Positions 1 to 64,000 of a stretch of 64,000 nt of DNA are shown in pieces (positions within the stretch are counted from its first letter, which is position 1; every line of letters begins with the position of its first letter). Made by a program: the position numbers and the translations under genes. The notes beneath the pieces were generated by a model that had not been told where the DNA came from, did not search any database, and was given only the letters and a program-made list of their open reading frames with translations. This DNA comes from Pelagomonas calceolata (Eukaryota; Sar; Pelagophyceae; Pelagomonadales; Pelagomonadaceae), in the NCBI GenBank assembly GCA_918797485.1, contig CAKKNE010000004.1:5146001-5210000 (forward strand), in the 5' to 3' direction.

Positions 1-3000
1 AGGACACGGCCAGGGACGTGGGCCCGGCGACGCTCACCTTGGGCGCGACGGGCGGCGTCGGCGCGACGTCGGCGGGCGCCGCCGTCAGCGCCGCGACGGC
101 CGGCTCCGACCACGCGTCGGCGGCGTGCGTGTACGCCGCCACGCGCGCGTAGTGGGGCCGCCCCGCGGCGAGCCGCCCGTCGCCCACCGACACCCAGCGC
201 GGGAGCCCGCCCTTCTGGGCCTCGGTGACGTTCGCGAACGGCGACGTGCCCTTGAGGTGGCCGTGCGCGCCGACGGCCTCGTTGAACTGCGTGCCGCCGC
301 CGCCCGTGTCCACGAGGAGCGACGGCACGTCGCCCAGCGCCGCGTCGAACGTCACGCGCCAGACGCGCGCCGCGTGCTGCACCGGCTCCGTCGTGCGGTG
401 CTCGACGTCCCGCACCGAGACCATGACGGGGCCCAGCGTCTTCAGGTCGTCGAGGGCCGTCGCCATCTCCTGCGCCGAGGCGTCGGCGTAGATCTTGTTC
501 GACGTCTGGCCGCCGTACGACAGCCGGAAGTAGCCGTTGACGTCGGCGGCCTTGGCGCCGACCGCGACCTCCTGCACCTCGGGCCGCATCGCCACGTCCA
601 CGGACCCGAGCGGGCGGCGGTAGATGCCCAGCGTGCCCTCGTCGAAGGCCGGCGCCAGGCCCCGCGTCACCTCCTCGACCTCGGCGGCGACGGCCGCGCC
701 GCCGGCGTCCCGCAGCGCGTCGACGGAGACCGCGAGGGCGGGCACGTCGCCGACGTTCGTCCGGAAGACGACGTCGTAGGACGCGGCGCCCTTGGTCACG
801 TCGACCTCGCCGATCGTCGGCAGCGCCTCGAGCGCCGTCTTCAGCCGCTCGCCGGACGCGCCCGCCGGGATCGGCGGCGTCGTGGCGCCCTGGAAGGCGA
901 GCGCGAAGGCGCCGACGATGTCCGTTGCCTTGAACTTGACGCGCTGGACCTCGTGCACGGCCTCGCTCGAGTCCCACTCGACGCGGTACGCCGTGACGCG
1001 CGCGCCGCCGTCGTCGACGGGCGGCGTCCACGTGACGTTCAGCGACCCCTCGCCGAGCGGCTTGATGGCGACCGTGCGCGGCGGCGACGGCGCCGCCGCC
1101 GGCGTCAGCGACGCGGGCGTCGCGTGCGCCGGGAGGCCGTAGACGCTGCGCACGCCGTTGTACATGGCCACGGACACGGCATAGGGCTCGCCGGCCTCCA
1201 GGTCGTCCAGCATGAAGACGTACTGGCCGTCGGCGTCCCGCTCGAGGTCGCTCAGCCGCACCTCGGCCTCGCCCTTGAGCGGCGAGTCCATGGCCGGCAC
1301 GCGGCCCGCCACGACGACGCTCACGGCCACGCCCGTCGTGGCCTGCTTGTTCGGCGAGGCGTAGAGGCGCGTCGAGTCCGCCTGCAGCGGCGGCACCGTG
1401 CCCAGCCGCTCGAGGAACACGATCGTGTACTCCTTGCCGTCGGTCGCCTGCGCCGCGCCGACGAACAGCTCGCCCGTGCCGATGGCCTCGAGCGCGGCCT
1501 TGACCTCGGCCGCGGACGCGCCGGCCTCGAGGTAGGGCGTCGCCACGAGGCCGTCGGGCGAGTCGTACTTGAGCGCGAACGAGCCGCGGAGCGACGCGTT
1601 CTTCGCGTACGCGAGGACGGTCTGCACGCAGAAGCCGTCGTAGCGGTGCACGAGCGTGTCCGCCGTGAGGGACGCGTCCGTGCCCGTCATCGTCGTCGCC
1701 GCGGCCGACCCGTCGAGCGTCGCCGCGGCGAGCTCCTCGACGAGCTTGTAGTTCGAGGCCAGCGACCGGTTCATGGCGCTCACGCGGAGCGAGGGCAGGT
1801 CGCCGAGCCAGTCGTCCGCGCCCGCCGCCGCCTCGAAGGTCACGTACCACGCGTGGCCGTAGCCCACCTCCTCGCGCGTCACCGTGACGTCGCCCACGGG
1901 CGCCAGCGCCTCGAGGGCCTCCTCGACGACGTCGGCCGCCGCGTCGTGGGGCAGCGGCCCCGTCGCGTGGTTCTCGAAGGCGAGCTTGAAGCTGCCCTGC
2001 AGGTCGCGGTACCGCGAGTACGTCGTGATGCGCTGCACCTCGACGCGCGAGTAGAGCGAGCTCGAGCCGCCGCCGATCTTCGCGCGCGGCCCGACGCCGT
2101 CCCAGGCGAGCTTCGCGTGCGTGACCTGCGCGCCGCCCTCGTCCCGGGACGGCCCGAAGGCCACCTGGAGGGCCGTGCGGCCCGCCGCGAAGAGGTTGAG
2201 CGCGCCCGGCGGGTCGGGCGGCCGCGCCGGCGCCTCGAAGCGCGGCTCCGGCGCCGACGATGACGTCGAGTAGCCGTAGGCGTTCGCGGCGAAGACGCGC
2301 GCGGTGTAGTTCTTGCCCGTCGCGAGCGAGCCGATCGTGTAGCCGCAGTACGACATGGTGCAGTCGTCGTACGCGCCCGACGTCGGGTCGACGAGGATCG
2401 TGTTCGAGCCCAGGGGCCCGCCGTCGAGCGAGTCGAAGTCGGCCGACGTGTCCCACTCGACGCGGTAGCGCGTGATCTCGGCGCCGCCGTTCGAGGCCGG
2501 CGCGTTGAAGAGCACGCGCAGCGAGCTGCCGCCGTAGACGAGGAGGTGCGCGTTGGTCGGCGTGTCCGGCTGCTGGCGCGGCGGCGCCAGCGCCGCCGGC
2601 TGCGTCGGCCGCGGCTGCGCGGCGCCGAGCGCGTTCACGGCGGCGACGCGCACCGAGTACGACTCGCCCGAGTCGAGGCCGTGGACGACGTACGTCATCT
2701 TGCCGGACTCGCTCTCGAAGGCCGGGTCCACGGTCGCCCGGGCGTAGCCCGGCGGCGGCGCGCCGGGCACCGTCGTGCCGCACAGCACGTTCGTGTAGGT
2801 CATGGCGTTGCCCGCCGCGTCGGTCGTCGGGATGTGGGTGACGACCTCCGTCAGCGTCAGCTTGAAGCCGTTCACCGACGCCACCTGGTAGGGCCGCTGC
2901 TGGCCCGCGGGGCCCAGCAGGATCCACTCGCCCGGGTCGCACGCGCCCTCGACGTTGCGGATCGGTGCGGAGCCCGTTTGGCCGTTCGGGCCGTAGTCAT

Positions 3001-6000
3001 GGCTCGCCGACGCGCGGATGACCGCGCTGCCGCTCGACACGTTGACCTGGGGGATCGTGGCCGTGTGGCCCGGTAGGTCCGCGGTGAGGCCGTAGCCCAC
3101 CAGCGCGCGGATCGTCGAGTTGATCGCCGCGAGGCCCGACGTGTCGACCGACAGCTTCTGGTTCGTCGCGGCGGGCCACTCCGTGAGGAAGGTGACGGCC
3201 CACGAGTAGTTGGCGCCCCGGTAGTCGCCGGGGTCGCCGATCTCGCCGCCCGCGGGGTTGTAGCCGTCCTTGTGCGTGAGCTCGACGTGCACGTCCCGCA
3301 GGGTCGGGAGCGCCTCGAGGGCCTTCTCCACGTCCAGGGCGGAGGCCTCGAGGTCGATCTCGACCGTCGTCGCGCCGTCGTACGTCAGCTTGAACGTGCC
3401 CGACACGTTGTGCGCCACGGCGTTGATCTCGACGATCTCGACCTCGTCGACGCCCTCGCCGCGCCACCACTCGACCTCGTAGCCCGTCACCTCGTAGCCG
3501 TTGTCGTCGAGGGGCGGCGCCCACGACACGGAGAGCGACGTGGCCGCGTCCGCGACGCTGACGCCGGCGCCGCGCGCGAGCGTCTGCAGCTGCACCGCGC
3601 CGCTCGTGAGGCGGTCCGGCACGGCCGCCGCCGTCGTCGCGACGGTGGCGAAGGCGCCCGTGCCGGCGGCGTTCACGCCAGCGACGCGAACGTGGTACTT
3701 GGAGCCGCTCTCGAGGCCCGCCAGCGTGTGGCGCATCCAGACGCCCGACCGCGCCTTGTTCGGGTTGGCCATCTGCCAGTCGAACTCGTCGTTGCGCAGG
3801 ACCTTGTCGTAGGCCGTCGGGGCGTCGTAGAGGACCTGGTAGCCGCCCGGCACGTCGCAGTCCCCGCCGGCGCACGTCAGGCGCGCCGACGCGCAGCTCG
3901 CGCGCGCGAGCGTCGCGGAGGTCGTCGCGTCCGCGGGGAAGTCCGGCGACGTCGAGTACTCGACGACGAAGGCCGTGACCTCGGACTGGCGGTCGGCGGG
4001 CCAGAGCGGCAGCCGCCACTGCACGCGCAGCTGGTCCGCGGCGCCCGGCACGCGCTCGACCGACGCGCCCTCGGGCGCGTCGGCCGTCGCGTAGGGCTTG
4101 AGGTAGACCGGGGCCGACGGGTTGCCGTAGCCCGCCGCGTTGCCGGCGGCGACGCGGACGCCGAAGCCGTCCGCGACGCCCGAGTGCTGGAAGAGGTGCT
4201 GGATCGCGTAGCGGTACGGCGCGCCCGGCTCGACGTCCAACGACACGGCCGTCGAGTGGTTGGCCGTGAAGTTGCCGTCCTGGAAGAGGTCCGCGCCGCA
4301 GCCCGCCGAGGTCGACGTGCCGTGGCAGACGACGGGCTGCAACGAGGCGCCCCGGCCGAAGCCCGCGCCGACGACGGAGACGGGCCCGATCTTGCCCACG
4401 AGGGCGTTGCCGGCCGCGCCCGTGTCCGTGGCGAAGGTGATGCGGTAGTTCACGTAGTTGTCCTCCGCGAAGGGCTGCTCGACGGTCACGTCGCCCACGT
4501 CGTAGAGGAACTCGAGCGCCCGCTCGACCTCGAGCGCCGTCGGGCGCACCTGGCAGAGGTGGTCGTGGTGGAAGCACGTGTCCACGGCGAGCGCCCAGGG
4601 GTACTTGTAGCCGCCGCCCGAGTAGAGGTGGAACGACGCCGACGTCGGCGCGTCGCGCGGGACGCGGAGCGTCTGCACCTCGAGCGCGCCGACGTCGCCC
4701 GGCACGTTCGACCACCACTCCACCTTATAACTCGCGACCGGCTCGCCGCCGTCGTTCTCGGGCGCGTCCCACTCGACGACGAGCTCGTCCCAGTCGCCGC
4801 GCGAGAGCCGCACGTTCGTCGGCGGCGTCGCCTTGACGGCCACGGGGGCGTAGGCGAAGGGCGAGTCGATCACCGACGCGTCGGCGTGGTGGAAGAGCCG
4901 CGCCGGCGGCACGAGGCCGTAGGGCTGCGACGGCGACGACCACAGGAGCCGCGCGACGGCGCGGCCCGTCGTCTCGCGCCACTCCATCGTTATGTCGACG
5001 AGCGCGCCGGCCTTGAGGGGCTTGGAGGTGGCGCCGCTGAACTCCGCGTAGGGAACACCGCTGCTCTCGTCGACCTCGTTCTCGAAGGCGTCGAAGAGCA
5101 GCTCGCCGTCGACGAAGAGCCGCGCGCCGTCGTTCACTTGCGCGTGGAACGTGAAGACCTCGTCGAAGGACGGGCGCACGAAGCCCGTCCACCGCACCGA
5201 GACGTGGTCCCGGCCCGTGTCCGTGATCGCGTCCTCGACCTCGAACTCGAAGTCGACGCTGTGGTCGACGCGCGTCGACGCCGCGTCGCCGTAGAGCCAG
5301 CGGTTGTTGAAGTACTGGCCCACGAGCCCGCCCTGCTCCGTGGCCGCGACGTCCACGAGGTACGAGCCCACGCGCGGCGTCGCGTAGCGCGCGTCGTAGA
5401 GGCCCTGGCCGGCGTACGTCACGTCCGCGCTGACGGCCTCGGGGCCGCTCAACCGCGCCACGAACTGCGTGCCGAGGCGCCCCGCCACGCTCGCGACCTT
5501 CTCGCCGGCCTCGTTGTCCGGCGCCTCGGGGCACGTGTCGTCGTCCGCGACGACGGCCGCGTGCGCGCCCGTTAATAAATAGCCCTCGGCGTACATGGGC
5601 TCGAGCACGTCGCCGACCGTCGCGTCGAGGCGCACGAGCCACCGGTACTCGCCCGGGCCGAAGGGGCCCCGTCGATACAAGACCGAGGCCGCGATGACGT
5701 CGTCGAGGTCGTCCTCGAGCGCCGTCTCGAGCGCCGCCGGTTCAATGTTCGCCGGCAGCTGCCGCGTCGTCGCCCCGCGGAACGACAGCGTGAAAGTGCC
5801 GTTCACGTAGTTCGAGCCGCCCTGGAAGTCGCGGTCGGCCGCCTGCATGGCCTCGTAGTGCTGGTGCGTGTTGTTGACGCCCTTCTCCAGCGTCCGGACC
5901 TCCTGGTAGCGGTAGCGCTCGCAGTACGTGACCTCGGTCCGGAATTTCGTGCTGAGCGGCGTCGCGACGAGCGGCGGCAGGTCGCCCAGCAGCGTGTCGA

Positions 6001-9000
6001 ACGTCACGACGTAGCGGTAGGCGTCCCGCTCGCCCTTCTCGCCGCGGCCCTGCTCGTAGAGCGCCACGTTGGCGTCGCTCGCGTAGGGCCACGGGCTCGA
6101 GAGCGTGATCGCGTAGGGCGGCTTCTGGGCGACGGCCACGACCGTGAAGACGTGCGTGTTCGCGTCGGGCGGCCCGCGGTCCGGCGACCCGGCCCAGGGC
6201 TTGAGGTCCGCGGCGTCCTCGTTGCGCAGGCGCCCGTGGGACTCGTTGTGGCCCACGCGGAGCCAGTCGCCCGGCCCGAGCGACGTCCGGAGGTCGCAGC
6301 TCGGCTCGATCACGTTCACGCCGAACGTCGCGTTCGCGCGGCACGCGAGGTCGTGCGTCGCGCCCGTCGTCGTGACGGTCACGGCGCCGACCTCGGGCAG
6401 CGACTCGAGCAGGTCCTCGACGTCCTTGACGCCCGCGCCGAACGGGACCTCGACGGCCTCGCCGAGGTACGAGAGGGAGAAGGCGTTGCCCGAGTGGTTC
6501 ACGGCGGCCGGCGCCTTGGCGAAGACGTCGACGACCTGCACCTCCGCGCGGGGCCCGTAGGGGTTCATGTTGCCGAACTCGTCGCGCGCCTCGATGACGA
6601 ACGACGACGTCCGCTCGAAGAAGCCCGCCGTGAGGCCGTCCTGGCCCGCGACGCCGGCGGCGTCGACGGCCGTGCAGTTCGCGGCGGACACCGCGTTCGG
6701 GCGGACGTCGGCCGAGAAGGGCGCGAGGCCGTCGACCGACGCGACGCCGCCGCGCGAGACGGCGCCCGACGCGTAGACCGTGATGGGGTTCGTCGATGTG
6801 TGCCGGTCGGCGTCGGTGACGTTGCGTCCGCTCAGCGCCGGCTGGTCGCCGAGGTTCGTCAGGTCGACCTCGGTGCCGCGGCCGGCGCCGAACGTGACGG
6901 CCCACTCGTAGTTGTCCAGGCGCGTGGTGCTGGCGGGGTTGCCCCGGCGCGACACGTCGACCTGGCCGACCGTCTCGAGCTCCTCGAGGAAGCGCTTCAT
7001 CTGGCCGGCCGTCGCGTTGACGGGGATGTTCCGCGTCTCCTGGCCCTTGAACGTCAGCGTGAAGTTGCCCCGAGCGGAGTGGATGGGGCCGTGGTCCACG
7101 CGCACGACCTGCACCTCGCGCACGAGCTGGTCGTTGACCCACGGCCGCGCGCGCACGGGCCACGCGTCCGACGCCTTGACGACGCCGAACGAGCCCTTGA
7201 CGATCTCTTTGGTCGTGACGCCCTGGTCCCAGTCCACCCGATCGCTGCCGCCGCGCGGCTCGAGCACCTCGAGCTTGGGCACGTCGCCGACGTAGTCGGC
7301 GAAGGTCACGCTGTAGACGTAGTGCGCGTTGTCGATCTGGAGGCCCCGCAGGGCCGCGGCGTCGTACATGCGCAGCTCGTCGGTGCCCTTGAAGATGCCC
7401 CGCGACACCTCGACCTCGCCCCAGCCCAACCCACCGATGGCCGCGGCCACGTCCTCGGCCGAGCTGTCCCACGCGATCTCGTCCGTGTCCCGGCCCGCGA
7501 TGGAGAGGACGATGCCGCCGTGCTCGTCGTGGGCGTCGAGCTGCGCCGGCGCGGACGCGTTCCAGGTGATGGCCTGGACCTCGACGGCCTCCTGCATCGC
7601 GACCGCGACGGTCGTCGGGCCCGAGGCCTTCGGCGTGAACTCGACGGCGTACTCGCCCGCGCCGGCGTAGGTCACCTGTCCGACGACGGCCGTCGGCGTC
7701 TCCAGCACGCCCGCGGCGTTCGCGCGGTACCAGCCGCCCTCGCTGTTTATCGTCGTGTCCTCGGCGAACGCGAGGACGCGGAACTTGGACCGCGGCTGCG
7801 CGTCGAAGCGCGTGTTGCCCCAGGCGTCCTTGGCGACGATGGTGAAGCGGGACACCTCGCCCGCCGTGCCGCGCACGAGGCCCCGGCCGTAGGCCGTGGA
7901 CCACGCCGCGGCCGCGTCGTTCGGCTCGACGACGAGCGGGAACGGCGCGCCGCTGATGGACTGCTCGGGGACGCCCTTCACGAGCTCCGTGACGACGCCC
8001 GCGGCGCGGTTGCCCGTCAGCTTCGCCGTGTCCACGACGAGCAGCGGGAGGTCCTGGCCCTTGGTCGGGTAGACGCCCAGAAACTCGATGCGCCACGTCG
8101 TGCCGTTCTCGGCCAGCGACTTCGAGACCGGGCCCGTCACGTTGACGAGCGTCAGGTGGTTGGGCATGCCCGCGATGAGCGCGTCCTCGAGCTCCTGGTT
8201 CGTCGCGTCGAAGGGGATGTCGCTCGTCGTCGACGTCGACACCTCCCCGAACTTGTCCACGGCCGTGAGCTGGAGCTTGAAGGTGCCGTCGAGGTGCCGG
8301 CCCTTGCCGACGGTCGTCCGCAGCTCCTGGACCTCGGCGGTCTGCTTCACGCGCACGTCGAGGTCGTACGTGCCGCGCACGTACGGGTAGTACGCGATCG
8401 TGTGGCGCGCCGTGTCGCCGCCCGCCGCGCCGCGGTAGATGCGCACGGAGTGCATCGTGCGGCCGCGCCAGACGTCCGCGAGCGGAATCGACGGGTACTT
8501 GATGTTGTAGGGCATCTCCTGGACGCGCGGCGACGGGTAGACGGGCCCGGTGCCGTTCGCGTAGAAGTCGCCCTCCTGGGCCACCTCGATGAACTCCGGC
8601 GACAGGTCCTCGTCCCGCACGTCGTTCGACCCGTCCGTCGCCAGGCCGATGGAGAGCACGTCGCCGCGCTGCAGCGACCCGAACGTCGTCGCGGCGACGC
8701 CCGAGAAGTTGTACAGCCGGCTCGTGTTCGTGTAGACCGAGCCCGTGCCGAGGAACTCCCAGGCGAGCGGCGTCTGCGTCGCGCCCTCGACCACGATGGG
8801 GTCGGGGCCGTCGTACTCGTTCGTCCGGCCCTCGCCGGCCCAGTCGTCGACGCCCGTGATCTCCACGACGAAGGTGTCGGCGCCCGTGTTGAGGCGGTAG
8901 TTGCCGTCGGCGTCCGTCGCCGTCACCACGAAGTCGCAGGTCTCGAGGGCCACGCAGCGCGTCGTGCCCGCGCCCGCCGCCGCCGTCGTCGCGGCCGCGA

Positions 9001-12000
9001 CCTTGTCCGGGTAGACCAGGACCTCGGCGGGGCTCCGCGCGACGTGGCGCTCGTAGTAGAGGTGCGACTTGGGCACGATCTCCGCGGCGCCGCCCCGCAC
9101 CCACTCCAGGACCAGCGACGCCGGGCCCGTGTCCTCGACGAAGTCGATGACGATGGGGTAGAGGCGCCCGGCGACGACGGACGCGTTCCAGGCGCGCACG
9201 TCGGTCACGCTGCCGCTCGCGCCCAGCGTGTCCGCGACGACCGCCCCGTCGAAGGTCACGCGGCAGTTCTGCCGCGTCCGCGCGCGCAGCGTCAGCGCGC
9301 CGTCCGCGGGCGCCAGCACGAAGCCCTCGAGGCGCAGGGACCAGTAGTCCGCCGGGAAGCCGTCCCACTCGACGCTATCCAAGGGCGCGAAGCCCCCGAA
9401 GTCGAGGTCGATGGGCCCTTCCAGCTTCGTCGAGTCGCACGGCGAGAGCGCCTCGGGCGCGCACCACTTGGGCTCGTGGTAGGGCCAGCGGCGCCAGCCG
9501 TTGGAGCCCAGGGCCGCGCCCGTGAAGTCCTTCTCCGTGAAGTAGGTCGCCTTGAGGCCGCCCGCGTTGACGAGCGTCACGGATTGCACGTGCGGCCCGG
9601 CGAGGCGCGGCGTGACCGACGCCACCATGAGCCCGTCCGTGTTCGGCGTGCGCTTGTCCCGCACCGCGCCCTCCACAAACTCCGTGTCCGAGTCGCGGCC
9701 GCCGCCCACGAAGCCCGTGCCGTTCATCGTCACGCGGAACGCGGCCGCGGGCTCGGCCAGCGGCCGGCCCAGCCGGTTGCCGAAGCGGTCCCGGGCGTGG
9801 ATGTCGAAGGAGGAGAGCACGCCGGCCGTCGCCCTCAAGTTAAGCTCGAGGGGCGACTGCGGGCCCGCCGCCGTCGCCGGCGCGACGACCAAGCCGGCGC
9901 TCAGCTCCGTGTGGATGAAGTCCGTGGCGTTCGCCGTGCCCGGCTTGACGGGCGAGACCTTGAGCGTGAACGTGTAGTTGCCCGCCACCGTCGGCGTGTA
10001 CTTGAGCTCGTAGACGCCGTCGGCGCGGTACTTCAACGAGTCCACGCCCGTAATCGTCTCCTCGACCTCGACCCGGACGTCGGTCTCGTCGGAGAACTCG
10101 AAGGCCGGCCGCGTGTACTTGTTCTTGGGGCCGAAGGCGATGGTCACCCAGGCGCACTCGCTGATGATCTCGCTTTCGCAGCAGATCGAGTCGCCGCCGC
10201 CGTTGCCGCCCGTCACCGTGAGGCCGTTCTTGATGCCCGGCAGGCCCTCGAGCGCCAGCTTGAGGTCCATGAGGTCCGTCGTGGCCGAGACGTTCGTCGT
10301 CGTCTCCCAGAGGCCCGTGGCCTCGTTGAGCATCGAGATCGAGAAGTTGCCGCCCCGGTAGCCCTGGCCGCCGCCGCCGCCGAGGTGGCCCGTCCGGTCG
10401 CCGCCGTAGGCGCAGCGGATGCGCTGCGTCTCGGACATGTCGATGCCGTAGGCGGGCATCTGCTGGTGCGTCGCGGCGAACTCGACGATCTCGTCGCCGA
10501 TGGACCCGGTGATCAGGTTGCCCGTCGTGCCCTTGACCGCCTCCGTCACGACGACGCGCGGCGCCGCCTGGCGCTCGTAGGGCGACGAGGCGTAGAGGAG
10601 CCCGCTCGCGTCCGCCGCCAGGAGCGCGACGTCGCCGAGCGCGTCGGGGCAGAAGTCCCAGCCCGACACGGCGCAGCGCCCGTCGAAGTGGACCTCCCAG
10701 ACGCTCAGCCGCGTCGCGTTGGCGAAGACCATGCGCGGCGGCTCCGTGTTCTTGTCGAGGCACTGGCCGATGCGCGTCGCCGTCACCGTGACGTCGCCGA
10801 GCGACGGCAGGGCCTCCAGCGCCCGCTGCACGGCGTCGCCCGTCGCGTCCGCCGCGATGGGCGCCGTCGTCCAGGGGTCGCCGTTCTCGTCGGTGCCGAA
10901 GCTCAGCGTGAACGTGCCCCAGACGGGGTGCACGCCGTCGACCTGGCCGTTGGCCTCGCCGGACGACGCGGTGAGCGTCCCCGAAGTCGTGGGCTGAGTG
11001 AAGGTCAGGGGCTCGATGTCGCCCTGGAGCGCGGTGAACTCGATGAAGACCATACCCTTACCGTTACAGATCTCGTCGTCGCCCGTCTCCTTGTAGACGT
11101 CCGCCTCGACGCCGATCGCCGCGAGCGCATCTCGCAGAGCGATGACGGTGGTGGTTGCGCTCGCGGCGCCCGCGGACAGAGTATCGGTCGTAGTCTTGCC
11201 GCGGAAGCTGACCGTGAACGTCCCGGCGCTGGCATCACACTTAAAAGTCTGGACCTCGCGCCGGTACGGCGCGTCGCCCTTCTGGACCTCCTGCACCATA
11301 TTTATTTGGTTAGCGCCACCTTCTTCGATGAGAGGCACGTCGCCGTAGACCGTGTCGAACGTCACGCGGAACCACTCGCCTTGGCCGGTATCATCACCCT
11401 CGAGCGACACCGTGACGCCGCCGTTGATCGTCGGCAGAAGCTCGAGCGCAGCCTCGATGTCTGCCGCCGTCGCCGTCGCCGCGACCAGGTTCCCTGTCGT
11501 CTGGCCGCGGAACTTAAGCGTGAAGGGGTTTGCATCCGCCACGCCGACCTGGAGGCGCTGGATCTCCGGCACCGTGGGCACCTCGACCGCATTCACGGCG
11601 ACGATCTGCACCTCGTGCTGCCGGTGGTCCCGGACGTGCACGTCGAGCTCGACCTGGTCGCCGGCGACGACGTAGTTGATGCCCGGCCCGCCGCCCGTCG
11701 TCGCGACGGTCGTCGCGGCCGACGTCGCGACGCCGTGGTCCGCGTCGAGCTCGAAGGGCGAGCCGTCGACGTGGCGGCCCGACGTCGTGATCGAGAGCTC
11801 GTAGGGCCCCGAGTAGCCGAGCACAAAGTCCACGGGGTAGAGGCCGCCCTTGGCCGGGCGCGAAATGTTCACGTCCGCCACGAGCGAGTTCGCCGACGCC
11901 GACGTCAGGGCCGAGACGTCCTCGACCTGGCGGCGGCCCTGCTCGGCCGGCAGCGCGACGAGCGAGTCGGCGGCCCACTCGTCGAGGCGCTCCAGGAAGG

Positions 12001-15000
12001 TCACGCGGTACTCGTGCTGCCGCCACGACGCGCCCCACTCGCGGTGGTTGGCGCCGCGGCCCTCGTTCGCGCCGACGACCGGCGCGCCGCGCGAGACGGA
12101 CACGTCGAAGGCGCCGTCGTGCGCCATCTCGAGGGCGGCCTCGACGGCGGCGGCCGTGGCGTTGACGGGGATGTCCATCGTCGTCCGGCCCGCGAAGCGC
12201 AGGCGGTAGGACTGGAGGCCGTCGTCGGACGCCGGGCCGGCCCGGATCGACACGTCGTTGATCGTGATCGTCTGGATCGCGGTCGACGTCGTGAAGGTGT
12301 AGTCCATGGCCTGGTGGTCGAAGACGACGAGGAAGTAGTCCGAGGCGCCCTTGTGCTGCGGCTCGCCGCCGTAGTACCCGTGGACGAAGTGCGGCGTGTC
12401 GTCGCCCTTGCGCAGGTTGCCGAACGCGTCGCGCGCCTCGATGGTCAGCGTCGAGGGGACGCCCGCCACGAGCTGCGTCGTGAAGCCCGGGCCGACGGCC
12501 GTCGACGTCGGGCCGTGGAGCGGCCCGTGCACGACCGTCAGCTCGGGCGCCGCGTGCTTGCAGTGCGACGGCCGCGGGTAGACGTCCACGCCGTCGTAGG
12601 CGCGCTGCCACCAGTAGGGCGCCGAGGGCGCCGGGCAGCCCAGCAGCGGCTCGCCGCGGTGCGTGATCTCGACGTCGTACGGGCCGGCGATGGGCGCCGT
12701 GTACGTCGCCATGTACGTGCCGTTGCCGTGGTCCGTGACGAAGGCCCGGTACTGCACGTCGCCGTCGGTCTTGTGCGTCAGCAGGACGGAGAAGTCGTCG
12801 CCGCCCGCCCACAGGTTGTTCGAGAAGGCGTCCTTGGCCTGGATCGCGAAGACGCCCGTGTCGCCGGCCGCCGCCTCGACGAGGTAGTCCATGCCCGGCG
12901 CCGGCGCGGACTCGGCCTCGGACGTGTACGCCGTGGCCGCGCCCGGCTCGACCGTCAGCGTGAAGGGCGAGCACCGGTCCGCGTCGCCCAGGCCGCAGAA
13001 GATGTCCGTGCCGCCCGTCTTGACGCTGAGCTCGTAGGTGCCCGACTTGAGGGCCGTGTACGTGACGTCGTACTCGCCGTCGCCGACGTACTCGACGCGG
13101 CCCGAGAGCGTCGTGGGCCCCAGGATGTCGACGGCGATCTGGTCCGCCGAGTCGTCCTCGTCGAGCGGTCGGATCAGCTTGTTGCCGGTGGCGTCCTTGG
13201 TCGTCACGCGGAAGGTCTGCTTCACGCCGCTCACGGCCGCCGTCAGGGCGGCCCCCGTCGCCGTCGTGAAGGGGAAGTCCGCGCGGCCCGGCACGATCGT
13301 CGTCGCGAACGGCGAGCCGGCGATGTGGGACGCGTGGTAGAGCGCCGTGGAGGGGACCGTCTCGTAGACGACGGAGTAGCTGGACCAGGCGAGGCGCACG
13401 CGCGCCGCGCCCGTGAGCTCGCGCCACTCCACGACGAGGTCGTGGAAGACGCCGCCCGTCAGCGGCACCTCGGCGCGCTGGCCGTCCGACGCGAAGGTCG
13501 CGTTCTCCCAGCCGTCCATGACGAGCTCGTGGTCCACGTAGACGCGCGCGCCGTCGTCGAAGAAGACGTAGAGCGTGTACACGTCCGTCGAGGGCGGCAC
13601 GACCTTGCCGCTCCAGCGCGCCGACACGTAGTCGCGGCCGTAGGGCGTCACGGCGCCGTGGCCCCAGTCGAAGTCGATCTTCGGGTCCACGCGCACGACC
13701 GTCGGGTCGCCCTGCAGCCAGGCGTTGTCGAAGTACTCGGCCGCGAGGCCGCCCTGCACGAGCTGGCGCACGACGACGTCGGCGTCGCCCGTCGCCGCCG
13801 GCGTGTAGCTGCCCGTGTAGGACGGCAGGCCGGCGACCTTCTCCTCGACGCGCACGCGCGGCGTGCTGCCCGTGAGCGACGCCGCGTCGCCGGCCACGAT
13901 CTCGCTGGACGCGCACGCCGCGTCGCTGCCCGTGAGCAGCGTCGCGTCGCAGCCCAGGAGCTCGAGGTCGCCGAGCTCCGAGCGGAACGTGACCATCCAG
14001 TCCGCCTGGCCGTAGTTCCGCTCGGCCTTGGCGACGTCGACGCGGTCGAGCGTCGGCAGCGCCTCGAGGGCCGCCTTGACGGCCGAGGCCGGCGCGTCGT
14101 AGGGGATCGGCGCCGTCGTCTCGTTGTAGAACGTCAGGGCGAAGGTGCCGTCCAGGGGCGTCGGGTCGCCGCCCGTCGTCGTCACCGTCTGCTCCTCGTA
14201 GACGTACGGCGAGGCCTGCATCTCGCGCAGGTTGCCGAGCTGCTTCGTGAAGGTGACCGTGTACTTGATGGAGTTGCCCAGCACCTCCTTGGCGACGTTG
14301 ACCTCGTCGACGGACGCGATCTCCTGGAGCCGCGTCTTGACCGTCGCCGCCGACGCGTCGAAGGCGATGTCGCGCGAGTAGTGGCCCTCGTAGGCCACGG
14401 AGAAGGTCCCGCCCAGGCCGGACTCGCCCTTGACGAGCTCGACGACGTTGTACCCGTCGGCGTTGCTGTATGTGGTGCCGTCGGCGTCGAGCACGACGAG
14501 GTTCCCGACGTCGCCCACGGGGCTCACGAAGGTGACGTCCCACGACGAGCCCTTGAAGGCGTCGGGGTTGATGCCGTCCTGGGCCGTGCCCGCCGTCACG
14601 ACGACGTCGTTGATGCCGTCGAGCTTCTCGAGGGCGTGCTCGACCTCGAGCGCCGTCGACGCGGTGCCGCCGCCGTCGAACTTGGTCTTGAGCGTCGTCG
14701 TAGTGTCCGCGCCGCCGTCGAGCTGCAGAACGAATTCGCATTCGGCTGAAACGTCGACCGCGTCGTCGCAGACGACGTGCACCGACTGCACGTCGGGCAC
14801 GAACTCGACGTCCGAGCTGAGCACGATGATCTGCGTCTCCGTGACGCCCTCCTGGACGCGCGACACCCAGGCGTCCGCCGGGCTCACGCCCGCCCCGCCC
14901 ACGAGGATTTCCAACAGGGGCCGCGGGCCGAGGTCCGTCGTGAACGTGACGTCGTACTGGAAGCCGTCGTGCGCCGTCCCGTTGCGCGTCACGTCGACGG

Positions 15001-18000
15001 CCTCGACGTTGCCGAGGGCCTCGAGGGCCACCTTGACCACGTAGGGCGACGCGTCCGCGCCCAGCTGCTCCGTCTTGCCGGAGCAGTGGGCCGGCAGGTT
15101 GACCTGCGGCGTCTCGCCGCGCATGTAGCCCAGCCCGTCGTTGTCGCCGCAGCCCGTGGCGTTCGAGTTGTTGTACGTGAGCGTGAAGAGGCCGTCGAAG
15201 TCGCGCGCGAAGTGCAGCCGCTGGATCTCGTAGGTCGCGGGGTTGTACGTCGCGACGCCGCCGTCGGCGTAGTGCGCGTAGTCGCCCTCATCATTATGAC
15301 GCCAGAGCTCCGTGAAGAAGACGTCCAGGCCCTCGCGGCCGCGCGACGCCGTCAGGTCCCGGAGCGGCGCGCCGGAGGCCTTCTTGGGCTCGATCGTGAA
15401 CGTGTTCGCCCGGCCCTTGAGGAACTCCGTGACCTTGGAGAGGCCGTGGTCGACCTGGTAGTAGCCGGGCCCCGACGACAGCTCGAGCGTCGGCACGTCG
15501 CCGACGCGCTCGAGGAACGTGACCGTGTACGTGCCGAAGGACTGGCCGTACGTCGTCTCGTTGCTCCGCGTGACGTGCACCCGGCCGATGTCGAGGTTGT
15601 CCGCCGCGAGGGTCTGCTCCCAGGTCTGCGGCGTGTCCATGCCGCTGAGGCCGGCGCTGAACTCCGTCTTGGGCGTGAGGCCCAGCCGCACGTAGACGTC
15701 GCCGATGCCCAGGTCCACGCTCACGACCTGCTGCTCGTAGACGACGCCGGCCATGCCCACGCTGAGGGCCGAGCCGCTCGCCGTCGTCTGCGCCGCCGCC
15801 GCGCCCGCGCGCGCCGCGACCGTGAGCGACGCGCGCGACAGCACGCCGCCGCCCAACAAATTGAAGGGCTGGACCTTGAAGGCGTAGAGGGCGTCCGTCG
15901 TGAGGCCGGCGACCTCGTAGTCGAGCACGTCCGGCGCGTCCGTGCCGTCGTAGACGAGGACCGCGGGCGTGCCCGGCAGCACCGTCTCGACGTACACGTT
16001 CGGGCGGTGGTAGTAGTCGTCGGTGCCCGCGTCCACGAGGCGGCCCGCCGTCGCGCGCATGAGCGGCACGTCGCCCGCCTCGGAGTCGAACGTGACCATC
16101 CACTCGAAGCCGCCGAAGGCGTCCGTCTGGTTGCGCGACACCGTGACGACCGAGATGGTCTCCAGATTCTCGAGCTCGGCCTTGACGGCGACGGCGTCGG
16201 CGTCCACGGGGATCGCGACCGTCTCCTCGCCGCGGAAGGACAGCGTGAACGAGCCCGACAGCTCGTTCGTGCCGGCCAGGAGCCGCTCGACCGACACGTC
16301 GTGGGGGTCGGTGGCGGTGTAGGCGTCGACCTGGGCCTTGTCGACGGCCATGAGGGGCACCTGGCCCCGACCGTAGAACGTGACCGTCTTGTTGGTGTTG
16401 CCGTACATGCCGTCGTAGCCCGTGACGTTGACGCACTTGTCGCGCGTCGTCTTTCCATAATTACAGCCGATGGCGTTGGCGATGGCGTGCTCCCACTCCG
16501 AGTCCGGCGCCGCCCGCTCGAGGGGCTTGGTCCACTTGCCGTTGACGTAGAGGCGCACGACGGAGTCGAACTTCGTGTTCTCGAAGAGGATGCGCTGGCG
16601 CTCGGGCGACGGGCGGTCCGCGTCGATGACGACGCGCTGGACCTCCTGCTTGACCGGGTCCGGGTCCGCCACAGTATTTAAAGAAGCGCCGGGGTACATG
16701 AAGAGCCGGTAGCCCGAGATGGGCGAGCCGCCCGTCGCGTTGTGGTAGGGCGCGCGCCAGCGCACGTGCACCGACGTCTCGCCGACGTCGACGTTCGTCG
16801 GCCGCACGAGGGCGTAGGACTGGTTCCCGTACGTGCCGTCGCGGACGCCGTCGTCGATGCCCGGCACGGTCGCGGCGATCATCGACGTGACCGGCGACTT
16901 CGCCGACCGGCCCAACCCATTCACGGCCTGGACGTAGAAGCGGTAGAGCTCGCCCTCGTCGAGCTCGCCGACGACGTGGCGCATGACGCCGAAGCGGCCC
17001 GGCAGGACGTCGACGCTCCCGAGCCCGCCCTCGTCGCGCGGCCCCGCGCCGAACGTCTCCATGGGCACCTTCTCGAAGGCCTTCTTGCCCGGGCGGCCCA
17101 TCCAGAGCTGGTAGGCCGTGATGTTCGCGCCGCCGTTGTCGACGGGCGCGCGCCACTCGACGGCGACCTGGCCGTGCTTGAACATGCGGTCCGAGTTCGC
17201 CTGGTACAGGGACTCGCGGACGCCGTAGGCGGACATGCTCACCTGCCGCGGCGCCAGCGGCGCCATGGGCGCGCGCGGGTTCCGCACCGTGAAGACGGAC
17301 GGGTCCGAGAACTCCCCGCGGCAGATGAGGTCCGCGTCGCGCGCGTTGCAGTAGTTCACGGCGCGCACCGTGAACCGGTACTGCTTGCCCGACTCGAGGC
17401 CGACGCTCGTGCGCGTGCGCACGACGAACTCCGTCACGTCGGGCTGGTCCGTGCCGTCGAAGACGAGGCGCGGCCGGCCGCCGGCCCACTCGTCCATCCA
17501 GAGCTCGTAGCCCATGACGCCCGCGCCGCCGTCCGTCGTCGGGTGGTCCCACGCGACGGCCAGCGAGACGGAGCTCGAGTTCACGAGGCGCACGGGCGGC
17601 GGCGCGCCCGGCGCGTTCCACGACGGCGTCTCGTACTCGGGCGCCGAGAGCTCGTAGGCGCCGAAGCCCAGGTCGTTGTGCCACCGCGCGCGCGCGTAGT
17701 AGCGCTCGCCCGTCGCGAGGCCCAGGAGGTCGTAGGCGTACGGCGCGCCGCCGCTCAGGTCCGTCGCCGTCGCGACGCACTCGCCGAGCGGGCCGTCGGC
17801 GCAGCTGCCCGGGCCCGAGCCGCGCGTCACCTCCGTCACGGTCACGTTGAGGCCCGAGCAGTCGCCCGCGCCGGCGCCGTCGCGGTAGTCGCCCTCGCAG
17901 GCGCCGCCCGTCAGCGTCGAGTTGGGCTGCGCCCAGTCGAGCGTCGCCACGTCGCCGCCGTTGCAGACGTCGTCGCCCCAGCGGTTGGTCTTGCAGCCGC

Positions 18001-21000
18001 CGAAGGTGACGAACCACGTGTAGCCGTCGTGGTTCGACGCGCGCGAGACCTCGACGTCGCCGACGTGCTCCATGGCCTCGAGCGCGGCCTCGAAGGCCGC
18101 GGGCGACGCGTCGTGCGGGATCGGGCCCGAGTAGTCGCACTCCGTCGGCGACCAGAAACGGCCCGGGTAGGGCGCCCGGGGCGCGCGGTAGAGGCCCGCG
18201 CGCGTGTCGTTGCAGAACGTCAGCTGGAACGAGCCCTGGAGCGGCCGCGAGCCCTTCATGCGCTCGCTCACGGAGACCGTCGCCTTCGGGTAGAGGGGCG
18301 GGTTGTTCAGGAACCGGTCTAAGGTCGTGCCGCGCTGGACGCCGTCGTTCACGCCGCTCCGCGAGAAGTTCGCGCCGAGCGGCAGGAGCGTCGTGTCGTC
18401 GGGGACGAGCATGGCGACGTCCCGCGCGTTCGCCGGCCAGTAGCCCGGGTTGCTCACGAAGGAGATGGTCCAGGCGTACTCGCGGCGCGGCCCCGGCGCC
18501 GACCGCACGACGTCCACCGTGCCGACGTTCGGCAGCTGCTCGAGCCGCGCCTTCATCGTCGACGCCGCGGCGTTGTACTCGATCGGCTCCGTCGTGTGCC
18601 GCCGCAGGGTCAGCGTGAACGTGCCGCCGAGCTCGACGCCGCTCCGCGAGGCGCAGTACACGCAGTGGCGCACGTCCGCCGCCGTCTCGGCGCCGTCCGC
18701 GTAGAGCTTGAGGTGCGCGCCGCTCCCGGTCAGCTTGTCCTCGGCGATCTGCAGGGCCTCGACGTTGCCGCCGACGCCCGAGCCGCGGAACTCGACCGCA
18801 TAGAGGCGCTCGTTCGCGCTGTAGGGCGCGGCCATGTCCGACGACCAGTCCGAGACGTTGACGCCCGTGACGCCCTGGGACTCGAGGGCCTGGATCGTGT
18901 CGAGGGCGATGAGCGCCGCCTCGACCTCCTTGTCCGTGGCCTGGAACGAGATGGCCGCCGTCGTCTCGCCGCGGAAGCGCAGCTTGTACGTGCCGCCGAG
19001 GCCGGCGATGCCCTCGCGGTTGCGGTAGACGTCGATGCGCCGCAGGCCCTCGAGGTTGTTGACGTTGCCCACGAGCGCGGGCACGGGGCCCACGTAGTCC
19101 GTGACGGAGTTGAACGTGATGTTCATGGCCGCCTCGTAGCCGACGTGCGGCGAGTGGCCGTCCTCGACGACGAGCCGCCCGTCGCCGCCGTCGATGCACG
19201 CCGTCGTCGCGCCGCCGCCGACGCCCGTGAACGTCACGGTCACGTCGTTGATGTTCGTGAGCTCCTCGAGCGCGGCCTCGACGACCGCGGGGTTCGCGTT
19301 GTAGGCGATGCTGCGCGTCGTGAGGCCGTCGAACGTGAACGTGAAGCTCCCGCCCGACGCGTCGCACTCGACGAGCTGCGTCTCGAGGCGCGACGTGCCG
19401 CCCGCCGGCGACGTGCCGTCGAAGTCGTCGTCGAGCTTCAGGTGGATGAGCTGGACCTCGGAGAAGTTCCGCCAGGCCGGCAGCTCCGTCCGCACGACCT
19501 GCACCTCCGTCGTCGCGTTCATCGAGAGGCGCACGGCCTGGACCTCGTCGACGAACGGCTCGCCGGCCCACTCGACGCGGTACGAGTCGACGGCGTCGCC
19601 GCCGTCCCGGACCGGGTCCTCGAGGGAGAGCCGGAGCGACGTCGCGTCGAGCACGGCCAGCGACACGTTCACGGGCGCGCCGGGCCGGAAGGGCGTCGGC
19701 GCCACGTAGGGCGGCGTCGTCATCGTCCAGGGCCCCTGGCCCAGGGCGTTGACCGCCGCCACGCGCACGTAGTAGGGCACGCGCGTCTCGAGCTTCGAGA
19801 TCGTCAGGTCCAGGTCCGCCAGGTCCGTGATCGCGGCCGAGCCGAGCGGCAGGCCGTTGAGCGGGTCCAGGGAGTTGAAGGGCGGGAAGACGCCCTGCCG
19901 CTGGAGGAACGTCGTGGCCGACACGGCCGTGCCGGTCATGTCGAGGTCGTCCGCGGTCAGCATCGGCACGTCGCCGAGCTCCGTGAGGAACGTGATGGAC
20001 CACGTCGCGCCGCCGTTCTCGTCGGGCGCCGTGCGGCTGACCGCGACGGAGCCGATCGTCGAGAGGGCCTCGAGGGCCGCCTCGACGTCGTACGCCGACG
20101 ACGTGTAGGGCAGGTAGCCCGTCCGCTGGCCCCGGAACTCCAGGGCGAAGTCGCCGCTCACGGCGACGCTCGTCGACTTCTGCACGAGCGTCACGTTCGC
20201 CGTCGAGTTCTTGTTGTCGTACGGCAGGAACGACACGCCGCGCTGGAAGTTCTGGACGCCCTGGCCGTCGACGTTCGACCGGTGGTTGACGGCGCAGTTC
20301 GGGTCGCCGCAGATGGCGATCATGGGCAGGTCGCCGGCGTTCGTGTCGAACGTGACGCGGTAGAGGCACGTGCCCGTGCGCCGCTTCTCGAGCCACTCGA
20401 TGCCCTCCGAGCCGTCGTCCTTGACGCCGGCCGACTCCACGGAGACCGTGACGCGGCCGATCGTGCTGAGGGCCTCCAGCTCGGACTGGACGATGTCGGT
20501 CCGCCCCTCGGTCGTCGTCGCGACGGTCATGGTGTCGTCGCCCGCCTGCGCGCTGCTGGACGGGCCGTCCTCGGGGCCCGCCGCGTCGCGGCTCACCGAG
20601 ATGGAGAGCTCGTCGAGGTTGCCCGCCGTGGTGCTGAAGGTGACGTCCCAGTCGCACTCGTGGCTGCCGAGCGTCGCCGACGACGCGACGTCGACCTCGT
20701 AGAACGCGTCCAGGGCCTCGAGCTCGGCCTCGATCTTGGCGCCGGCCACGGAGCAGTCGCCGCCGTTGGCCGCGTAGATGTAGCCCGTCGTCTCGCGGCC
20801 GTAGCCGAGGCGGAAGGTCGTGCGCGGCGACACGGCGGCGTCGCCGCCGCTCGCCGTCGTGTCGACCGTCCGACTCGAGATGCGCTGCACCTCGGGGACG
20901 GCGTCGCCGCACTCGCCGGTCTTGGGGTCCGACGCGGCGAAGATCTTGCCCGTAATTTGGCCCCCGAACTCGAGGTAGAAGTAGTCGTTCTTCGTGTCGT

Positions 21001-22632
21001 TGCCGCCGCCGCGCGTCACGTTGAGCAGCTGGATCTCCTTCATCGTGCCCTCGCGGAGCACCTCGATTTTGGCCCGCGCGTCGACGCCGATGAGGTTGGC
21101 CGTCGAGGCGATCTCGAAGTCGAAGTCGTCGCCGAGGTCCTTCTCCCACGTGCGCTCGGCGTCGTCGAGGAACGACACGGTCCAGACGTAGCCGTTCTCG
21201 GGGTCCGGGCCGCTCCGCGAGACGGCCACCGTCCCCGCCGGCACGCCCGGCAGGCGCGTCAGGGCCTCGACGACGTCCTCGGCGGTCGCGTCGTGCTGGA
21301 TCACCGTCGTGCCGGGGTGCACGCCGTCGACGCCCGCGAAGCTCACGTTGAAGCTGCCGCTCAGCGTGTTGCCCGCGCGCACCTCGGAGGTCTCGACCCA
21401 GGGGTCGCCGCTCAGGCCCAGGAGCGTGCCCTCGTAGACGGGCGTCAGGAGCGGCTGGTCGCCGCCCTGGTCGTCGTGGACGAAGGTCACCCACCAGCTG
21501 AAGCCGCCGAAGGGCTGCGCGTCGCCCCGCACGACGGTCACGTCCGTGACCGTGTCCAGGAGCTCGAGCGCGTCCTCGACCTCGCCCGCGGTCGCGTCCG
21601 CGGCGATGAGCGCCGTCGTGTCGCCGCCGAAGGTCAGGCGGAAGGTGCCGCTGATGGCGTTGCCCTCCGTCTCCGTCGCCACCGTCACCGTCGAGCCGAG
21701 CGTCAGCCCCGACGCGTCGAGGACCTGGAGCTGCGGCAGGTCGGCGAGCGTCTCGTTGAACTGGATCTGCCACTGGAAGCCGGCGCGGCCGTCGATGGAG
21801 ACGTCCTCGCGCTTCACCTTGGTGACCATGCCGAGGCCCACGTTTTGCAGCGCCTCGACCATGGCGAGGACGGACGTCCGGCCGCAGCACGCCGCGGCCG
21901 ACGCGGGGATGGCGCCCGTGTACTGGAGCGTGCCGCCCGTCGGCCGCGTGTCCAGGGCCAGCGCGAAGGTGCCCGCCAGCGTCGAGCCGGCCGGCGCCGT
22001 CGCCGTCACCCACTGCTCCTCGCGGTGCGGCCGCGCGAGCGTCCGCACGAGCTGGATCTCGTCCACGTCCTTGCCTGTGTGGAAATCAAAATTTTACGGC
22101 GCGTTCGTGCTGAATCGTCGCGTCGTCCTCCACGCCATCGACGCGACGCCGACGCACTGGTTGATTTCCACACAGGTCCTTGCCGAAGGTGCGGATCGTC
22201 TGGAGCTCGTTCGCGCCCAGGTACGTGCTCGTCGTCACGGTCTGGACCTCGGCCACGCCGGGGTTCGTGTCCCATTCGACCTGGTAGCTCTGGACCTGTG
22301 TGGAAAGCAACCGGTGTTTCGGGCGCACCCGATAATTCTTCACGAAGTCATTTCGCGGCGATGATGCGGCCGCGCTGGCTCCGTCGAGCGGTGGGGAACC
22401 GACACCGCCACGCCATCGAGCAGGCGTCGCGTCGATGGCGTGGAGGTCGTAAAATTTTGCTTTCCACGCGGCTCCGGACGGCCGCGCCGCCGTCGCTCAG
22501 CGGCGGCGCCCAGGCCACCTCGACGCTGTCGCCGCCGACGATCTCCAGCAGCGCGTCCGTCGGCGCCGACGGCACGCGCAGCTCCGCGCGCGCCGCGGCA
22601 AATAATACGAGCAGCCCGCGGAGGGGCTGCAT
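1..22632 (-). CDS. Giant secreted/surface multidomain protein (FN3, PA14, filamin-like, ~30 beta-repeat modules), 3' end outside window
   Basis: Read on the minus strand in three exons: 22632-22480, 22295-22184, and 22074 running off the left edge. The last exon is open for over 22 kb, so the protein has at least 7,447 residues. It starts with a short signal peptide (MQPLRGLLVLFAAARA) and a fibronectin III domain (EVAWAPPLSDGGA, then YQVEWD). About 30 copies of a module of roughly 100 residues follow, with the pattern G-T-F-x-L-x-F-x-G-x-T-T, then A-L-E-x-L, then W-x-V-T-F and G-D-x-P-x-L. Three PA14 domains lie near residues 2857-3004, 4257-4431 and 5670-5821 (for example GQYFNNRWLYGD and VNDGARLFVDGEL). 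Filamin-like repeats follow them (for example VTTKDATGNK, then SGTYELSV), and more fibronectin III domains fill the last 2,000 residues. This architecture suggests a cell-surface or matrix adhesion protein; the exact role is unknown. Both introns are introners. No transmembrane segment was identified in the visible part. The large Arg-rich ORFs on the opposite strand and in other frames are shadows. Confidence 0.9.
22075..22175 (+). mobile_element. Introner (internally shortened, young), intron 2 of the giant FN3/PA14 gene
   Basis: This 101-bp element has a near-perfect CTGTGTGGAAATCAA terminal repeat at each end and perfect GTCCTTGC duplications (22067-22074 and 22176-22183). On the gene strand the intron is 22183 down to 22075, with a GC donor (GCAAGGAC) and CACACAG acceptor. 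Phase 1 splicing rebuilds a Gly codon, giving the join TF-GKD-VDEIQ. It lacks the middle of the ~200-bp family and lies antisense to the gene. The perfect duplication suggests recent insertion. Confidence 0.95.
22296..22471 (-). mobile_element. Introner, intron 1 of the giant FN3/PA14 gene
   Basis: This 176-bp element begins CTGTGTGGAAAGCAA and ends GCTTTCCACGCGG. Its flanks are CTCTGGAC (22288-22295) and CTCCGGAC (22472-22479), an 8-bp target duplication with one mismatch. In the gene's direction the intron is 22479 down to 22296: donor GTCCGG in the target copy, acceptor CACACAG in the terminal repeat. Splicing is phase 0 and joins A51 to the VQSYQVEWD strand of the first FN3 domain. The donor-side terminal repeat has lost its CAG; the acceptor-side repeat is intact. 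The element is sense to the gene by comparison with the ~200-bp copies. Confidence 0.93.
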
Positions 22633-23341
22633 TTTTTGGTGCCTACTCTTCGGGTATGTAAGCTTCGCTTTTTGGGCGCTTTAGGCCGTGGGGCGCGCTG
22701 CTCAGGAGTCGGTCTTCTCCTGCGCAGCGTGCGGCACGCCCTAAATCCAGCCTGGCTAGCCTGTGGCTGTCCCTGGAGCGCCTCTGCAGCACTACCTGCA
22801 CGCTCTTCGCTGCCCTGCGTCTCCCGGGCAGCAAAGAAGCGCGTACCACCCCGTTGCGACCGTGCAGCCGGCGCGGGTGTGGGTTTTTTGGCAGGTTATT
22901 GGTCGCTGCGCCCAGGTCTCTCCAGCGGACGGAAGAAAACCCCCTAGCCTTACAAAATATGAGCGCTCGCCCTCTTGCCAGAACGACCCCGCCACGCCGT
23001 GGCGCAGCGGTGCGGCGCCCGGGATCGCGCGCGCACTCGTCCGGGGCAGCCGGGCGCTTGCAGCCCCCCAAGACAATATGAAGGGCGCTTCCACGCGCGA
23101 GAGACGTCCCCGCATCAGCTTTGCCGCAGAGCGAGCCCTCGGCTGCGACGGCAGGTCGGGGTCGCGTCCAGCAGCGGCCCTCGTCGAGCCTCCAATCCGG
23201 CACGAGAGCGGCGCGGCTGCCAGCTCGCAGTCGTTTGGGAGGGCCAGGCCCCGTCCTCGGCAGCGCGCGCGTCGTCGACGCGAAAGGCAGCGTTTTGGGA
23301 GCAGGCTCACTGGAAGGCCTGGGCTCAGCCCTCGCTTCGGC
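22633..23341. other. Divergent intergenic/promoter region (giant gene / Tubby-like gene)
   Basis: This is 709 bp between two divergent start codons. ORFs cross it, but they carry no recognisable motif and read as random Arg/Pro-rich sequence. An ATG in frame with the Tubby-like gene at 23078 could lengthen that protein by 88 residues, but the added sequence looks non-coding. No clear TATA box or repeat was seen. Confidence 0.6.
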
Positions 23342-24356
23342 ATGGCGGCCCTCGCCCTGGCCGGCTTCAAGGCCGCGCCGCCCTCGAAGAGCCCCGTGGG
23401 CCCGATCGCCTTCGAGGACTTCGAGGCCCTCGAGGCCGGCCAGAGCCACGAGTTCGTGTCGCCCGCGCTGCTGACGCCGAGCCCCGTGCCGACACCGCGG
23501 CGACCGAACTGGGTGCCCTGCCGCGTGTCGCGGCCGCGCAAGGACCGCTTCGAGCTGCGGGCCGAGGACGGCGCGTTCATGCTCGGCGCGCGCGTCGTCG
23601 GCGGCGTCTGCTACGTGTCGACGGCCGAGGCCTTCGTCGCCAGCACGCGGCTCCCGCTCCCGCGGCCCTTCGCCGACGCGCAGGCCGCGGCGCGGGCCGC
23701 GCCGAAGAACGTCGTCGCCGTCGTCGCGCCGCGCGAGGGCCGGAACAAGGCGCCCGTCTTCGAGCTCGTCCTGGTCTCGGCGCAGCGCGGCCGGGCCGCG
23801 CGGCCGCTCTGCGAGGTGCGGCCCTCGAGCGTCTGGTGCGACCGCCAGGGCGCCGAGCTCCGGCGCCTCGCCATCGCGCTGCCCGAGTCCGCGCCGACGG
23901 CGCACTACACGCACGACTGGAACAGCCAGCCCGTCCGCGCCCGGCGTCCGCCTTCGGCCTTCAGCCTTCAGCCCGCGCGCCGGCCGGCGCGCGGAGGACG
24001 ACGCGACCCCCGCGCAGACGGCGGCCACGCGCGTCGCGCTCCACTCGAAGCTGCCCGTCTGGAACCGGCAGCTCGGCTGCCTGTCGCTCCACTTCGGCCG
24101 GAAGCGCGTGCGCGCGTCGTCCTCGAAAAACTTTCTCGTCTACACGGCGGAGGCGCTCCGGGACCCGAAGCGGCGCGACGACGCCGAGGCCGCCGTGTTC
24201 CAGCTCGGCAAGCTCGCGCCGAAGACGTTCGCGCTCGACTTCCGGCACCCCATGTCCGCGCTGCAGGCGTTCGGCGTCGCGCTCGCGGCCTTCCGCGTGA
24301 AGCACTCGCGCGGCGTGCCGCGCATCTCGCGCGCCGAGGCCGAGCCCTATAAGTAA
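23342..24356 (+). CDS. Tubby-like (TULP) C-terminal domain protein
   Basis: Exon 1 runs from ATG 23342 to 23932. Exon 2 starts at 23997 or 24018 (both phase 0) and ends at the TAA at 24356, giving about 309-316 aa. Exon 2 is a clear Tubby C-terminal barrel: VALHSKLPVWN, KNFLVYTAE, FQLGKLAPKTFALDFRHPMS, then ALQAFGVALAAF, matching the family's hallmark of a conserved LHN-PxWN strand and a final hydrophobic helix. Exon 1 carries the weaker first half (PCRVSRPRKDRFELRAEDG). Tubby domains bind phosphoinositides, and animal homologues deliver membrane proteins to cilia; a trafficking role here is inference. The intron is an ordinary GT-AG one with no introner hallmarks. The 3' end faces the next gene 21 bp away. 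The start is uncertain because longer in-frame ORF exists upstream. Confidence 0.85.
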
Positions 24357-24377
24357 CCTATCTGTTTTTGGTCTTAG

Positions 24378-24797
24378 TCACGGCCCCTTCACGACGTGCC
24401 GCGGCGGCAGCGACACGTGGGCCTCGCCGTCGACGGTCACGACGAGCTTGCCGTCGTCGAGCCACTCGTACGCGGAGAGCTCGTCGACGCAGGGCGCCAG
24501 CGTCAGCGCGCTCCCGTCCCGCCGCCAGCGGCCCGTCGCCGTCTGCGGCGGCGTCGCGACGCCCGGCACCGACCAGCGCAGCGTGTAGGACCCGGCGCTC
24601 GCGAGCGACAGCGTCACCTCGGCGAACGCGCGGCCGACGCGGCGCCAGTGGAGCTCGATGGCCGTCGGGCCCACGACGGGGCCGCGCGCGAACGTCTCGT
24701 CCGCCTGCCTCCGGAGCCGGTCGAGGACCGCGCCGCGCGCCTCGGCGCTCGCCGGCTCGATGTCGCTGTCGCTGTCGCTGTTGAAGAGGTCGGCCAT
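24378..24797 (-). CDS. Small hypothetical protein, probable beta-rich fold
   Basis: A single-exon 139-aa protein beginning MADLFNSDSDSDIEPAS. The acidic Ser-Asp start is followed by a short helix (LDRLRRQADETF) and alternating strands (AEVTLSLASAGSYTLRWSV, GRWRRDGSALTLAP, KLVVTVDGEAHVSLPP). That pattern resembles a small lipocalin-like or copper-binding-like barrel, but no family can be named. The reading frame has normal composition, unlike the Arg-rich shadow frames. It converges with the Tubby-like gene, with 21 bp between stop codons. Confidence 0.7.
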   Translation of the reverse strand: MADLFNSDSDSDIEPASAEARGAVLDRLRRQADETFARGPVVGPTAIELHWRRVGRAFAEVTLSLASAGSYTLRWSVPGVATPPQTATGRWRRDGSALTLAPCVDELSAYEWLDDGKLVVTVDGEAHVSLPPRHVVKGP

Positions 24798-25356
24798 CCT
24801 GGAAGGGCCGGAAGCTTCGCCTGCAAATGCAGCCCAGTTTTAGCTTAGCTTTTGGCCCTGCAGCCTAGCGTTCTCGTCAGGCTTTACTAGTGTGGGCTCG
24901 TCAGGTTGCCCGAACAGGCGTCTTTGCCGCGGAGGCAGCCCAAGTTCCCAAGTTGTGAGAAAGTGGACGGGTTTTCGTCTCTCGCGCCGCGCCGCATCTT
25001 TAAACGCCATCATTAATCGCACGTAGCAGCCAATGCCCGGCGGGCGGTGCCATCCCGATCGCTAATGGCTGCGTCCTCTTGAGGCAAGCGTCGCCAGCTT
25101 GCCCGCTTTTGAATTTATTCGTCCGGAGACGGCTCGCGCCGCGCCGCTGCGGGGCACGGGTGATCTCCAGGTGCCCTGTTTTTTAAAGTTGACATCCAGT
25201 CAGTCAGAGATCAATGTGAGTGTGTGATTGAAACTCTTGGGTTGTCTTGTCCGTGCACACACTCTGATCTAGAGAACTAGCATATATAAACGGCGCGATG
25301 CGATCCTAGCAGCCCGCCTCGTCCCTGCGAGGCGCGTGAGGGCCATCGCGACCTGC
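24798..25356. other. Intergenic region, divergent promoters; TATA box near right end
   Basis: This is 559 bp with lower GC than the neighbouring genes. A short open frame at 24840-25022 has no motif and is not supported as a gene. The right end holds TATATAAA at 25283-25290, 74 bp upstream of the next ATG. Confidence 0.6.
25283..25290 (+). promoter_or_regulatory. Candidate TATA box
   Basis: TATATAAA lies in a local AT-rich patch (ACTAGCATATATAAACGG), 74 bp before the ATG at 25357. The spacing fits a short 5' UTR. It is one of only two clear TATA boxes seen at gene starts in this window. Confidence 0.55.
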
Positions 25357-26931
25357 ATGGAAAGCTTCACCAATGAGGGTGCCGACAGGCACGCGGGCGC
25401 GCCGGGGCCAGCGCTGCCGCCAGACGCGGCCCACGAAGGAGGGGCTGCGGCTGGAAACGTCCCTGGGGCTGCCTCGGCTGCGGCGACGCACGAAGGAGGG
25501 GCAGCGGATGATCCTGCCGGCGCGGCGCCGCCCGCCGAGGCCGCGGATGTAGCACTACCGGGAACGCCAGCGGCAGCCGCGCCCTTGCTGGCAGCTCAAG
25601 AGATTCCGGCCGCCGCGCCGGCGGTGGAGGAATCGCAGCCGCGGACGAGGCGCCCGCGGCCGGACGACGGGCAGCGCGTCGGCACGTGGCGTACCGCGCG
25701 GCGCGACAATCAAATGTCGAGGACGCCGTCGACGCGCCGGGGTGCTCTTCATGTAGTACGCTGCTCGATTTGCGCGCAGGCACGGAAGAGCGCCAGTACG
25801 TGACCGAGGTCATCCTGAGGTTCGGCGAGGGGCGCCTCCCGAACGTGCCCGACAACACGTCGCTCCGCGTCCTCCTCTCGACGGTCCTGAACTGCAGTCC
25901 CATGCGCATCACACGGTGTGTAAATCAAACTTCCGTGCTGACTCATCGGTGGATTTGCGCTCAGGCATCACGAAGAAATTCTCGGGCAGGAACGCGCTCC
26001 CGCGCGGGCGCTACCGCCGCACCGCCGCGCCGGAGCCCGCGGCTGTGTGGAAATCAAATTTCGGGCGCCCCACGCCATCGACGCGACGTGCTTTCCGTAG
26101 CTGCGTCTGCGCGATGGCGTGGAGTTTTCAGGCCATGGACGCGACGTTGTCGCCCGTGACCGCGTCGGTTCGATGGCGTGGAGGTTCACGAAGTCCACGC
26201 AATATTTCTCAGGATAACCTAACTCACTGGTTGATTTCCACACAGGCCCGCGGCCCTCGAGCGGCTCCGGACGCTCGAGCGCGCGTTCCACCGGCGCGTC
26301 CGGGACGACGGCGCGAAGCTGACGACGAGCCTCTGCGGCACGTACGACCTGCCCACGCCGCAGTCCCTCGTCGACGCCACCACCACGGCGCAGGCGTCCG
26401 CCGGTCGCCGCTCGCCGACCGCGAAGCGCTCGCGCTCGCGCTCGCGGACGGCGTCCCCGGACCCTCCGCCGACGCTGATGGCTCCGGTCCCGTCGTCCTA
26501 CGGCGCGCCGGCCCTGGCGGGGCCCTACACCGGTCCGGAGCCCGCCTACGCCGGGGCCTGGCCGGCGCCGCCGGCGCCGCCGGAGCCCCATTCTCTCTCG
26601 ATCGCGGTCGCCGGCCTGCTGGACCCTGTGTGGAAATCAAATTTACGGCGCGTTCGTCCTGAATCGCCGCGTCGTCGTTCACGCCATCGACGCGACGCCT
26701 GCTCGATGGCGTGGCCATGTCGGTTCCTCACCGCTCGACGGAGCCAGCGCGGCCACGCCATCGCCGAGAAATGACTTCGTGAAGAATTGTCGGTGCACCC
26801 GAAACACCGGTTGATTTCCACACAGGCTGGACCTTGCGCCGGTCCCGGACGCCCCCGCCGCTTCGCGCCCGGTCTCTGCTGCTCCGGCCCCGGCCCCGGG
26901 CCCCGGCACCGGAGCCCCCTTCTCTCTCTGA
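25357..26931 (+). CDS. Nuclear-looking protein with a conserved PMRITKKFSG motif; four introner introns
   Basis: Exons 25357-25681, 25780-25905, 25965-26034, 26246-26617 and 26826-26931 join to exactly 333 codons (332 aa plus TGA). The N-terminus (about 105 aa) is Ala/Pro/Gly-rich and disordered. Residues about 108-175 form a compact block: RVGTEERQYVTEVILRFGEG, then TSLRVLLSTVLNCSPMRITK, then KFSGRNALPRGRYR. From memory, similar E-x-Y...LR-x-x-L-x-x-x-L-x-C-x-PMRISKKF blocks recur in uncharacterised stramenopile proteins; no named domain can be assigned. A basic helix (LERLRTLERAFHRRV), a Ser-Arg-rich stretch (KRSRSRSRTASPDPPP) and a Pro/Ala tail follow, suggesting a nuclear or RNA-linked role. 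All four introns have introner form and use GC donors. The block at 108-175 is only readable once the two eroded introners are removed, which supports the exon model. Confidence 0.8.
25690..25779. mobile_element. Eroded introner, intron 1 of the PMRITKKFSG gene
   Basis: The intron is 25682-25779 (98 nt), donor GCACGTGG, acceptor TTTGCGCGCAG. Only traces of the terminal repeats remain (ACAATCAAATG on the left, CTCGATTTGCGCGCAG on the right). The target copies GCACGTGG and GCACGGAA share the first five bases. Phase 1 splicing gives RVG-TEERQYVTE, linking two frames that are otherwise separate. Confidence 0.7.
25914..25964. mobile_element. Eroded short introner, intron 2 of the PMRITKKFSG gene
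   Basis: The intron is 25906-25964 (59 nt) with flanks GCATCACA and GCATCACG. Remnant ends read CGGTGTGTAAATCAAAC and GGTGGATTTGCGCTCAG. A GC donor and phase 1 give the conserved PMR-ITKK join. The alternative GT donor inside the element (GTGTGTAAAT) would shift the frame and break the motif. Confidence 0.75.
26043..26245 (+). mobile_element. Introner (young), intron 3 of the PMRITKKFSG gene
   Basis: A 203-bp element with intact terminal repeats and a perfect GCCCGCGG duplication (26035-26042, 26246-26253). The intron is 26035-26245 with GC donor and CACACAG acceptor, phase 2, restoring APEPAALERL. Internally it repeats the words CCATCGACGCGACG and GATGGCGTGGA more than once. Its left part (AAATTTCGGGCGCCCCACG) matches the copies at 28916 and 56931, so it belongs to that subfamily. 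Confidence 0.95.
26626..26825 (+). mobile_element. Introner (young, full-length type), intron 4 of the PMRITKKFSG gene
   Basis: A 200-bp element, close to the family consensus: left AAATTTACGGCGCGTTCG, right ATTGTCGGTGCACCCGAAAC before the terminal repeat. Target copies are perfect (GCTGGACC at 26618-26625 and 26826-26833). The intron is 26618-26825, GC donor, CACACAG acceptor, phase 2, giving AGL-LDLAPVP. It is sense to the gene. Confidence 0.95.
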
Positions 26932-27343
26932 TGAGGCGCCCTCGTGAAACATTCGAGCAACCATCGCCAAGCGGGACTCCATTTTCGGAGGACAACCCCG
27001 CCGCACCCCCACCCCTGAGCATGTGCCCGGGAACAGCTGACTCTAATAATAATTTACAGTATTAAACCGTTCTAGCATCGTAACTTATCCCGTCGACGTT
27101 TTGTCGCCTCGAGTTTTCTGGAGTAAAGGCCTTAGTTTTTCGGCGCGGTTCAGACGCACCTCTGCCGTCGAGTAACAGCTACTTACTTCGACCGTCGAGT
27201 CGAGCCAGCCTCTGGACTCAAAAAGCTCCTGTTTGCTAGTGTCTTACGCCGCTAGCGTCGAAGGCGCGTCCAGTGGTCAAAATCCAGCAATGACCACCAA
27301 TGCTGCCCCAAGGGCTTGGGGCAGCCTTTGACGCGCCGCGGGT
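26932..27343. other. Intergenic region with one copy of the GCTAG upstream motif
   Basis: This 412-bp stretch is AT-richer than the genes around it (for example AATAATAATTTACAG). It contains no supported ORF. The recurring upstream motif lies at 27233-27256. Confidence 0.6.
27233..27256 (+). promoter_or_regulatory. GCTAG upstream motif, copy 1
   Basis: TTGCTAGTGTCTTAC followed by GCCGCTAGC, with inverted GCTAG/CTAGC ends. It points toward the ATG at 27344, 87 bp downstream. Confidence 0.5.
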
Positions 27344-28552
27344 ATGCGTCGCCTCCGACTCGTGCTGCCGCTGCTCGCGGCGCTCGCGGTGCTCGTGCCG
27401 TGGTGGGCCGCACGGCGCGACACCGCCAACCCGGCGCCGGCCGCGGCGGCGCTCAATCTCGCGCGCGAGCAGGGCCGAGCCATCGCAGCGCTCCGTGCCG
27501 ACCTCGCGGCGTATCGCGCGGAGACCGCGCGGCGCCGCGAGGCGGCGACTGCCCCGCGCGAGCGGCCAGCGGCGGCCGACGGCGCGGTACGCGACGCGGC
27601 GACGCCCCCGCGCGTGCGGCCAGCTGCCGCTGAGCCGCCGCCGCCGCCACCACCGCCGGACATCACCTTTGCGCACGTGATCAACCCGATGCCGGCGGGC
27701 CACGGGCTCCACGCCGACGTCGAGGTCACGTTCGCGGCCCTCGCGCGGGCTGCGGCGTACGCGCGGGCCCGCGGCGTGGGCGTGCGGCTCCTGACCTGCG
27801 AGTTCGCCGGAGAGGCGCGGATCCGACGGCCCGCGGCGTTCGAGCCCGTGGCGAACCTGACGCGCCACGCGTTCGAGGCCTACGAGCTCGGGCGGCGCGG
27901 TGTCGCGGAGCGGCGGCTGCCCTTCGTGACGGAAATCTTCGAGAACGCCTACCGGGAGACGGAGGGCGCGCGGTTCCTCGGCTACACGAACGCGGACATC
28001 GCCGTGCAGGAGGACTTTTACGTCAAGGCGGCCGCCTACGCGAAGGCCTCCGACGCCTTCGTGATCAACCGCGTCGAGGTCGACGACAAGGACGCGAACG
28101 GCCGCCCGTACGGGCCCGCGGACCTGGAGACGCTCTACGCGCTCGGCCGGAAGCGGCCGCAGCGCCACGCCGGCTACGACTGCTTCTTCTGGCGGCGAGA
28201 CCGGACGCCCCTCGTGTCCCTGTTTGTGCGGAATGTATTCGTGGGCTACCCGCCCGTCGGGAGGCACGTCATGGAGGCGCTCCGCTGCGTCTTCGGAACG
28301 AAGTACCGCGAGATCCGCGGCGCGCACCACACGTTCCATCTCGGCGACCGGAACGGCGGCTGGTCGCAGCACGGCCAGTACGAGCACATGAACCGGCGCG
28401 CGGCGCGGCTCGCGCCGGGCCCGTTCCGCCGCGTCGCGCGCTGCGGCGCCGGCGGCGCGGACGCCGTCGCCGCGGCCGCGGCCGAGCTCCGCCGCGCGCC
28501 GTTCGAGCGGTGGGACGTCCCGGGCGCCGAGTGGCCGCCGCGCGAGGTATAA
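27344..28552 (+). CDS. Type II membrane protein, glycosyltransferase-like hypothetical
   Basis: A single-exon 402-aa protein. It starts with a positively charged signal anchor (MRRLRLVLPLLAALAVLVPWW). A charged, Ala-rich helical stem with a Pro run follows (residues about 35-105), then a compact domain: FAHVINPMPAGHGLHADVEV, LPFVTEIFENAYRETEG, FLGYTNADIAVQEDFY, NRVEVDDKDANG, GYDCFFWRRD, and a His/Trp-rich end (TFHLGDRNGGWSQHGQYEHM). The anchor, stem and catalytic-like domain layout is typical of Golgi glycosyltransferases; the GYTNADI segment resembles nucleotide-sugar enzymes but no classical DxD is evident. The family is not recognised with certainty. Its stop codon lies 26 bp from that of the convergent acetyltransferase gene. 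Confidence 0.8.
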   Translation: MRRLRLVLPLLAALAVLVPWWAARRDTANPAPAAAALNLAREQGRAIAALRADLAAYRAETARRREAATAPRERPAAADGAVRDAATPPRVRPAAAEPPPPPPPPDITFAHVINPMPAGHGLHADVEVTFAALARAAAYARARGVGVRLLTCEFAGEARIRRPAAFEPVANLTRHAFEAYELGRRGVAERRLPFVTEIFENAYRETEGARFLGYTNADIAVQEDFYVKAAAYAKASDAFVINRVEVDDKDANGRPYGPADLETLYALGRKRPQRHAGYDCFFWRRDRTPLVSLFVRNVFVGYPPVGRHVMEALRCVFGTKYREIRGAHHTFHLGDRNGGWSQHGQYEHMNRRAARLAPGPFRRVARCGAGGADAVAAAAAELRRAPFERWDVPGAEWPPREV

Positions 28553-28578
28553 ATAGTATAATTAAGTGGTATCACGGT

Positions 28579-30594
28579 TCATCCGCGCAAGAGCTTCCGG
28601 CGCTTCGTCTTCGACAGGTAGGCGCGCGCGAGCGCGGGCCGCGGGTTCGTGGCCAGCCGCACGCGAAAGAGGCAGTTCGCGGCGTCCGTGGGAACGGCCC
28701 GCACCTGTGCGGAAATCGATCCGTGAGCAAGCGTCGCGTCGATGGCGTGGAGGTTATGATGCAGCCGTATCCGAGAAGCGCCGCGTAATTTGATTTCTAC
28801 ACCCACTCGCACCAGCGAGTCCGACCTGAGGCGCACAACGACCTTGCGCTTCGCCACGCGCGCCCGGAGCAAGGGCGGTCCGAGCCAGGGCACGCCCGGC
28901 GCCCGGAGCAAGGACCTGTGTGGAAATCAAATTTCGGACGCCCCACGCCATCGACGCGACGTCGTCTCGATGGTTTAATTTCCACACAGGCAAAGACCGC
29001 AGCGCGTCGTCGTCGCCCGCGCCGTCGTCGTCGTCGTCGGACTCGTTCGAGAGCGCGGGGAGGACCTTGGCCCGCAGGATCGAGAGCGTCTTGTCGGGAA
29101 TGTCGGCGCGGAACACCGACAGCGCCGCCGCCAGCGCCAGCGCCAGCGGCCGGTCCGGCGCGCCGCCCTCCGACGCGTAGCCGATCGCGAGGAGCAGGCA
29201 CTCGCGGAAGGCCGTCGCGCCGCCGGGCGCCATGACGTCGCCGTACATGCACGTGTGCACGAGCTCCAGGGCGTGGCGCCGCGAGAGGCGCCGCCGCGAG
29301 ACGGGCGGCGGCGGCGCGTCGTCGACGGCCGAGAGGGGCCGCGCCATCATGTACGACACCTCGTCGACGCGCCGCGTCCAGTGGCGGTACGCGAGCTGCG
29401 GCACGTCCGCGCGGTCGCGGAAGCGCGACACGGCGCCGACGCGGACGAACCCGACCTTTTCGTAGAACTTCACGGCGTCCTTCGTCGCGTGGAGCACGGC
29501 GTGCGCGTGGCGGTCGTTCGCGGCGCAGTCCGCCAGCGCCTTGTCCAGCAGGCGGCGCCCGCAGCCCAGCGCGCCGAGCACGGCGACCTCGGCGAGCTTC
29601 GGCCAGACGCTGATGGCGTCGCCGTACTCCTTGTCGCGCGGCTCGCGCGTGTCGCAGGGGCCCGTCGCCTCCAGGGCGCGCGCGACGGCGCCCGAGTCGT
29701 CCACCTTGCGCAGCGTCCGGGCCTCCATCGACGACCGGTGGCAGCCGGCGGCGCCGTCGGCGACCTCGGCGGCCGACGCGTTCCGCGGCGGCCACGCGGC
29801 GCGGCGCCGCGCGACGCGCTCGTGCGGCAGGACGTCGAACGTGCCGGCGAGCGCGGCCGGGTGCGTCGACGTCCAGCGCAGCGACTTGGAGAAGGTGCAG
29901 AAGTCGCAGATGAGCACGAAGCCCTGCATGCGCCGCCGCTCGCCGCGCTCGCGCGCGACGTAGCCCTCGGGCGGCGAGGGGGCGAGGACGATGCGCTCCG
30001 CGACGTAGTCCGCCGAGAGGGGCGGCTCCAGGATCTGCTCCCAGGGCTTCAGGAGCCGCTTCGCGGCCTCGAAGCAGACGGCGACCATCTCCGGCACGAG
30101 CGCGCGCCACTCGTCGTGGCCGACGACGCGCTCGACGGTCGTGCCCGCCGCGAAGTCCGCGTCCGTGGCGCCCGCGCGCGGGATGCTGGGCATGTCGTAG
30201 GGCGCGTCCTTGTCGACGGGCGCGTGCGCCGGGCCCTCCGGGTCGCCGCCGTTCGGCGCCGCCGCCGCGCCCTGCTTGGCCCAGTTGTCGGGATGGCCGC
30301 CTGTGTGGAAATCAAAATTTTACGACGCGTTCGATTCAGCACATCGTCGTCCTCCACGCCATCGACGCGACGCCTGCTCGATGGCGTGGCGATGCCGATT
30401 CCTCGCCGCTCGACGGAACCAGCGCGGCCACGCCATCGCTGAGAAATGACTTAGTGAAGAATTGTCGGGTGCACCTGATGCACTGGTTGATTTCCACACA
30501 GTCGGCCGCGGTACTCGCCGGCGCCGTCGCCGGCGAAGGCGCCGGGCTCGACCTGCGCCGCCTCGCGCTGCGGGCGGTCGTCGGAGACGCCCAT
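28579..30594 (-). CDS. GNAT-family N-acetyltransferase-like protein with three introner introns
   Basis: Exons 30594-30510, 30300-28998, 28915-28813 and 28704-28579 join in frame to 539 codons (538 aa). The start is ATG 30594 (MGVSDDRPQ). After a disordered N-terminus, a GNAT fold occupies residues about 60-330: the N-terminal part EWRALVPEMVAVCFEAAKRL, a beta-strand MQGFVLICDFC, then the acetyl-CoA part EVAVLGALGCGRRLLDKAL and the typical end HATKDAVKFYEKVGFVRVG. The usual R/Q-x-x-G-x-G/A loop reads GALGCGRRLL. A helical region and an acidic patch (NESDDDDDGAGDDD) follow, then a basic C-terminus (KTKRRKLLRG). The substrate is unknown. Two of the four exon joins lie in the C-terminal 85 residues. 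It converges with the type II membrane protein gene. Confidence 0.85.
28705..28804 (-). mobile_element. Introner (aged), intron 3 of the GNAT gene
   Basis: A 100-bp element; the intron is 28812 down to 28705. The donor copy is GTGCGAGT and the exonic copy GTGCGGGC. The acceptor-side terminal repeat still gives CCGCACAG, while the donor-side end has changed to CTACACCC. Phase 0 splicing joins RSDSL to VRAVPTDAANC. Sense orientation is judged from AAATCAAATTACGCGG at the donor end. Confidence 0.88.
28916..28989 (+). mobile_element. Short introner, intron 2 of the GNAT gene
   Basis: At 74 bp this is among the shortest, with intact terminal repeats. The intron is 28997 down to 28916, donor GTCTTTGC, exonic copy GTCCTTGC, acceptor CACACAG, phase 2 (ALR-SLLRAPG). 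The left part matches the subfamily AAATTTCGGACGCCCCACG. It is antisense to the gene. Confidence 0.92.
30301..30501 (+). mobile_element. Introner (full-length type), intron 1 of the GNAT gene
   Basis: A 201-bp element with intact terminal repeats, antisense to the gene. The intron is 30509 down to 30301. The donor copy is GCGGCCGA (GC donor) and the exonic copy GCGGCCAT, differing at the last two bases. Phase 1 splicing gives EY-RGHPDNWAK. Confidence 0.92.
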
Positions 30595-31047
30595 TTTTAC
30601 GGCCTTTGCAGCAGTGGCGCGAGTCTTTTTTACCCGCTCTTTTGACTATGGAGTGCCAAAAGACTCTCGGCGAATGCCAGAGACCGGTCTTGCGGTAGGC
30701 TATTGATGTCCAATTTTAGCGCTCCGGCGGCTGCACGGTACTGCGTCCGGCCGCAGTCCGCACTCCCAGCCGCCCCAGAGCGCGGGGCGCGGAGGCGTGC
30801 CAAGTGCCAAAACGAATTTATTCGGGTTTTTGAAACCTACGGGACAGGTCTATTGCTTCCCTCTGCACCCTCGCGAGATCTATCACGCGTGGAGATGTCG
30901 TTGTACCAGTTGTTCGTCTCGAACGCCTCGTATGCCTCCTCGTGCACATTGCCAGCTCCCCCATGTTGTATGAGCGGTACGCGGTATCTATGAAAAAAAG
31001 GCGCAAACAAGCTGTGTGGACTTGTTTTCAATTGGATCGAAACAAAC
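30595..31047. other. Divergent intergenic region (GNAT / MFS transporter)
   Basis: This 453-bp stretch has lower GC and no supported ORF. Near the right end, GCTGTGTGGACTTG resembles half an introner terminal repeat but has no partner. No GCTAG motif was found. Confidence 0.6.
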
Positions 31048-32487
31048 ATGCAAAGTTTTTTGCAAATATGCATCGTATTTGCCTGCCAAGTTGGAGGCTG
31101 GAGCCTGCAGCCCACCCTGAGTGACAGCCGCAGCCGTGGTCGGGGGGCGAGGACAGTTGCAGCACCGAAAGAGAGGACAGTGCTCGCAGCAGCGCGACCA
31201 CCGACGACGAGATCAGAGGTCGTGGTCAGCGCCGAAGTCGCGGCGTCGCCAACGACGCCCGCGCCTGGCAGCGCCGCCGTCCAACTCGCCCTCTGCTGCG
31301 CCATCGGTTCGTTCTGTTCGCTAGATCGGGTGGTGATGGGCGTCGCGATCATACCGATGGCGGCCGACCTCGGCTTCAGCGAGACCATGAAGGGTCTGAT
31401 CGCTGCCGCCTTCTCGCTCGGGTACGGCTTAGGTATCGCGCCGGCCGGAGCACTGGTCTCAAAAACGGGCGCCCCGCGGCGCACGCTCGGAGGCGGGCTC
31501 CTGGCGTGGTCCCTGGCCCAGGCGGCGACCGCGCCGGCCGCGCCGATGGGCATAGCGCCGCTCCTCGCGAGCAGGACCGCGATGGGTGTGGGCGAGGCCG
31601 CGTGCCTGCCGTCGCTGCAGGTCATCGCGGCGACGGGCGTCGCCGCAGAGGACCGATCACGTTTTTGGGGCTTCCTCACAGCGTCGTTGTCGCTGGGTAC
31701 AATTGCGGCCTACGCGCTCACACCCGCGATTATTGACTGGGGCGGGTGGCCCGCAGCTTTCTACGCATGCGGCGGCGGCGGCGCGTTATTGGCGTTCGTA
31801 TGGCTCGCGACCGCCGGCGCGAGCGAGGCCGCGGCACCTGTTAAAGAAGAGCCTCGGGCGCTTCCCTGGCGACGCCTCGCGTCGTCGGAGCCCGTGTGGG
31901 CACTAGCTGCGGCCCATGCCGCTTCAAATGTGTTTCTGTACTTTTCGGTCGCCTGGCTGCCCTCCTTTTTCGTCGACGTGTTTGGAGATAGCACGGGCAG
32001 CGCGTCGACAGCGTCGCTCTTGCCATTCGTTGCGGGCGCAATTGCGGCCGTCGGCGCGGGGACGGCCTCCGACGCCATCGCGCCGACGATCGGGCTGACT
32101 CGGACGCGCAAGTACGCGCAGAGTGTCGCGACTCTCGGGCCCGCGGCGTCACTGACCGCGCTTGCTGTTCTAGAGCAGGGCGACATGCTCACGCAACCGG
32201 TCGCAGAGGCATTGCTGGTGTGTGCCGTGGCAACGCACGCGTGTTCTTGCGCGGGGCACGGCGTCGGCATCCAGGACATCTCGAAGCGCGACGCGTCGCT
32301 CGTTTATGGCGTCACGACGATCGCCGCTGTTATTGCGGGCGCGTCCGGTCAATACCTCACGGGTGCAGCGCTCGACGCGACGAACAACGACTTCGCGCCC
32401 GTGTTGCTCACGATCTCTGCGGTGCAATTGGCGGGCTTGGCGGCGTGGTGGACGTGGTGGGACTCGTCGGAACGTGTCTTCGAGTAG
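31048..32487 (+). CDS. Major facilitator superfamily transporter, anion/phosphate (SLC17/PHT4)-like, possibly plastid or secretory
   Basis: A single-exon 479-aa protein. The N-terminus is a hydrophobic signal (MQSFLQICIVFACQVGGWSL) followed by a basic, Ser/Thr/Arg-rich stretch to about residue 70, which resembles the two-part plastid targeting sequence of stramenopiles. A clear ASAFAP cleavage motif is not seen, so the plastid call is tentative. Twelve membrane spans follow with family signatures: LDRVVMGVAIIPMAADLGFS (D-R after span 1), FSLGYGLGIAPAGALVSKTG (motif A-like), RTAMGVGEAACLPSLQ, and FWGFLTASLSLGTIAAYALTP. These match SLC17/ANTR anion transporters. Third codon positions are less GC-rich than in neighbouring genes. 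Confidence 0.85.
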   Translation: MQSFLQICIVFACQVGGWSLQPTLSDSRSRGRGARTVAAPKERTVLAAARPPTTRSEVVVSAEVAASPTTPAPGSAAVQLALCCAIGSFCSLDRVVMGVAIIPMAADLGFSETMKGLIAAAFSLGYGLGIAPAGALVSKTGAPRRTLGGGLLAWSLAQAATAPAAPMGIAPLLASRTAMGVGEAACLPSLQVIAATGVAAEDRSRFWGFLTASLSLGTIAAYALTPAIIDWGGWPAAFYACGGGGALLAFVWLATAGASEAAAPVKEEPRALPWRRLASSEPVWALAAAHAASNVFLYFSVAWLPSFFVDVFGDSTGSASTASLLPFVAGAIAAVGAGTASDAIAPTIGLTRTRKYAQSVATLGPAASLTALAVLEQGDMLTQPVAEALLVCAVATHACSCAGHGVGIQDISKRDASLVYGVTTIAAVIAGASGQYLTGAALDATNNDFAPVLLTISAVQLAGLAAWWTWWDSSERVFE

Positions 32488-32698
32488 ATTCTAGTGTGTT
32501 GTAAATGTCAAGCAAGTAATGTACGGGTTTTCAGCCCGGCGCGCCGGAACAACTTAGAAGCTACTATTGGGAAGCCGTACCGCCAGGAAATCAAACGCGG
32601 CAGTTCTGCGGTATTTTGAGCTACAGCTTCGCTGGAGCGGCGCTAGATATTTCGTCGAGACGTCGTGCAAAAGTAAAAAAACCGCTGAGCGTTTTTAA

Positions 32699-35600
32699 AT
32701 GGGCCAATTCGCCTGCGAGTGCACCGCCACGGGCAGTGGCCGGGACCAGTGCGACTGGACCGACCTCTACGTTGCCCAGTTCAAGCTCCTGGACGGCTCG
32801 GTTGTGTACGTCGGCGGCTGTGTGGAAATCACGGCGCGTTCGTGCTGAATCATCGCGTGATTCGCGTGGTCCTTCACACCATCGACGCGACGCCCGCTCG
32901 ATGGCGTGGCGATGCCGGTTCCTCACCGCTCGACCGAGCCAGGACGGCCGCGTCATCGCCGAGAAATGACTTAGTGAAGAATTGTCGGGTGCACCCGACG
33001 CACCGGTTGATTTCCACACAGGTCGGCGGCGAATACGACACGTACGGCCGGATCACCTGCGCCGTCGAGGGCGGCGGCTCGGCGCAATTCACAATCGTCG
33101 ACGGCGCGGGCGGCGAGGACGCGCAGACATTCCTGACCGGTACTTACCAGTACGGCTACTACAACACCTATTCCCCGCGCGGCGACTACCCTGACGGCGG
33201 GATCGGTTGCGGCGTCCGCGCCGACGACGAATACGTCGAGGGCGTCCGCCTCAGCATCCCCGCGGACGCGCGAGACAAGCTCCAGGCCGTCGTTCCGGCC
33301 GCGATCGCAGCCAAGCTCGACCTCGACGTAGAAGGCGGCACCAGCTACATGCCGCACTTCCGCAAGGCGACGCTCGGCCGCCAAAAGACTATTCGGCGCC
33401 TCGAAGCCTACATGCGCATGGACGCGGCGGTCGCGGCAGGCGACCGGGCGGCCTTTGAGGTCGCCCAGCGCGAGATTCTCGCGGACCTGGCGCACGTGGC
33501 GGGCTCTCCGCCGTGGAGTTTTGTGTCGTGGTACGACGACACGACGGCGCGGCGCCAGGGCCACGACCTCTTCGACGAGGTGCGCAAGCTCGACGCGGCG
33601 GCGACGCCCGAGGCCTTCCAGCTCAAACGCCACGGAGACTGCATCGGTTGGGACCGCGCCGCGCTCGGGCGGGCCCTACGCGGCGAGCCGCCGGCCACGG
33701 GCCGGTCTCCGCACCCGGGACGGCCTCCTGCGGCCACGAGCAGCCGCCCCTCCCTGACGGTCGTTACCGACCGCGTGCTACTAGAGGTCGTGCCGTTCTC
33801 CACGATCGACGACGCGAACAGTTTCAACACGGCTCTGTCGGGCCGGCTCCGGAGGATCGGTCCCGCGTTCGACCGGTACCTCGAGAATGACCGGCGGAAG
33901 GCCTTCGGCACGACCAAAGCCGACGCCGACGCGCGCTTCGCGGCGCGCCTCGCGGAAGGCGCGTGCGGCTGCTGCGGCCGCGAGGACGGCCTGCTCGTTC
34001 TGTGCGACGGCTGCGAGACCGGCGCCGCGCACCCGGCCTGCGTCTCGCCTCCCCTCAACGAGAAGAAGCTGCCGGACGAGTGGTTCTGCCCCGCGTGCGG
34101 CGGCGCGCCCTTCACGACGAACGGGACGCAGCAGATCCTCGACGCCATCGACGACGCGGACGCGTCGGTCCTGCAGGACCTGCTCGCGCGCGGCGTTCGC
34201 GGAAACTCGTCCGCGGTTCTCCGCCACGCGCTGGGTTTGGTCAATGCGCCCGATGTGGTTCGCATGCTCCTCGTCGCGGGTGCGGACCCGGACGTGCCGG
34301 AAACGATCGAGAAGAAACAAGGGTGGCACGCGAACCCGATCATTAAGATCGAGGCGACGCCGCTCTTCGAAGCGCTGAAGGAGAAGAACGCGGCGTTGGC
34401 GCTCGCGCTCGTCGCGGGCGGCGCTTCCGTGGACAAGCACATCAGCGTCCAATTGGACTACAACGTGTCCACGGGCTCGCTGTACGGCTACCGCGAGCCG
34501 CCCTTCACGCGCCGATGCGCCACGACGTGTCTGTTTGAGGCCGTGTGCACCATGCCGCCCGAGGTGAACGACGCCGACGACTTCGAGGCTCTGGAGGTCC
34601 TCGTCGACACCATTCTGCGTTCGGCCAGTAACCCGAGGGCGCTCGTCCGGCACTCGGTGCAGGCCTGGGCTCACCTTCACGGCGCCTCTGGACGCGGCCG
34701 CGCCTTCGATAACGAGGGCGACACCGCCCTACTAGCCGCCGTGCAGCGACCGAGCGAACGTATTGTTAAGGCTCTCGTCAAAGCGGGTGCGCGCGTCAAG
34801 GAACTCACGCCCACGGGCTGCTCGATCCTCAGCATCTGCCGCATGGCCTACGGGCCGCTCCTCATGGCCGCGGGCGCGCCCATCAGAGTCCCCGGGAAGC
34901 CGAGCATCCTTTCGCGGGTCGTCACGGCAAGCAGCGACCGGAAGGAACGCGGTTGGTACTCTGGAGGCACCGAGAGCGAGGCGTGGCGCCGCGAGCGGCG
35001 CGCGTTTTTCGACGCTCTCCTACAAGCGCGGCCGGCCGACGTGCACACTCAAGATTCGGAAAAAGGCGAGACGGTGTTGCATCGGCTCCTGAAGCAGGGC
35101 AGCCAGCAGGCCCTGGACGTCGCGAGCCGCGACAACGGTCGCGACCGCTACTATTACAGCAGCTACTCGGGCCCTCGCGATCCTGCGGGGATCTTCTCGA
35201 TGGTGGAGGCGTGCGTCGCGGCCGGTGGCAACCTCAACCAGGCATCTGCCGACGGGGCGACGCCCTTCCTCCAGGCGGTGGCGTGGATGGACGAGGAGCG
35301 CATCTCCGCTCTTCTTAGCCTGGGCGCGGACGCGACGGTCGTCGACTCGCGCGGGCGCGGCGCGCTCCACTACGCCGTCGCGCGAGCTCAAACGGAGGTC
35401 AGCGGTTACGGTCGCGACGAAGACGAGAAGGCGACCAAGCTGGGGGCGTTGTTCCGAACGCTACTCGCGGCCGGGGCCGACCCCAAGCAGACCGGGCTTC
35501 TGAAACTCGACTGGTGCGGAAAGCATGCTATAATCGAACGCGTCACGCCGCTGGTCGCCATCGTCGCCCTCGGAGAGAACATACTGCCGTCCGAGAAAGG

Positions 35601-36018
35601 GTACGACAGCCCGAAAAAATGGAAGGTCGTGTCCGAGGTCGTGCGCGCGCTCTTCGCCGTGTCGGACCTGACCGCGCAGTTGCGCGACGAGAACCTGCTG
35701 ACGCTGTGCGTCTCGTGGGCGCCCATCGAGTTCGTGCTCCAGTTGTTGGACGGTGCCGAGCTGAACCTCGACCAGACTGGAACGGACGGCGACACGCCGC
35801 TCATCCGCGCCTTGAAGCTGCCCGACGACGGCGACACGAAAGCTGAGAAGTACGGGGCCGCGAAGTCGGCGCTGGTCGAGCTCTTGTTGGCGCGCGGCGC
35901 GGGGCCGAACGTGTGCGACGACGAGGGCCATTCGCCCCTCTACCACGCGGGCTACCAGAAGCGCATGGGCGACGTCATCCGCAAGGCCGGCGGGTACCGG
36001 TCCAACATCGAGACGTGA
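32699..36018 (+). CDS. PHD-finger and ankyrin-repeat protein
   Basis: Exon 1 is 32699-32809 (37 codons from ATG, MGQFACECTATGSG); exon 2 is 33022-36018; total 1,035 aa. Residues about 350-400 are a PHD-type zinc finger with a C4HC3 ligand set (CGCCGREDGLLVLCDGC, HPACVSPPL, WFCPACGG), a fold that usually reads histone tails. From about residue 410 to the end, ankyrin-like repeats follow (DALLARG, VRMLLVAGADPDVP, TALLAAVQRPSERIVKALVK, ISALLSLGADATVVDSRGRG, LVELLLARGAGPNVCDDEGH). The first 340 residues hold no recognised domain. A chromatin or nuclear scaffold role is inferred. The single intron is an introner with a perfect target duplication. GC at third positions is somewhat lower than in the methyltransferase genes to the right. 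Confidence 0.9.
32818..33021 (+). mobile_element. Introner (young, full-length type) in the PHD-ankyrin gene
   Basis: A 204-bp element with perfect GTCGGCGG duplications (32810-32817, 33022-33029). The intron is 32810-33021, GT donor, CACACAG acceptor, phase 0, restoring VVYVGGEYDTY. It is sense to the gene. The right half (GAAGAATTGTCGGGTGCACC) is nearly identical to the copies at 30301 and 61961. Confidence 0.96.
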
Positions 36019-36047
36019 ACGCCCCCCCCCCCAACCCCACCCCCCGC
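36019..36047. repeat. Poly-C tract between convergent genes
   Basis: A run of 13 C followed by AACCCCA and six more C lies directly after the PHD-ankyrin stop codon and before the convergent SET gene. It is simple sequence, probably in a 3' UTR. Confidence 0.8.
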
Positions 36048-36090
36048 GCACTCTGGGTAAGAACCACCACAAATGCGACGCATATACAAA

Positions 36091-37356
36091 TTAGGCTTCG
36101 GACGGAGCGGCAACGAACTCCTGGGCGTACATGTCCTCGACGGGGCACTCCACCGCCGAGGCGAACTCCTCCTGCAGGATGGCGCGGCGCCAGTTCTCCT
36201 CGTCGTCGACGTAGAGCAAGTCGTCCAGGGGCGGCAGCGGCTCGAGCGGCGAGACGAACGCGCGCGGCATCGACCCGGCCAGGCCCACCGCCTTCGCCTG
36301 GGCGTCAAGCGCCTCCACCGAGACTCTCTCGATGGAGCGGATCACGCTGGCGAGCGCGGCCGCCCGGGCGGGCGACGGCCGGCACGTCACGAGCTGCGCC
36401 AGCGCGGCGCGCCGCAGCTGCGCGAGCCACCACTCGACGCCGTACGTGTAGCGCAGCTCCGCGCCGGCCGGGATGGGCCGCGTCGCCACGGCGAAGACGC
36501 GCGGCACGGGGTCGCAGGCGTCGTCCGTCTCGCACACCTCGGCCTGGCAGAGCGCGACGTTGTTCCGCGTCTCGATGCGCGCGATGTAGGCCCGTACCAC
36601 TCTCTCGATGCGCTCGACGTCGGCGGCAAGCGGCACGCGGGAGTGCCACGACGTCAGCACGAGCCCGTTCACGTCCTCGGCGCCGATGACGCCGTCGCCG
36701 CGGATCTTCGCCGAGGCGATGGGCCGGTCGGGCGTCGTGTGCGGCATCTTGAGGGCCGTGTGGTCGTTGATGAGCTGCGCCACGCCCTCCTCGGGGCAGG
36801 CGCCCTGGGCCGGCACCTTGCCCAGCAAAATAAAGTCCGCGGCGCCGGCGCGCGCGACGCAGGCCGCCGTCGGCTCGTCGACGTCGCAGTACTCGTCCTG
36901 GGTGATCGAGTCGCGGATCGTGCCGCCGCGCGCGGCGCCGCCGGCGTCCGAGACGGCCGTGCCGGCGAGGCCGATCTCGTAGCGCTGCGAGTACTTGCGC
37001 CAGTCCGCGCCGTAGAACTCCTGCTGGAGCTCGAGCTCGTCGCAGCGCGTCGTCGCGGCCGGCGCGAGGCAGCCCACGTACTCCGTGATCGTCGTCCCGG
37101 CGGCGATGCGCTCCTTCGCGAACACGCCCAGCCCGGCGCCGGGCGACGCGTCGACCCGCACCAGGGGCTCCTCGAGCGCCTCGTACGCCTCGACGTCCGC
37201 GCGCCAGTGCGCGTAGCGGTCGTCGAGGTAGGTTCGCGACGACGACGACGCGTGGACGGTGCGGCGCTTCGCCGACGGCGGCGTGGGGGCTCGCAAAAGA
37301 GCGAGCGTCGCACACGCCGTCAAAGATCCTGCTCTGAGCAGCCTGCTGCGTATCAT
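36091..37356 (-). CDS. SET-domain protein (lysine methyltransferase-like)
   Basis: A single-exon 421-aa protein. The N-terminus (MIRSRLLRAGSLTACATLALL, then a basic Ser-rich stretch) looks like an organelle targeting peptide. The SET domain is recognised by its start, ASPGAGLGVFAKERIAAGTT then ITEYVG, the central LINDHTALK (the NHS-like pseudoknot strand), and the end, VFAVATRPIPAGAELRYTYG followed by VEWW. Long inserts lie between these, as in non-histone SET enzymes. The canonical NHxC..N and ELxxDY motifs are altered (INDHT and ELRYTYG), so activity needs support. The target is unknown. Confidence 0.85.
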   Translation of the reverse strand: MIRSRLLRAGSLTACATLALLRAPTPPSAKRRTVHASSSSRTYLDDRYAHWRADVEAYEALEEPLVRVDASPGAGLGVFAKERIAAGTTITEYVGCLAPAATTRCDELELQQEFYGADWRKYSQRYEIGLAGTAVSDAGGAARGGTIRDSITQDEYCDVDEPTAACVARAGAADFILLGKVPAQGACPEEGVAQLINDHTALKMPHTTPDRPIASAKIRGDGVIGAEDVNGLVLTSWHSRVPLAADVERIERVVRAYIARIETRNNVALCQAEVCETDDACDPVPRVFAVATRPIPAGAELRYTYGVEWWLAQLRRAALAQLVTCRPSPARAAALASVIRSIERVSVEALDAQAKAVGLAGSMPRAFVSPLEPLPPLDDLLYVDDEENWRRAILQEEFASAVECPVEDMYAQEFVAAPSEA

Positions 37357-37687
37357 CGTCTTCTACGCGCTTATCGTTTTAAAACTTGGTCCGCTGGGTG
37401 CGAGGCAGCAAGAAGGAGTGGCCTGGTGCTACTGGTAGGCGCTCAAAACGGCCTGGAGGTGAGCAATGAGGAGTGTTCGCAGAGCAGATGCCCGATCCTA
37501 GTGTGTCCCATTACGCTAGCCTGAAAAAAAAGCCAGAGCCTATAAAAATTGTGGGTTGCAGCGGGCTTCATTGATGCTCTTAGCGCTCTCCTCTCCTCAC
37601 GCGCAGAATCTGGATAGCGTTTTCAGCAGCTCTCAAGGATTCTCGAGCATTGGCGCTTGAGAGGCACACTGCACACGACAAAAAAGA
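37357..37687. other. Divergent promoter region (SET / METTL21-like)
   Basis: A 331-bp region with no ORF. It contains TATAAAAA at 37539-37546, 141 bp before the ATG at 37688, and an A-run at 37522-37529. Confidence 0.6.
37539..37546 (+). promoter_or_regulatory. Candidate TATA box of the METTL21-like gene
   Basis: TATAAAAA in the context GAGCCTATAAAAATTGTG. If used, transcription would begin roughly 110 bp before the start codon. Confidence 0.5.
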
Positions 37688-38527
37688 ATGTCGCGCCTCG
37701 CGGACTACTCTAAATTCGACAATTTGGACGACGGCAGCGACGAGGACATGAGTCCGCCGCGTACAGACGCGCCGCCTCCACCAGGCACGGAGCCCGGCCC
37801 GGCCCGGCGAGACGGGGGGCCGCCACCAGGCACCGAGCCCGGCCCGGCCAGGTACTACAAGCGCGTGCAGGTCGGCTGCGTGCTGGTGCGGGATTACGGC
37901 GCCGGCGCGGGCACGCCCGCCGACCGGCTCCTCGCGTTGACGCTGCTGCGGCGCTACGGCCCGCGCATAAAGGGCAAGCGCGTCGTCGAGCTCGGCGCGC
38001 AGGCCGGCGCGGCGGGCCTCACCGCGGCGAAGATGGGCGCCGCGTGGGTGTCGCTCGTCTCGGACGACCCGCGGGCGGCCTACGCGTTGAGGGTGGAGAG
38101 CGTCAAGAACGGCGTGTCGCGTACCGTGAAGAACGTCTGCACCGACTGGCTCGAGGACGACCTCAACCACGACGTCGCGGCGGACCCGACGGACCTCCTC
38201 GTCGCGGCGAACGCGCTCCACTCGCCGCGCGAGTGCGGCCGCCTCGCGGCCGCGCTCAACGCCTACGCCAAAACGTCGCCGCACCTCGCCGCCGTCGTCG
38301 CGTCGCCGCGCTGCGGCTCGGGCGCCGAGGCCAAGGGCCTCCAGATCATGGAGGCGCGGGGCTGGACGTACGCGGCGGTGGAAATTCATCCAGACGACGC
38401 GGAGCCGACGCCGCCGGGGCACGCGCTCGCCGTCTTCGAGTTCACGCGGCGGACGACCTTCACGCCGAAGCGGCCGCGCGAGGGCGACGACCTCCGACCG
38501 CGCGACGAGACGACTGTGATGAGTTAA
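37688..38527 (+). CDS. METTL21-family-like protein lysine methyltransferase
   Basis: A single-exon 279-aa protein with a seven-strand SAM-methyltransferase fold. Motif I is VVELGAQAGAAGLTAAKMGA (residues about 99-118), followed by the second strand WVSLVSDDP, the third part NVCTDWLEDD, and the post-motif strand DLLVAANALHSP in place of the usual D-Y/D-P. The layout fits METTL21/VCPKMT-type enzymes. The N-terminus contains a tandem copy of PPPGTEPGPAR separated by RDGG, probably disordered. The C-terminus is basic (TFTPKRPREGDD). The stop codon lies 26 bp from the convergent acyltransferase stop. Confidence 0.8.
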   Translation: MSRLADYSKFDNLDDGSDEDMSPPRTDAPPPPGTEPGPARRDGGPPPGTEPGPARYYKRVQVGCVLVRDYGAGAGTPADRLLALTLLRRYGPRIKGKRVVELGAQAGAAGLTAAKMGAAWVSLVSDDPRAAYALRVESVKNGVSRTVKNVCTDWLEDDLNHDVAADPTDLLVAANALHSPRECGRLAAALNAYAKTSPHLAAVVASPRCGSGAEAKGLQIMEARGWTYAAVEIHPDDAEPTPPGHALAVFEFTRRTTFTPKRPREGDDLRPRDETTVMS

Positions 38528-38553
38528 ACTTAATTTACGCCTCTGTGATGAAT

Positions 38554-39891
38554 TCAACCGGGAAACAGCTCCCGCGAAACGCAGTCCCCGACGGGCAGCG
38601 CCTTCCGGAGCCCCTCCTCGTCCGTGGAGACGGTCCAGCAGAGGACGCCGGTCCGGTCCGCGTGGCTCTTGAAGGGGATCATCTCGTCCCACATGATCTC
38701 CGCCGGATTTTTCACTGGCAGGTGGATGAGCGTCTCGCAGTTCTCGAGCTCGACGACGTGCGCGAACGACGCCCAGTCGGAGACCTGGCCGAAGCTGACC
38801 CGGCCGGCGCAGCAGCAGCCGGGCAGCCGCCGCGTCGTCGTCGCGTAGGGCGTCGTCGCGTACATGGCGCGCACGGCCGCGGGGCTCTCGAAGACGCCCT
38901 CGTCGAGGACGAGGGCCGTCGCGTAGTTGCCCGCGAGGTCCTCCGTGATGCCCTCGAGCCGCCCGCGGCAGTCGAGGCCCATCACGCCGATCGTCGTCCG
39001 GCAGGCCGTGAAGAAGCCGCTCGTCAGGATGTCGTTCGTGCTCACGAAGCCCGCGTCCGCGCGCCGCCCCTCGACCTCGAGCGCGACGTCGCTGATCGGC
39101 CCCGCCTGGGCGCGCTTCGCCGCGGCGACGCGGTCCGGGTCCAGGAAAAACGCGTGGCACCGCGCCCGCCGGCCGCAGCCCATCATCAGTGGGAGGTAGT
39201 GGCACATGGCGCTCGGCGAGTCGACCCACGCCAGCGCCTCGCGGTTGCACCGCTCGCGCATGGCCTCGCCGAAGGCGTGGACGCGCGCGACGCGCAGCGT
39301 CCGCACCTCGGCGCCGGGCTGGAGCATGCGGAGCACGTCGTAGTACGTCCGGCCGTCGCCGACGGCGTGCGCGAGCGAGAAGACGAGCGCGAAGACGCCC
39401 TCCTCCTCGGACTCGGCGACGGTCAGCTTGCAGACGGGCGCCTCGTCGTCGAGCAGGTTGCGCCCCTGCTCGACGACGACGCGGTTCGACTTGTACAGGG
39501 CCCGCGCGACGGCGGCGTAGCCGCTGCGCGGCGCCGGCACGACGTAGCGGTGGTCGAAGAGCGGCGAGATGTGGTCCTCCGTCGCCTCCTTCGGGAAGCG
39601 CAGCGTGATGCCCGCGCTCTGGGAGCTGAAGAACGTGCCGACCTTCTCCTTCTCTATGAGCCGCCCCGCGAGCCAGGGGTTCTTCGACACTACCTTAAAA
39701 AGCTGCGTCCGCAGCGCCATGCGCAGCGCGAGCTGCGACACGGCGCCGCGGTAGAAGGTCACGGTCGTGATGCTCGGCTCGTGCAGGAGGCCGCCGGCCT
39801 CGTCCGCGAGCAGGCGCAGCTCCAGGTGGCCCAGCTTCGTCGGGCTGATCTTCGCGTGGTGCTGCACGAGGTCGTGGATCGCCTTGACCAT
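38554..39891 (-). CDS. Condensation/BAHD-like acyltransferase
   Basis: A single-exon 445-aa protein. The central motif FSLAHAVGDGRTYYDVLRML (residues about 166-185) matches the H-x-x-x-D-G active site of CoA-dependent acyltransferases, including condensation, BAHD and wax-ester synthase-like families. Upstream FKVVSKNPWLAGRL and the later NDILTSGFFTACRT fit the two-lobed chloramphenicol-acetyltransferase-like fold. It has no signal peptide. The acyl donor and acceptor are unknown. The sequence is unlike plant BAHD enzymes at the end, where the DFGWG motif is not evident. Confidence 0.8.
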   Translation of the reverse strand: MVKAIHDLVQHHAKISPTKLGHLELRLLADEAGGLLHEPSITTVTFYRGAVSQLALRMALRTQLFKVVSKNPWLAGRLIEKEKVGTFFSSQSAGITLRFPKEATEDHISPLFDHRYVVPAPRSGYAAVARALYKSNRVVVEQGRNLLDDEAPVCKLTVAESEEEGVFALVFSLAHAVGDGRTYYDVLRMLQPGAEVRTLRVARVHAFGEAMRERCNREALAWVDSPSAMCHYLPLMMGCGRRARCHAFFLDPDRVAAAKRAQAGPISDVALEVEGRRADAGFVSTNDILTSGFFTACRTTIGVMGLDCRGRLEGITEDLAGNYATALVLDEGVFESPAAVRAMYATTPYATTTRRLPGCCCAGRVSFGQVSDWASFAHVVELENCETLIHLPVKNPAEIMWDEMIPFKSHADRTGVLCWTVSTDEEGLRKALPVGDCVSRELFPG

Positions 39892-40356
39892 GGCGGCGGC
39901 GCCGCGGCGGCCGCGTCCCCGCAGGCCGCCCTCTACGCGCTTCCTAGGCCGCCCCCTCCGGGGCTGGGATGGGAGCCAGACCGGGCAGCCTGGTCACACC
40001 CCGCGTCGCGCGTCTTGCCGGCGAGCGCTGGCGTCCTCCGAACGCACGGTACGGCGTATCCGCGACGAGACGCACGCACGCCGCTCGCTGCCGCCCGGCC
40101 GCCCGGCGTCGACGAGCTCGTATTTTGCGGTGTGCGGCGCTACAGCGTCGAACCCGTATGAACGCGAGGCGTCCGATCAGCTATCCGACGAGTCTCTCGA
40201 GCACGGACGGCTCGGCGATAGGTCCCTCGCGACGGTGCCGTCGGCACCGGGCGACTCGCCGACTCCGCGTCAGCCGGGAGCAGTACTACCACAATTCAAG
40301 TTAAATCACAACAAACAGACTACTGAGCGACCGCCAAAAACGCGACAACAAACAAA
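39892..40356. other. Intergenic region upstream of the acyltransferase gene
   Basis: A 465-bp region between the acyltransferase start and the 3' end of the GNAT-methyltransferase gene. ORFs crossing it show no motif. Near 40310-40370, ACAAACAGACTACTGAGCGA and a close copy (CAAACAAACTACTGAGCGAA) form a short direct repeat that overlaps the downstream gene's 3' end. Confidence 0.55.
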
Positions 40357-41631
40357 CTACTGAGCGAACGCCAAAAAAGCCAGCGCCTCCTCGCCACCCA
40401 TACCGCCGCCGCCGCCGCGCCCGCGGAACGCGGCCACGTCGTCTAGAAAATCGGCGAGCGCGTAGTCGCGCCGTTCCTCGGCCGTGAAGAGGGCCTCGAA
40501 GGCGGATCCGAGCGGGAGCGCCTCGGAGAACGAAGTCCGCAGGGCCTCCCGACGCGCCTCGTCCAAAAGCGGCCGCGCCGCGCCGAAGAAGGCGTCCTGG
40601 ACGCCGCGGCAGTGCGCCGCCATCGCGGCGTCGTCCGCGTCGCGACACTCCCGTTTCTTCCGAAGACACAGGACGGCGACGGGCGGCGCGGCGCCCCGCG
40701 CGACGCTCTCCCGACCGGCCGGCGCGAACAGCGGCGCCGCGAGGGCCTCCACGAAGTCCGGCGGATACAGCGAGCAGACCACGTACCGGCCGCCCGCCGC
40801 GAGGCTCCGGAAGGCGCATGTAAGCAATCCGGCGGCGCCGCCCTCGGCCAGCGTCGCGTCGAGCGACGACTTGTCGAAGGCGACGTCGTAGGGGGCGCCC
40901 GGCGCGGCCCCGCCGGCCGCCCAGTCGTGGACCTCGCCGTGCCTCGGGTCCCGGTCGACGCCCACGACGCGTCCGAACCCGACGTCGGCGGCGAGGCGCC
41001 GCGCGAGATCCGACGTCCCGCAGCCGAGGTCGACCGCGCTCGCGGTCGAGGGGTCGACGCCGTCGAGCAGGCGCGTCAGCAACGGTTCGAGCTGCGACCA
41101 TTCCAGAAGCCACTCGAAGGGCGCCTCCCGCGCGACCGGCGCCGACAGCCGCACCTTGGGCTTGACGAGGGCGCCGGGCGAACAGATCGCGCTCCCGTCG
41201 TCGACGGCGCCCAGCGCGCGGTACCGCTTCAGCAAGTCCGCGGCGTCGGCGTCCACCGAGCCGCAGACGCGCGGCAGCCCGAGCTCGATGGCGCGCCGCC
41301 GCGTCGCTTCCTGCAGCCGGGCGCCGAGGCCTCGCCTGCGCACACGCGGCGCGACGGCGAGCGTCGACAGCTGCAACGCGTCGTGGTAGGGTACGAGCAG
41401 AGCCATGCCCACGACGGCCGAGCCATCGAACGCGAGCAGCCACTCGCATGCGCTCAGGTCGTGCCAAGGGCCCGCGAGCGCCGAGAGCACGTCGCCGTCG
41501 GCGGGCACGGCTCCCGGATAGCACGCCGTGGCGAGTTCGCGCAGCGCTTCGGCGTGCTGACACGCGTCTGCCGAGGAGAGGCGGACGATTTGTCCTATGT
41601 TTGTGCCGCTGCTGTCTATGTTACTCGCCAT
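40357..41631 (-). CDS. GNAT acetyltransferase fused to a SAM-dependent methyltransferase
   Basis: A single-exon 424-aa protein from ATG 41631 (MASNIDSSGTN). Residues about 15-155 are a GNAT domain: LQLSTLAVAPRVRRRGLGAR then LQEATRRRA gives the acetyl-CoA pyrophosphate-binding loop R-R-x-G-L-G. Residues about 170-420 are a class I methyltransferase: SAVDLGCGTSDLARRLAAD (motif I), VVGVDRDP (acidic ribose-binding loop), YDVAFDKSSLDATL (motif typical of METTL13/EEF1AKMT4-type enzymes), and GGRYVVCSLYPPD. The frame is continuous, so the two activities share one polypeptide. The substrate is not predictable. It is divergent from the SAP-domain gene. Confidence 0.88.
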   Translation of the reverse strand: MASNIDSSGTNIGQIVRLSSADACQHAEALRELATACYPGAVPADGDVLSALAGPWHDLSACEWLLAFDGSAVVGMALLVPYHDALQLSTLAVAPRVRRRGLGARLQEATRRRAIELGLPRVCGSVDADAADLLKRYRALGAVDDGSAICSPGALVKPKVRLSAPVAREAPFEWLLEWSQLEPLLTRLLDGVDPSTASAVDLGCGTSDLARRLAADVGFGRVVGVDRDPRHGEVHDWAAGGAAPGAPYDVAFDKSSLDATLAEGGAAGLLTCAFRSLAAGGRYVVCSLYPPDFVEALAAPLFAPAGRESVARGAAPPVAVLCLRKKRECRDADDAAMAAHCRGVQDAFFGAARPLLDEARREALRTSFSEALPLGSAFEALFTAEERRDYALADFLDDVAAFRGRGGGGGMGGEEALAFLAFAQ

Positions 41632-41944
41632 TTTGTGTCACTGATCAGTGCGGTATGGGTCGCAAGGGCCCGTATGGGTCTCTGTTGATCGATGCGGCTG
41701 GAAGAGGACGAAGGTCGCTCGCACGAGCCAGTTTTTGGTCAGTTTTTGCGCCCGCAAAACCCGTAGCACCCTTCGCAAAAAACCCGTCGTCGTCGTCGCA
41801 GAGCCAGCAGATGAGCCAGCTGCAGCGCTGCGGGCGCTCGTGTGCTTAAAGCGTTGCCTGCTGTCCGCTGAAGAAACCACCGCCTCCGCTGACAGTCCTA
41901 CGGACGCGCAAAATAGCATAAGCCCCAGAGAGCCATATTACAAA
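41632..41944. other. Divergent promoter region (GNAT-methyltransferase / SAP-domain gene)
   Basis: A 313-bp region. It contains a short direct repeat (GTATGGGTCGCAAGGGCCCG followed by TATGGGTCTC) near 41650-41680. Open frame upstream of the SAP-domain ATG has no recognisable protein motif. Confidence 0.55.
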
Positions 41945-42748
41945 ATGGCAAGCCAAGACGCCGAGTACCCAGCCGGCGTCTCGGACGCGCGCCTCGCCGC
42001 GTGCCAGCAGGACGTCCTCAAGATGGTCGAGCTCGCGGCGCAAGTCGCCGAGGGCCTCGCCGCGAACGTCGACCCGGAGGCGATCGGCGCGCCGGAGGCG
42101 AACACGATCAAGGAGGACGCGGCCATGTTCCTGCGCCTCGCGGACGGCGTGCAGGAGACGATGGCGCAGTCGAGGTGGCCCGTCGAGCACGCGTACGCGC
42201 GGTCCGCGGAGAACCTGCTGCTCCGGCGGCGGCTGGACGAGATGGTCGAGGAGGCGCAGGACGAGCTCGGCCACGCGCTGCGGACGCACCTCGCGGCGGC
42301 GCTGCGCGACCAGGCGGCGAACGCGGCGCGGCCGCCCGAGGCGGGTGCCGAGGACGAGGAGGCGCAGCTCTGCCGCGCAATGGAGCTGGTTCGAAAGTGC
42401 GAGGAGACGGCCGAAGCGGCGGGCGTGCGGGTCCCGCAGGCGACGACCGCCGCGGCGCCGCCGCCCGCGGCCGCGGCTCCGGCGCCGCCCGCGCCCGCGG
42501 CGCCGGTCGCGGCGCCTGTCGCGCCGGTGGTCGCGCCGCCACCCGCGCCGGTGGCGCAGATGGACGTCGAGCCGGCGCCGGCAGCTGCAGCGCCGCGATG
42601 GACGGGGCCGGAGATCAACAAGATGACGGTCCCGCGGCTGAAAGCGGCTCTGAAGGACCTCGGGCTGGCCACGGACGGGGTCAAAGCGGCGCTGAAGAAG
42701 CGCCTCATCGACGCGATGAGCCGGGCCATGCTAGACGATGACACATAA
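41945..42748 (+). CDS. SAP-domain protein with helical N-terminus
   Basis: A single-exon protein of 267 aa from ATG 41945 (MASQDAEYPAG). The first 140 residues are helical (QDVLKMVELAAQVAEGLAAN, LRLADGVQETMAQS, LLLRRRLDEMVEEAQDEL), loosely like small Mediator subunits (Med11/Med22), a resemblance too weak to name. A Pro/Ala linker of about 60 residues follows. The last 40 residues are a SAP domain (INKMTVPRLKAALKDLGLAT then GVKAALKKRLIDAM), which usually binds AT-rich DNA. A nuclear role is inferred. Its stop is only 4 bp from the convergent DM10-like gene's stop. Confidence 0.8.
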   Translation: MASQDAEYPAGVSDARLAACQQDVLKMVELAAQVAEGLAANVDPEAIGAPEANTIKEDAAMFLRLADGVQETMAQSRWPVEHAYARSAENLLLRRRLDEMVEEAQDELGHALRTHLAAALRDQAANAARPPEAGAEDEEAQLCRAMELVRKCEETAEAAGVRVPQATTAAAPPPAAAAPAPPAPAAPVAAPVAPVVAPPPAPVAQMDVEPAPAAAAPRWTGPEINKMTVPRLKAALKDLGLATDGVKAALKKRLIDAMSRAMLDDDT

Positions 42749-42752
42749 CTAC

Positions 42753-43325
42753 TTATACCTCGCCGTGGACGGGTCGATACTCCGCGACCTGGAGTCGCAG
42801 GAACTCGTTGTCGCGCGCGAGCTTGCGAAGGGGGTCGGAGGCGTTCTGCCGCCGGTCGACGGCGTTCTGCACGCGGCGCCGCCCGGTGTCGAGGCCCCAG
42901 GAGGCGCTCGTCGTGCGGTGCGAGCCCGCGACGCCGCCGCCGGGCAGGTTGCCGACCTCGCGGCCGTAGGTCCGGAGCTCGTCGAGGAGCCGCTCCTGGA
43001 CGCGCCGCAAGCGCGCGGCCTCGGCCTCGACCCACGTCTTCGTGGCGAGGTCGGCCGTCTGCTTCAGCGTCAGGCGCCGCCCGAGCACCTCGAGCGCCGC
43101 GCCCACGTAGAGGTCGAACGGCCCGATCGGGCCGTACTTGCCCTCGAGGTGCGACAGGCGGTAGAGCGTGGCCGTCTTCTTGTCGAGGCCGAGGGTCACG
43201 GAGCCGTCCGTCGTGTCGTACGAGAGCCGGAGGTCCCGGCGCACGCTCCCCTTCGCCGTCGTCTCGTGCCACCAGCTGAGGAAGTTGAGCGTGCGCGGGG
43301 GCGGGATGGGGTCGAAGCCGCCCAT
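42753..43325 (-). CDS. DM10-domain-like protein (possible ciliary microtubule protein)
   Basis: A single-exon 190-aa protein. ATG 43325 (MGGFDPIPPPRTLNFL) is chosen; a longer reading would need a GTG start. Residues about 18-90 resemble a DM10 domain: LRLSYDTTDGSVTLGLDKKT, then FDLYVGAALEVLGRRLTLKQ, like the NME7/EFHC pattern of a degenerate D-x-T-V-E strand followed by DLFIG and a strand of basic residues. A long helix (EAEAARLRRVQERLLDELRT) and a basic C-terminus follow. DM10 proteins bind inside doublet microtubules. The similarity is moderate. It is divergent from the membrane protein gene. Confidence 0.65.
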   Translation of the reverse strand: MGGFDPIPPPRTLNFLSWWHETTAKGSVRRDLRLSYDTTDGSVTLGLDKKTATLYRLSHLEGKYGPIGPFDLYVGAALEVLGRRLTLKQTADLATKTWVEAEAARLRRVQERLLDELRTYGREVGNLPGGGVAGSHRTTSASWGLDTGRRRVQNAVDRRQNASDPLRKLARDNEFLRLQVAEYRPVHGEV

Positions 43326-43796
43326 CGTCGAGTCGCGTCGGGGGCGTGTACGGGGCAGCCGCAAGGCCACGAAACTGCCCTACCCTCCACGCGCGCCTGT
43401 CCTCAAATTTTACAAGACAGCCGAAGTGGAACCGGTAGACCTCGACAGCAAGCTTAGGGCAGCAACTTCAGACTTTCAATGCGAGACAGCTGATCTAGCG
43501 CCCGACGGCGGCCCACGGCGGCCCACCCCGCAGGCTCCGCAACCAAGCTTCCGTCGAGGGTTCCTTCGGGCGAGAGCCTCGCTCCCCGACCGTTGAGGCC
43601 TCCGTGCCTTCCACGCGACGCGACGAGATTTTGGGGGTGTTTTGGTGGCACAGCGGACGCGCGGCGCGAGCGTCGATCCACCAACAACTGCCACACCGTC
43701 GTCGCTCTGCTGCGCTGGCATCGGTTTGTGAGCATTCAAGCGCGTGGGGCAGCGCCCTGTGTAAATAGCTGGCCAGGAGGCAGCCTTAGGGCAGCC
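43326..43796. other. Divergent intergenic region (DM10-like / membrane protein)
   Basis: A 471-bp region with open frames on both strands but no protein motif. GGCAGCAACTT, GGCGGCCCACGGCGGCCCAC (a 10-bp tandem repeat at about 43507-43526) and GGGCAGCC occur. No GCTAG motif was found. Confidence 0.55.
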
Positions 43797-45356
43797 ATGG
43801 AAGCTGGTACCCGACGACGGTGGCTCCTCGCCGCCGTCACCATCGCTCGGGCAGCCGCCAAGTCCCACGACGACGGCGGCTTCCCGCCCTGCCGCTGGCC
43901 GCCCTGGCCGGACCGGCCCGGCTACTGCGCCCCGCCGGCGAACAGCTGGAACAACGAGCACACGCGGGTCCGGCCCGGCACCTGCGACCCGCGCAAGCCG
44001 TCGTGCAAGGTCGGCTCGGGAAGAAGGCCCATCGTCGACCCGAAGGACCCGTGGAAGAAGGCGGTGCCGCCCGGCTTCCGGAAGCCGCTCATCGTGACGG
44101 GCGCGGACGCCCTCGGGCCCGTCGTGCGCGAGGTCTTCCTGCCGCTCTTTCTCGGGCTGCTCTTCCTCTTCCACGTCATCGGCCCCTTCACGCTCCTCCA
44201 GAAGATCAAGTCGAAGTGCAACGACCTGCGGGGCAAGGCCCCGGGCGTGAAGAAGGAGGACCACCTGGCCAAGGGCGCGCTCGTCCAGTTCAAGACGGTG
44301 CTCAGCCAGCGCAAGTGGAGCCCGGTCCTCCTGATCGGCCCGCTGCCGCCGAGCTTGATTGGCTGGCTGGTCATGACCGTCGGCCAGATCTACTTCTTTG
44401 CCACCTACGAGATGAGCTCGCGAAATAAATGCTACCCGGTCAAACTGGGGCTGCTCGTGGCCATCTGCGTGTCGCACCTGTTCGTGGGCACGTTCTTCTG
44501 GTCCTACGCCGGCTACCGCTACGACATCGCGTTCCGGCCTGTGTGGAATTATTGCGCGGATCTTCGTGAACCTCCACGCCATCGAGCAGAGACTGTGCCG
44601 GGGACAACGTCGCATCGATGGCGTACGGTGGGGTCTGAAATTTGATTTCCACACAGGTTCCGGCTCAACGCGAAGTTCTGGCGGTCGTGGCGGTACAAGA
44701 AGATCTCGATCAACGTGACGCGCGAGTACCCGTCGCTCGGGCATCTCGTGGCGCACTACGTTGACCTCTACCTGTTGACGCTGGGGGCGAACGGCTACTT
44801 CTCGATGCAGCTCATGGCCGAGCATGAGAAGGGCCCCTGCGAGAAGTACGGCCTCCTCTCGTTCAGCTGGTTCGTCGTCCTCATGACGTGGTTCGTGCTC
44901 GGCTGCGTCACGTACGAAGTCGTCAAATTGACCGCGAGCTCGTACGGCATCGGCACGTACGGGAACCCCGAGGAGGAGACGCGCGAGTCGCTGCAGAAGA
45001 AGCGTGCCGACCGCCTGGCGCAGGGCGGCGAGGCGTCCGACAGCGAGGAGGACGAGAACCACTGGAGCAAGTGGCCCATCGAGGACCAGCCCGAGGCCGA
45101 GGAGTCGCTCGGCTACCAGGCGGTGCGGAACCAATTCGTGCAATTCGGCGATATGGACAACATCGAGGCCGATCAACTCGTAGAGGTGCTCAAGTACCTG
45201 CGGCTCCGCCTCGAGGTCCCTGAACTGGAGGCGCTCAAGGAGGACCTGGCCATCGACGAGCTGATCACCTTCGACATGTTCTTCGCGTGGTACGAGGAGT
45301 ACTACGAGAAAAAGAAATATCCCAACGGCAGGTATCCTGGAGACGAGGAAACGTAA
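43797..45356 (+). CDS. Multi-span membrane protein with acidic, EF-hand-like C-terminus
   Basis: Exons 43797-44530 and 44657-45356 give 477 aa. The N-terminus (MEAGTRRRWLLAAVTIARAA) is a likely signal peptide. A Cys/Pro/Trp-rich region follows (PPCRWPPWPDRPGYCAPP, TCDPRKPSCKVG), probably lumenal or extracellular. Membrane spans are seen at EVFLPLFLGLLFLFHVIGPF, VLLIGPLPPSLIGWLVMTVG, LGLLVAICVSHLFVGTFFWS, LVAHYVDLYLLTLGANGY and YGLLSFSWFVVLMTWFVLGC. The cytosolic tail is acidic (ASDSEEDENHWSKW) and includes FGDMDNIEADQLVEVLKYLR, an EF-hand-like loop-helix lacking a full ligand set. The family is not recognised; a channel or transporter is possible. It converges with the LRR/EF-hand gene, 15 bp between stops. 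Confidence 0.85.
44539..44656 (-). mobile_element. Introner (young) in the membrane protein gene
   Basis: A 118-bp element with perfect GTTCCGGC duplications (44531-44538, 44657-44664). The left terminal repeat is shortened (CTGTGTGGAATTATT); the right is intact (TTTGATTTCCACACAG). The intron is 44531-44656, GT donor, phase 2, restoring YDIAFRLNAKF. By its inner sequence it belongs to the AAATTTC...CCATCG subfamily and lies antisense to the gene. Confidence 0.95.
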
Positions 45357-45371
45357 ACACATGTACTAGAC

Positions 45372-48300
45372 TTAGGCCGGGGCGGGGGCGGGTGCCGGCG
45401 CCGGCGCCGGCGCGCAGGCCTCCGCTTCGGCCTCGAGCCGCGCGGCTGCTTCGGCCTCCAGCCGCGCGGCCCGTTCGGCCTCGAGCCGCGCGGCCCGTTC
45501 GGCCTCGAGCCGCCGGAACGTCGCCGCGTCCCAGCCGAAGCGCGCGATGATGGCCTTTCGCCGGCCTTTGTCGTCGAACGTCGGTACCAAGACCTCTGCG
45601 TAGAAGTCCTCAGGAGGACACGAGCAACGCGAGTAGAGGTGGACGACCAAGTCCCCGAGAGATCGTTCCACGTCGGGAGGCGGTCGGCCGTCGTCGACCT
45701 CTCGGTTCCTGGTCCTGGGCGAGGGCTTCGGCGTCAGCGCTTGACCGCGCGCCGCGGCTTGGCTGTGAGCGAGGGAGCTCCGCCTATCCTGGGGGAGAGC
45801 CCCTGGCGTGGGCGAGGGAGACGTCATGCGCCCTCCCGCAAGAGCGGCCATTCTTTCCATCTCGAGCCTCTTTTGCTCACGACGCTCGGCCTCCTGCTCG
45901 CGCCGAGCCGCATCAAGGCGGCGTTTTCTGGCGTGCTCGAGACCCCAGGCGCGTGCTATGAACGTTGCGACGATGGCACGGATCTGGTCGCAGGTAAACT
46001 GTTCTGTGGTCGTCGCCGAGCGAACGGCAGCCACGACCGCCGAAGCGTCGAGATCGTCCGGCGGCGGCGCTTCGCAATCCTCGTAGGGTGTCCAAGTGGC
46101 ACGTTCATAGGGCGAATATCTCGAGGTTTTGGTAGATGCAGGCAGCCCGCGGACGTACGCGTCGTAGTAAAACACGACCGCCTCACTTCGTACGTCCCTG
46201 AGGCACCGCGGCGCTGCCGTCGTAGCAGGCTCAGTCTTCCTAACTCTTAAGGTGGCGCGAACATCATCAGGTCCCACGTTCAAATTGAGGCGCTCGCAGA
46301 GAGTGCGTGCCACGCCAACGACCGCGCGCCGCGCGGGGCTCGTGGTCGGCTTACCGTTCGCGTCGAGCGGTATCCGCAGTTCGACAAACGTCTCGGTGGG
46401 CGGGCGCTCTCCGCGCGCGGCGCGCGCCGCGGCCCGCGCAAAGGCAGCCCTAACTAAAGCTTGCAGGCGGCAGATCCAGACAATGCCGTCGAGAGGTTGG
46501 CGTGCAGCCCTCTTGTTCGTCGTCACGGGTACAGGCGCGATGGCCTCCTCCGTTCTGCGCCGCCACGCGAGCACTGCCTGGACGTGCGGGTGGCAGACGC
46601 GCACGCGGACGTCGCACGTCGTGCGCACGACTCGCAGCGTCGTTTCGTCCTCTCCAACGTCAATGTCGCACCGGAGCACCGCGAGGCCGCGATCCAGGTC
46701 CTCCGAGAGCGCGGCCAATGCGTCCTCAGGTAACGACACGTCCCGCTCGGCGAGCCAGTCCGCAAGATCGTCCTCGGTCGAGTAGCGGCCGCTTAGTCGT
46801 TTCGCCTCGCGGTAGGAAGGTGCCGGTGCCGGTGCCGGTCCCGGGGCGCCGACGCACTCGAGCGCCTCCGCGGGGCCTTCGACGACCGGCGATCGCTTCG
46901 TCGCCTCGAGGAATAAATGGCCCGGTAAGAGCCTGAGGAGACGCGGCGACGCTGCGATGGTCGCTGCGTCGAGTTTCATGCCGCACGCGTGTAGCAAGGT
47001 CGCGACGCGGGCGTCCGGCGCCGCCGTGCCGGTGGCGGGCGGCGCCAGGTAGTCGAACGCGACGTGGCGGCCCTTCCCCGGTGCGACCGGTGCCCTGGGT
47101 GCCTTTGGGGGTGCCTTCTTGGACGCCTTCTTGGGTGCCTTGGGCGGTGCTTTGGCCGGTGCCTCGACCGGCTCTGCCGTACCCTCTCCCAGCCCTCCAA
47201 AGCACTTGGCCAGCGCGTCGAGAGTACTTGCATCGGCCGGCTTGCCGTCGACCGTGACCGCGGCGAAGCCTCGTGGACTCACGCTTTCCTCGGCATCAGG
47301 ACTACTCGCCTCTAGTCGCTCCTTGCGCGCGGCCGCGCTCGCGCTTTCCTCGGCGACGAGCCGGTAGAGCGCCGCTCGGTCGACGCGCCGGTGCACGTCG
47401 AGCAGGTGTCGCCCCGACAGGGCACCCGTAAAAATGTCGTAGGCGCCGCCCATAATACGCCGCAAGGTCCTGGCCTGGTCATCCGACAAGTTTCTATCGA
47501 TCAGCGCCGGCACCGCCTCGGAATCGACCGCCCGCTCCGCTAGGGCCGCGACGGCGTCCACCGTTTCGCCGCTCGTCAACGGCTTCGAGCTCGAGTTGAT
47601 CCGGTCGATGAGTTCTTGGCCCTGGGCGCAGCTCATCGCCGTGTCGCCCAGCGCGATGCGTAACAAAGCCGTCCGGTCGTCGCGCTGGGACGTCACGATG
47701 AGTCGCGCCACGGCCAACAACCCAGAAGCGTTGAGCGTGCCCAAGGCCGGCGCGGGGGTCGTCGTGACCATCACGACGTCGAGCGTCGTGCGCGGCCGCG
47801 GCGCCCAGGGCTTGCCCGTGTCGTCGTCGATCAGGCGCCGCTTGAGCGCGTGCCGCCGGGCGTCGGCCGCCGTCGCCGCCGCCGTGTCCGCGTCCAGCGC
47901 GAAGCGCGGCCGGCCGCGCGGCGGGAGCGCGTCGCCAGGCGTCGCAAAGGCCGCGAGGTTCGAGTTCGTCGCGCGCACGGCCGCGGTCTCGCGCGCGGCC
48001 CTGGTGGATCGAAACGTGTGGAAGCGGCGCTGCAGCATCGTGGCCGCCCTGAACTCCGGCGAGAACGGATTGAGCGCCGCGCGCGCCAGCGCGTTGGCTC
48101 GGGCGTCGGTATCTCGCGTGGCTTCCGCAGCCGCCGTAGCGACGCTGCTCCCCGACGACTCGACGCCGGCGAGGCCCGCGAGCCCGCCGTCGAGGAAATC
48201 CCGGAACTCGTCGGGACTGACCGTGCCGCCGCCGTCCCGGTCCAGCGCCTCCGCCAGCCAGTCGATGTCCTCCTTCGACACGCCCGTCTCGCCATCCTTC

Positions 48301-50924
48301 GCGATGCCAAAGTCCTCCCGCGCCAATTTGAGGAACTGGTCGGCTTCGAGGCCGCCGCCGTCCTCGTCGCGCGCCGTGAAGAGGTCGTCGAGGGTCGCGC
48401 TAGTTTTCGCCGCCGCCGCCGCGAAGCGCTCGTGGAGCCGGTCGGCCGTCGCCGCGTCCATGGGCCTGCGCTTCCGCTTCGGCTTCACCGTGACGACGCC
48501 GCTGACGTCGGGCGCCGTCAGGTGGACGGCCTTGCGGTGCTTGCGATGGGGCTTGTGGACGGCGCCGCCGCCGGCCTCGGCCGCCCGCGCGACGAGGGAT
48601 TGGATCGCATCCCGGCGGCGCTGCAGGGCGTTCGCCGGCTCGTCGTCGCGGGGGTCCGAGTGCTCGATGAGCTTCTTGATGCGCGCGCCGGGCCGCGTCG
48701 CCGCCACCCGCAGGAGCTGCTTCGCGACCATCCAGTCGTAGGGAAGATCCACGTCGAGCGTGTAGACGCCCGCGGGCTTGCTGGCGTCGAACGGGGCACC
48801 GCGGAGCGACAGGTCCACGTTCTCGAGCTTGATGGCGCGGTTCGCGCGGCGGCTGGCGTGCAGCGCCGCGCAGACCGCGCGCGCGCCGGCCGCGCCCAGC
48901 GGGTTGCCGCACAGGTCCAGGTAGGCGAGGGCCCAGTTGTCGCGCAGGGCTTCGCCCAGGACCATGCCCGCCTTCGGGCCGAGGCCCGCGTTCGCCAGCA
49001 GGAGCCGCTCGAGCCCCCCGTGGCCGTCGACCGCGCGGCACACGGCCATGCCGCCCCGTTCGCCGAGCGACGCGTCCGAGATGTCGAGGTACTTCAGGCA
49101 CCGGTTCCACGCCAGGCCGAGCCCAATGGCCACGCCCGCCGCCGGACCGAGCGCGCACTTGCCGAGGTCGAGCTTCAGCAGCGTCGCGTTCTCTATCAGC
49201 GCCACGCCGACGGCCGCGCCGCCCCGGTAGTACTCGTCGGCGTCGTCCCCGCCCTCGGAGACGCCCTCGTGGTCGCCCTGCCATTGGTTCAGGGCCGAGT
49301 CGCCCTTCGCTATACTATTTCCCCGGAGCGACAGCTCCACGAGCTCGTCGTCGCCGCGGCCCACGGCCCACATCAGGGCGCCGCAGCCCTCCGCGTCCAG
49401 GGAGCAGTCGTCCAACCGGAGCCGCTTCAGCTGGCACTCGTCGAGGTACTCGGCGAGCGCCCGCGCAGTCTTCACCGGGATGCGGTTCCCGGACAGGTCG
49501 AGCTCCTCCAGTTGCGGCGCTTTGTAAATCGCCTTGAGCACGGCGTCGAGCCCTTTTTTAGCCAGGCGGTTGTGAGCGAGCTTCAGGGTCGTGAGCTGCA
49601 GCGACGGCATCAGGTCGTCGCAAAAGGCCTTGACCAGGTCGTCGCCCAGGCCCCGCTGGGAGAGGTCGATGTGGTGGGGATCGTGGTCGTGGCTCACGAA
49701 GACCGGCTCCGACAGGCAGCCCGGCCGCGCGTCGCACGTCCGGGCGAAGGCGTGCCGCGGCGAGTTCCAGGCCTTGTACGTGGCCGGGCCGCTCCCGACG
49801 GACGCGGCGTCGTCCGCGGCGAGCCGTGCCATGAGGTCCGCGTCGCGCGCGGCCGCGGCGTCCAGGACGGCGACCCGCCGCCGCACGCTGTTGACCATGC
49901 CGTGGTACCGTCGCTTCGCCTCGCCGCCGGCGTAGTCCTTGCGCTTGCGGCCGTCGGCGTGGCACTCCGAGGCGGCGTCGTCGGGTGTCTCGCGCACTGA
50001 GGACGCCGCGGTCGCCTCGTCGGCCGTGTCGAAGCTTGGAATGGGCGTCTTGAGGTCCGTGTACCCGAGGAACTTCTTGCGCCGCCGCAGCAAATCCCGC
50101 GCGTTGTGGCGCGGGTGCAGCTCGTCGATGCTCGTCGCGCTGTAGCGCTTGAACGTCGCCTGGCGCCCGCGAAACTGCGCGTCGGCCCGCAGCAAATCCT
50201 GGGAGAACTCGAAGTAGCGGGCCGACGGCGCCCCCGCCTCCGTTGGTGCGCTCGTGCGCGCGACGTGGGCCGTCTCGGCCTTGCGCGGGAGCGGCCGCGC
50301 GCGCGTGATCCGCCGCCGCAGCGACGCGTCGGCGGTGCGCGGCCGCCGCGGCGGCCGCTGGACCGTGTGGCGCGCCGGCGGGAGCTTGGCGTGGATTTCC
50401 GGGCCGCGCGGGACGAACCGTCGCTCCGAATAGGGCCGCGTCGCCGACAGGGGCGTGCCCGCGGCGGCCCTCGTGGCGCCCGCGGACCGCGGCCTTGTAG
50501 CTCCGGCCGAGCGAGGCCTCGCGGCGGACCTCGGCCGTGCTGCTGGTGTCCGTGGCGCCGCCTGTGGCCTCGTCGCGCCCGCGGAGCGAGGCCTCGACGG
50601 CGACTCCGTGCGCTCCCGTATCATGTCGAACCAGGCGGCCTCGCCCCGGCCCGCGCCGACCGAGCACACCGTCTCTTCACCGTCGAGAACGGAATCGTCC
50701 TCGCGCCGGAACTTGCCGACGGCGCGCCGGTGCGCGGCGGTGCGCGGCCGTTCCGGCGCGAACGGTACCACGCGCGCCGGCCGCGTCGGCGGCGTCGCGG
50801 GCGGCGGCAGCGGGAAGCGCTTGGCCCGCTTGGCGCTATTCTTCTCGACCGCTCGCATGCGCAGGTAGCGCAGCGGGGCTGCCTGGGACAGGGGCACCCA
50901 GCCATCGAGCGTGATGTCCGCCAT
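45372..50924 (-). CDS. Large LRR and EF-hand protein
   Basis: A single-exon 1,850-aa protein from ATG 50924 (MADITLDGWVPLSQAAPLRY). The first 400 residues are basic and Pro/Arg-rich with repeated RPRSAGATRP-like units. Residues about 415-710 are ribonuclease-inhibitor-type leucine-rich repeats (LTTLKLAHNRLAKKGLDAVL, LEELDLSGNRIPVKTARALA, LVELSLRGNSIAKGD, LLKLDLGKCALGPAAGVAIG, LAYLDLCGNPLGAAGARAVC). A pair of EF-hands lies near residues 845-905 (ARDEDGGGLEADQF and DRDGGGTVSPDEFRDFL, both with good calcium ligands). The remaining 900 residues are helical with a Lys/Pro run (APAKAPPKAPKKASKKAPP) and a coiled C-terminus of RLEAERAA repeats ending in alternating Ala-Pro. This resembles axonemal or cytoskeletal LRR proteins, but no orthologue is named. 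The start region is tandemly duplicated just upstream. Confidence 0.88.
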   Translation of the reverse strand: MADITLDGWVPLSQAAPLRYLRMRAVEKNSAKRAKRFPLPPPATPPTRPARVVPFAPERPRTAAHRRAVGKFRREDDSVLDGEETVCSVGAGRGEAAWFDMIRERTESPSRPRSAGATRPQAAPRTPAARPRSAARPRSAGATRPRSAGATRAAAGTPLSATRPYSERRFVPRGPEIHAKLPPARHTVQRPPRRPRTADASLRRRITRARPLPRKAETAHVARTSAPTEAGAPSARYFEFSQDLLRADAQFRGRQATFKRYSATSIDELHPRHNARDLLRRRKKFLGYTDLKTPIPSFDTADEATAASSVRETPDDAASECHADGRKRKDYAGGEAKRRYHGMVNSVRRRVAVLDAAAARDADLMARLAADDAASVGSGPATYKAWNSPRHAFARTCDARPGCLSEPVFVSHDHDPHHIDLSQRGLGDDLVKAFCDDLMPSLQLTTLKLAHNRLAKKGLDAVLKAIYKAPQLEELDLSGNRIPVKTARALAEYLDECQLKRLRLDDCSLDAEGCGALMWAVGRGDDELVELSLRGNSIAKGDSALNQWQGDHEGVSEGGDDADEYYRGGAAVGVALIENATLLKLDLGKCALGPAAGVAIGLGLAWNRCLKYLDISDASLGERGGMAVCRAVDGHGGLERLLLANAGLGPKAGMVLGEALRDNWALAYLDLCGNPLGAAGARAVCAALHASRRANRAIKLENVDLSLRGAPFDASKPAGVYTLDVDLPYDWMVAKQLLRVAATRPGARIKKLIEHSDPRDDEPANALQRRRDAIQSLVARAAEAGGGAVHKPHRKHRKAVHLTAPDVSGVVTVKPKRKRRPMDAATADRLHERFAAAAAKTSATLDDLFTARDEDGGGLEADQFLKLAREDFGIAKDGETGVSKEDIDWLAEALDRDGGGTVSPDEFRDFLDGGLAGLAGVESSGSSVATAAAEATRDTDARANALARAALNPFSPEFRAATMLQRRFHTFRSTRAARETAAVRATNSNLAAFATPGDALPPRGRPRFALDADTAAATAADARRHALKRRLIDDDTGKPWAPRPRTTLDVVMVTTTPAPALGTLNASGLLAVARLIVTSQRDDRTALLRIALGDTAMSCAQGQELIDRINSSSKPLTSGETVDAVAALAERAVDSEAVPALIDRNLSDDQARTLRRIMGGAYDIFTGALSGRHLLDVHRRVDRAALYRLVAEESASAAARKERLEASSPDAEESVSPRGFAAVTVDGKPADASTLDALAKCFGGLGEGTAEPVEAPAKAPPKAPKKASKKAPPKAPRAPVAPGKGRHVAFDYLAPPATGTAAPDARVATLLHACGMKLDAATIAASPRLLRLLPGHLFLEATKRSPVVEGPAEALECVGAPGPAPAPAPSYREAKRLSGRYSTEDDLADWLAERDVSLPEDALAALSEDLDRGLAVLRCDIDVGEDETTLRVVRTTCDVRVRVCHPHVQAVLAWRRRTEEAIAPVPVTTNKRAARQPLDGIVWICRLQALVRAAFARAAARAARGERPPTETFVELRIPLDANGKPTTSPARRAVVGVARTLCERLNLNVGPDDVRATLRVRKTEPATTAAPRCLRDVRSEAVVFYYDAYVRGLPASTKTSRYSPYERATWTPYEDCEAPPPDDLDASAVVAAVRSATTTEQFTCDQIRAIVATFIARAWGLEHARKRRLDAARREQEAERREQKRLEMERMAALAGGRMTSPSPTPGALPQDRRSSLAHSQAAARGQALTPKPSPRTRNREVDDGRPPPDVERSLGDLVVHLYSRCSCPPEDFYAEVLVPTFDDKGRRKAIIARFGWDAATFRRLEAERAARLEAERAARLEAEAAARLEAEAEACAPAPAPAPAPAPA

Positions 50925-51027
50925 CAGGTATGCGCAGTGCCTAGGGGCGCAGGTAGCGCAGCGCCTGGGACAGGGGCACCCAGCCCTCGAGGGTGATATC
51001 CGCCATCAGTTATGCGCGGTGCCTAGG
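50861..51027. repeat. 82-bp-period tandem duplication covering a start codon
   Basis: Two copies, 50861-50946 and 50949-51027, share nearly all bases apart from a 6-bp indel and a few substitutions (for example CCATCAGGTATGCGCAG against CCATCAGTTATGCGCGG). Each holds an ATG and the codons for MADITL-GWVPLSQ on the minus strand. Confidence 0.9.
50941..51006 (-). CDS. Duplicate-derived upstream ORF (21 aa) before the LRR/EF-hand gene
   Basis: The extra copy of the start region reads MADITLEGWVPLSQALRYLR plus P and TAG, then 16 bp to the main ATG. It repeats the gene's own first residues with one substitution and a two-residue deletion. If it lies in the mRNA it is a uORF; it may instead lie upstream of transcription. 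No function is implied. Confidence 0.5.
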   Translation of the reverse strand: MADITLEGWVPLSQALRYLRP

Positions 51028-51387
51028 GCTGCATTTTGGCTTCAATTCGCGCCGTGCGGCAGCTTCGGGCTGCACGTTTACCCAGCGTCCCGCGACTGCC
51101 AGAGAGAGCGCTGTGGCAATGCAGAGCGCTTTTGTCGGTCGAGAGAGAGGGCCTCCACTCTTCAAGGCGTCTGGAACGGAGTCCTCTGATAGGTATCACG
51201 TATTCAACTAGCGGCCGTAGAGGCACTAGCAAGCCAAACTGAAAAGTGATTTGGACTCGGACCCCTGCCGCGGTCGTCAAGATGACTTTCGGCGTTAGTC
51301 TGGTTGCTGCTAATGATGTGATTGAACGCGCACTGCCGGCGCTGCAACAACACCTTCTGTGCTAACTGCTCAAACTCAAAAACCACC
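51007..51387. other. Divergent promoter region (LRR/EF-hand / LRR-Sfi1 genes)
   Basis: A 381-bp region without a supported gene; the open frame leading into the right-hand gene starts only at a TTG codon. One copy of the GCTAG motif lies at 51207-51233. Confidence 0.6.
51207..51233 (-). promoter_or_regulatory. GCTAG upstream motif, copy 2
   Basis: On the minus strand: CTTGCTAGTGCCTCTACGGC then CGCTAGT. It points toward the LRR/EF-hand gene, 200 bp from the duplicate ATG and 282 bp from the main one. Confidence 0.45.
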
Positions 51388-54300
51388 ATGCCCTCGTACG
51401 GAGCGCTGCACGCGGCACGCAAACAGTTGGCAGCGCAGCACTTTACCGTCGACGCCGATGCGGTAGCTTGGCTCGACGCGGAGGCGTCGTCTGACGAGAG
51501 CGTTCCGCCGCCACCGCCCCGCTCGGCGCCGCCGCGGCCGCACCGCTCGCGCACGCCGCCGCCGCCGCGCGGAGCGCCGCCGCAACCACAACCAGCGCCG
51601 CGCCGGTCGAAGAGTTCGCCGCCGCGCGCCCGGCGGCGGCCGGCGCCGCGGCCGCCGCCGGCGCCGCGCCGCCGGCTGAGCGTGGGCGAGGCGTGCCGGC
51701 GGCTCGGCGAGCGCGCCTGCGTGCGGCGCGGCCGCCTCGCGCTCGTGGGCGAGCTCTGCACGGACATCGCGGACGTGCCGGCGTTCGCGGCCGCGTGCGA
51801 GACGGTGTACCTGTCGAACAACTGCTTCGCGGCCCTCGACGGCGTACAGGCCTTCCGGCACGTCGTGCAGCTGTCGCTGACGAACAACTGCGTGCTGCAC
51901 CTCGACCGCCTCGAGCCGCTGCGGAGCTTGGAGGCGCTCGTGGTCCTGGCCCTGGAGGGGAACGGCGTCGCGGCGCTGCCGGGCTACCGGAGCCGCTGCC
52001 TCGCGACCTGCGCGGTTTCCCTACGACGGCTCGACGGCCGCGACGTGACGCCGCGGGAGCGCCGCGACGCCGCGGCCGCGGACCGGCGGGACCGGGCCGT
52101 CTGGGACGACCTGCGGCGCCTCGACGCGCGCGCGGCGCGTTTGGGCGCCTACGCCTCGTTGCGGCAGGCGCACGGCGAGCTCCGGGCCTGGTTCGCGGCG
52201 GCGCGCGGGCCCGACGGGCCGCCGCCCGGCCGCGACGTCGAGGCGCGGCTGCTCTTAAGAAGGTGGCGCGTCGGCGACCAGGGCGGATCGTTCGACGGCG
52301 TCGAGTTGCTGGCGCGGCGCGCGGGCCTGCGGCTCCGCGCGGCGACGGGCGCGCGGCCGTCGGACGCCGACGTCTTCGCCCGGGTCCACGACGGGCTGCA
52401 CCGCGCGTTCGCGGCGGCGCTCGGCCGCTGCGGCGGGCTCGCGCGGACCACGCCCGCGCTGGGCCGCGGCCGCATGCCCGTGCGCGCGCTCTGCGCCGCG
52501 GCGCAGGGCGAGGTCGCGCACGTGGCCGCCGCGCTGGCCCTCGCGCCCGCGGCGCCCGCCTCGGGCCCCGCGTCGCTGGCGGACTCGCTGCCGCCGCAGC
52601 AGCTCGAGCCCCCGTCGCCGGACAAGGCGGCCCGCGCCGCGCCGCCCTCGCCCGAGCCCGCGCCGCCGCCGCCCCGGCCACACACGCCGCCGCCCCTCGC
52701 GGCGCGGCCGCCGTCGCCGATCTACGACCGGTCGCGGTCGCCGCCGCCGCCCGCGGCCGAACCGGCGCCGGGCCCGGCCGCGCTCGCGCCGCCGGCGCCG
52801 CCGCCGCCCGCGCGACCTCGGCCGCGGCAGGCGCGGGCGCCCGCGCGACCGGCCCGGCCGCCGCGGGCAACGGCTCAGGCGCGGCCGTCGCGGGCGCAAG
52901 CGCGGCCGGCGAGGCCGTCGCGCTCCCCCGTCCGATCCGCGCCCGCGCCGCGGGCAACCGCTCAGGCTCGGCCGTCGCGGGGTGCCACGCGAGCGCCGGC
53001 GCCCGCGCGGCCGGCGAGGCCGTCGCGCTCCCCCGTGCGATCCGCGCCCGCGCCGGCCGCGCCTGCACCGACCGCGCCCGCGCCGACCGCGGCGGAGCGA
53101 AAGCGCGCGCGGTCGCCGCCGCCGCCGGTCGTCGTCGAGCCCGTCGCGCCGGCCGAACCGGAACCGGCACCGGAACCGGAACCGACGCCGCCGGCGACGC
53201 CGACGACGCGGCAGCGGCGGCGCGCCACGGCCCTCGAGAAGGAGGAGGCCCTCGCCGCGACGCTGCGGGAGCTGTCGACGCACGTGGCGAGCGTGCTCGG
53301 CGTCGACGACGCCGCGAACCGCCGGCTCTGCGACGAGGCGCCGCCCGCCGCGCCGACCGACGAGCGCATGAGCGAGCTCAAGGCCTACACTTCGCACCTC
53401 AAGAAGCGGCTGCGCGCGCTGGAGAAGGCGTCGGGCGCGGAGCGCGCGCGCGCGGAGCGGGCGGCCTTCCTCGTCGACGGCGTCGCGCGGCACCGCGGCG
53501 GCCCGGCGCCGGGCCGCGGCGGCGAGCAAGCCGTCACCGACGCGGAGAAGCGCCTGGCCGAGGTCACGGCGGCGCTGAAGCGGGCCCAGGCGCGGGCCGG
53601 CGACGCGGCCAAGGTCGCCGCGGCGCGCGACGCCGCCCGCGACGCCGCGGCCCGGGCCGCCGAGCGGCGGGCGCGCGCCGAGCGGGCCTGCGACGACGCC
53701 AAGGCCCAGGGCTGCGACGCGCGGGCCCGGCGCGCCGACGCCGAGGCCCAGCTGCTGGCGGCGTCGGAGGAGGCGACGGCGGCGCGCGGCGATGCGACGC
53801 GGTCGCTCTACGACGCGGCGGCCTACTCGTCCGACGACCGGGACTCGAGCGACGACTCGTCGGACGACGACGACTGCGTCGACCGGGCGCGGCGCGGCGC
53901 GGCCGTCGCGGCGCTCGTGGCGCAGCGCGCCGGCGTCGGCGGCGGCGCGCCGCGGCTCGCAAAGGTGCGCGCGCCGTGGCTGCTGCGGCGCATCCTGCGG
54001 CGGTGGCGGGCCGCGAAGAAGGTGAAGCCCTTCAACGCGCCGCGCCTCCGCGCCGCGCTCGAGAAGCTCCGCGAGCACGTCGACCTCGGGCGCCTCGACA
54101 AGGCCGGCGCGAAGCGGGCCGCCGCCGCGGCGCAAAGGCGGGCCTTCCGCGCGCTCCGGGCCCACCGCGCGCCGCGCGCGAAGAAGACAAAGGCGGCCGT
54201 TGCGGAGAAGCCGCCCGACGCGCGCGCGTTGTTTAGAAGGTGGCGGACGCGCGTGGCGTCGGACGCGCGGCTCCGCCGGGCGTCCGAGGCGCTCGTCGCG

Positions 54301-56007
54301 CGGCGGCGGCCGGCGGAGGACGCGCCGCCGGACCACGCGTGGCTCTTCCGCCGGCTGCTGCGCGACTGGCGGCGCGCCGTCAAAGTCAATAGGGAGCACC
54401 GCGCGCGCGCGGCGGCCGAGGTCGAGCCCGTGGGAAGGCGGTTCCGGCGGCGCCGCGGCTTCATCGCCTGGCGCCGCGCGGCGGCCGCGAAGCGCATCCT
54501 GGACCTGGCGGCGGGCGCGAAGGCGGCGCGCCGCCTGCGGAAGCGGCGGTTCGCCCAGTGGCGGTCGAACGCGGACGTCGTCCAGGAGACGCGGGCTGCG
54601 GCGTGCAAGGCGCTGGCGCACTACCTGGAGACGGCGCGGCGGCGGGCCTTCGGGGCGTGGCGCGCGGCGGCGCGGCAGCTGTTCGCGCGGCGGCGGTTCC
54701 GGCGCCTCGGCGCGGGCCTCGCGCGCGCGGCGCGGCGGCCGCTCCTCGACGCGGCCGCCGCGGCGGCCAGGGGCGCGCGGGCCAAGGAGACGCGCGATTC
54801 GGCGGCGGCCCTCGCCTTCCGGCGGGACAAGCGCAAGGAGCGCGCCGCGCAAGCGCTCCAGAAGTGGCGCCGCGACGTCGCGGCGCTGCGGGCGCGCGCG
54901 CGGCGGCTCGCGCGCGCGGCCGACGAGCTGCAGGACGCGGCCGCCGCGCCCCGGCCGGCGCCGCGGCCCGGCGCCGCCGCGACCGTGCAGCCGCGCCTGG
55001 CGTCCGTGCACGAGGCGCGGCGGCGGCGCGACGCGGCGAAGGCCGCCGCCGACGCCGCGCAGCGCGAGCTCGTGCGGCGCGCGACGCGCGCCGCGGCCTC
55101 GCGCGCGGCGGCCGCCGCGGCGACGCGGCAGGGCGACGCCGCGCGCCGCGCCGTCGCCGAGGCCGCCCGGGAGGCCGCGCGCGCCGCGGCGGCCGCGCAG
55201 CGCGAAGCCTCTCGGGCGACGGCGGCCGAGACGGCGCGCGCGACGGCGGCGCGGCGCGCGGACCTGGCCGAGGACCGGGTCCGGGACGAGGCCGCGGCCC
55301 TGGCGGCGGCGACGGCGGCGCTCGACGCGCTCGCGGACGGCCTCGGCGAGGAGCTGGGCGTCGCGAAGATGAGCGGCCTCGCGGCGCCGAAGCGGAAGAA
55401 GAAGAGCAGTCTGCGGAGCGGCGCCACGGCCCTCGTGCACGCGACGTCCGGCACGCCGCCGCCCGCGCCGCGGCGCCAGGCGACGTCGCGGCACAAGGCG
55501 TTTCGGGCGCTGGCCGACTGCGAGAACCGCCTCCTCTGGTTGCGCACGGCGGAGCAGGAGCTCGACAAGGCGTGCGCGGACCGGGCGCTCGCCGCGGCCC
55601 AGCTGTCGGAGCAGGCCGAGGCGCAGAGTCGCGAGGCCGACGTTAAATTGGAGAAGGCCCTGAACCTCGCGCGCGAGCTGCGCGAGGCCGTCGCCGAGGC
55701 CGGCCGGCGGACGGCCGAGCACGAGATACGCCGCAAGCGGGCCCTGGAGTTGCTGGAGCGGCTGAACGCGGACCTGAAGCGCGCGAATCTGGATTTGGCG
55801 GCGTCCGAGGACGCGCGCGACGAGCTGATCGCGCGGGCGGACCGGCGCAACGCGCGGCTGCGAGCCGAGCGCGAGGCTGAGCGAGTAGACGGCGACGTCG
55901 TCGCGCCTGCTGGCGTGCCGGAGACGCCGTCGGGGGGGTTGCCTTGGAGTGATGACGATCCGACGCCTAGGAGCGTCGGCGGGCGACGGGTGTTTGCGAC
56001 GACCTGA
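51388..56007 (+). CDS. LRR plus Sfi1-like repeat and coiled-coil protein (centriole/basal body-type)
   Basis: A single-exon 1,539-aa protein from ATG 51388 (MPSYGALHAARKQLAAQ). Residues about 137-225 are SDS22-type leucine-rich repeats with a cap (VYLSNNCFAALDGVQAF, VQLSLTNNCVLHLDRLEPL, LVVLALEGNGVAALPG, RRLDGRDVTPRER). A Pro/Ala-rich stretch (about 410-650) holds a 35-40 residue tandem copy (RATAQARPSR, then ARPARPSRSPVRSAPAP). From about 870 to 1160, at least seven Sfi1-like units occur (ILRRWRAAKKV, LFRRWRTRVAS, LLRDWRRAVKV, FIAWRRAAAAK, FAQWRSNADV, FGAWRAAARQ, LQKWRRDVAAL), the L-x-x-W pattern that binds centrin. Long Ala/Arg-rich coiled coils fill the rest. The order LRR, Sfi1, coiled coil is typical of centrosomal proteins. 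Composition is extremely Arg/Ala-rich, but the W spacing supports this frame. Confidence 0.85.
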   Translation: MPSYGALHAARKQLAAQHFTVDADAVAWLDAEASSDESVPPPPPRSAPPRPHRSRTPPPPRGAPPQPQPAPRRSKSSPPRARRRPAPRPPPAPRRRLSVGEACRRLGERACVRRGRLALVGELCTDIADVPAFAAACETVYLSNNCFAALDGVQAFRHVVQLSLTNNCVLHLDRLEPLRSLEALVVLALEGNGVAALPGYRSRCLATCAVSLRRLDGRDVTPRERRDAAAADRRDRAVWDDLRRLDARAARLGAYASLRQAHGELRAWFAAARGPDGPPPGRDVEARLLLRRWRVGDQGGSFDGVELLARRAGLRLRAATGARPSDADVFARVHDGLHRAFAAALGRCGGLARTTPALGRGRMPVRALCAAAQGEVAHVAAALALAPAAPASGPASLADSLPPQQLEPPSPDKAARAAPPSPEPAPPPPRPHTPPPLAARPPSPIYDRSRSPPPPAAEPAPGPAALAPPAPPPPARPRPRQARAPARPARPPRATAQARPSRAQARPARPSRSPVRSAPAPRATAQARPSRGATRAPAPARPARPSRSPVRSAPAPAAPAPTAPAPTAAERKRARSPPPPVVVEPVAPAEPEPAPEPEPTPPATPTTRQRRRATALEKEEALAATLRELSTHVASVLGVDDAANRRLCDEAPPAAPTDERMSELKAYTSHLKKRLRALEKASGAERARAERAAFLVDGVARHRGGPAPGRGGEQAVTDAEKRLAEVTAALKRAQARAGDAAKVAAARDAARDAAARAAERRARAERACDDAKAQGCDARARRADAEAQLLAASEEATAARGDATRSLYDAAAYSSDDRDSSDDSSDDDDCVDRARRGAAVAALVAQRAGVGGGAPRLAKVRAPWLLRRILRRWRAAKKVKPFNAPRLRAALEKLREHVDLGRLDKAGAKRAAAAAQRRAFRALRAHRAPRAKKTKAAVAEKPPDARALFRRWRTRVASDARLRRASEALVARRRPAEDAPPDHAWLFRRLLRDWRRAVKVNREHRARAAAEVEPVGRRFRRRRGFIAWRRAAAAKRILDLAAGAKAARRLRKRRFAQWRSNADVVQETRAAACKALAHYLETARRRAFGAWRAAARQLFARRRFRRLGAGLARAARRPLLDAAAAAARGARAKETRDSAAALAFRRDKRKERAAQALQKWRRDVAALRARARRLARAADELQDAAAAPRPAPRPGAAATVQPRLASVHEARRRRDAAKAAADAAQRELVRRATRAAASRAAAAAATRQGDAARRAVAEAAREAARAAAAAQREASRATAAETARATAARRADLAEDRVRDEAAALAAATAALDALADGLGEELGVAKMSGLAAPKRKKKSSLRSGATALVHATSGTPPPAPRRQATSRHKAFRALADCENRLLWLRTAEQELDKACADRALAAAQLSEQAEAQSREADVKLEKALNLARELREAVAEAGRRTAEHEIRRKRALELLERLNADLKRANLDLAASEDARDELIARADRRNARLRAEREAERVDGDVVAPAGVPETPSGGLPWSDDDPTPRSVGGRRVFATT
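52855..53060 (+). repeat. Tandem duplication inside the Pro/Ala-rich linker
   Basis: Two neighbouring copies of about 100 bp encode RATAQARPSR followed by ARPARPSRSPVRSAPAP. Near-identity at the DNA level indicates recent expansion or ongoing homogenisation. Confidence 0.75.
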
Positions 56008-56147
56008 ATAAGTATCTTTGGAATATCGAACTTCACAAGGGTCTTTTTTGTGTTCACGGCATGGCGGACGAGCGTCCAGGCGAAGGGATATACTAGTAAC
56101 TTAAGGTTAAACAAAAACACAGCCATGTCGAACGCGACGAGCCAGAA

Positions 56148-57639
56148 CTAGGAAAACCACAAATCCCGCCGCTTCAGCAACGCGTCCCAGTCGATCTCGT
56201 CGGTAATAGCGACGCGCCTCGAGCCGCGCACCCAGACGTTGAGGGCGAGGCGCCTCCCTTTCACATCAAAAGCCGGGTGCGCGTCGCAGCGCCACACGTC
56301 GGTGGGCATCGTGCCGAAAGCGGCCACAGGAAAGACGCCAAGCCACGCCTCCCGATCACCGCCAGAAAGGACGCGCAACGCCGCCTCGCCCGCCTCGAGG
56401 CCGAAGGCCGCGTGTTCCTTCGCATAGGTATCCGTCACGACAAGGTCGCCGCGGCCGGGAACGCCGACGGGGTGCCCCGAGGCCCGCTCCGAGAGCACCT
56501 GGCACGACCCGCCCTCGACGTCGTCGAACGCGCAGACCTTGCCTTCGTAGTTCATCGACAGCCGCCCGTCCTCGAGCCAGTTCGGGTGGTTCCCGTCGCG
56601 GAGCCACGTCGCGACGACGCGCACGTCCGCGCCGTCCGGGTTCACCGTCAGCGCGTGGTTCGCGTCGCCCCGGGGACACCCTTGCCCGCGGGCGCGCACG
56701 ACGACCAGGAGCCGCGTCCCCTTTGCGTTCCACTTCACGTGGAAGACGTGCCGGTGGCACTCGGCTCCTTTTCGCGCGTCGCCGCCGGCGACGGCGCGAG
56801 GCCGCGAATCCAGCTCGGCGGCGGCGACGAGGGCGCTGAGCTCGAGGAAGGCCGTGGCGTTCGTCCTCAGGTCGAGGACGTGGACGCCGTCCTTCTGACT
56901 TTCTAGATGGCGGAGCTGTTCGGGCGTGACCTGTGTGGAATCAAATTTTGGGCGCCCCACGCCATCGACGCGAGGTTGCCTCCATTCCTGCGTCTGCTCG
57001 ATAGCGTAACCCAAATCACTGTTTGATTTCCACACGGGGTGTGACGACGACGCCGTAGCCATCTTGCGTCATTCTTAGTGCCGCCAGGTCCCGCGGCGCG
57101 GCCGCCCGGGCGCCGTCTCGGGTCACGTGGTAGACGGGCGTCGGCAGCCTCGTTTCCCTCCCGCGCTGCCAGTCGCTGCGGACGCCCCGGACGATGGGCG
57201 CGCCGTCGCCGCGCGTCCCGACGACGTCGTTGAAGTAGAGCTCGTCGTCGGACGCGCCCCACTGGACTTGCGCGCCGAGCTGCGCGTCCCAGGCAGCCGT
57301 CGGCCGCCGGTACGCGACCGGAAAGCGGTCCTTGCGCTTCTTCTGGAGGTCGTAGACGACGACCTCCGCCACGTCGCCCGGCGTTACGTCCGCGGGGCCC
57401 TCGCGGCGCGTCCGCGTCGCGCAGACGTAGCGGCCCGACGGCGAGATGGCGCTGGAGTCGAAGAAGCGGTGCGTCGTGCGCGCGCCGCCGACGACCTGCC
57501 ACCGGACGTCGTAGGTCGACCGCGGCCGCTTGATCGTCGCGGCGCCCCACCGCGGCGCCACGACCCAGACCGTCGCCCAGAGAATGACCAGCAGCGGCGT
57601 GAATTTTATGCCGCGCTTCAGCAGGGACTGCTGCGGCAT
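56148..57639 (-). CDS. Membrane-anchored beta-propeller protein (TolB/PD40-like)
   Basis: Exons 57639-57046 and 56930-56148 give 458 aa. The N-terminus (MPQQSLLKRGIKFTPLLVIL then WATVWVVAP) is a signal anchor. The rest is strand-rich with propeller blades: SAISPSGRYVCATRTRR, EVVVYDLQKKRKDRFP, VQWGASDDELYFNDVVG, FHVKWNAKGTRLLVVVRAR, NHPNWLEDGRLSMNYEG, AHPAFDVKGRRLALNVW. Blades of the form H-P-x-F/W...D-G-R/K occur in TolB-like and oligogalacturonate-lyase-like propellers, and the central HPNWLEDGRLS is close to the latter. A catalytic role cannot be shown. The intron is an introner. A GCTAG motif lies upstream. Confidence 0.85.
56931..57037 (+). mobile_element. Introner in the beta-propeller gene
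   Basis: A 107-bp element. The intron is 57045 down to 56931, donor GTCACACC, exonic copy GTCACGCC, acceptor CACACAG, phase 0, joining YGV to VTPEQLRHLE. The donor-side end has changed to CCACACGG; the acceptor side is intact apart from one missing A just inside (TGGAATCAAA). It is of the AAATTTTGGGCGCCCCACG subfamily and antisense to the gene. Confidence 0.93.
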
Positions 57640-57735
57640 GGTGCCTTGTGCAGTGCTGAGCCTTAAGCAATTTTTGATTCAGCGAGACACCACTGCGCTA
57701 AACATTATTCGTATATTTCTATTATCTTACGGAAG

Positions 57736-57760
57736 GTGCACTCAAGTGCACTCAAGTGCT
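57736..57760. repeat. Short tandem repeat upstream of the beta-propeller gene
   Basis: GTGCACTCAA is repeated in tandem (about two and a half copies) at roughly 57737-57760, about 100 bp upstream of the gene start and next to the GCTAG motif. Confidence 0.7.
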
Positions 57761-57781
57761 CTTTTTCAGACTTGGTTGCTA

Positions 57782-57805
57782 GCTAGCGATTGTAAGATAC
57801 TAGCT
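57782..57805 (-). promoter_or_regulatory. GCTAG upstream motif, copy 3 (variant)
   Basis: On the minus strand: AGCTAGTATCTTACAATCGC then TAGC. It differs from the other copies at a few inner positions. It points toward the beta-propeller gene start, 142 bp away, and lies 21 bp beyond the 3' end of the next gene. Confidence 0.45.
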
Positions 57806-57826
57806 GCACTAAGCCTTGGATGATAC

Positions 57827-58609
57827 TTACAACAGCGACGCGTCCGCGGCGACGCGGACCGCGTAGCCGTCCGGGTCCGTGAGCAGGCACACGTCCCCCT
57901 GGCTGACGACCGTGCCGCCCGTGATGCCGGCGCGGATCGCGCACGACGCCGGGTCGGACACGACGTTGATCTCGGCGTCGGGCTCGACCTTCTCCGAGCC
58001 ATAGACGTAGCGCAGCTCGAGCCGCGCCGCGCCCGAGGCGCCGGACTCGGGGCCCGCGTCGTCGTCGGAGAAGCCGACGTAGGCCGCAAGCGCGGCCTCG
58101 TCGGGCACGAGCGCCCGCTGCCGCAGCAGCGTCATGCCGAGGCCCGTCGTGTAGAACTCGATCGCTGCCGGCAGGTCCTTCACCTTGAGGACGACCTTCG
58201 CGGCCGGCTGGGCCGGCGCCGGCGCGTCCTTGCTGGCGGCGAAGCCGGCCCAGACCCTCCGGCTCTGCGGATCATCGAGCGCGGCGACGTCCCAGAGCGT
58301 TTCGGTCTTCTCAGCGTCCTCATCCGGCAGGGACGAAGCCGTGAGCTCGCGCCGCTCAGCGTCGCCGCCGGCCTTGGCCAGGGCCTCGGCGGTCGGGAGC
58401 TCGACGCCGACGCCGAGGCAGCCGAGCTTGCAAGGCGTGGGCTCCGCGGCCGCGTCGAAGCGCAGACGAAAGCCGTCGTCGAAGCAGACCGCGTCGCCGT
58501 CGGTACCGATGCCAAGGGTGTCCTGGAACCAGGCCGCCGGCGACGGGCCGCCGAGTTTGACGCTGTGCAGTAAGGCGTGCGCAGTGGTCAGTGTCAACAG
58601 CAGCCGCAT
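57827..58609 (-). CDS. VOC/glyoxalase-fold protein, secreted or organelle-targeted
   Basis: A single-exon 260-aa protein. ATG 58609 is chosen (MRLLLTLTTAHALLHSVKLG), giving a short signal-like N-terminus; the longer open frame upstream starts only at TTG. The C-terminal half is a clear VOC module: VVLKVKDLPAAIEFYTTGLG, MTLLRQRA, ARLELRYVYGS and GDVCLLTDPDGYAVRVAAD. The N-terminal half (LHSVKLGGPSPAAWFQDTLG, FDDGFRLRF) looks like a second, worn VOC module. VOC metal ligands are usually H/Q/E; here the first position reads V-L-K-V, so glyoxalase I activity is doubtful. It is divergent from the zinc-ribbon gene. Confidence 0.82.
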   Translation of the reverse strand: MRLLLTLTTAHALLHSVKLGGPSPAAWFQDTLGIGTDGDAVCFDDGFRLRFDAAAEPTPCKLGCLGVGVELPTAEALAKAGGDAERRELTASSLPDEDAEKTETLWDVAALDDPQSRRVWAGFAASKDAPAPAQPAAKVVLKVKDLPAAIEFYTTGLGMTLLRQRALVPDEAALAAYVGFSDDDAGPESGASGAARLELRYVYGSEKVEPDAEINVVSDPASCAIRAGITGGTVVSQGDVCLLTDPDGYAVRVAADASLL

Positions 58610-58989
58610 GGTGGCAAGTGTTTGGCGGCGGCTGCAAGGTCGTAGACTGCAACTAGTATCAATGCAACTCCTCGTGAGCAACGGCTGCAGCAAGGTTGCA
58701 GAAGGATCACGAATCTTCTGACGAGCAAATGCACATATGGATGGCGACAGCAGCGGCACTTGCACCACTATAGCCAACTAGCGGCTGTAAGGCACTAGCA
58801 AGTCCTTGTCTGGGGCCGCTGTCTTTGGCGCCTGTGCCAGTGCACATCGCTGCGAGCATAAAGCTCCTCGGCACACGCTAGCGGCGGAGAAAAAGGCGCA
58901 GCTTCTAAGAGTGCTCCGCTCCCAGCTTGTGAGAGCTCAGGGCAGTGGTACCTCGCAGCCTACAGTGCGCGACGCTACCCACAAAAACC
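58610..58989. other. Divergent promoter region with a GCTAG motif
   Basis: A 380-bp region between the VOC and zinc-ribbon gene starts. No supported ORF. It contains GCTAG motif copy 4. Confidence 0.6.
58777..58802 (-). promoter_or_regulatory. GCTAG upstream motif, copy 4
   Basis: On the minus strand: CTTGCTAGTGCCTTACAGCC then GCTAGT. It lies 167 bp from the VOC gene start in the same direction, and 187 bp from the divergent zinc-ribbon gene. Confidence 0.5.
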
Positions 58990-60111
58990 ATGGCCGGTGT
59001 CCTCGCCGAGGCCTTCACGGAGGGCCGATGCGCGCTCGCCGGCATCAAGCAGTCCCTGAGATGCGTGCGGAAGCCCTGCGGCGGCGTCGCCAAGGCCGCC
59101 TTCGAGGGCTCCGTCGATGACTTCGTCGCGGCGAACCCCGGGGCCGAGGCGCAGCTCTACAACCGCGTCAAGCAGTGCGGGCACTGCCGCAAGGTCTGCG
59201 CCTACACGCTCGCGACGTGCAACGGCTGCGGCGCCGACCTCGCGTCGGTCGACGAGTCGCGGACGCCGAACGTCTTCATGGGCTTCGCGCACGGCATCGC
59301 GCGGGCGGGCTTCCCCCTCCGGGCCTCGACGCGCCTCGAGACGGAGGACGTGCTGGTCTTCGACGACCCGCTCGTGCTCGCGGGCTGCCACGTCTGCGCC
59401 ATCCCGACGGACGTGCACGTGCCGACGGCGGCCGGGCTCTTCGCGGACCCGGCCCGGGGCGCGGCGCTCATGCGGCGGCTCGAGGCGGCGGCCTGGGCCG
59501 CCGTCGAGGCCCAGTTCCTGGCCGACGACGCCTGGATGGCCGGCGTCTACGGGACGCCGCGGCCGTCCGACGAGACGCTGCGGCGGGCCGTCGTCGCGGG
59601 CCTCAACGCGCCGCCGTCGCAGTACCAGCTCCACCTCCAGTACCTGCTGCCGCCCCTGCTGCCGCGCCAGCTCCAGCTCTACCGCGTGGGGAACCACTTC
59701 ACGAAGGACCGGTTCCTGCCGCTGGACTGGGTCCTCGCGGCCCTCGACGCGCTCGCGGCCAAGGGCGTCGCCTTCGACGAGGACCTGGACGGCGCCGAGC
59801 TCATCGCGCGCGTCCAGGCCGTCGAGGGCTTGGAGGGCGTCGACTACGAGGCGAGCTGGCGGCGCTGCTACGACGGCGTCGCGGCGTCGCAGACGGCGCT
59901 CGGGCGCTACGCGCCCGACCTCTTCGCCTACGCCGTGCGCGACGAGGACATGCGCGTGCTGGACCTCGCGAGCGGCGCCGCTGCGACGGGCGTCGACGCC
60001 AACGAGTTGGCGAACGCGGACAAGGGCGCGCTGGGCGGCTACGACCGCGACGGCGCCGTGTACTACTCGTTCCCCCGGGCCGCGCCGCTGCCGCTGCTGT
60101 CCGAGTTGTAG
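58990..60111 (+). CDS. Zinc-ribbon protein with HIT-like central region, uncharacterised
   Basis: A single-exon 373-aa protein from ATG 58990 (MAGVLAEAFTEG), context AAAACCATGG. Residues about 55-90 hold a possible zinc ribbon (CGHCRKVCAYTLATCNGCGA, four Cys in two CxxC pairs). A central segment follows, LETEDVLVFDDPLVLAGCHV then CAIPTDVHVPTAAGLF. The pattern of E-D-x-x-V-F-D-D-P and C-H-x-x-x-I-P is reminiscent of HIT-fold hydrolases, but the H-x-H-x-H triad is absent. A helical C-terminal half includes LHLQYLLPPLLPRQLQLYRV and NHFTKDRFLPLDWVL. It looks conserved and well formed, but no named family can be assigned. Confidence 0.78.
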   Translation: MAGVLAEAFTEGRCALAGIKQSLRCVRKPCGGVAKAAFEGSVDDFVAANPGAEAQLYNRVKQCGHCRKVCAYTLATCNGCGADLASVDESRTPNVFMGFAHGIARAGFPLRASTRLETEDVLVFDDPLVLAGCHVCAIPTDVHVPTAAGLFADPARGAALMRRLEAAAWAAVEAQFLADDAWMAGVYGTPRPSDETLRRAVVAGLNAPPSQYQLHLQYLLPPLLPRQLQLYRVGNHFTKDRFLPLDWVLAALDALAAKGVAFDEDLDGAELIARVQAVEGLEGVDYEASWRRCYDGVAASQTALGRYAPDLFAYAVRDEDMRVLDLASGAAATGVDANELANADKGALGGYDRDGAVYYSFPRAAPLPLLSEL

Positions 60112-60523
60112 TCCTGGTTTTCCGTTCGCTCTTCTTCCTGTGCCGTTTCGTTCGCCTTTGGTGCTACCTGAGCGTTGCCTGCCCGGGCGCGGGCGCGAAA
60201 AAAAAAATTCCTCTCCGTAAACCTGGATTTCCGTCTGATTCGTAATAAGCCTATGTGCACTACGTCGACAAGAGACTACAAGCCTGCGGTGTGCACCCAT
60301 GGTCGCAGAGGAGGCTCATCTCCAGCGCCGCGCTCTGCGAGCACAGCTGCCCCTCATACACGCCGAGGCACACCGAAACGGCAGCCGCACCGCGCTGAGA
60401 ACAACCAAGGGGTCATCCGTCGTCGGTGCGGCGGCTGCCCAGACTACTTGGCCGAGGAGCTGAGAGCCACATACACTTGGCTGGGAGAGCCACATACACT
60501 TGGCTGGGAGAGCCACAGGACAA
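60112..60523. other. Intergenic region ending in a 23-bp tandem repeat
   Basis: A 412-bp region with a 10-base A-run at about 60199-60208 just beyond the zinc-ribbon gene and no supported ORF. The repeat at 60463-60517 sits immediately upstream of the next start codon. Confidence 0.6.
60463..60517 (+). repeat. 23-bp tandem repeat in the 5' leader of the SHIPPO-like gene
   Basis: Two perfect units (AGAGCCACATACACTTGGCT plus GGG) at 60463-60485 and 60486-60508, then a 9-bp partial third unit. The array ends 6 bp before the ATG at 60524, so a change in copy number would alter leader length only. Confidence 0.9.
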
Positions 60524-61591
60524 ATGCGCTTCGCCGGCGCGACGTTCGAGAAGGGCAAGCCGCGCGGGCGCCTCCACACCGAGGGCTACGCGACGCTGCA
60601 CAACGCCGACGGCGGCCGCTGCCTCATCGACCCCAAGCTGATCCCCGTGTACACGCCCGGCCCGGCGTCGGTCTACGCCGTGTTCAACCTGCCGCGCGCG
60701 CGCACGCCGGGCCTGCCGTTCGGGCGGTCCACCGTCGAGCGCATCGCCGACCCCCTCGCGCCGCCGCGGACGGCGCACCTCCAGAAGTCGACGTCCGAGC
60801 GGTACTGCGACGCGCACCCGCGCGACGACGACGAGTCGACGCTCTTCAAGGGCACGCTCAGCGGCTGGTCGGCCGTGCCCACGCGCGAGTCGGCGCCGGA
60901 GGCGCCCCGGCGGCCCTGGACCTACGGCGACGGGCGCCGCCGGAAGCCGCGCGTCAAGGACCACGGCTGCCTCTACAACCACTCGACGACGCGGCGCGGC
61001 CGGTCGCTGGCGCGGGGCTGGTCCGACATCAACTCCGACTCGACGGTCATGACGGCCTCGGTCGGGCCGCGGCCCTCGGCCCTCTTCACGACGTCCAAGA
61101 AGTACACGCCGCTCCAGTACGCCGTCGCGACGGACGCCATCCCGCTGCGGCCGCCCGGCGCCGACAGCCCGGGGCCCTGCTACCTGCTCGAGCGCGGCGA
61201 GCTGCCGGACCCGCACTCCTACGCCGCGTCGCTGTCCGACGTGCCGCGCTGGCGCCACCGCGACGCGGCGCCGGAGCTGCGGTGCCCCACGCCGTCCGCG
61301 GCGCACTACGACCCCGACTACGCTCTGTGCCGCGACGCGCGCACGGAGATGAAGCTCGCGTCGAGCGGCCGCCACCGCATCGGCGGCGCCGACGAGCACC
61401 TGAAGTACGTCGAGTCGCCGGGGCCCGTGTACGGGCCGGACGACTCGAAGAAGAAGCGGTGGGGCGAGACGGCCTTCAAGGGCTGGCTCAAGAGCCACCA
61501 CGCGATGGCGCACCGCGGGCCGCGCTTCACGAGGCACCGGCGGAAACACGGCGCCGGGCCCCGCGAGCGGAACTTGGACTGGATACACTAA
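60524..61591 (+). CDS. SHIPPO/sperm-tail PG-rich repeat-like protein
   Basis: A single-exon 355-aa protein from ATG 60524 (MRFAGATFEKGKPRG); the open frame extends a little upstream only from TTG. PGP-type units recur: YTPGPASVYAV near residue 45, DSPGPCYLLERGELPDPHSY near 220, and ESPGPVYGPDDSKKKRWGE near 300. CPTPSAAHYDPDY is a further variant. Between them are basic, Ser-rich stretches with few hydrophobic runs. The spacing and P-G-P-x-x-Y core are those of SHIPPO/STPG microtubule proteins of cilia. The match is moderate: fewer units than typical and long spacers. Confidence 0.7.
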   Translation: MRFAGATFEKGKPRGRLHTEGYATLHNADGGRCLIDPKLIPVYTPGPASVYAVFNLPRARTPGLPFGRSTVERIADPLAPPRTAHLQKSTSERYCDAHPRDDDESTLFKGTLSGWSAVPTRESAPEAPRRPWTYGDGRRRKPRVKDHGCLYNHSTTRRGRSLARGWSDINSDSTVMTASVGPRPSALFTTSKKYTPLQYAVATDAIPLRPPGADSPGPCYLLERGELPDPHSYAASLSDVPRWRHRDAAPELRCPTPSAAHYDPDYALCRDARTEMKLASSGRHRIGGADEHLKYVESPGPVYGPDDSKKKRWGETAFKGWLKSHHAMAHRGPRFTRHRRKHGAGPRERNLDWIH

Positions 61592-61952
61592 GACCAATTG
61601 TTACGGTGCTAGAACTAGTGGGCGGAGCCCCTGGGGGGGAGACACCGCTCGTCGCCGACTCATCGGCGTGCCGGATGTTTGCTAGTGTCTTACAGGCCGC
61701 TAGCTCAACTATGTGGGCGGGCGCAAGTTTGGAGTCTAGATCGCGTTCGCCGGCCGTGTTTGGTTCTCGGACCTTGGCTGTGTGCTCGTCTGGACGCCCG
61801 GCACTGTCCGGCTCTCAAGGCTTGGCGAGAGAGGCCGAAGAATTAAGTGAAAAGCGACGATTGCAAGCTGGCGGATCACGAGGAAGGACGCGCGGCGTCG
61901 TCGCTCTGCCCGCGGAGCCTCGCGCAGCTCACGGACATCCCTTTCTTCTTTA
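61592..61952. other. Intergenic region with GCTAG motif copy 5, possible 5' exon of the next gene
   Basis: A 361-bp region. The last ~110 bp are open in frame with the next gene (DCKLADHEEGRAASSL, CPRSLAQLTDIPFFFSMD) but no ATG lies in that frame before an upstream TAA. It may be coding only if an undetected upstream exon exists. Confidence 0.5.
61679..61704 (+). promoter_or_regulatory. GCTAG upstream motif, copy 5
   Basis: TTGCTAGTGTCTTACAGGCC then GCTAGC. It is on the same strand as the small membrane-protein gene whose first introner starts 250 bp downstream. Confidence 0.5.
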
Positions 61953-61960
61953 GCATGGAC

Positions 61961-62163
61961 CTGTGTGGAAATCAAGCAGTGCGTCGGGTGCGCCCGACAA
62001 TTCTTCACTAAGTCATTCCTCGGCGACGACCCGGCCGTCCTAGCTCGGTCGAGCGGTGAGGAACCGGCATCGCCACGCCGTTGAGCAGGCGTCGCGTCGA
62101 TGGCGTGCAGGTCGACGCGACGATTCAACACGAACGCGCCGTAAAATTTTGATTTCCGCACAG
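61961..62163 (-). mobile_element. Introner (young, full-length type) at the start codon of a small membrane-protein gene
   Basis: A 203-bp element with perfect GCATGGAC duplications (61953-61960, 62164-62171). The intron is 61953-62163, GC donor, acceptor CCGCACAG. It is antisense to the gene. The duplicated target contains ATG, so the candidate start codon exists on both sides of the element. Confidence 0.92.
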
Positions 62164-62165
62164 GC

Positions 62166-62934
62166 ATGGACGAGGAGACCTCGGACGCGACGATCCAGTC
62201 CGAGAGCCCCGGGCCGCGGGCGCCGGCGGACAGAGGTCCCATTTTAAACAGCGCGCGCGCCTGCTGTCTCCCCGACTGTCGGGCGGCGGACGTCGCGGTC
62301 GTCGCCTTCTGGCTCGTGTCTGTGTGGAAATCAAATTTACGGCGCTTTCCTCCTGAATCGACGCGTCGACCTTCACGCCATCAACGCGACTGCTCGATGG
62401 CGTGGCGGTGTCGGTTCCCCACCGCTCGACGGAGCCAGCGCGGCCACGTCATCGCCGAGAAATGACTTATGTGTCGATATCGCCCTCGCCTCGAACCTGG
62501 CGCTCGCAAACAGCGCCTACATACCCTACGCCGTCCCGACGACGTTCGTCGTCGTCGTGAGCTGCGTGACGGCCCTCTGGTTGCTAGTGCGGGTCTTCAC
62601 ACGGGGCAGCCGCGCCATCTCGACCACGGGAGCGACCTACTTGGATCTGCACCTCTTTTGCGTCTACATCGCGGGCGTCGCGCTCGTGATCGCAATCGTG
62701 TTGGGTCTCACGCTCGGGCCCGACAAGGCGCGCAAAGTTTCGCGACGTTACGACGACGAGGGCGCCGGCGACGACGAGCGCGTCTTTCGCGAGGGCGCGT
62801 ACGTTCGCTGCGGGCTCCTCGCGTTGGTCCTCGCGGTCTTCGGCCTCGGCGTCCGGCTTCGTAGGGTCGCCGGCGCGCCCACGACGCGCCGGCTCGTGTC
62901 GAGGTCCATCGAACTCACGTCGCACGCGAGTTAG
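62166..62934 (+). CDS. Small membrane protein, interrupted by a truncated introner
   Basis: The first part starts at ATG 62166 (MDEETSDATIQSESPGPRAP) and reaches the span ADVAVVAFWLVS at about 62320. The second part reads from about 62470 to the TAG at 62934: DIALASNLALANSAYIPYAV, TTFVVVVSCVTALWLLVRVF, LFCVYIAGVALVIAIVLGLT and CGLLALVLAVFGLGVRL, giving about four membrane spans. The two parts are in different frames and the normal introner acceptor between them is missing. One in-frame solution is donor GTCTGT at 62318 with acceptor CGCCGAG ending 62459 (142 nt), giving FWLV-NDLCVDIALA. Other solutions, or an inactive gene, remain possible. The family is not recognised. Confidence 0.6.
62320..62469 (+). 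mobile_element. 3'-truncated introner
   Basis: It begins with an intact CTGTGTGGAAATCAAATTTA and follows the full-length copies up to GAGAAATGACTTA, then stops. About 50 bp, including the acceptor terminal repeat, is missing. The left target copy is GCTCGTGT (62312-62319). The sequence after the break, TGTGTCGATATC, fits the last three bases of that copy followed by the original exon, so a deletion removed the right end plus five target bases. Confidence 0.85.
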
Positions 62935-62937
62935 GAT

Positions 62938-63135
62938 CGAGTTAGGGAGCTACCTCCTCCCCTCCTGCTCCCGTCGTCCCCCAGGCTGCCCGTCCCCCCA
63001 GGCTCCGTGGCATCCTCTAATCGTCGTGTTGCATATCCATACTTGCTTCGGAACTCTTGCTAGTGTCTTACAGCGCTAGCACACGCTCCTGAGCGCGGCT
63101 ACGCCAAGGACTCTGCAGCGCCGCTCCAAACTAAA
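62938..63135. other. Promoter region of the SLY1 gene with GCTAG motif copy 6
   Basis: A short intergenic stretch with Pro-codon-like C-rich runs (CTCCTCCCCTCCTGCTCCCG) and the GCTAG motif. No ORF. Confidence 0.6.
63057..63080 (+). promoter_or_regulatory. GCTAG upstream motif, copy 6
   Basis: TTGCTAGTGTCTTACAGCGC then TAGC, 55 bp before the SLY1 ATG and in the same direction, the shortest distance of the six copies. Confidence 0.55.
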
Positions 63136-64000
63136 ATGGACATCCGCAAGCAGCAGAAGCAGGCCATCCTGAAGATGTTAGCATTAAACGAGGACGACGA
63201 GACGTCCGCCGAAGCGCCCATCGACTGGAAGGTCCTGATCCTCGACGAGCCCTGCCGCGAGCTCCTGGCGCCGCTCGTGAGCGTCAACGAGCTGCGCGCC
63301 CGCGGCGTGACGCTGCACGCGCCCATCGAGTCGCCGCGCGACGCGCTGGGCGACGTGGCCGCCGTGTACCTGTGCCGACCGAGCGCAGCCAACGCGGCTC
63401 GTATCGCTAAAGACGCGGCGCAGGCCTTGTATGGGGCGCTCCACTGCAACTGGAGCCGCCGCGCGGAGCGCAAGGTCCTGGAGGGCTTCGCGCGGGAGCT
63501 CGCGGCGGCGCCGCCGCGCGAGGGCCTGCCGGCGGCCGAGGACCTCGTGCGGAGCGTCTGGGACCGGCACGTCGACTTCGTCGCGCTCGAGCCGCGGCTC
63601 TTCCACCTCAGGTTACAAAGGAGGCTCAAGGAGGTCTGCGGCGCGGGCCTCGCGGCGCCGGAGCGGGTCCTGGAGGAGGTCGCCGAAGAGGTCGCGGCGG
63701 GGCTCTTCTGCGCGTGCGCCGCCGTCGGCGCCGCGGCGCCCGTCGTGCGCGCGCGGCCGGGGGGCTGCGCCGCGCGGGCCGCGGCCAAGCTGCACGCCCG
63801 GCTCCACGACGAGTGGCGGCGCCGCGGCGGCGCCGCGGCGCCGGCGCCGCCGACGGGCGCCGCGCGGCCGCTCGTCGTGCTCCTGGACCGCGCCGACGAC
63901 CTCGCGGCGCCGCTGCGCCACGCCGAGACGTACCAGGCGCTGGTGGACGACGTGCTGGACCACCGGGGCGGGCGCGCGACCTTCGTCGACAACGACGCGT
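63136..64000 (+). CDS. SLY1: Sec1/Munc18-family protein SLY1 (SCFD1), N-terminal part; runs off the right edge
   Basis: An open frame from ATG 63136 (MDIRKQQKQAILKML) to the window end, 288 codons seen of an expected ~600-650. The match to SLY1 is close along its length: WKVLILDEPCRELLAPLVSV, NELRARGVTLHAPIESPRDA, GDVAAVYLCRPSAANAARIA, LVRSVWDRHVDFVALEPRLF, and RPLVVLLDRADDLAAPLRHA then ETYQALVDDVLD, the last being the family's D-R-x-x-D-x-x-x-P-L-x-H-x-x-T-Y-Q-A-L block. SLY1 binds the syntaxin Sed5 and drives SNARE assembly in ER-Golgi transport. No intron is seen in this part. A GCTAG motif lies just upstream. Confidence 0.95.
   Translation, partial: MDIRKQQKQAILKMLALNEDDETSAEAPIDWKVLILDEPCRELLAPLVSVNELRARGVTLHAPIESPRDALGDVAAVYLCRPSAANAARIAKDAAQALYGALHCNWSRRAERKVLEGFARELAAAPPREGLPAAEDLVRSVWDRHVDFVALEPRLFHLRLQRRLKEVCGAGLAAPERVLEEVAEEVAAGLFCACAAVGAAAPVVRARPGGCAARAAAKLHARLHDEWRRRGGAAAPAPPTGAARPLVVLLDRADDLAAPLRHAETYQALVDDVLDHRGGRATFVDNDA

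What the first reader, a model, noticed from the sequence alone, without database searches (positions are those of the whole stretch)
22075..62469. Fourteen introner-type intron-generating transposons in one 64-kb window
Fourteen introns share terminal repeats related to CTGTGTGGAAATCAA and sit in 8-bp target duplications. Removing one target copy plus the element restores an open, sensible protein in all cases that can be tested (13 of 14). Every intron seen in the window except one (Tubby-like gene) is of this kind. This matches the introners described for Aureococcus and shows recent mass intron gain.
Basis: partly seen in the sequence, partly recalled or inferred. Interest (0 to 1): 0.92.

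Follow-up and report, generated by a model that had tools for sequence, protein, structure and literature searches.

The report
Introners: transposons that become introns
Small mobile DNA elements have inserted into algal-type protein genes and are probably removed from the message as introns; this looks like a clear example of introners, a way of gaining introns already described for Aureococcus and other plankton.

Summary
The terminal repeat CTGTGTGGAAATCAA has 24 matches at up to 3 mismatches, against 0.22 expected; 23 lie in the listed elements. Thirteen paired elements sit in 8-bp direct repeats (92 of 104 positions match, shuffled mean 43). A fourteenth (62320) has lost its right end. 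Removing one repeat plus the element gives open genes at 12 of 12 testable elements; for 11 of 12 retention changes or cuts the protein, but E7 alone could stay in frame.

Mechanism: a non-autonomous DNA transposon. Each terminus, read outward, ends CAG, so either orientation supplies a 3' splice site (6 sense, 6 antisense of 12 orientable). The 5' site is the start of the duplicated target, GT or GC in 13 of 13 on the coding strand (p = 3e-10). At E2, fn3 paralogues in the same protein support exact removal.

This matches published introners, including the ~210-bp length reported for Aureococcus. No whole genome, RNA or transposase was available, and the species is not proven. 'Recent' fits only some copies. 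Already known; a clear worked example, with about half GC donors.

The parts
22075..22183 (-). E1: element 22075-22175 plus target copy; intron 109 nt in giant gene A; GC donor (GCAAGGAC), CAG acceptor; antisense to gene
   Evidence: TIR 0/0 mismatches, TSD 8/8; retention cuts the protein to 120 aa
22296..22479 (-). E2: element 22296-22471 plus target copy; intron 184 nt in gene A inside an fn3-like domain; GT donor; sense
   Evidence: TSD 7/8; spliced product matches fn3-like paralogues without a gap at the junction
25691..25779 (+). E3: divergent short element 25699-25779 plus upstream target copy; intron about 89 nt in gene C; left boundary uncertain
   Evidence: TIR 5 and 4 mismatches, TSD 4/8; retention cuts the protein to 148 aa
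25906..25964 (+). E4: short element 25914-25964 plus target copy; intron 59 nt in gene C; GC donor
   Evidence: TSD 7/8, TIR 2 and 4 mismatches; retention gives 221 aa
26035..26245 (+). E5: element 26043-26245 plus target copy; intron 211 nt in gene C; GC donor; subtype B, sense
   Evidence: TIR 0/0, TSD 8/8; retention gives a longer frame with a different C-terminus
26618..26825 (+). E6: element 26626-26825 plus target copy; intron 208 nt in gene C; GC donor; subtype A, sense
   Evidence: TIR 0/0, TSD 8/8; retention changes the C-terminus; fails the blind GC3 frame test
28705..28812 (-). E7: element 28705-28804 plus target copy; intron 108 nt in gene D; GT donor; sense; could also be translated through
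   Evidence: TIR 3 and 2 mismatches, TSD 6/8; retention keeps the frame, 574 aa
28916..28997 (-). E8: element 28916-28989 plus target copy; intron 82 nt in gene D; GT donor; subtype B, antisense
   Evidence: TSD 7/8; retention changes the C-terminus
30301..30509 (-). E9: element 30301-30501 plus target copy; intron 209 nt in gene D; GC donor; subtype A, antisense
   Evidence: TIR 0/0, TSD 6/8; retention cuts the protein to 47 aa
32810..33021 (+). E10: element 32818-33021 plus target copy; intron 212 nt in gene E (PHD and ankyrin protein); GT donor; subtype A, sense
   Evidence: TSD 8/8; gene domains; retention cuts to 49 aa
44531..44656 (+). E11: element 44539-44656 plus target copy; intron 126 nt in gene F; GT donor; subtype B, antisense
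   Evidence: TSD 8/8; retention stops at 282 aa
56931..57045 (-). E12: element 56931-57037 plus target copy; intron 115 nt in gene G; GT donor; subtype B, antisense
   Evidence: TSD 7/8; retention stops at 207 aa
61953..62163 (+). E13: element 61961-62163 plus target copy; 211 nt at the start codon of gene H (target GCATGGAC contains ATG); GC donor; subtype A, antisense
   Evidence: TIR 0 and 1 mismatch, TSD 8/8; frame cannot test it
62312..62468 (+). E14: 3'-truncated copy in gene H; left terminus intact, right terminus and second target copy missing; acceptor unresolved
1..22632 (-). Gene A: at least 7446 aa after removal of E1 and E2, runs off the window; weak fn3 match at its start (E 0.00033, below Pfam's cut-off)
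25357..26931 (+). Gene C: 335 aa after removal of E3-E6; no Pfam family
28579..30594 (-). Gene D: 538 aa GNAT-domain protein after removal of E7-E9
32699..36018 (+). Gene E: 1035 aa PHD and ankyrin-repeat protein after removal of E10
43797..45356 (+). Gene F: 477 aa after removal of E11; no Pfam family
56148..57639 (-). Gene G: 458 aa after removal of E12; no Pfam family above its cut-off
62166..62932 (+). Gene H: starts in the second target copy of E13 and holds E14; end read from the open frame downstream of E14

Best explanation
These are introners: copies of a non-autonomous, MITE-like DNA transposon with about 15-bp inverted termini and 8-bp target duplications, inserted into exons. Shown here: termini, target duplications, open genes after excision, and both orientations. 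Inferred: each copy is removed by the spliceosome from the first base of the upstream target copy (GT or GC) to the CAG at the end of the element, so the second target copy restores the original exon exactly. Each terminus read outward (TTGATTTCCACACAG) ends in CAG, so a 3' splice site is present in either orientation; the TTGAT could serve as a branch site (my reading, not tested). The transposase is presumably supplied by an autonomous relative elsewhere in the genome (not seen).
For: TIR enrichment. TSD agreement 92/104 against a shuffled mean of 43. Six of six testable genes open when all their elements are removed (A 7446, C 335, D 538, E 1035, F 477, G 458 aa) and stop at 94, 148, 47, 49, 282 and 207 aa if all are retained; retained singly, 8 of 12 shorten the protein and 3 of 12 change its C-terminus. 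The target copy begins with GY on the coding strand in 13 of 13 (background 0.184, p = 2.8e-10), while its other end is RC in 4 (donor copy) or 5 (acceptor copy) of 13 (Fisher p = 0.0016 with the 5), so the bias follows the gene strand. Orientation against the gene is 6 sense to 6 antisense of 12 orientable copies (my tally from the aligned directions and gene strands). The acceptor-side end is CAG in 13 of 13, the donor-side end in 8 of 13 (Fisher p = 0.039). At E2 the exact splice aligns to eight stretches of the same protein without a gap at the junction; with 12 nt more, two of the eight drop out and the other six score lower.
Against: No RNA evidence. E7 could be translated through in frame, and E5, E6 and E8 if retained give longer frames, so frame speaks firmly for only 8 of 12. 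The blind GC3 frame test fails E6 at every flank length and E10 and E9 at longer flanks. E3 and E14 lack clean ends. Over all 15 bases the acceptor and donor termini differ little in decay (15 against 20 mismatches). Six of 13 donors are GC with no consensus beyond GY, unusual for spliceosomal 5' sites. No transposase or second genomic region could be examined; pattern scans of viral and prokaryotic collections found no inverted pair. The tests were made after seeing the elements.
Confidence: 0.92

Rival explanations
1. The elements carry both splice sites: splicing starts at the GT at position 5 of the terminus (CTGT|GTGGAA), so each insertion adds 12 nt (8 target + 4 element), that is four amino acids, as reported for one Aureococcus sp. 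family.
For: All six genes stay open under this model too (A 7454, C 351, D 550, E 1039, F 481, G 462 aa). Position 5-6 is GT in 12 of 13 and GC in 1 of 13. Such a family is published (Fig. 2F legend).
Against: It does not require the target to start with GY, yet 13 of 13 do (p = 2.8e-10). Even if only the six GC cases used it, the chance of six GC starts is below 0.184^6, about 4e-5 (my bound). At E2 it inserts four residues (VRSR) in an fn3-like loop that the paralogues lack; the best score falls from 55.5 to 52.0 bits with a 4-residue gap.
Confidence: 0.06
2. The elements are MITEs that interrupt pseudogenes or unexpressed genes and are not spliced at all.
For: No RNA was available; retained copies stop all six testable genes early. 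E7 needs no splicing to keep its frame.
Against: Flanking exons keep high third-position GC. GY at the target start and CAG at the acceptor-side end are found in 13 of 13, which I cannot explain without splicing.
Confidence: 0.03
3. They are non-spliceosomal or structure-guided introns: the inverted termini pair in RNA and bring the ends together, as proposed for Amoebophrya introners and known for euglenids (the latter recalled).
For: Four of five folded introns form the terminal stem, with energies 2.4 to 5.8 sd below shuffles (the E1 stretch was given one base short at its 3' end).
Against: Any TIR element folds so. E4 has lost the stem (z = 0.01). The donor-side end has changed in 5 of 13 while the acceptor end is CAG in 13 of 13, and the GY...AG rule points to the spliceosome.
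Confidence: 0.03

Closest known systems
Introner elements of Aureococcus anophagefferens (Huff, Zilberman and Roy 2016, Nature; not held, so known here only through passages in PMC9481584, PMC7789003 and PMC9860276 and from recall)
   Same: TIRs and direct repeats of constant length (passage); typical intron length about 210 bp (passage); five introns here are 208-212 nt
   Different: Those are summarised as having canonical splicing motifs (passage); here 6 of 13 paired donors are GC. Their terminal sequence could not be compared; a text search for TGTGTGGAAATC with 'intron' found one unrelated paper.
Aureococcus sp. MAG introner family 4 (Gozashti et al. 2022, PMC9860276; results section read, passages)
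   Same: 8-bp target duplication, carries the acceptor
   Different: That family carries both splice sites and adds 12 nt to the message; here the evidence favours a donor from the target copy and nothing added.
Symbiodinium microadriaticum introners (Gozashti et al. 2022, Fig. 2B legend)
   Same: Same splice-site plan: TIRs, element-carried 3' site, 5' site taken from the target duplication
   Different: 4-bp instead of 8-bp target duplication.
Amoebophrya introners (PMC7789003, passages)
   Same: Inverted repeats that can pair in RNA, direct repeats at the borders
   Different: Those have 3-5-nt direct repeats and highly variable splice motifs; here GY...CAG holds in 13 of 13.
Candidate introners of mirusviruses (PMC12768974, passages)
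   Same: Groups of similar introns in one genome
   Different: Viral; that paper found no match between mirusvirus introns and eukaryotic introners. No virus family was hit among the proteins scanned with Pfam here.

Membership tests
Introner (intron-generating transposable element) | Several introns with near end-to-end sequence similarity at unrelated positions | tested here: met
   Seven type A copies 84-93% identical pairwise over aligned bases; a second subtype E5, E8, E11, E12; 7 genes
Introner (intron-generating transposable element) | Similarity ends at or near the splice borders | tested here: met
   A recognisable terminus directly precedes the second target copy in 13 of 14, E3 being weak
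Introner (intron-generating transposable element) | Sequence is spliced from mRNA | not testable with these tools
   No RNA; only indirect evidence
DNA-transposon-type introner with 8-bp TSD | Terminal inverted repeats | tested here: met
   11 clear pairs, 2 divergent pairs (E3, E4), 1 with one end only (E14)
DNA-transposon-type introner with 8-bp TSD | 8-bp target site duplication | tested here: met
   92/104 positions over 13 copies; 8/8 in 6 of 13; absent in E14
DNA-transposon-type introner with 8-bp TSD | Mobilised by a transposase with the same termini | not tested
   No genome held; no transposase family among the proteins scanned. Not scanned: gene A beyond its first 400 of 7446 aa, gene H, and a short open frame near 24379-24800
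Aureococcus anophagefferens introner family | Intron length near 210 bp | tested here: met
   Five of 13 introns are 208, 209, 211, 211 and 212 nt (E6, E9, E5, E13, E10); the other eight are 59-184 nt
Aureococcus anophagefferens introner family | Canonical splice motifs (as summarised in PMC7789003) | tested here: inconclusive
   Acceptor CAG 13 of 13; donors 7 GT and 6 GC; splicing itself not seen
Aureococcus anophagefferens introner family | Same terminal sequence and same species | not testable with these tools
   Huff et al. not held; organism not named
Aureococcus sp. family 4 (12-nt adding) | Element carries both splice sites and adds 12 nt | tested here: inconclusive
   Frames stay open under it, but the GY rule and the fn3 alignment at E2 speak against it; no RNA

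The most novel reading that the evidence does not exclude
In this genome a 5' splice site need only be GY exactly 8 nt before the transposon terminus: donors are about half GC, without any shared downstream bases, so the terminus (or its pairing with the other end) may define the donor by distance rather than by U1 complementarity.
Probability: 0.12. Interest if true: 0.65.

Novelty: already known. Interest (0 to 1): 0.3.

Why it matters
It is a dense, readable example of how new introns arise: the target copy appears to become the 5' splice site and the transposon end the 3' splice site in either orientation, with a trace of selection on just those bases. It agrees with the published view and gives a ready set of junctions for an RNA test, but does not change that view.

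Tried and rejected
Copies elsewhere: the 15-mer has 43 single hits in viral contigs, which I judge to be about chance (the size of the collection in bases is recalled, not from a call). A 19-mer has two hits in genome contigs, both bacterial by title. An internal 18-mer has 15 hits in viral contigs. The 60 loci held from these scans were checked at up to 2 mismatches for a second terminus; one (L024) had two hits, on the same strand, and none had an inverted pair.

Non-coding RNA: no Rfam family at gathering score.

Excess of insertions in genes: not claimed, because nearly all of the window is genic by my ORF models.

E14 splice site: eight donor-acceptor pairs keep a frame over 200 aa, so none is chosen.

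Transposase superfamily from termini and 8-bp TSD: I could not assign one.

E1 exactness from the spacing of EVQ-like motifs in gene A: too few motifs (spacing 13 at E1; 2 of 5 short spacings are 13, E1 itself being one of the two).

Full report
What is there. The window is 64-83% G+C in 2-kb steps and carries eukaryotic genes (Sec1 family, Tub, SET, PHD and ankyrin, a weak fn3). The sequence CTGTGTGGAAATCAA has 24 matches with up to 3 mismatches, where 0.22 are expected. Pairing forward and inverted matches, with flanks compared by script, gives elements E1-E13, and a left end without partner gives E14. They lie in 7 of 22 gene models that I drew from open frames and third-position GC: gene A two, C four, D three, E, F and G one each, H two. 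Of the other 15, 14 are single open frames and one is the Tubby-like gene; a short frame near 24379-24800 was not modelled.

Target duplications. Across 13 paired elements 92 of 104 positions of the flanking octamers agree; with partners shuffled the mean is 43.1 and the maximum 70 in 20,000 trials. Six are perfect, four have one difference, two have two, and E3 has four. E14 has no second copy.

Gene test. Removing the upstream target copy plus the element for E1-E12 gives six open frames from ATG, five of them complete and gene A running off the window; leaving all elements in stops each early. Kept one at a time, with the other elements of the gene removed, 8 of 12 shorten the protein, 3 of 12 (E5, E6, E8) give a longer frame with another C-terminus, and E7 stays in frame with the same C-terminus (574 against 538 aa). 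So frame is firm for eight, weaker for three and silent for E7. A blind version that picks the coding frame of each flank from stops and GC3 keeps the frame in 11 of 12 with flanks of 45-110 nt, 10 of 12 at 120 and 9 of 12 at 150; E6 fails at all eight lengths tried, E10 and E9 only at longer ones (first run, 10 of 12). For E10, and for E6 at the longer lengths, the flank runs past the start or end of the coding part, which is my reading of the coordinates; it does not excuse E6 at short lengths. E13 has ATG inside its target copy, so frame says nothing. E14 cannot be resolved.

How it is spliced. On the coding strand the target copy begins with G and then C or T in 13 of 13 (7 GT, 6 GC), against 0.184 for GY in the coding strand of these genes (p = 2.8e-10); the other end of the octamer is RC in 4 (donor copy) or 5 (acceptor copy) of 13, so the bias is not a symmetrical target preference. 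Dropping the weak E3 leaves 12 of 12. Aligned directions and gene strands give 6 copies in each orientation among the 12 that can be oriented (E3 and E4 left out, E14 included), so the bias follows the gene and not the element. The terminus on the acceptor side ends in CAG in 13 of 13; the same three bases on the donor side survive in 8 of 13 (Fisher p = 0.039). This is what one expects if splicing protects the acceptor end while the donor-side end is free to decay after insertion. Over the full 15 bases the difference is small (15 against 20 mismatches). These tests were chosen after seeing the elements.

Which donor. A GT at position 5 of the terminus would also keep all six genes open, adding 12 nt each, as published for one Aureococcus sp. 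family. The GY rule speaks against it, and so does gene A. E2 interrupts an fn3-like domain (Pfam fn3 E 0.00033, below the curated cut-off), and eight stretches of the same giant protein match it at E < 1e-3. With exact removal none of the eight alignments has a gap at the junction. With the 12-nt longer exon two of the eight drop out, the other six score lower, and five of those six need a 4-residue gap there. This is one site only.

Age and subtypes. Two subtypes share termini but differ inside: A (E1, E2, E6, E9, E10, E13, E14, probably E7) and B (E5, E8, E11, E12); E3 and E4 are divergent. Seven type A copies are 84-93% identical pairwise over aligned bases (21 pairs). With 7 of 13 target pairs already different this looks like insertions of different ages and not one fresh burst.

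RNA stem. Four of five tested introns fold into the terminal stem, 2.4 to 5.8 sd better than shuffles, but E4 does not. So the stem may be a by-product of the termini and is not shown to be needed.

Comparison with what is known. Gozashti et al. 2022 (PMC9860276; abstract, whole results section and one methods section read, other passages) describe 548 introner families, among them ones that carry the 3' site and take the 5' site from the target copy, and GC donors at 0 to 50%. The Pelagomonas paper (PMC9481584, passages) gives about 210 bp as the characteristic length of Aureococcus anophagefferens introners; five introns here are 208-212 nt and eight are shorter. Huff et al. 2016 is not held, so the terminal sequence could not be compared and the species is not proven. 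I therefore file it as a known kind, very likely the described Aureococcus elements or those of a close relative.

Limits. No genome, no RNA, no transposase. A search of the papers held for TGTGTGGAAATC with 'intron' found one unrelated paper, which says little, as such sequences are often only in figures or supplements.

Noticed in passing
27235 (+), 58799 (-), 61681 (+), 63059 (+): A motif like CTTGCTAGTGTCTTACAGC(C)GCTAGC occurs four times (at up to 3 mismatches; none in 100 shuffles; pattern written after seeing the copies), each between my gene models and in the same direction as the next gene downstream; perhaps a promoter element.
   Followed up: partly
1-22632 (-): Giant gene of at least 7446 aa that runs off the window, with degenerate repeats and fn3-like stretches; the only introns seen in it are two introners near its 5' end.
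   Followed up: partly
61953-62173: E13 duplicated a start codon: its target copy GCATGGAC contains the ATG of gene H, so the unspliced message would offer a first ATG that reads into the element.
   Followed up: partly
23940-24020: Tubby-like gene changes frame here; I saw no introner ends in the apparent intron. A sequencing error is not excluded.
   Followed up: partly
52001-56000: Stretch of 80-83% G+C within a 1539-aa open frame with a weak leucine-rich-repeat match.
   Followed up: no
62312-62468: E14 lost its 3' end; the downstream gene frame continues, so it may now use a new acceptor and add element-derived residues.
   Followed up: partly
28705-28812: E7 (108 nt, no in-frame stop) could be kept in the message and add 36 residues to gene D without breaking it.
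   Followed up: partly
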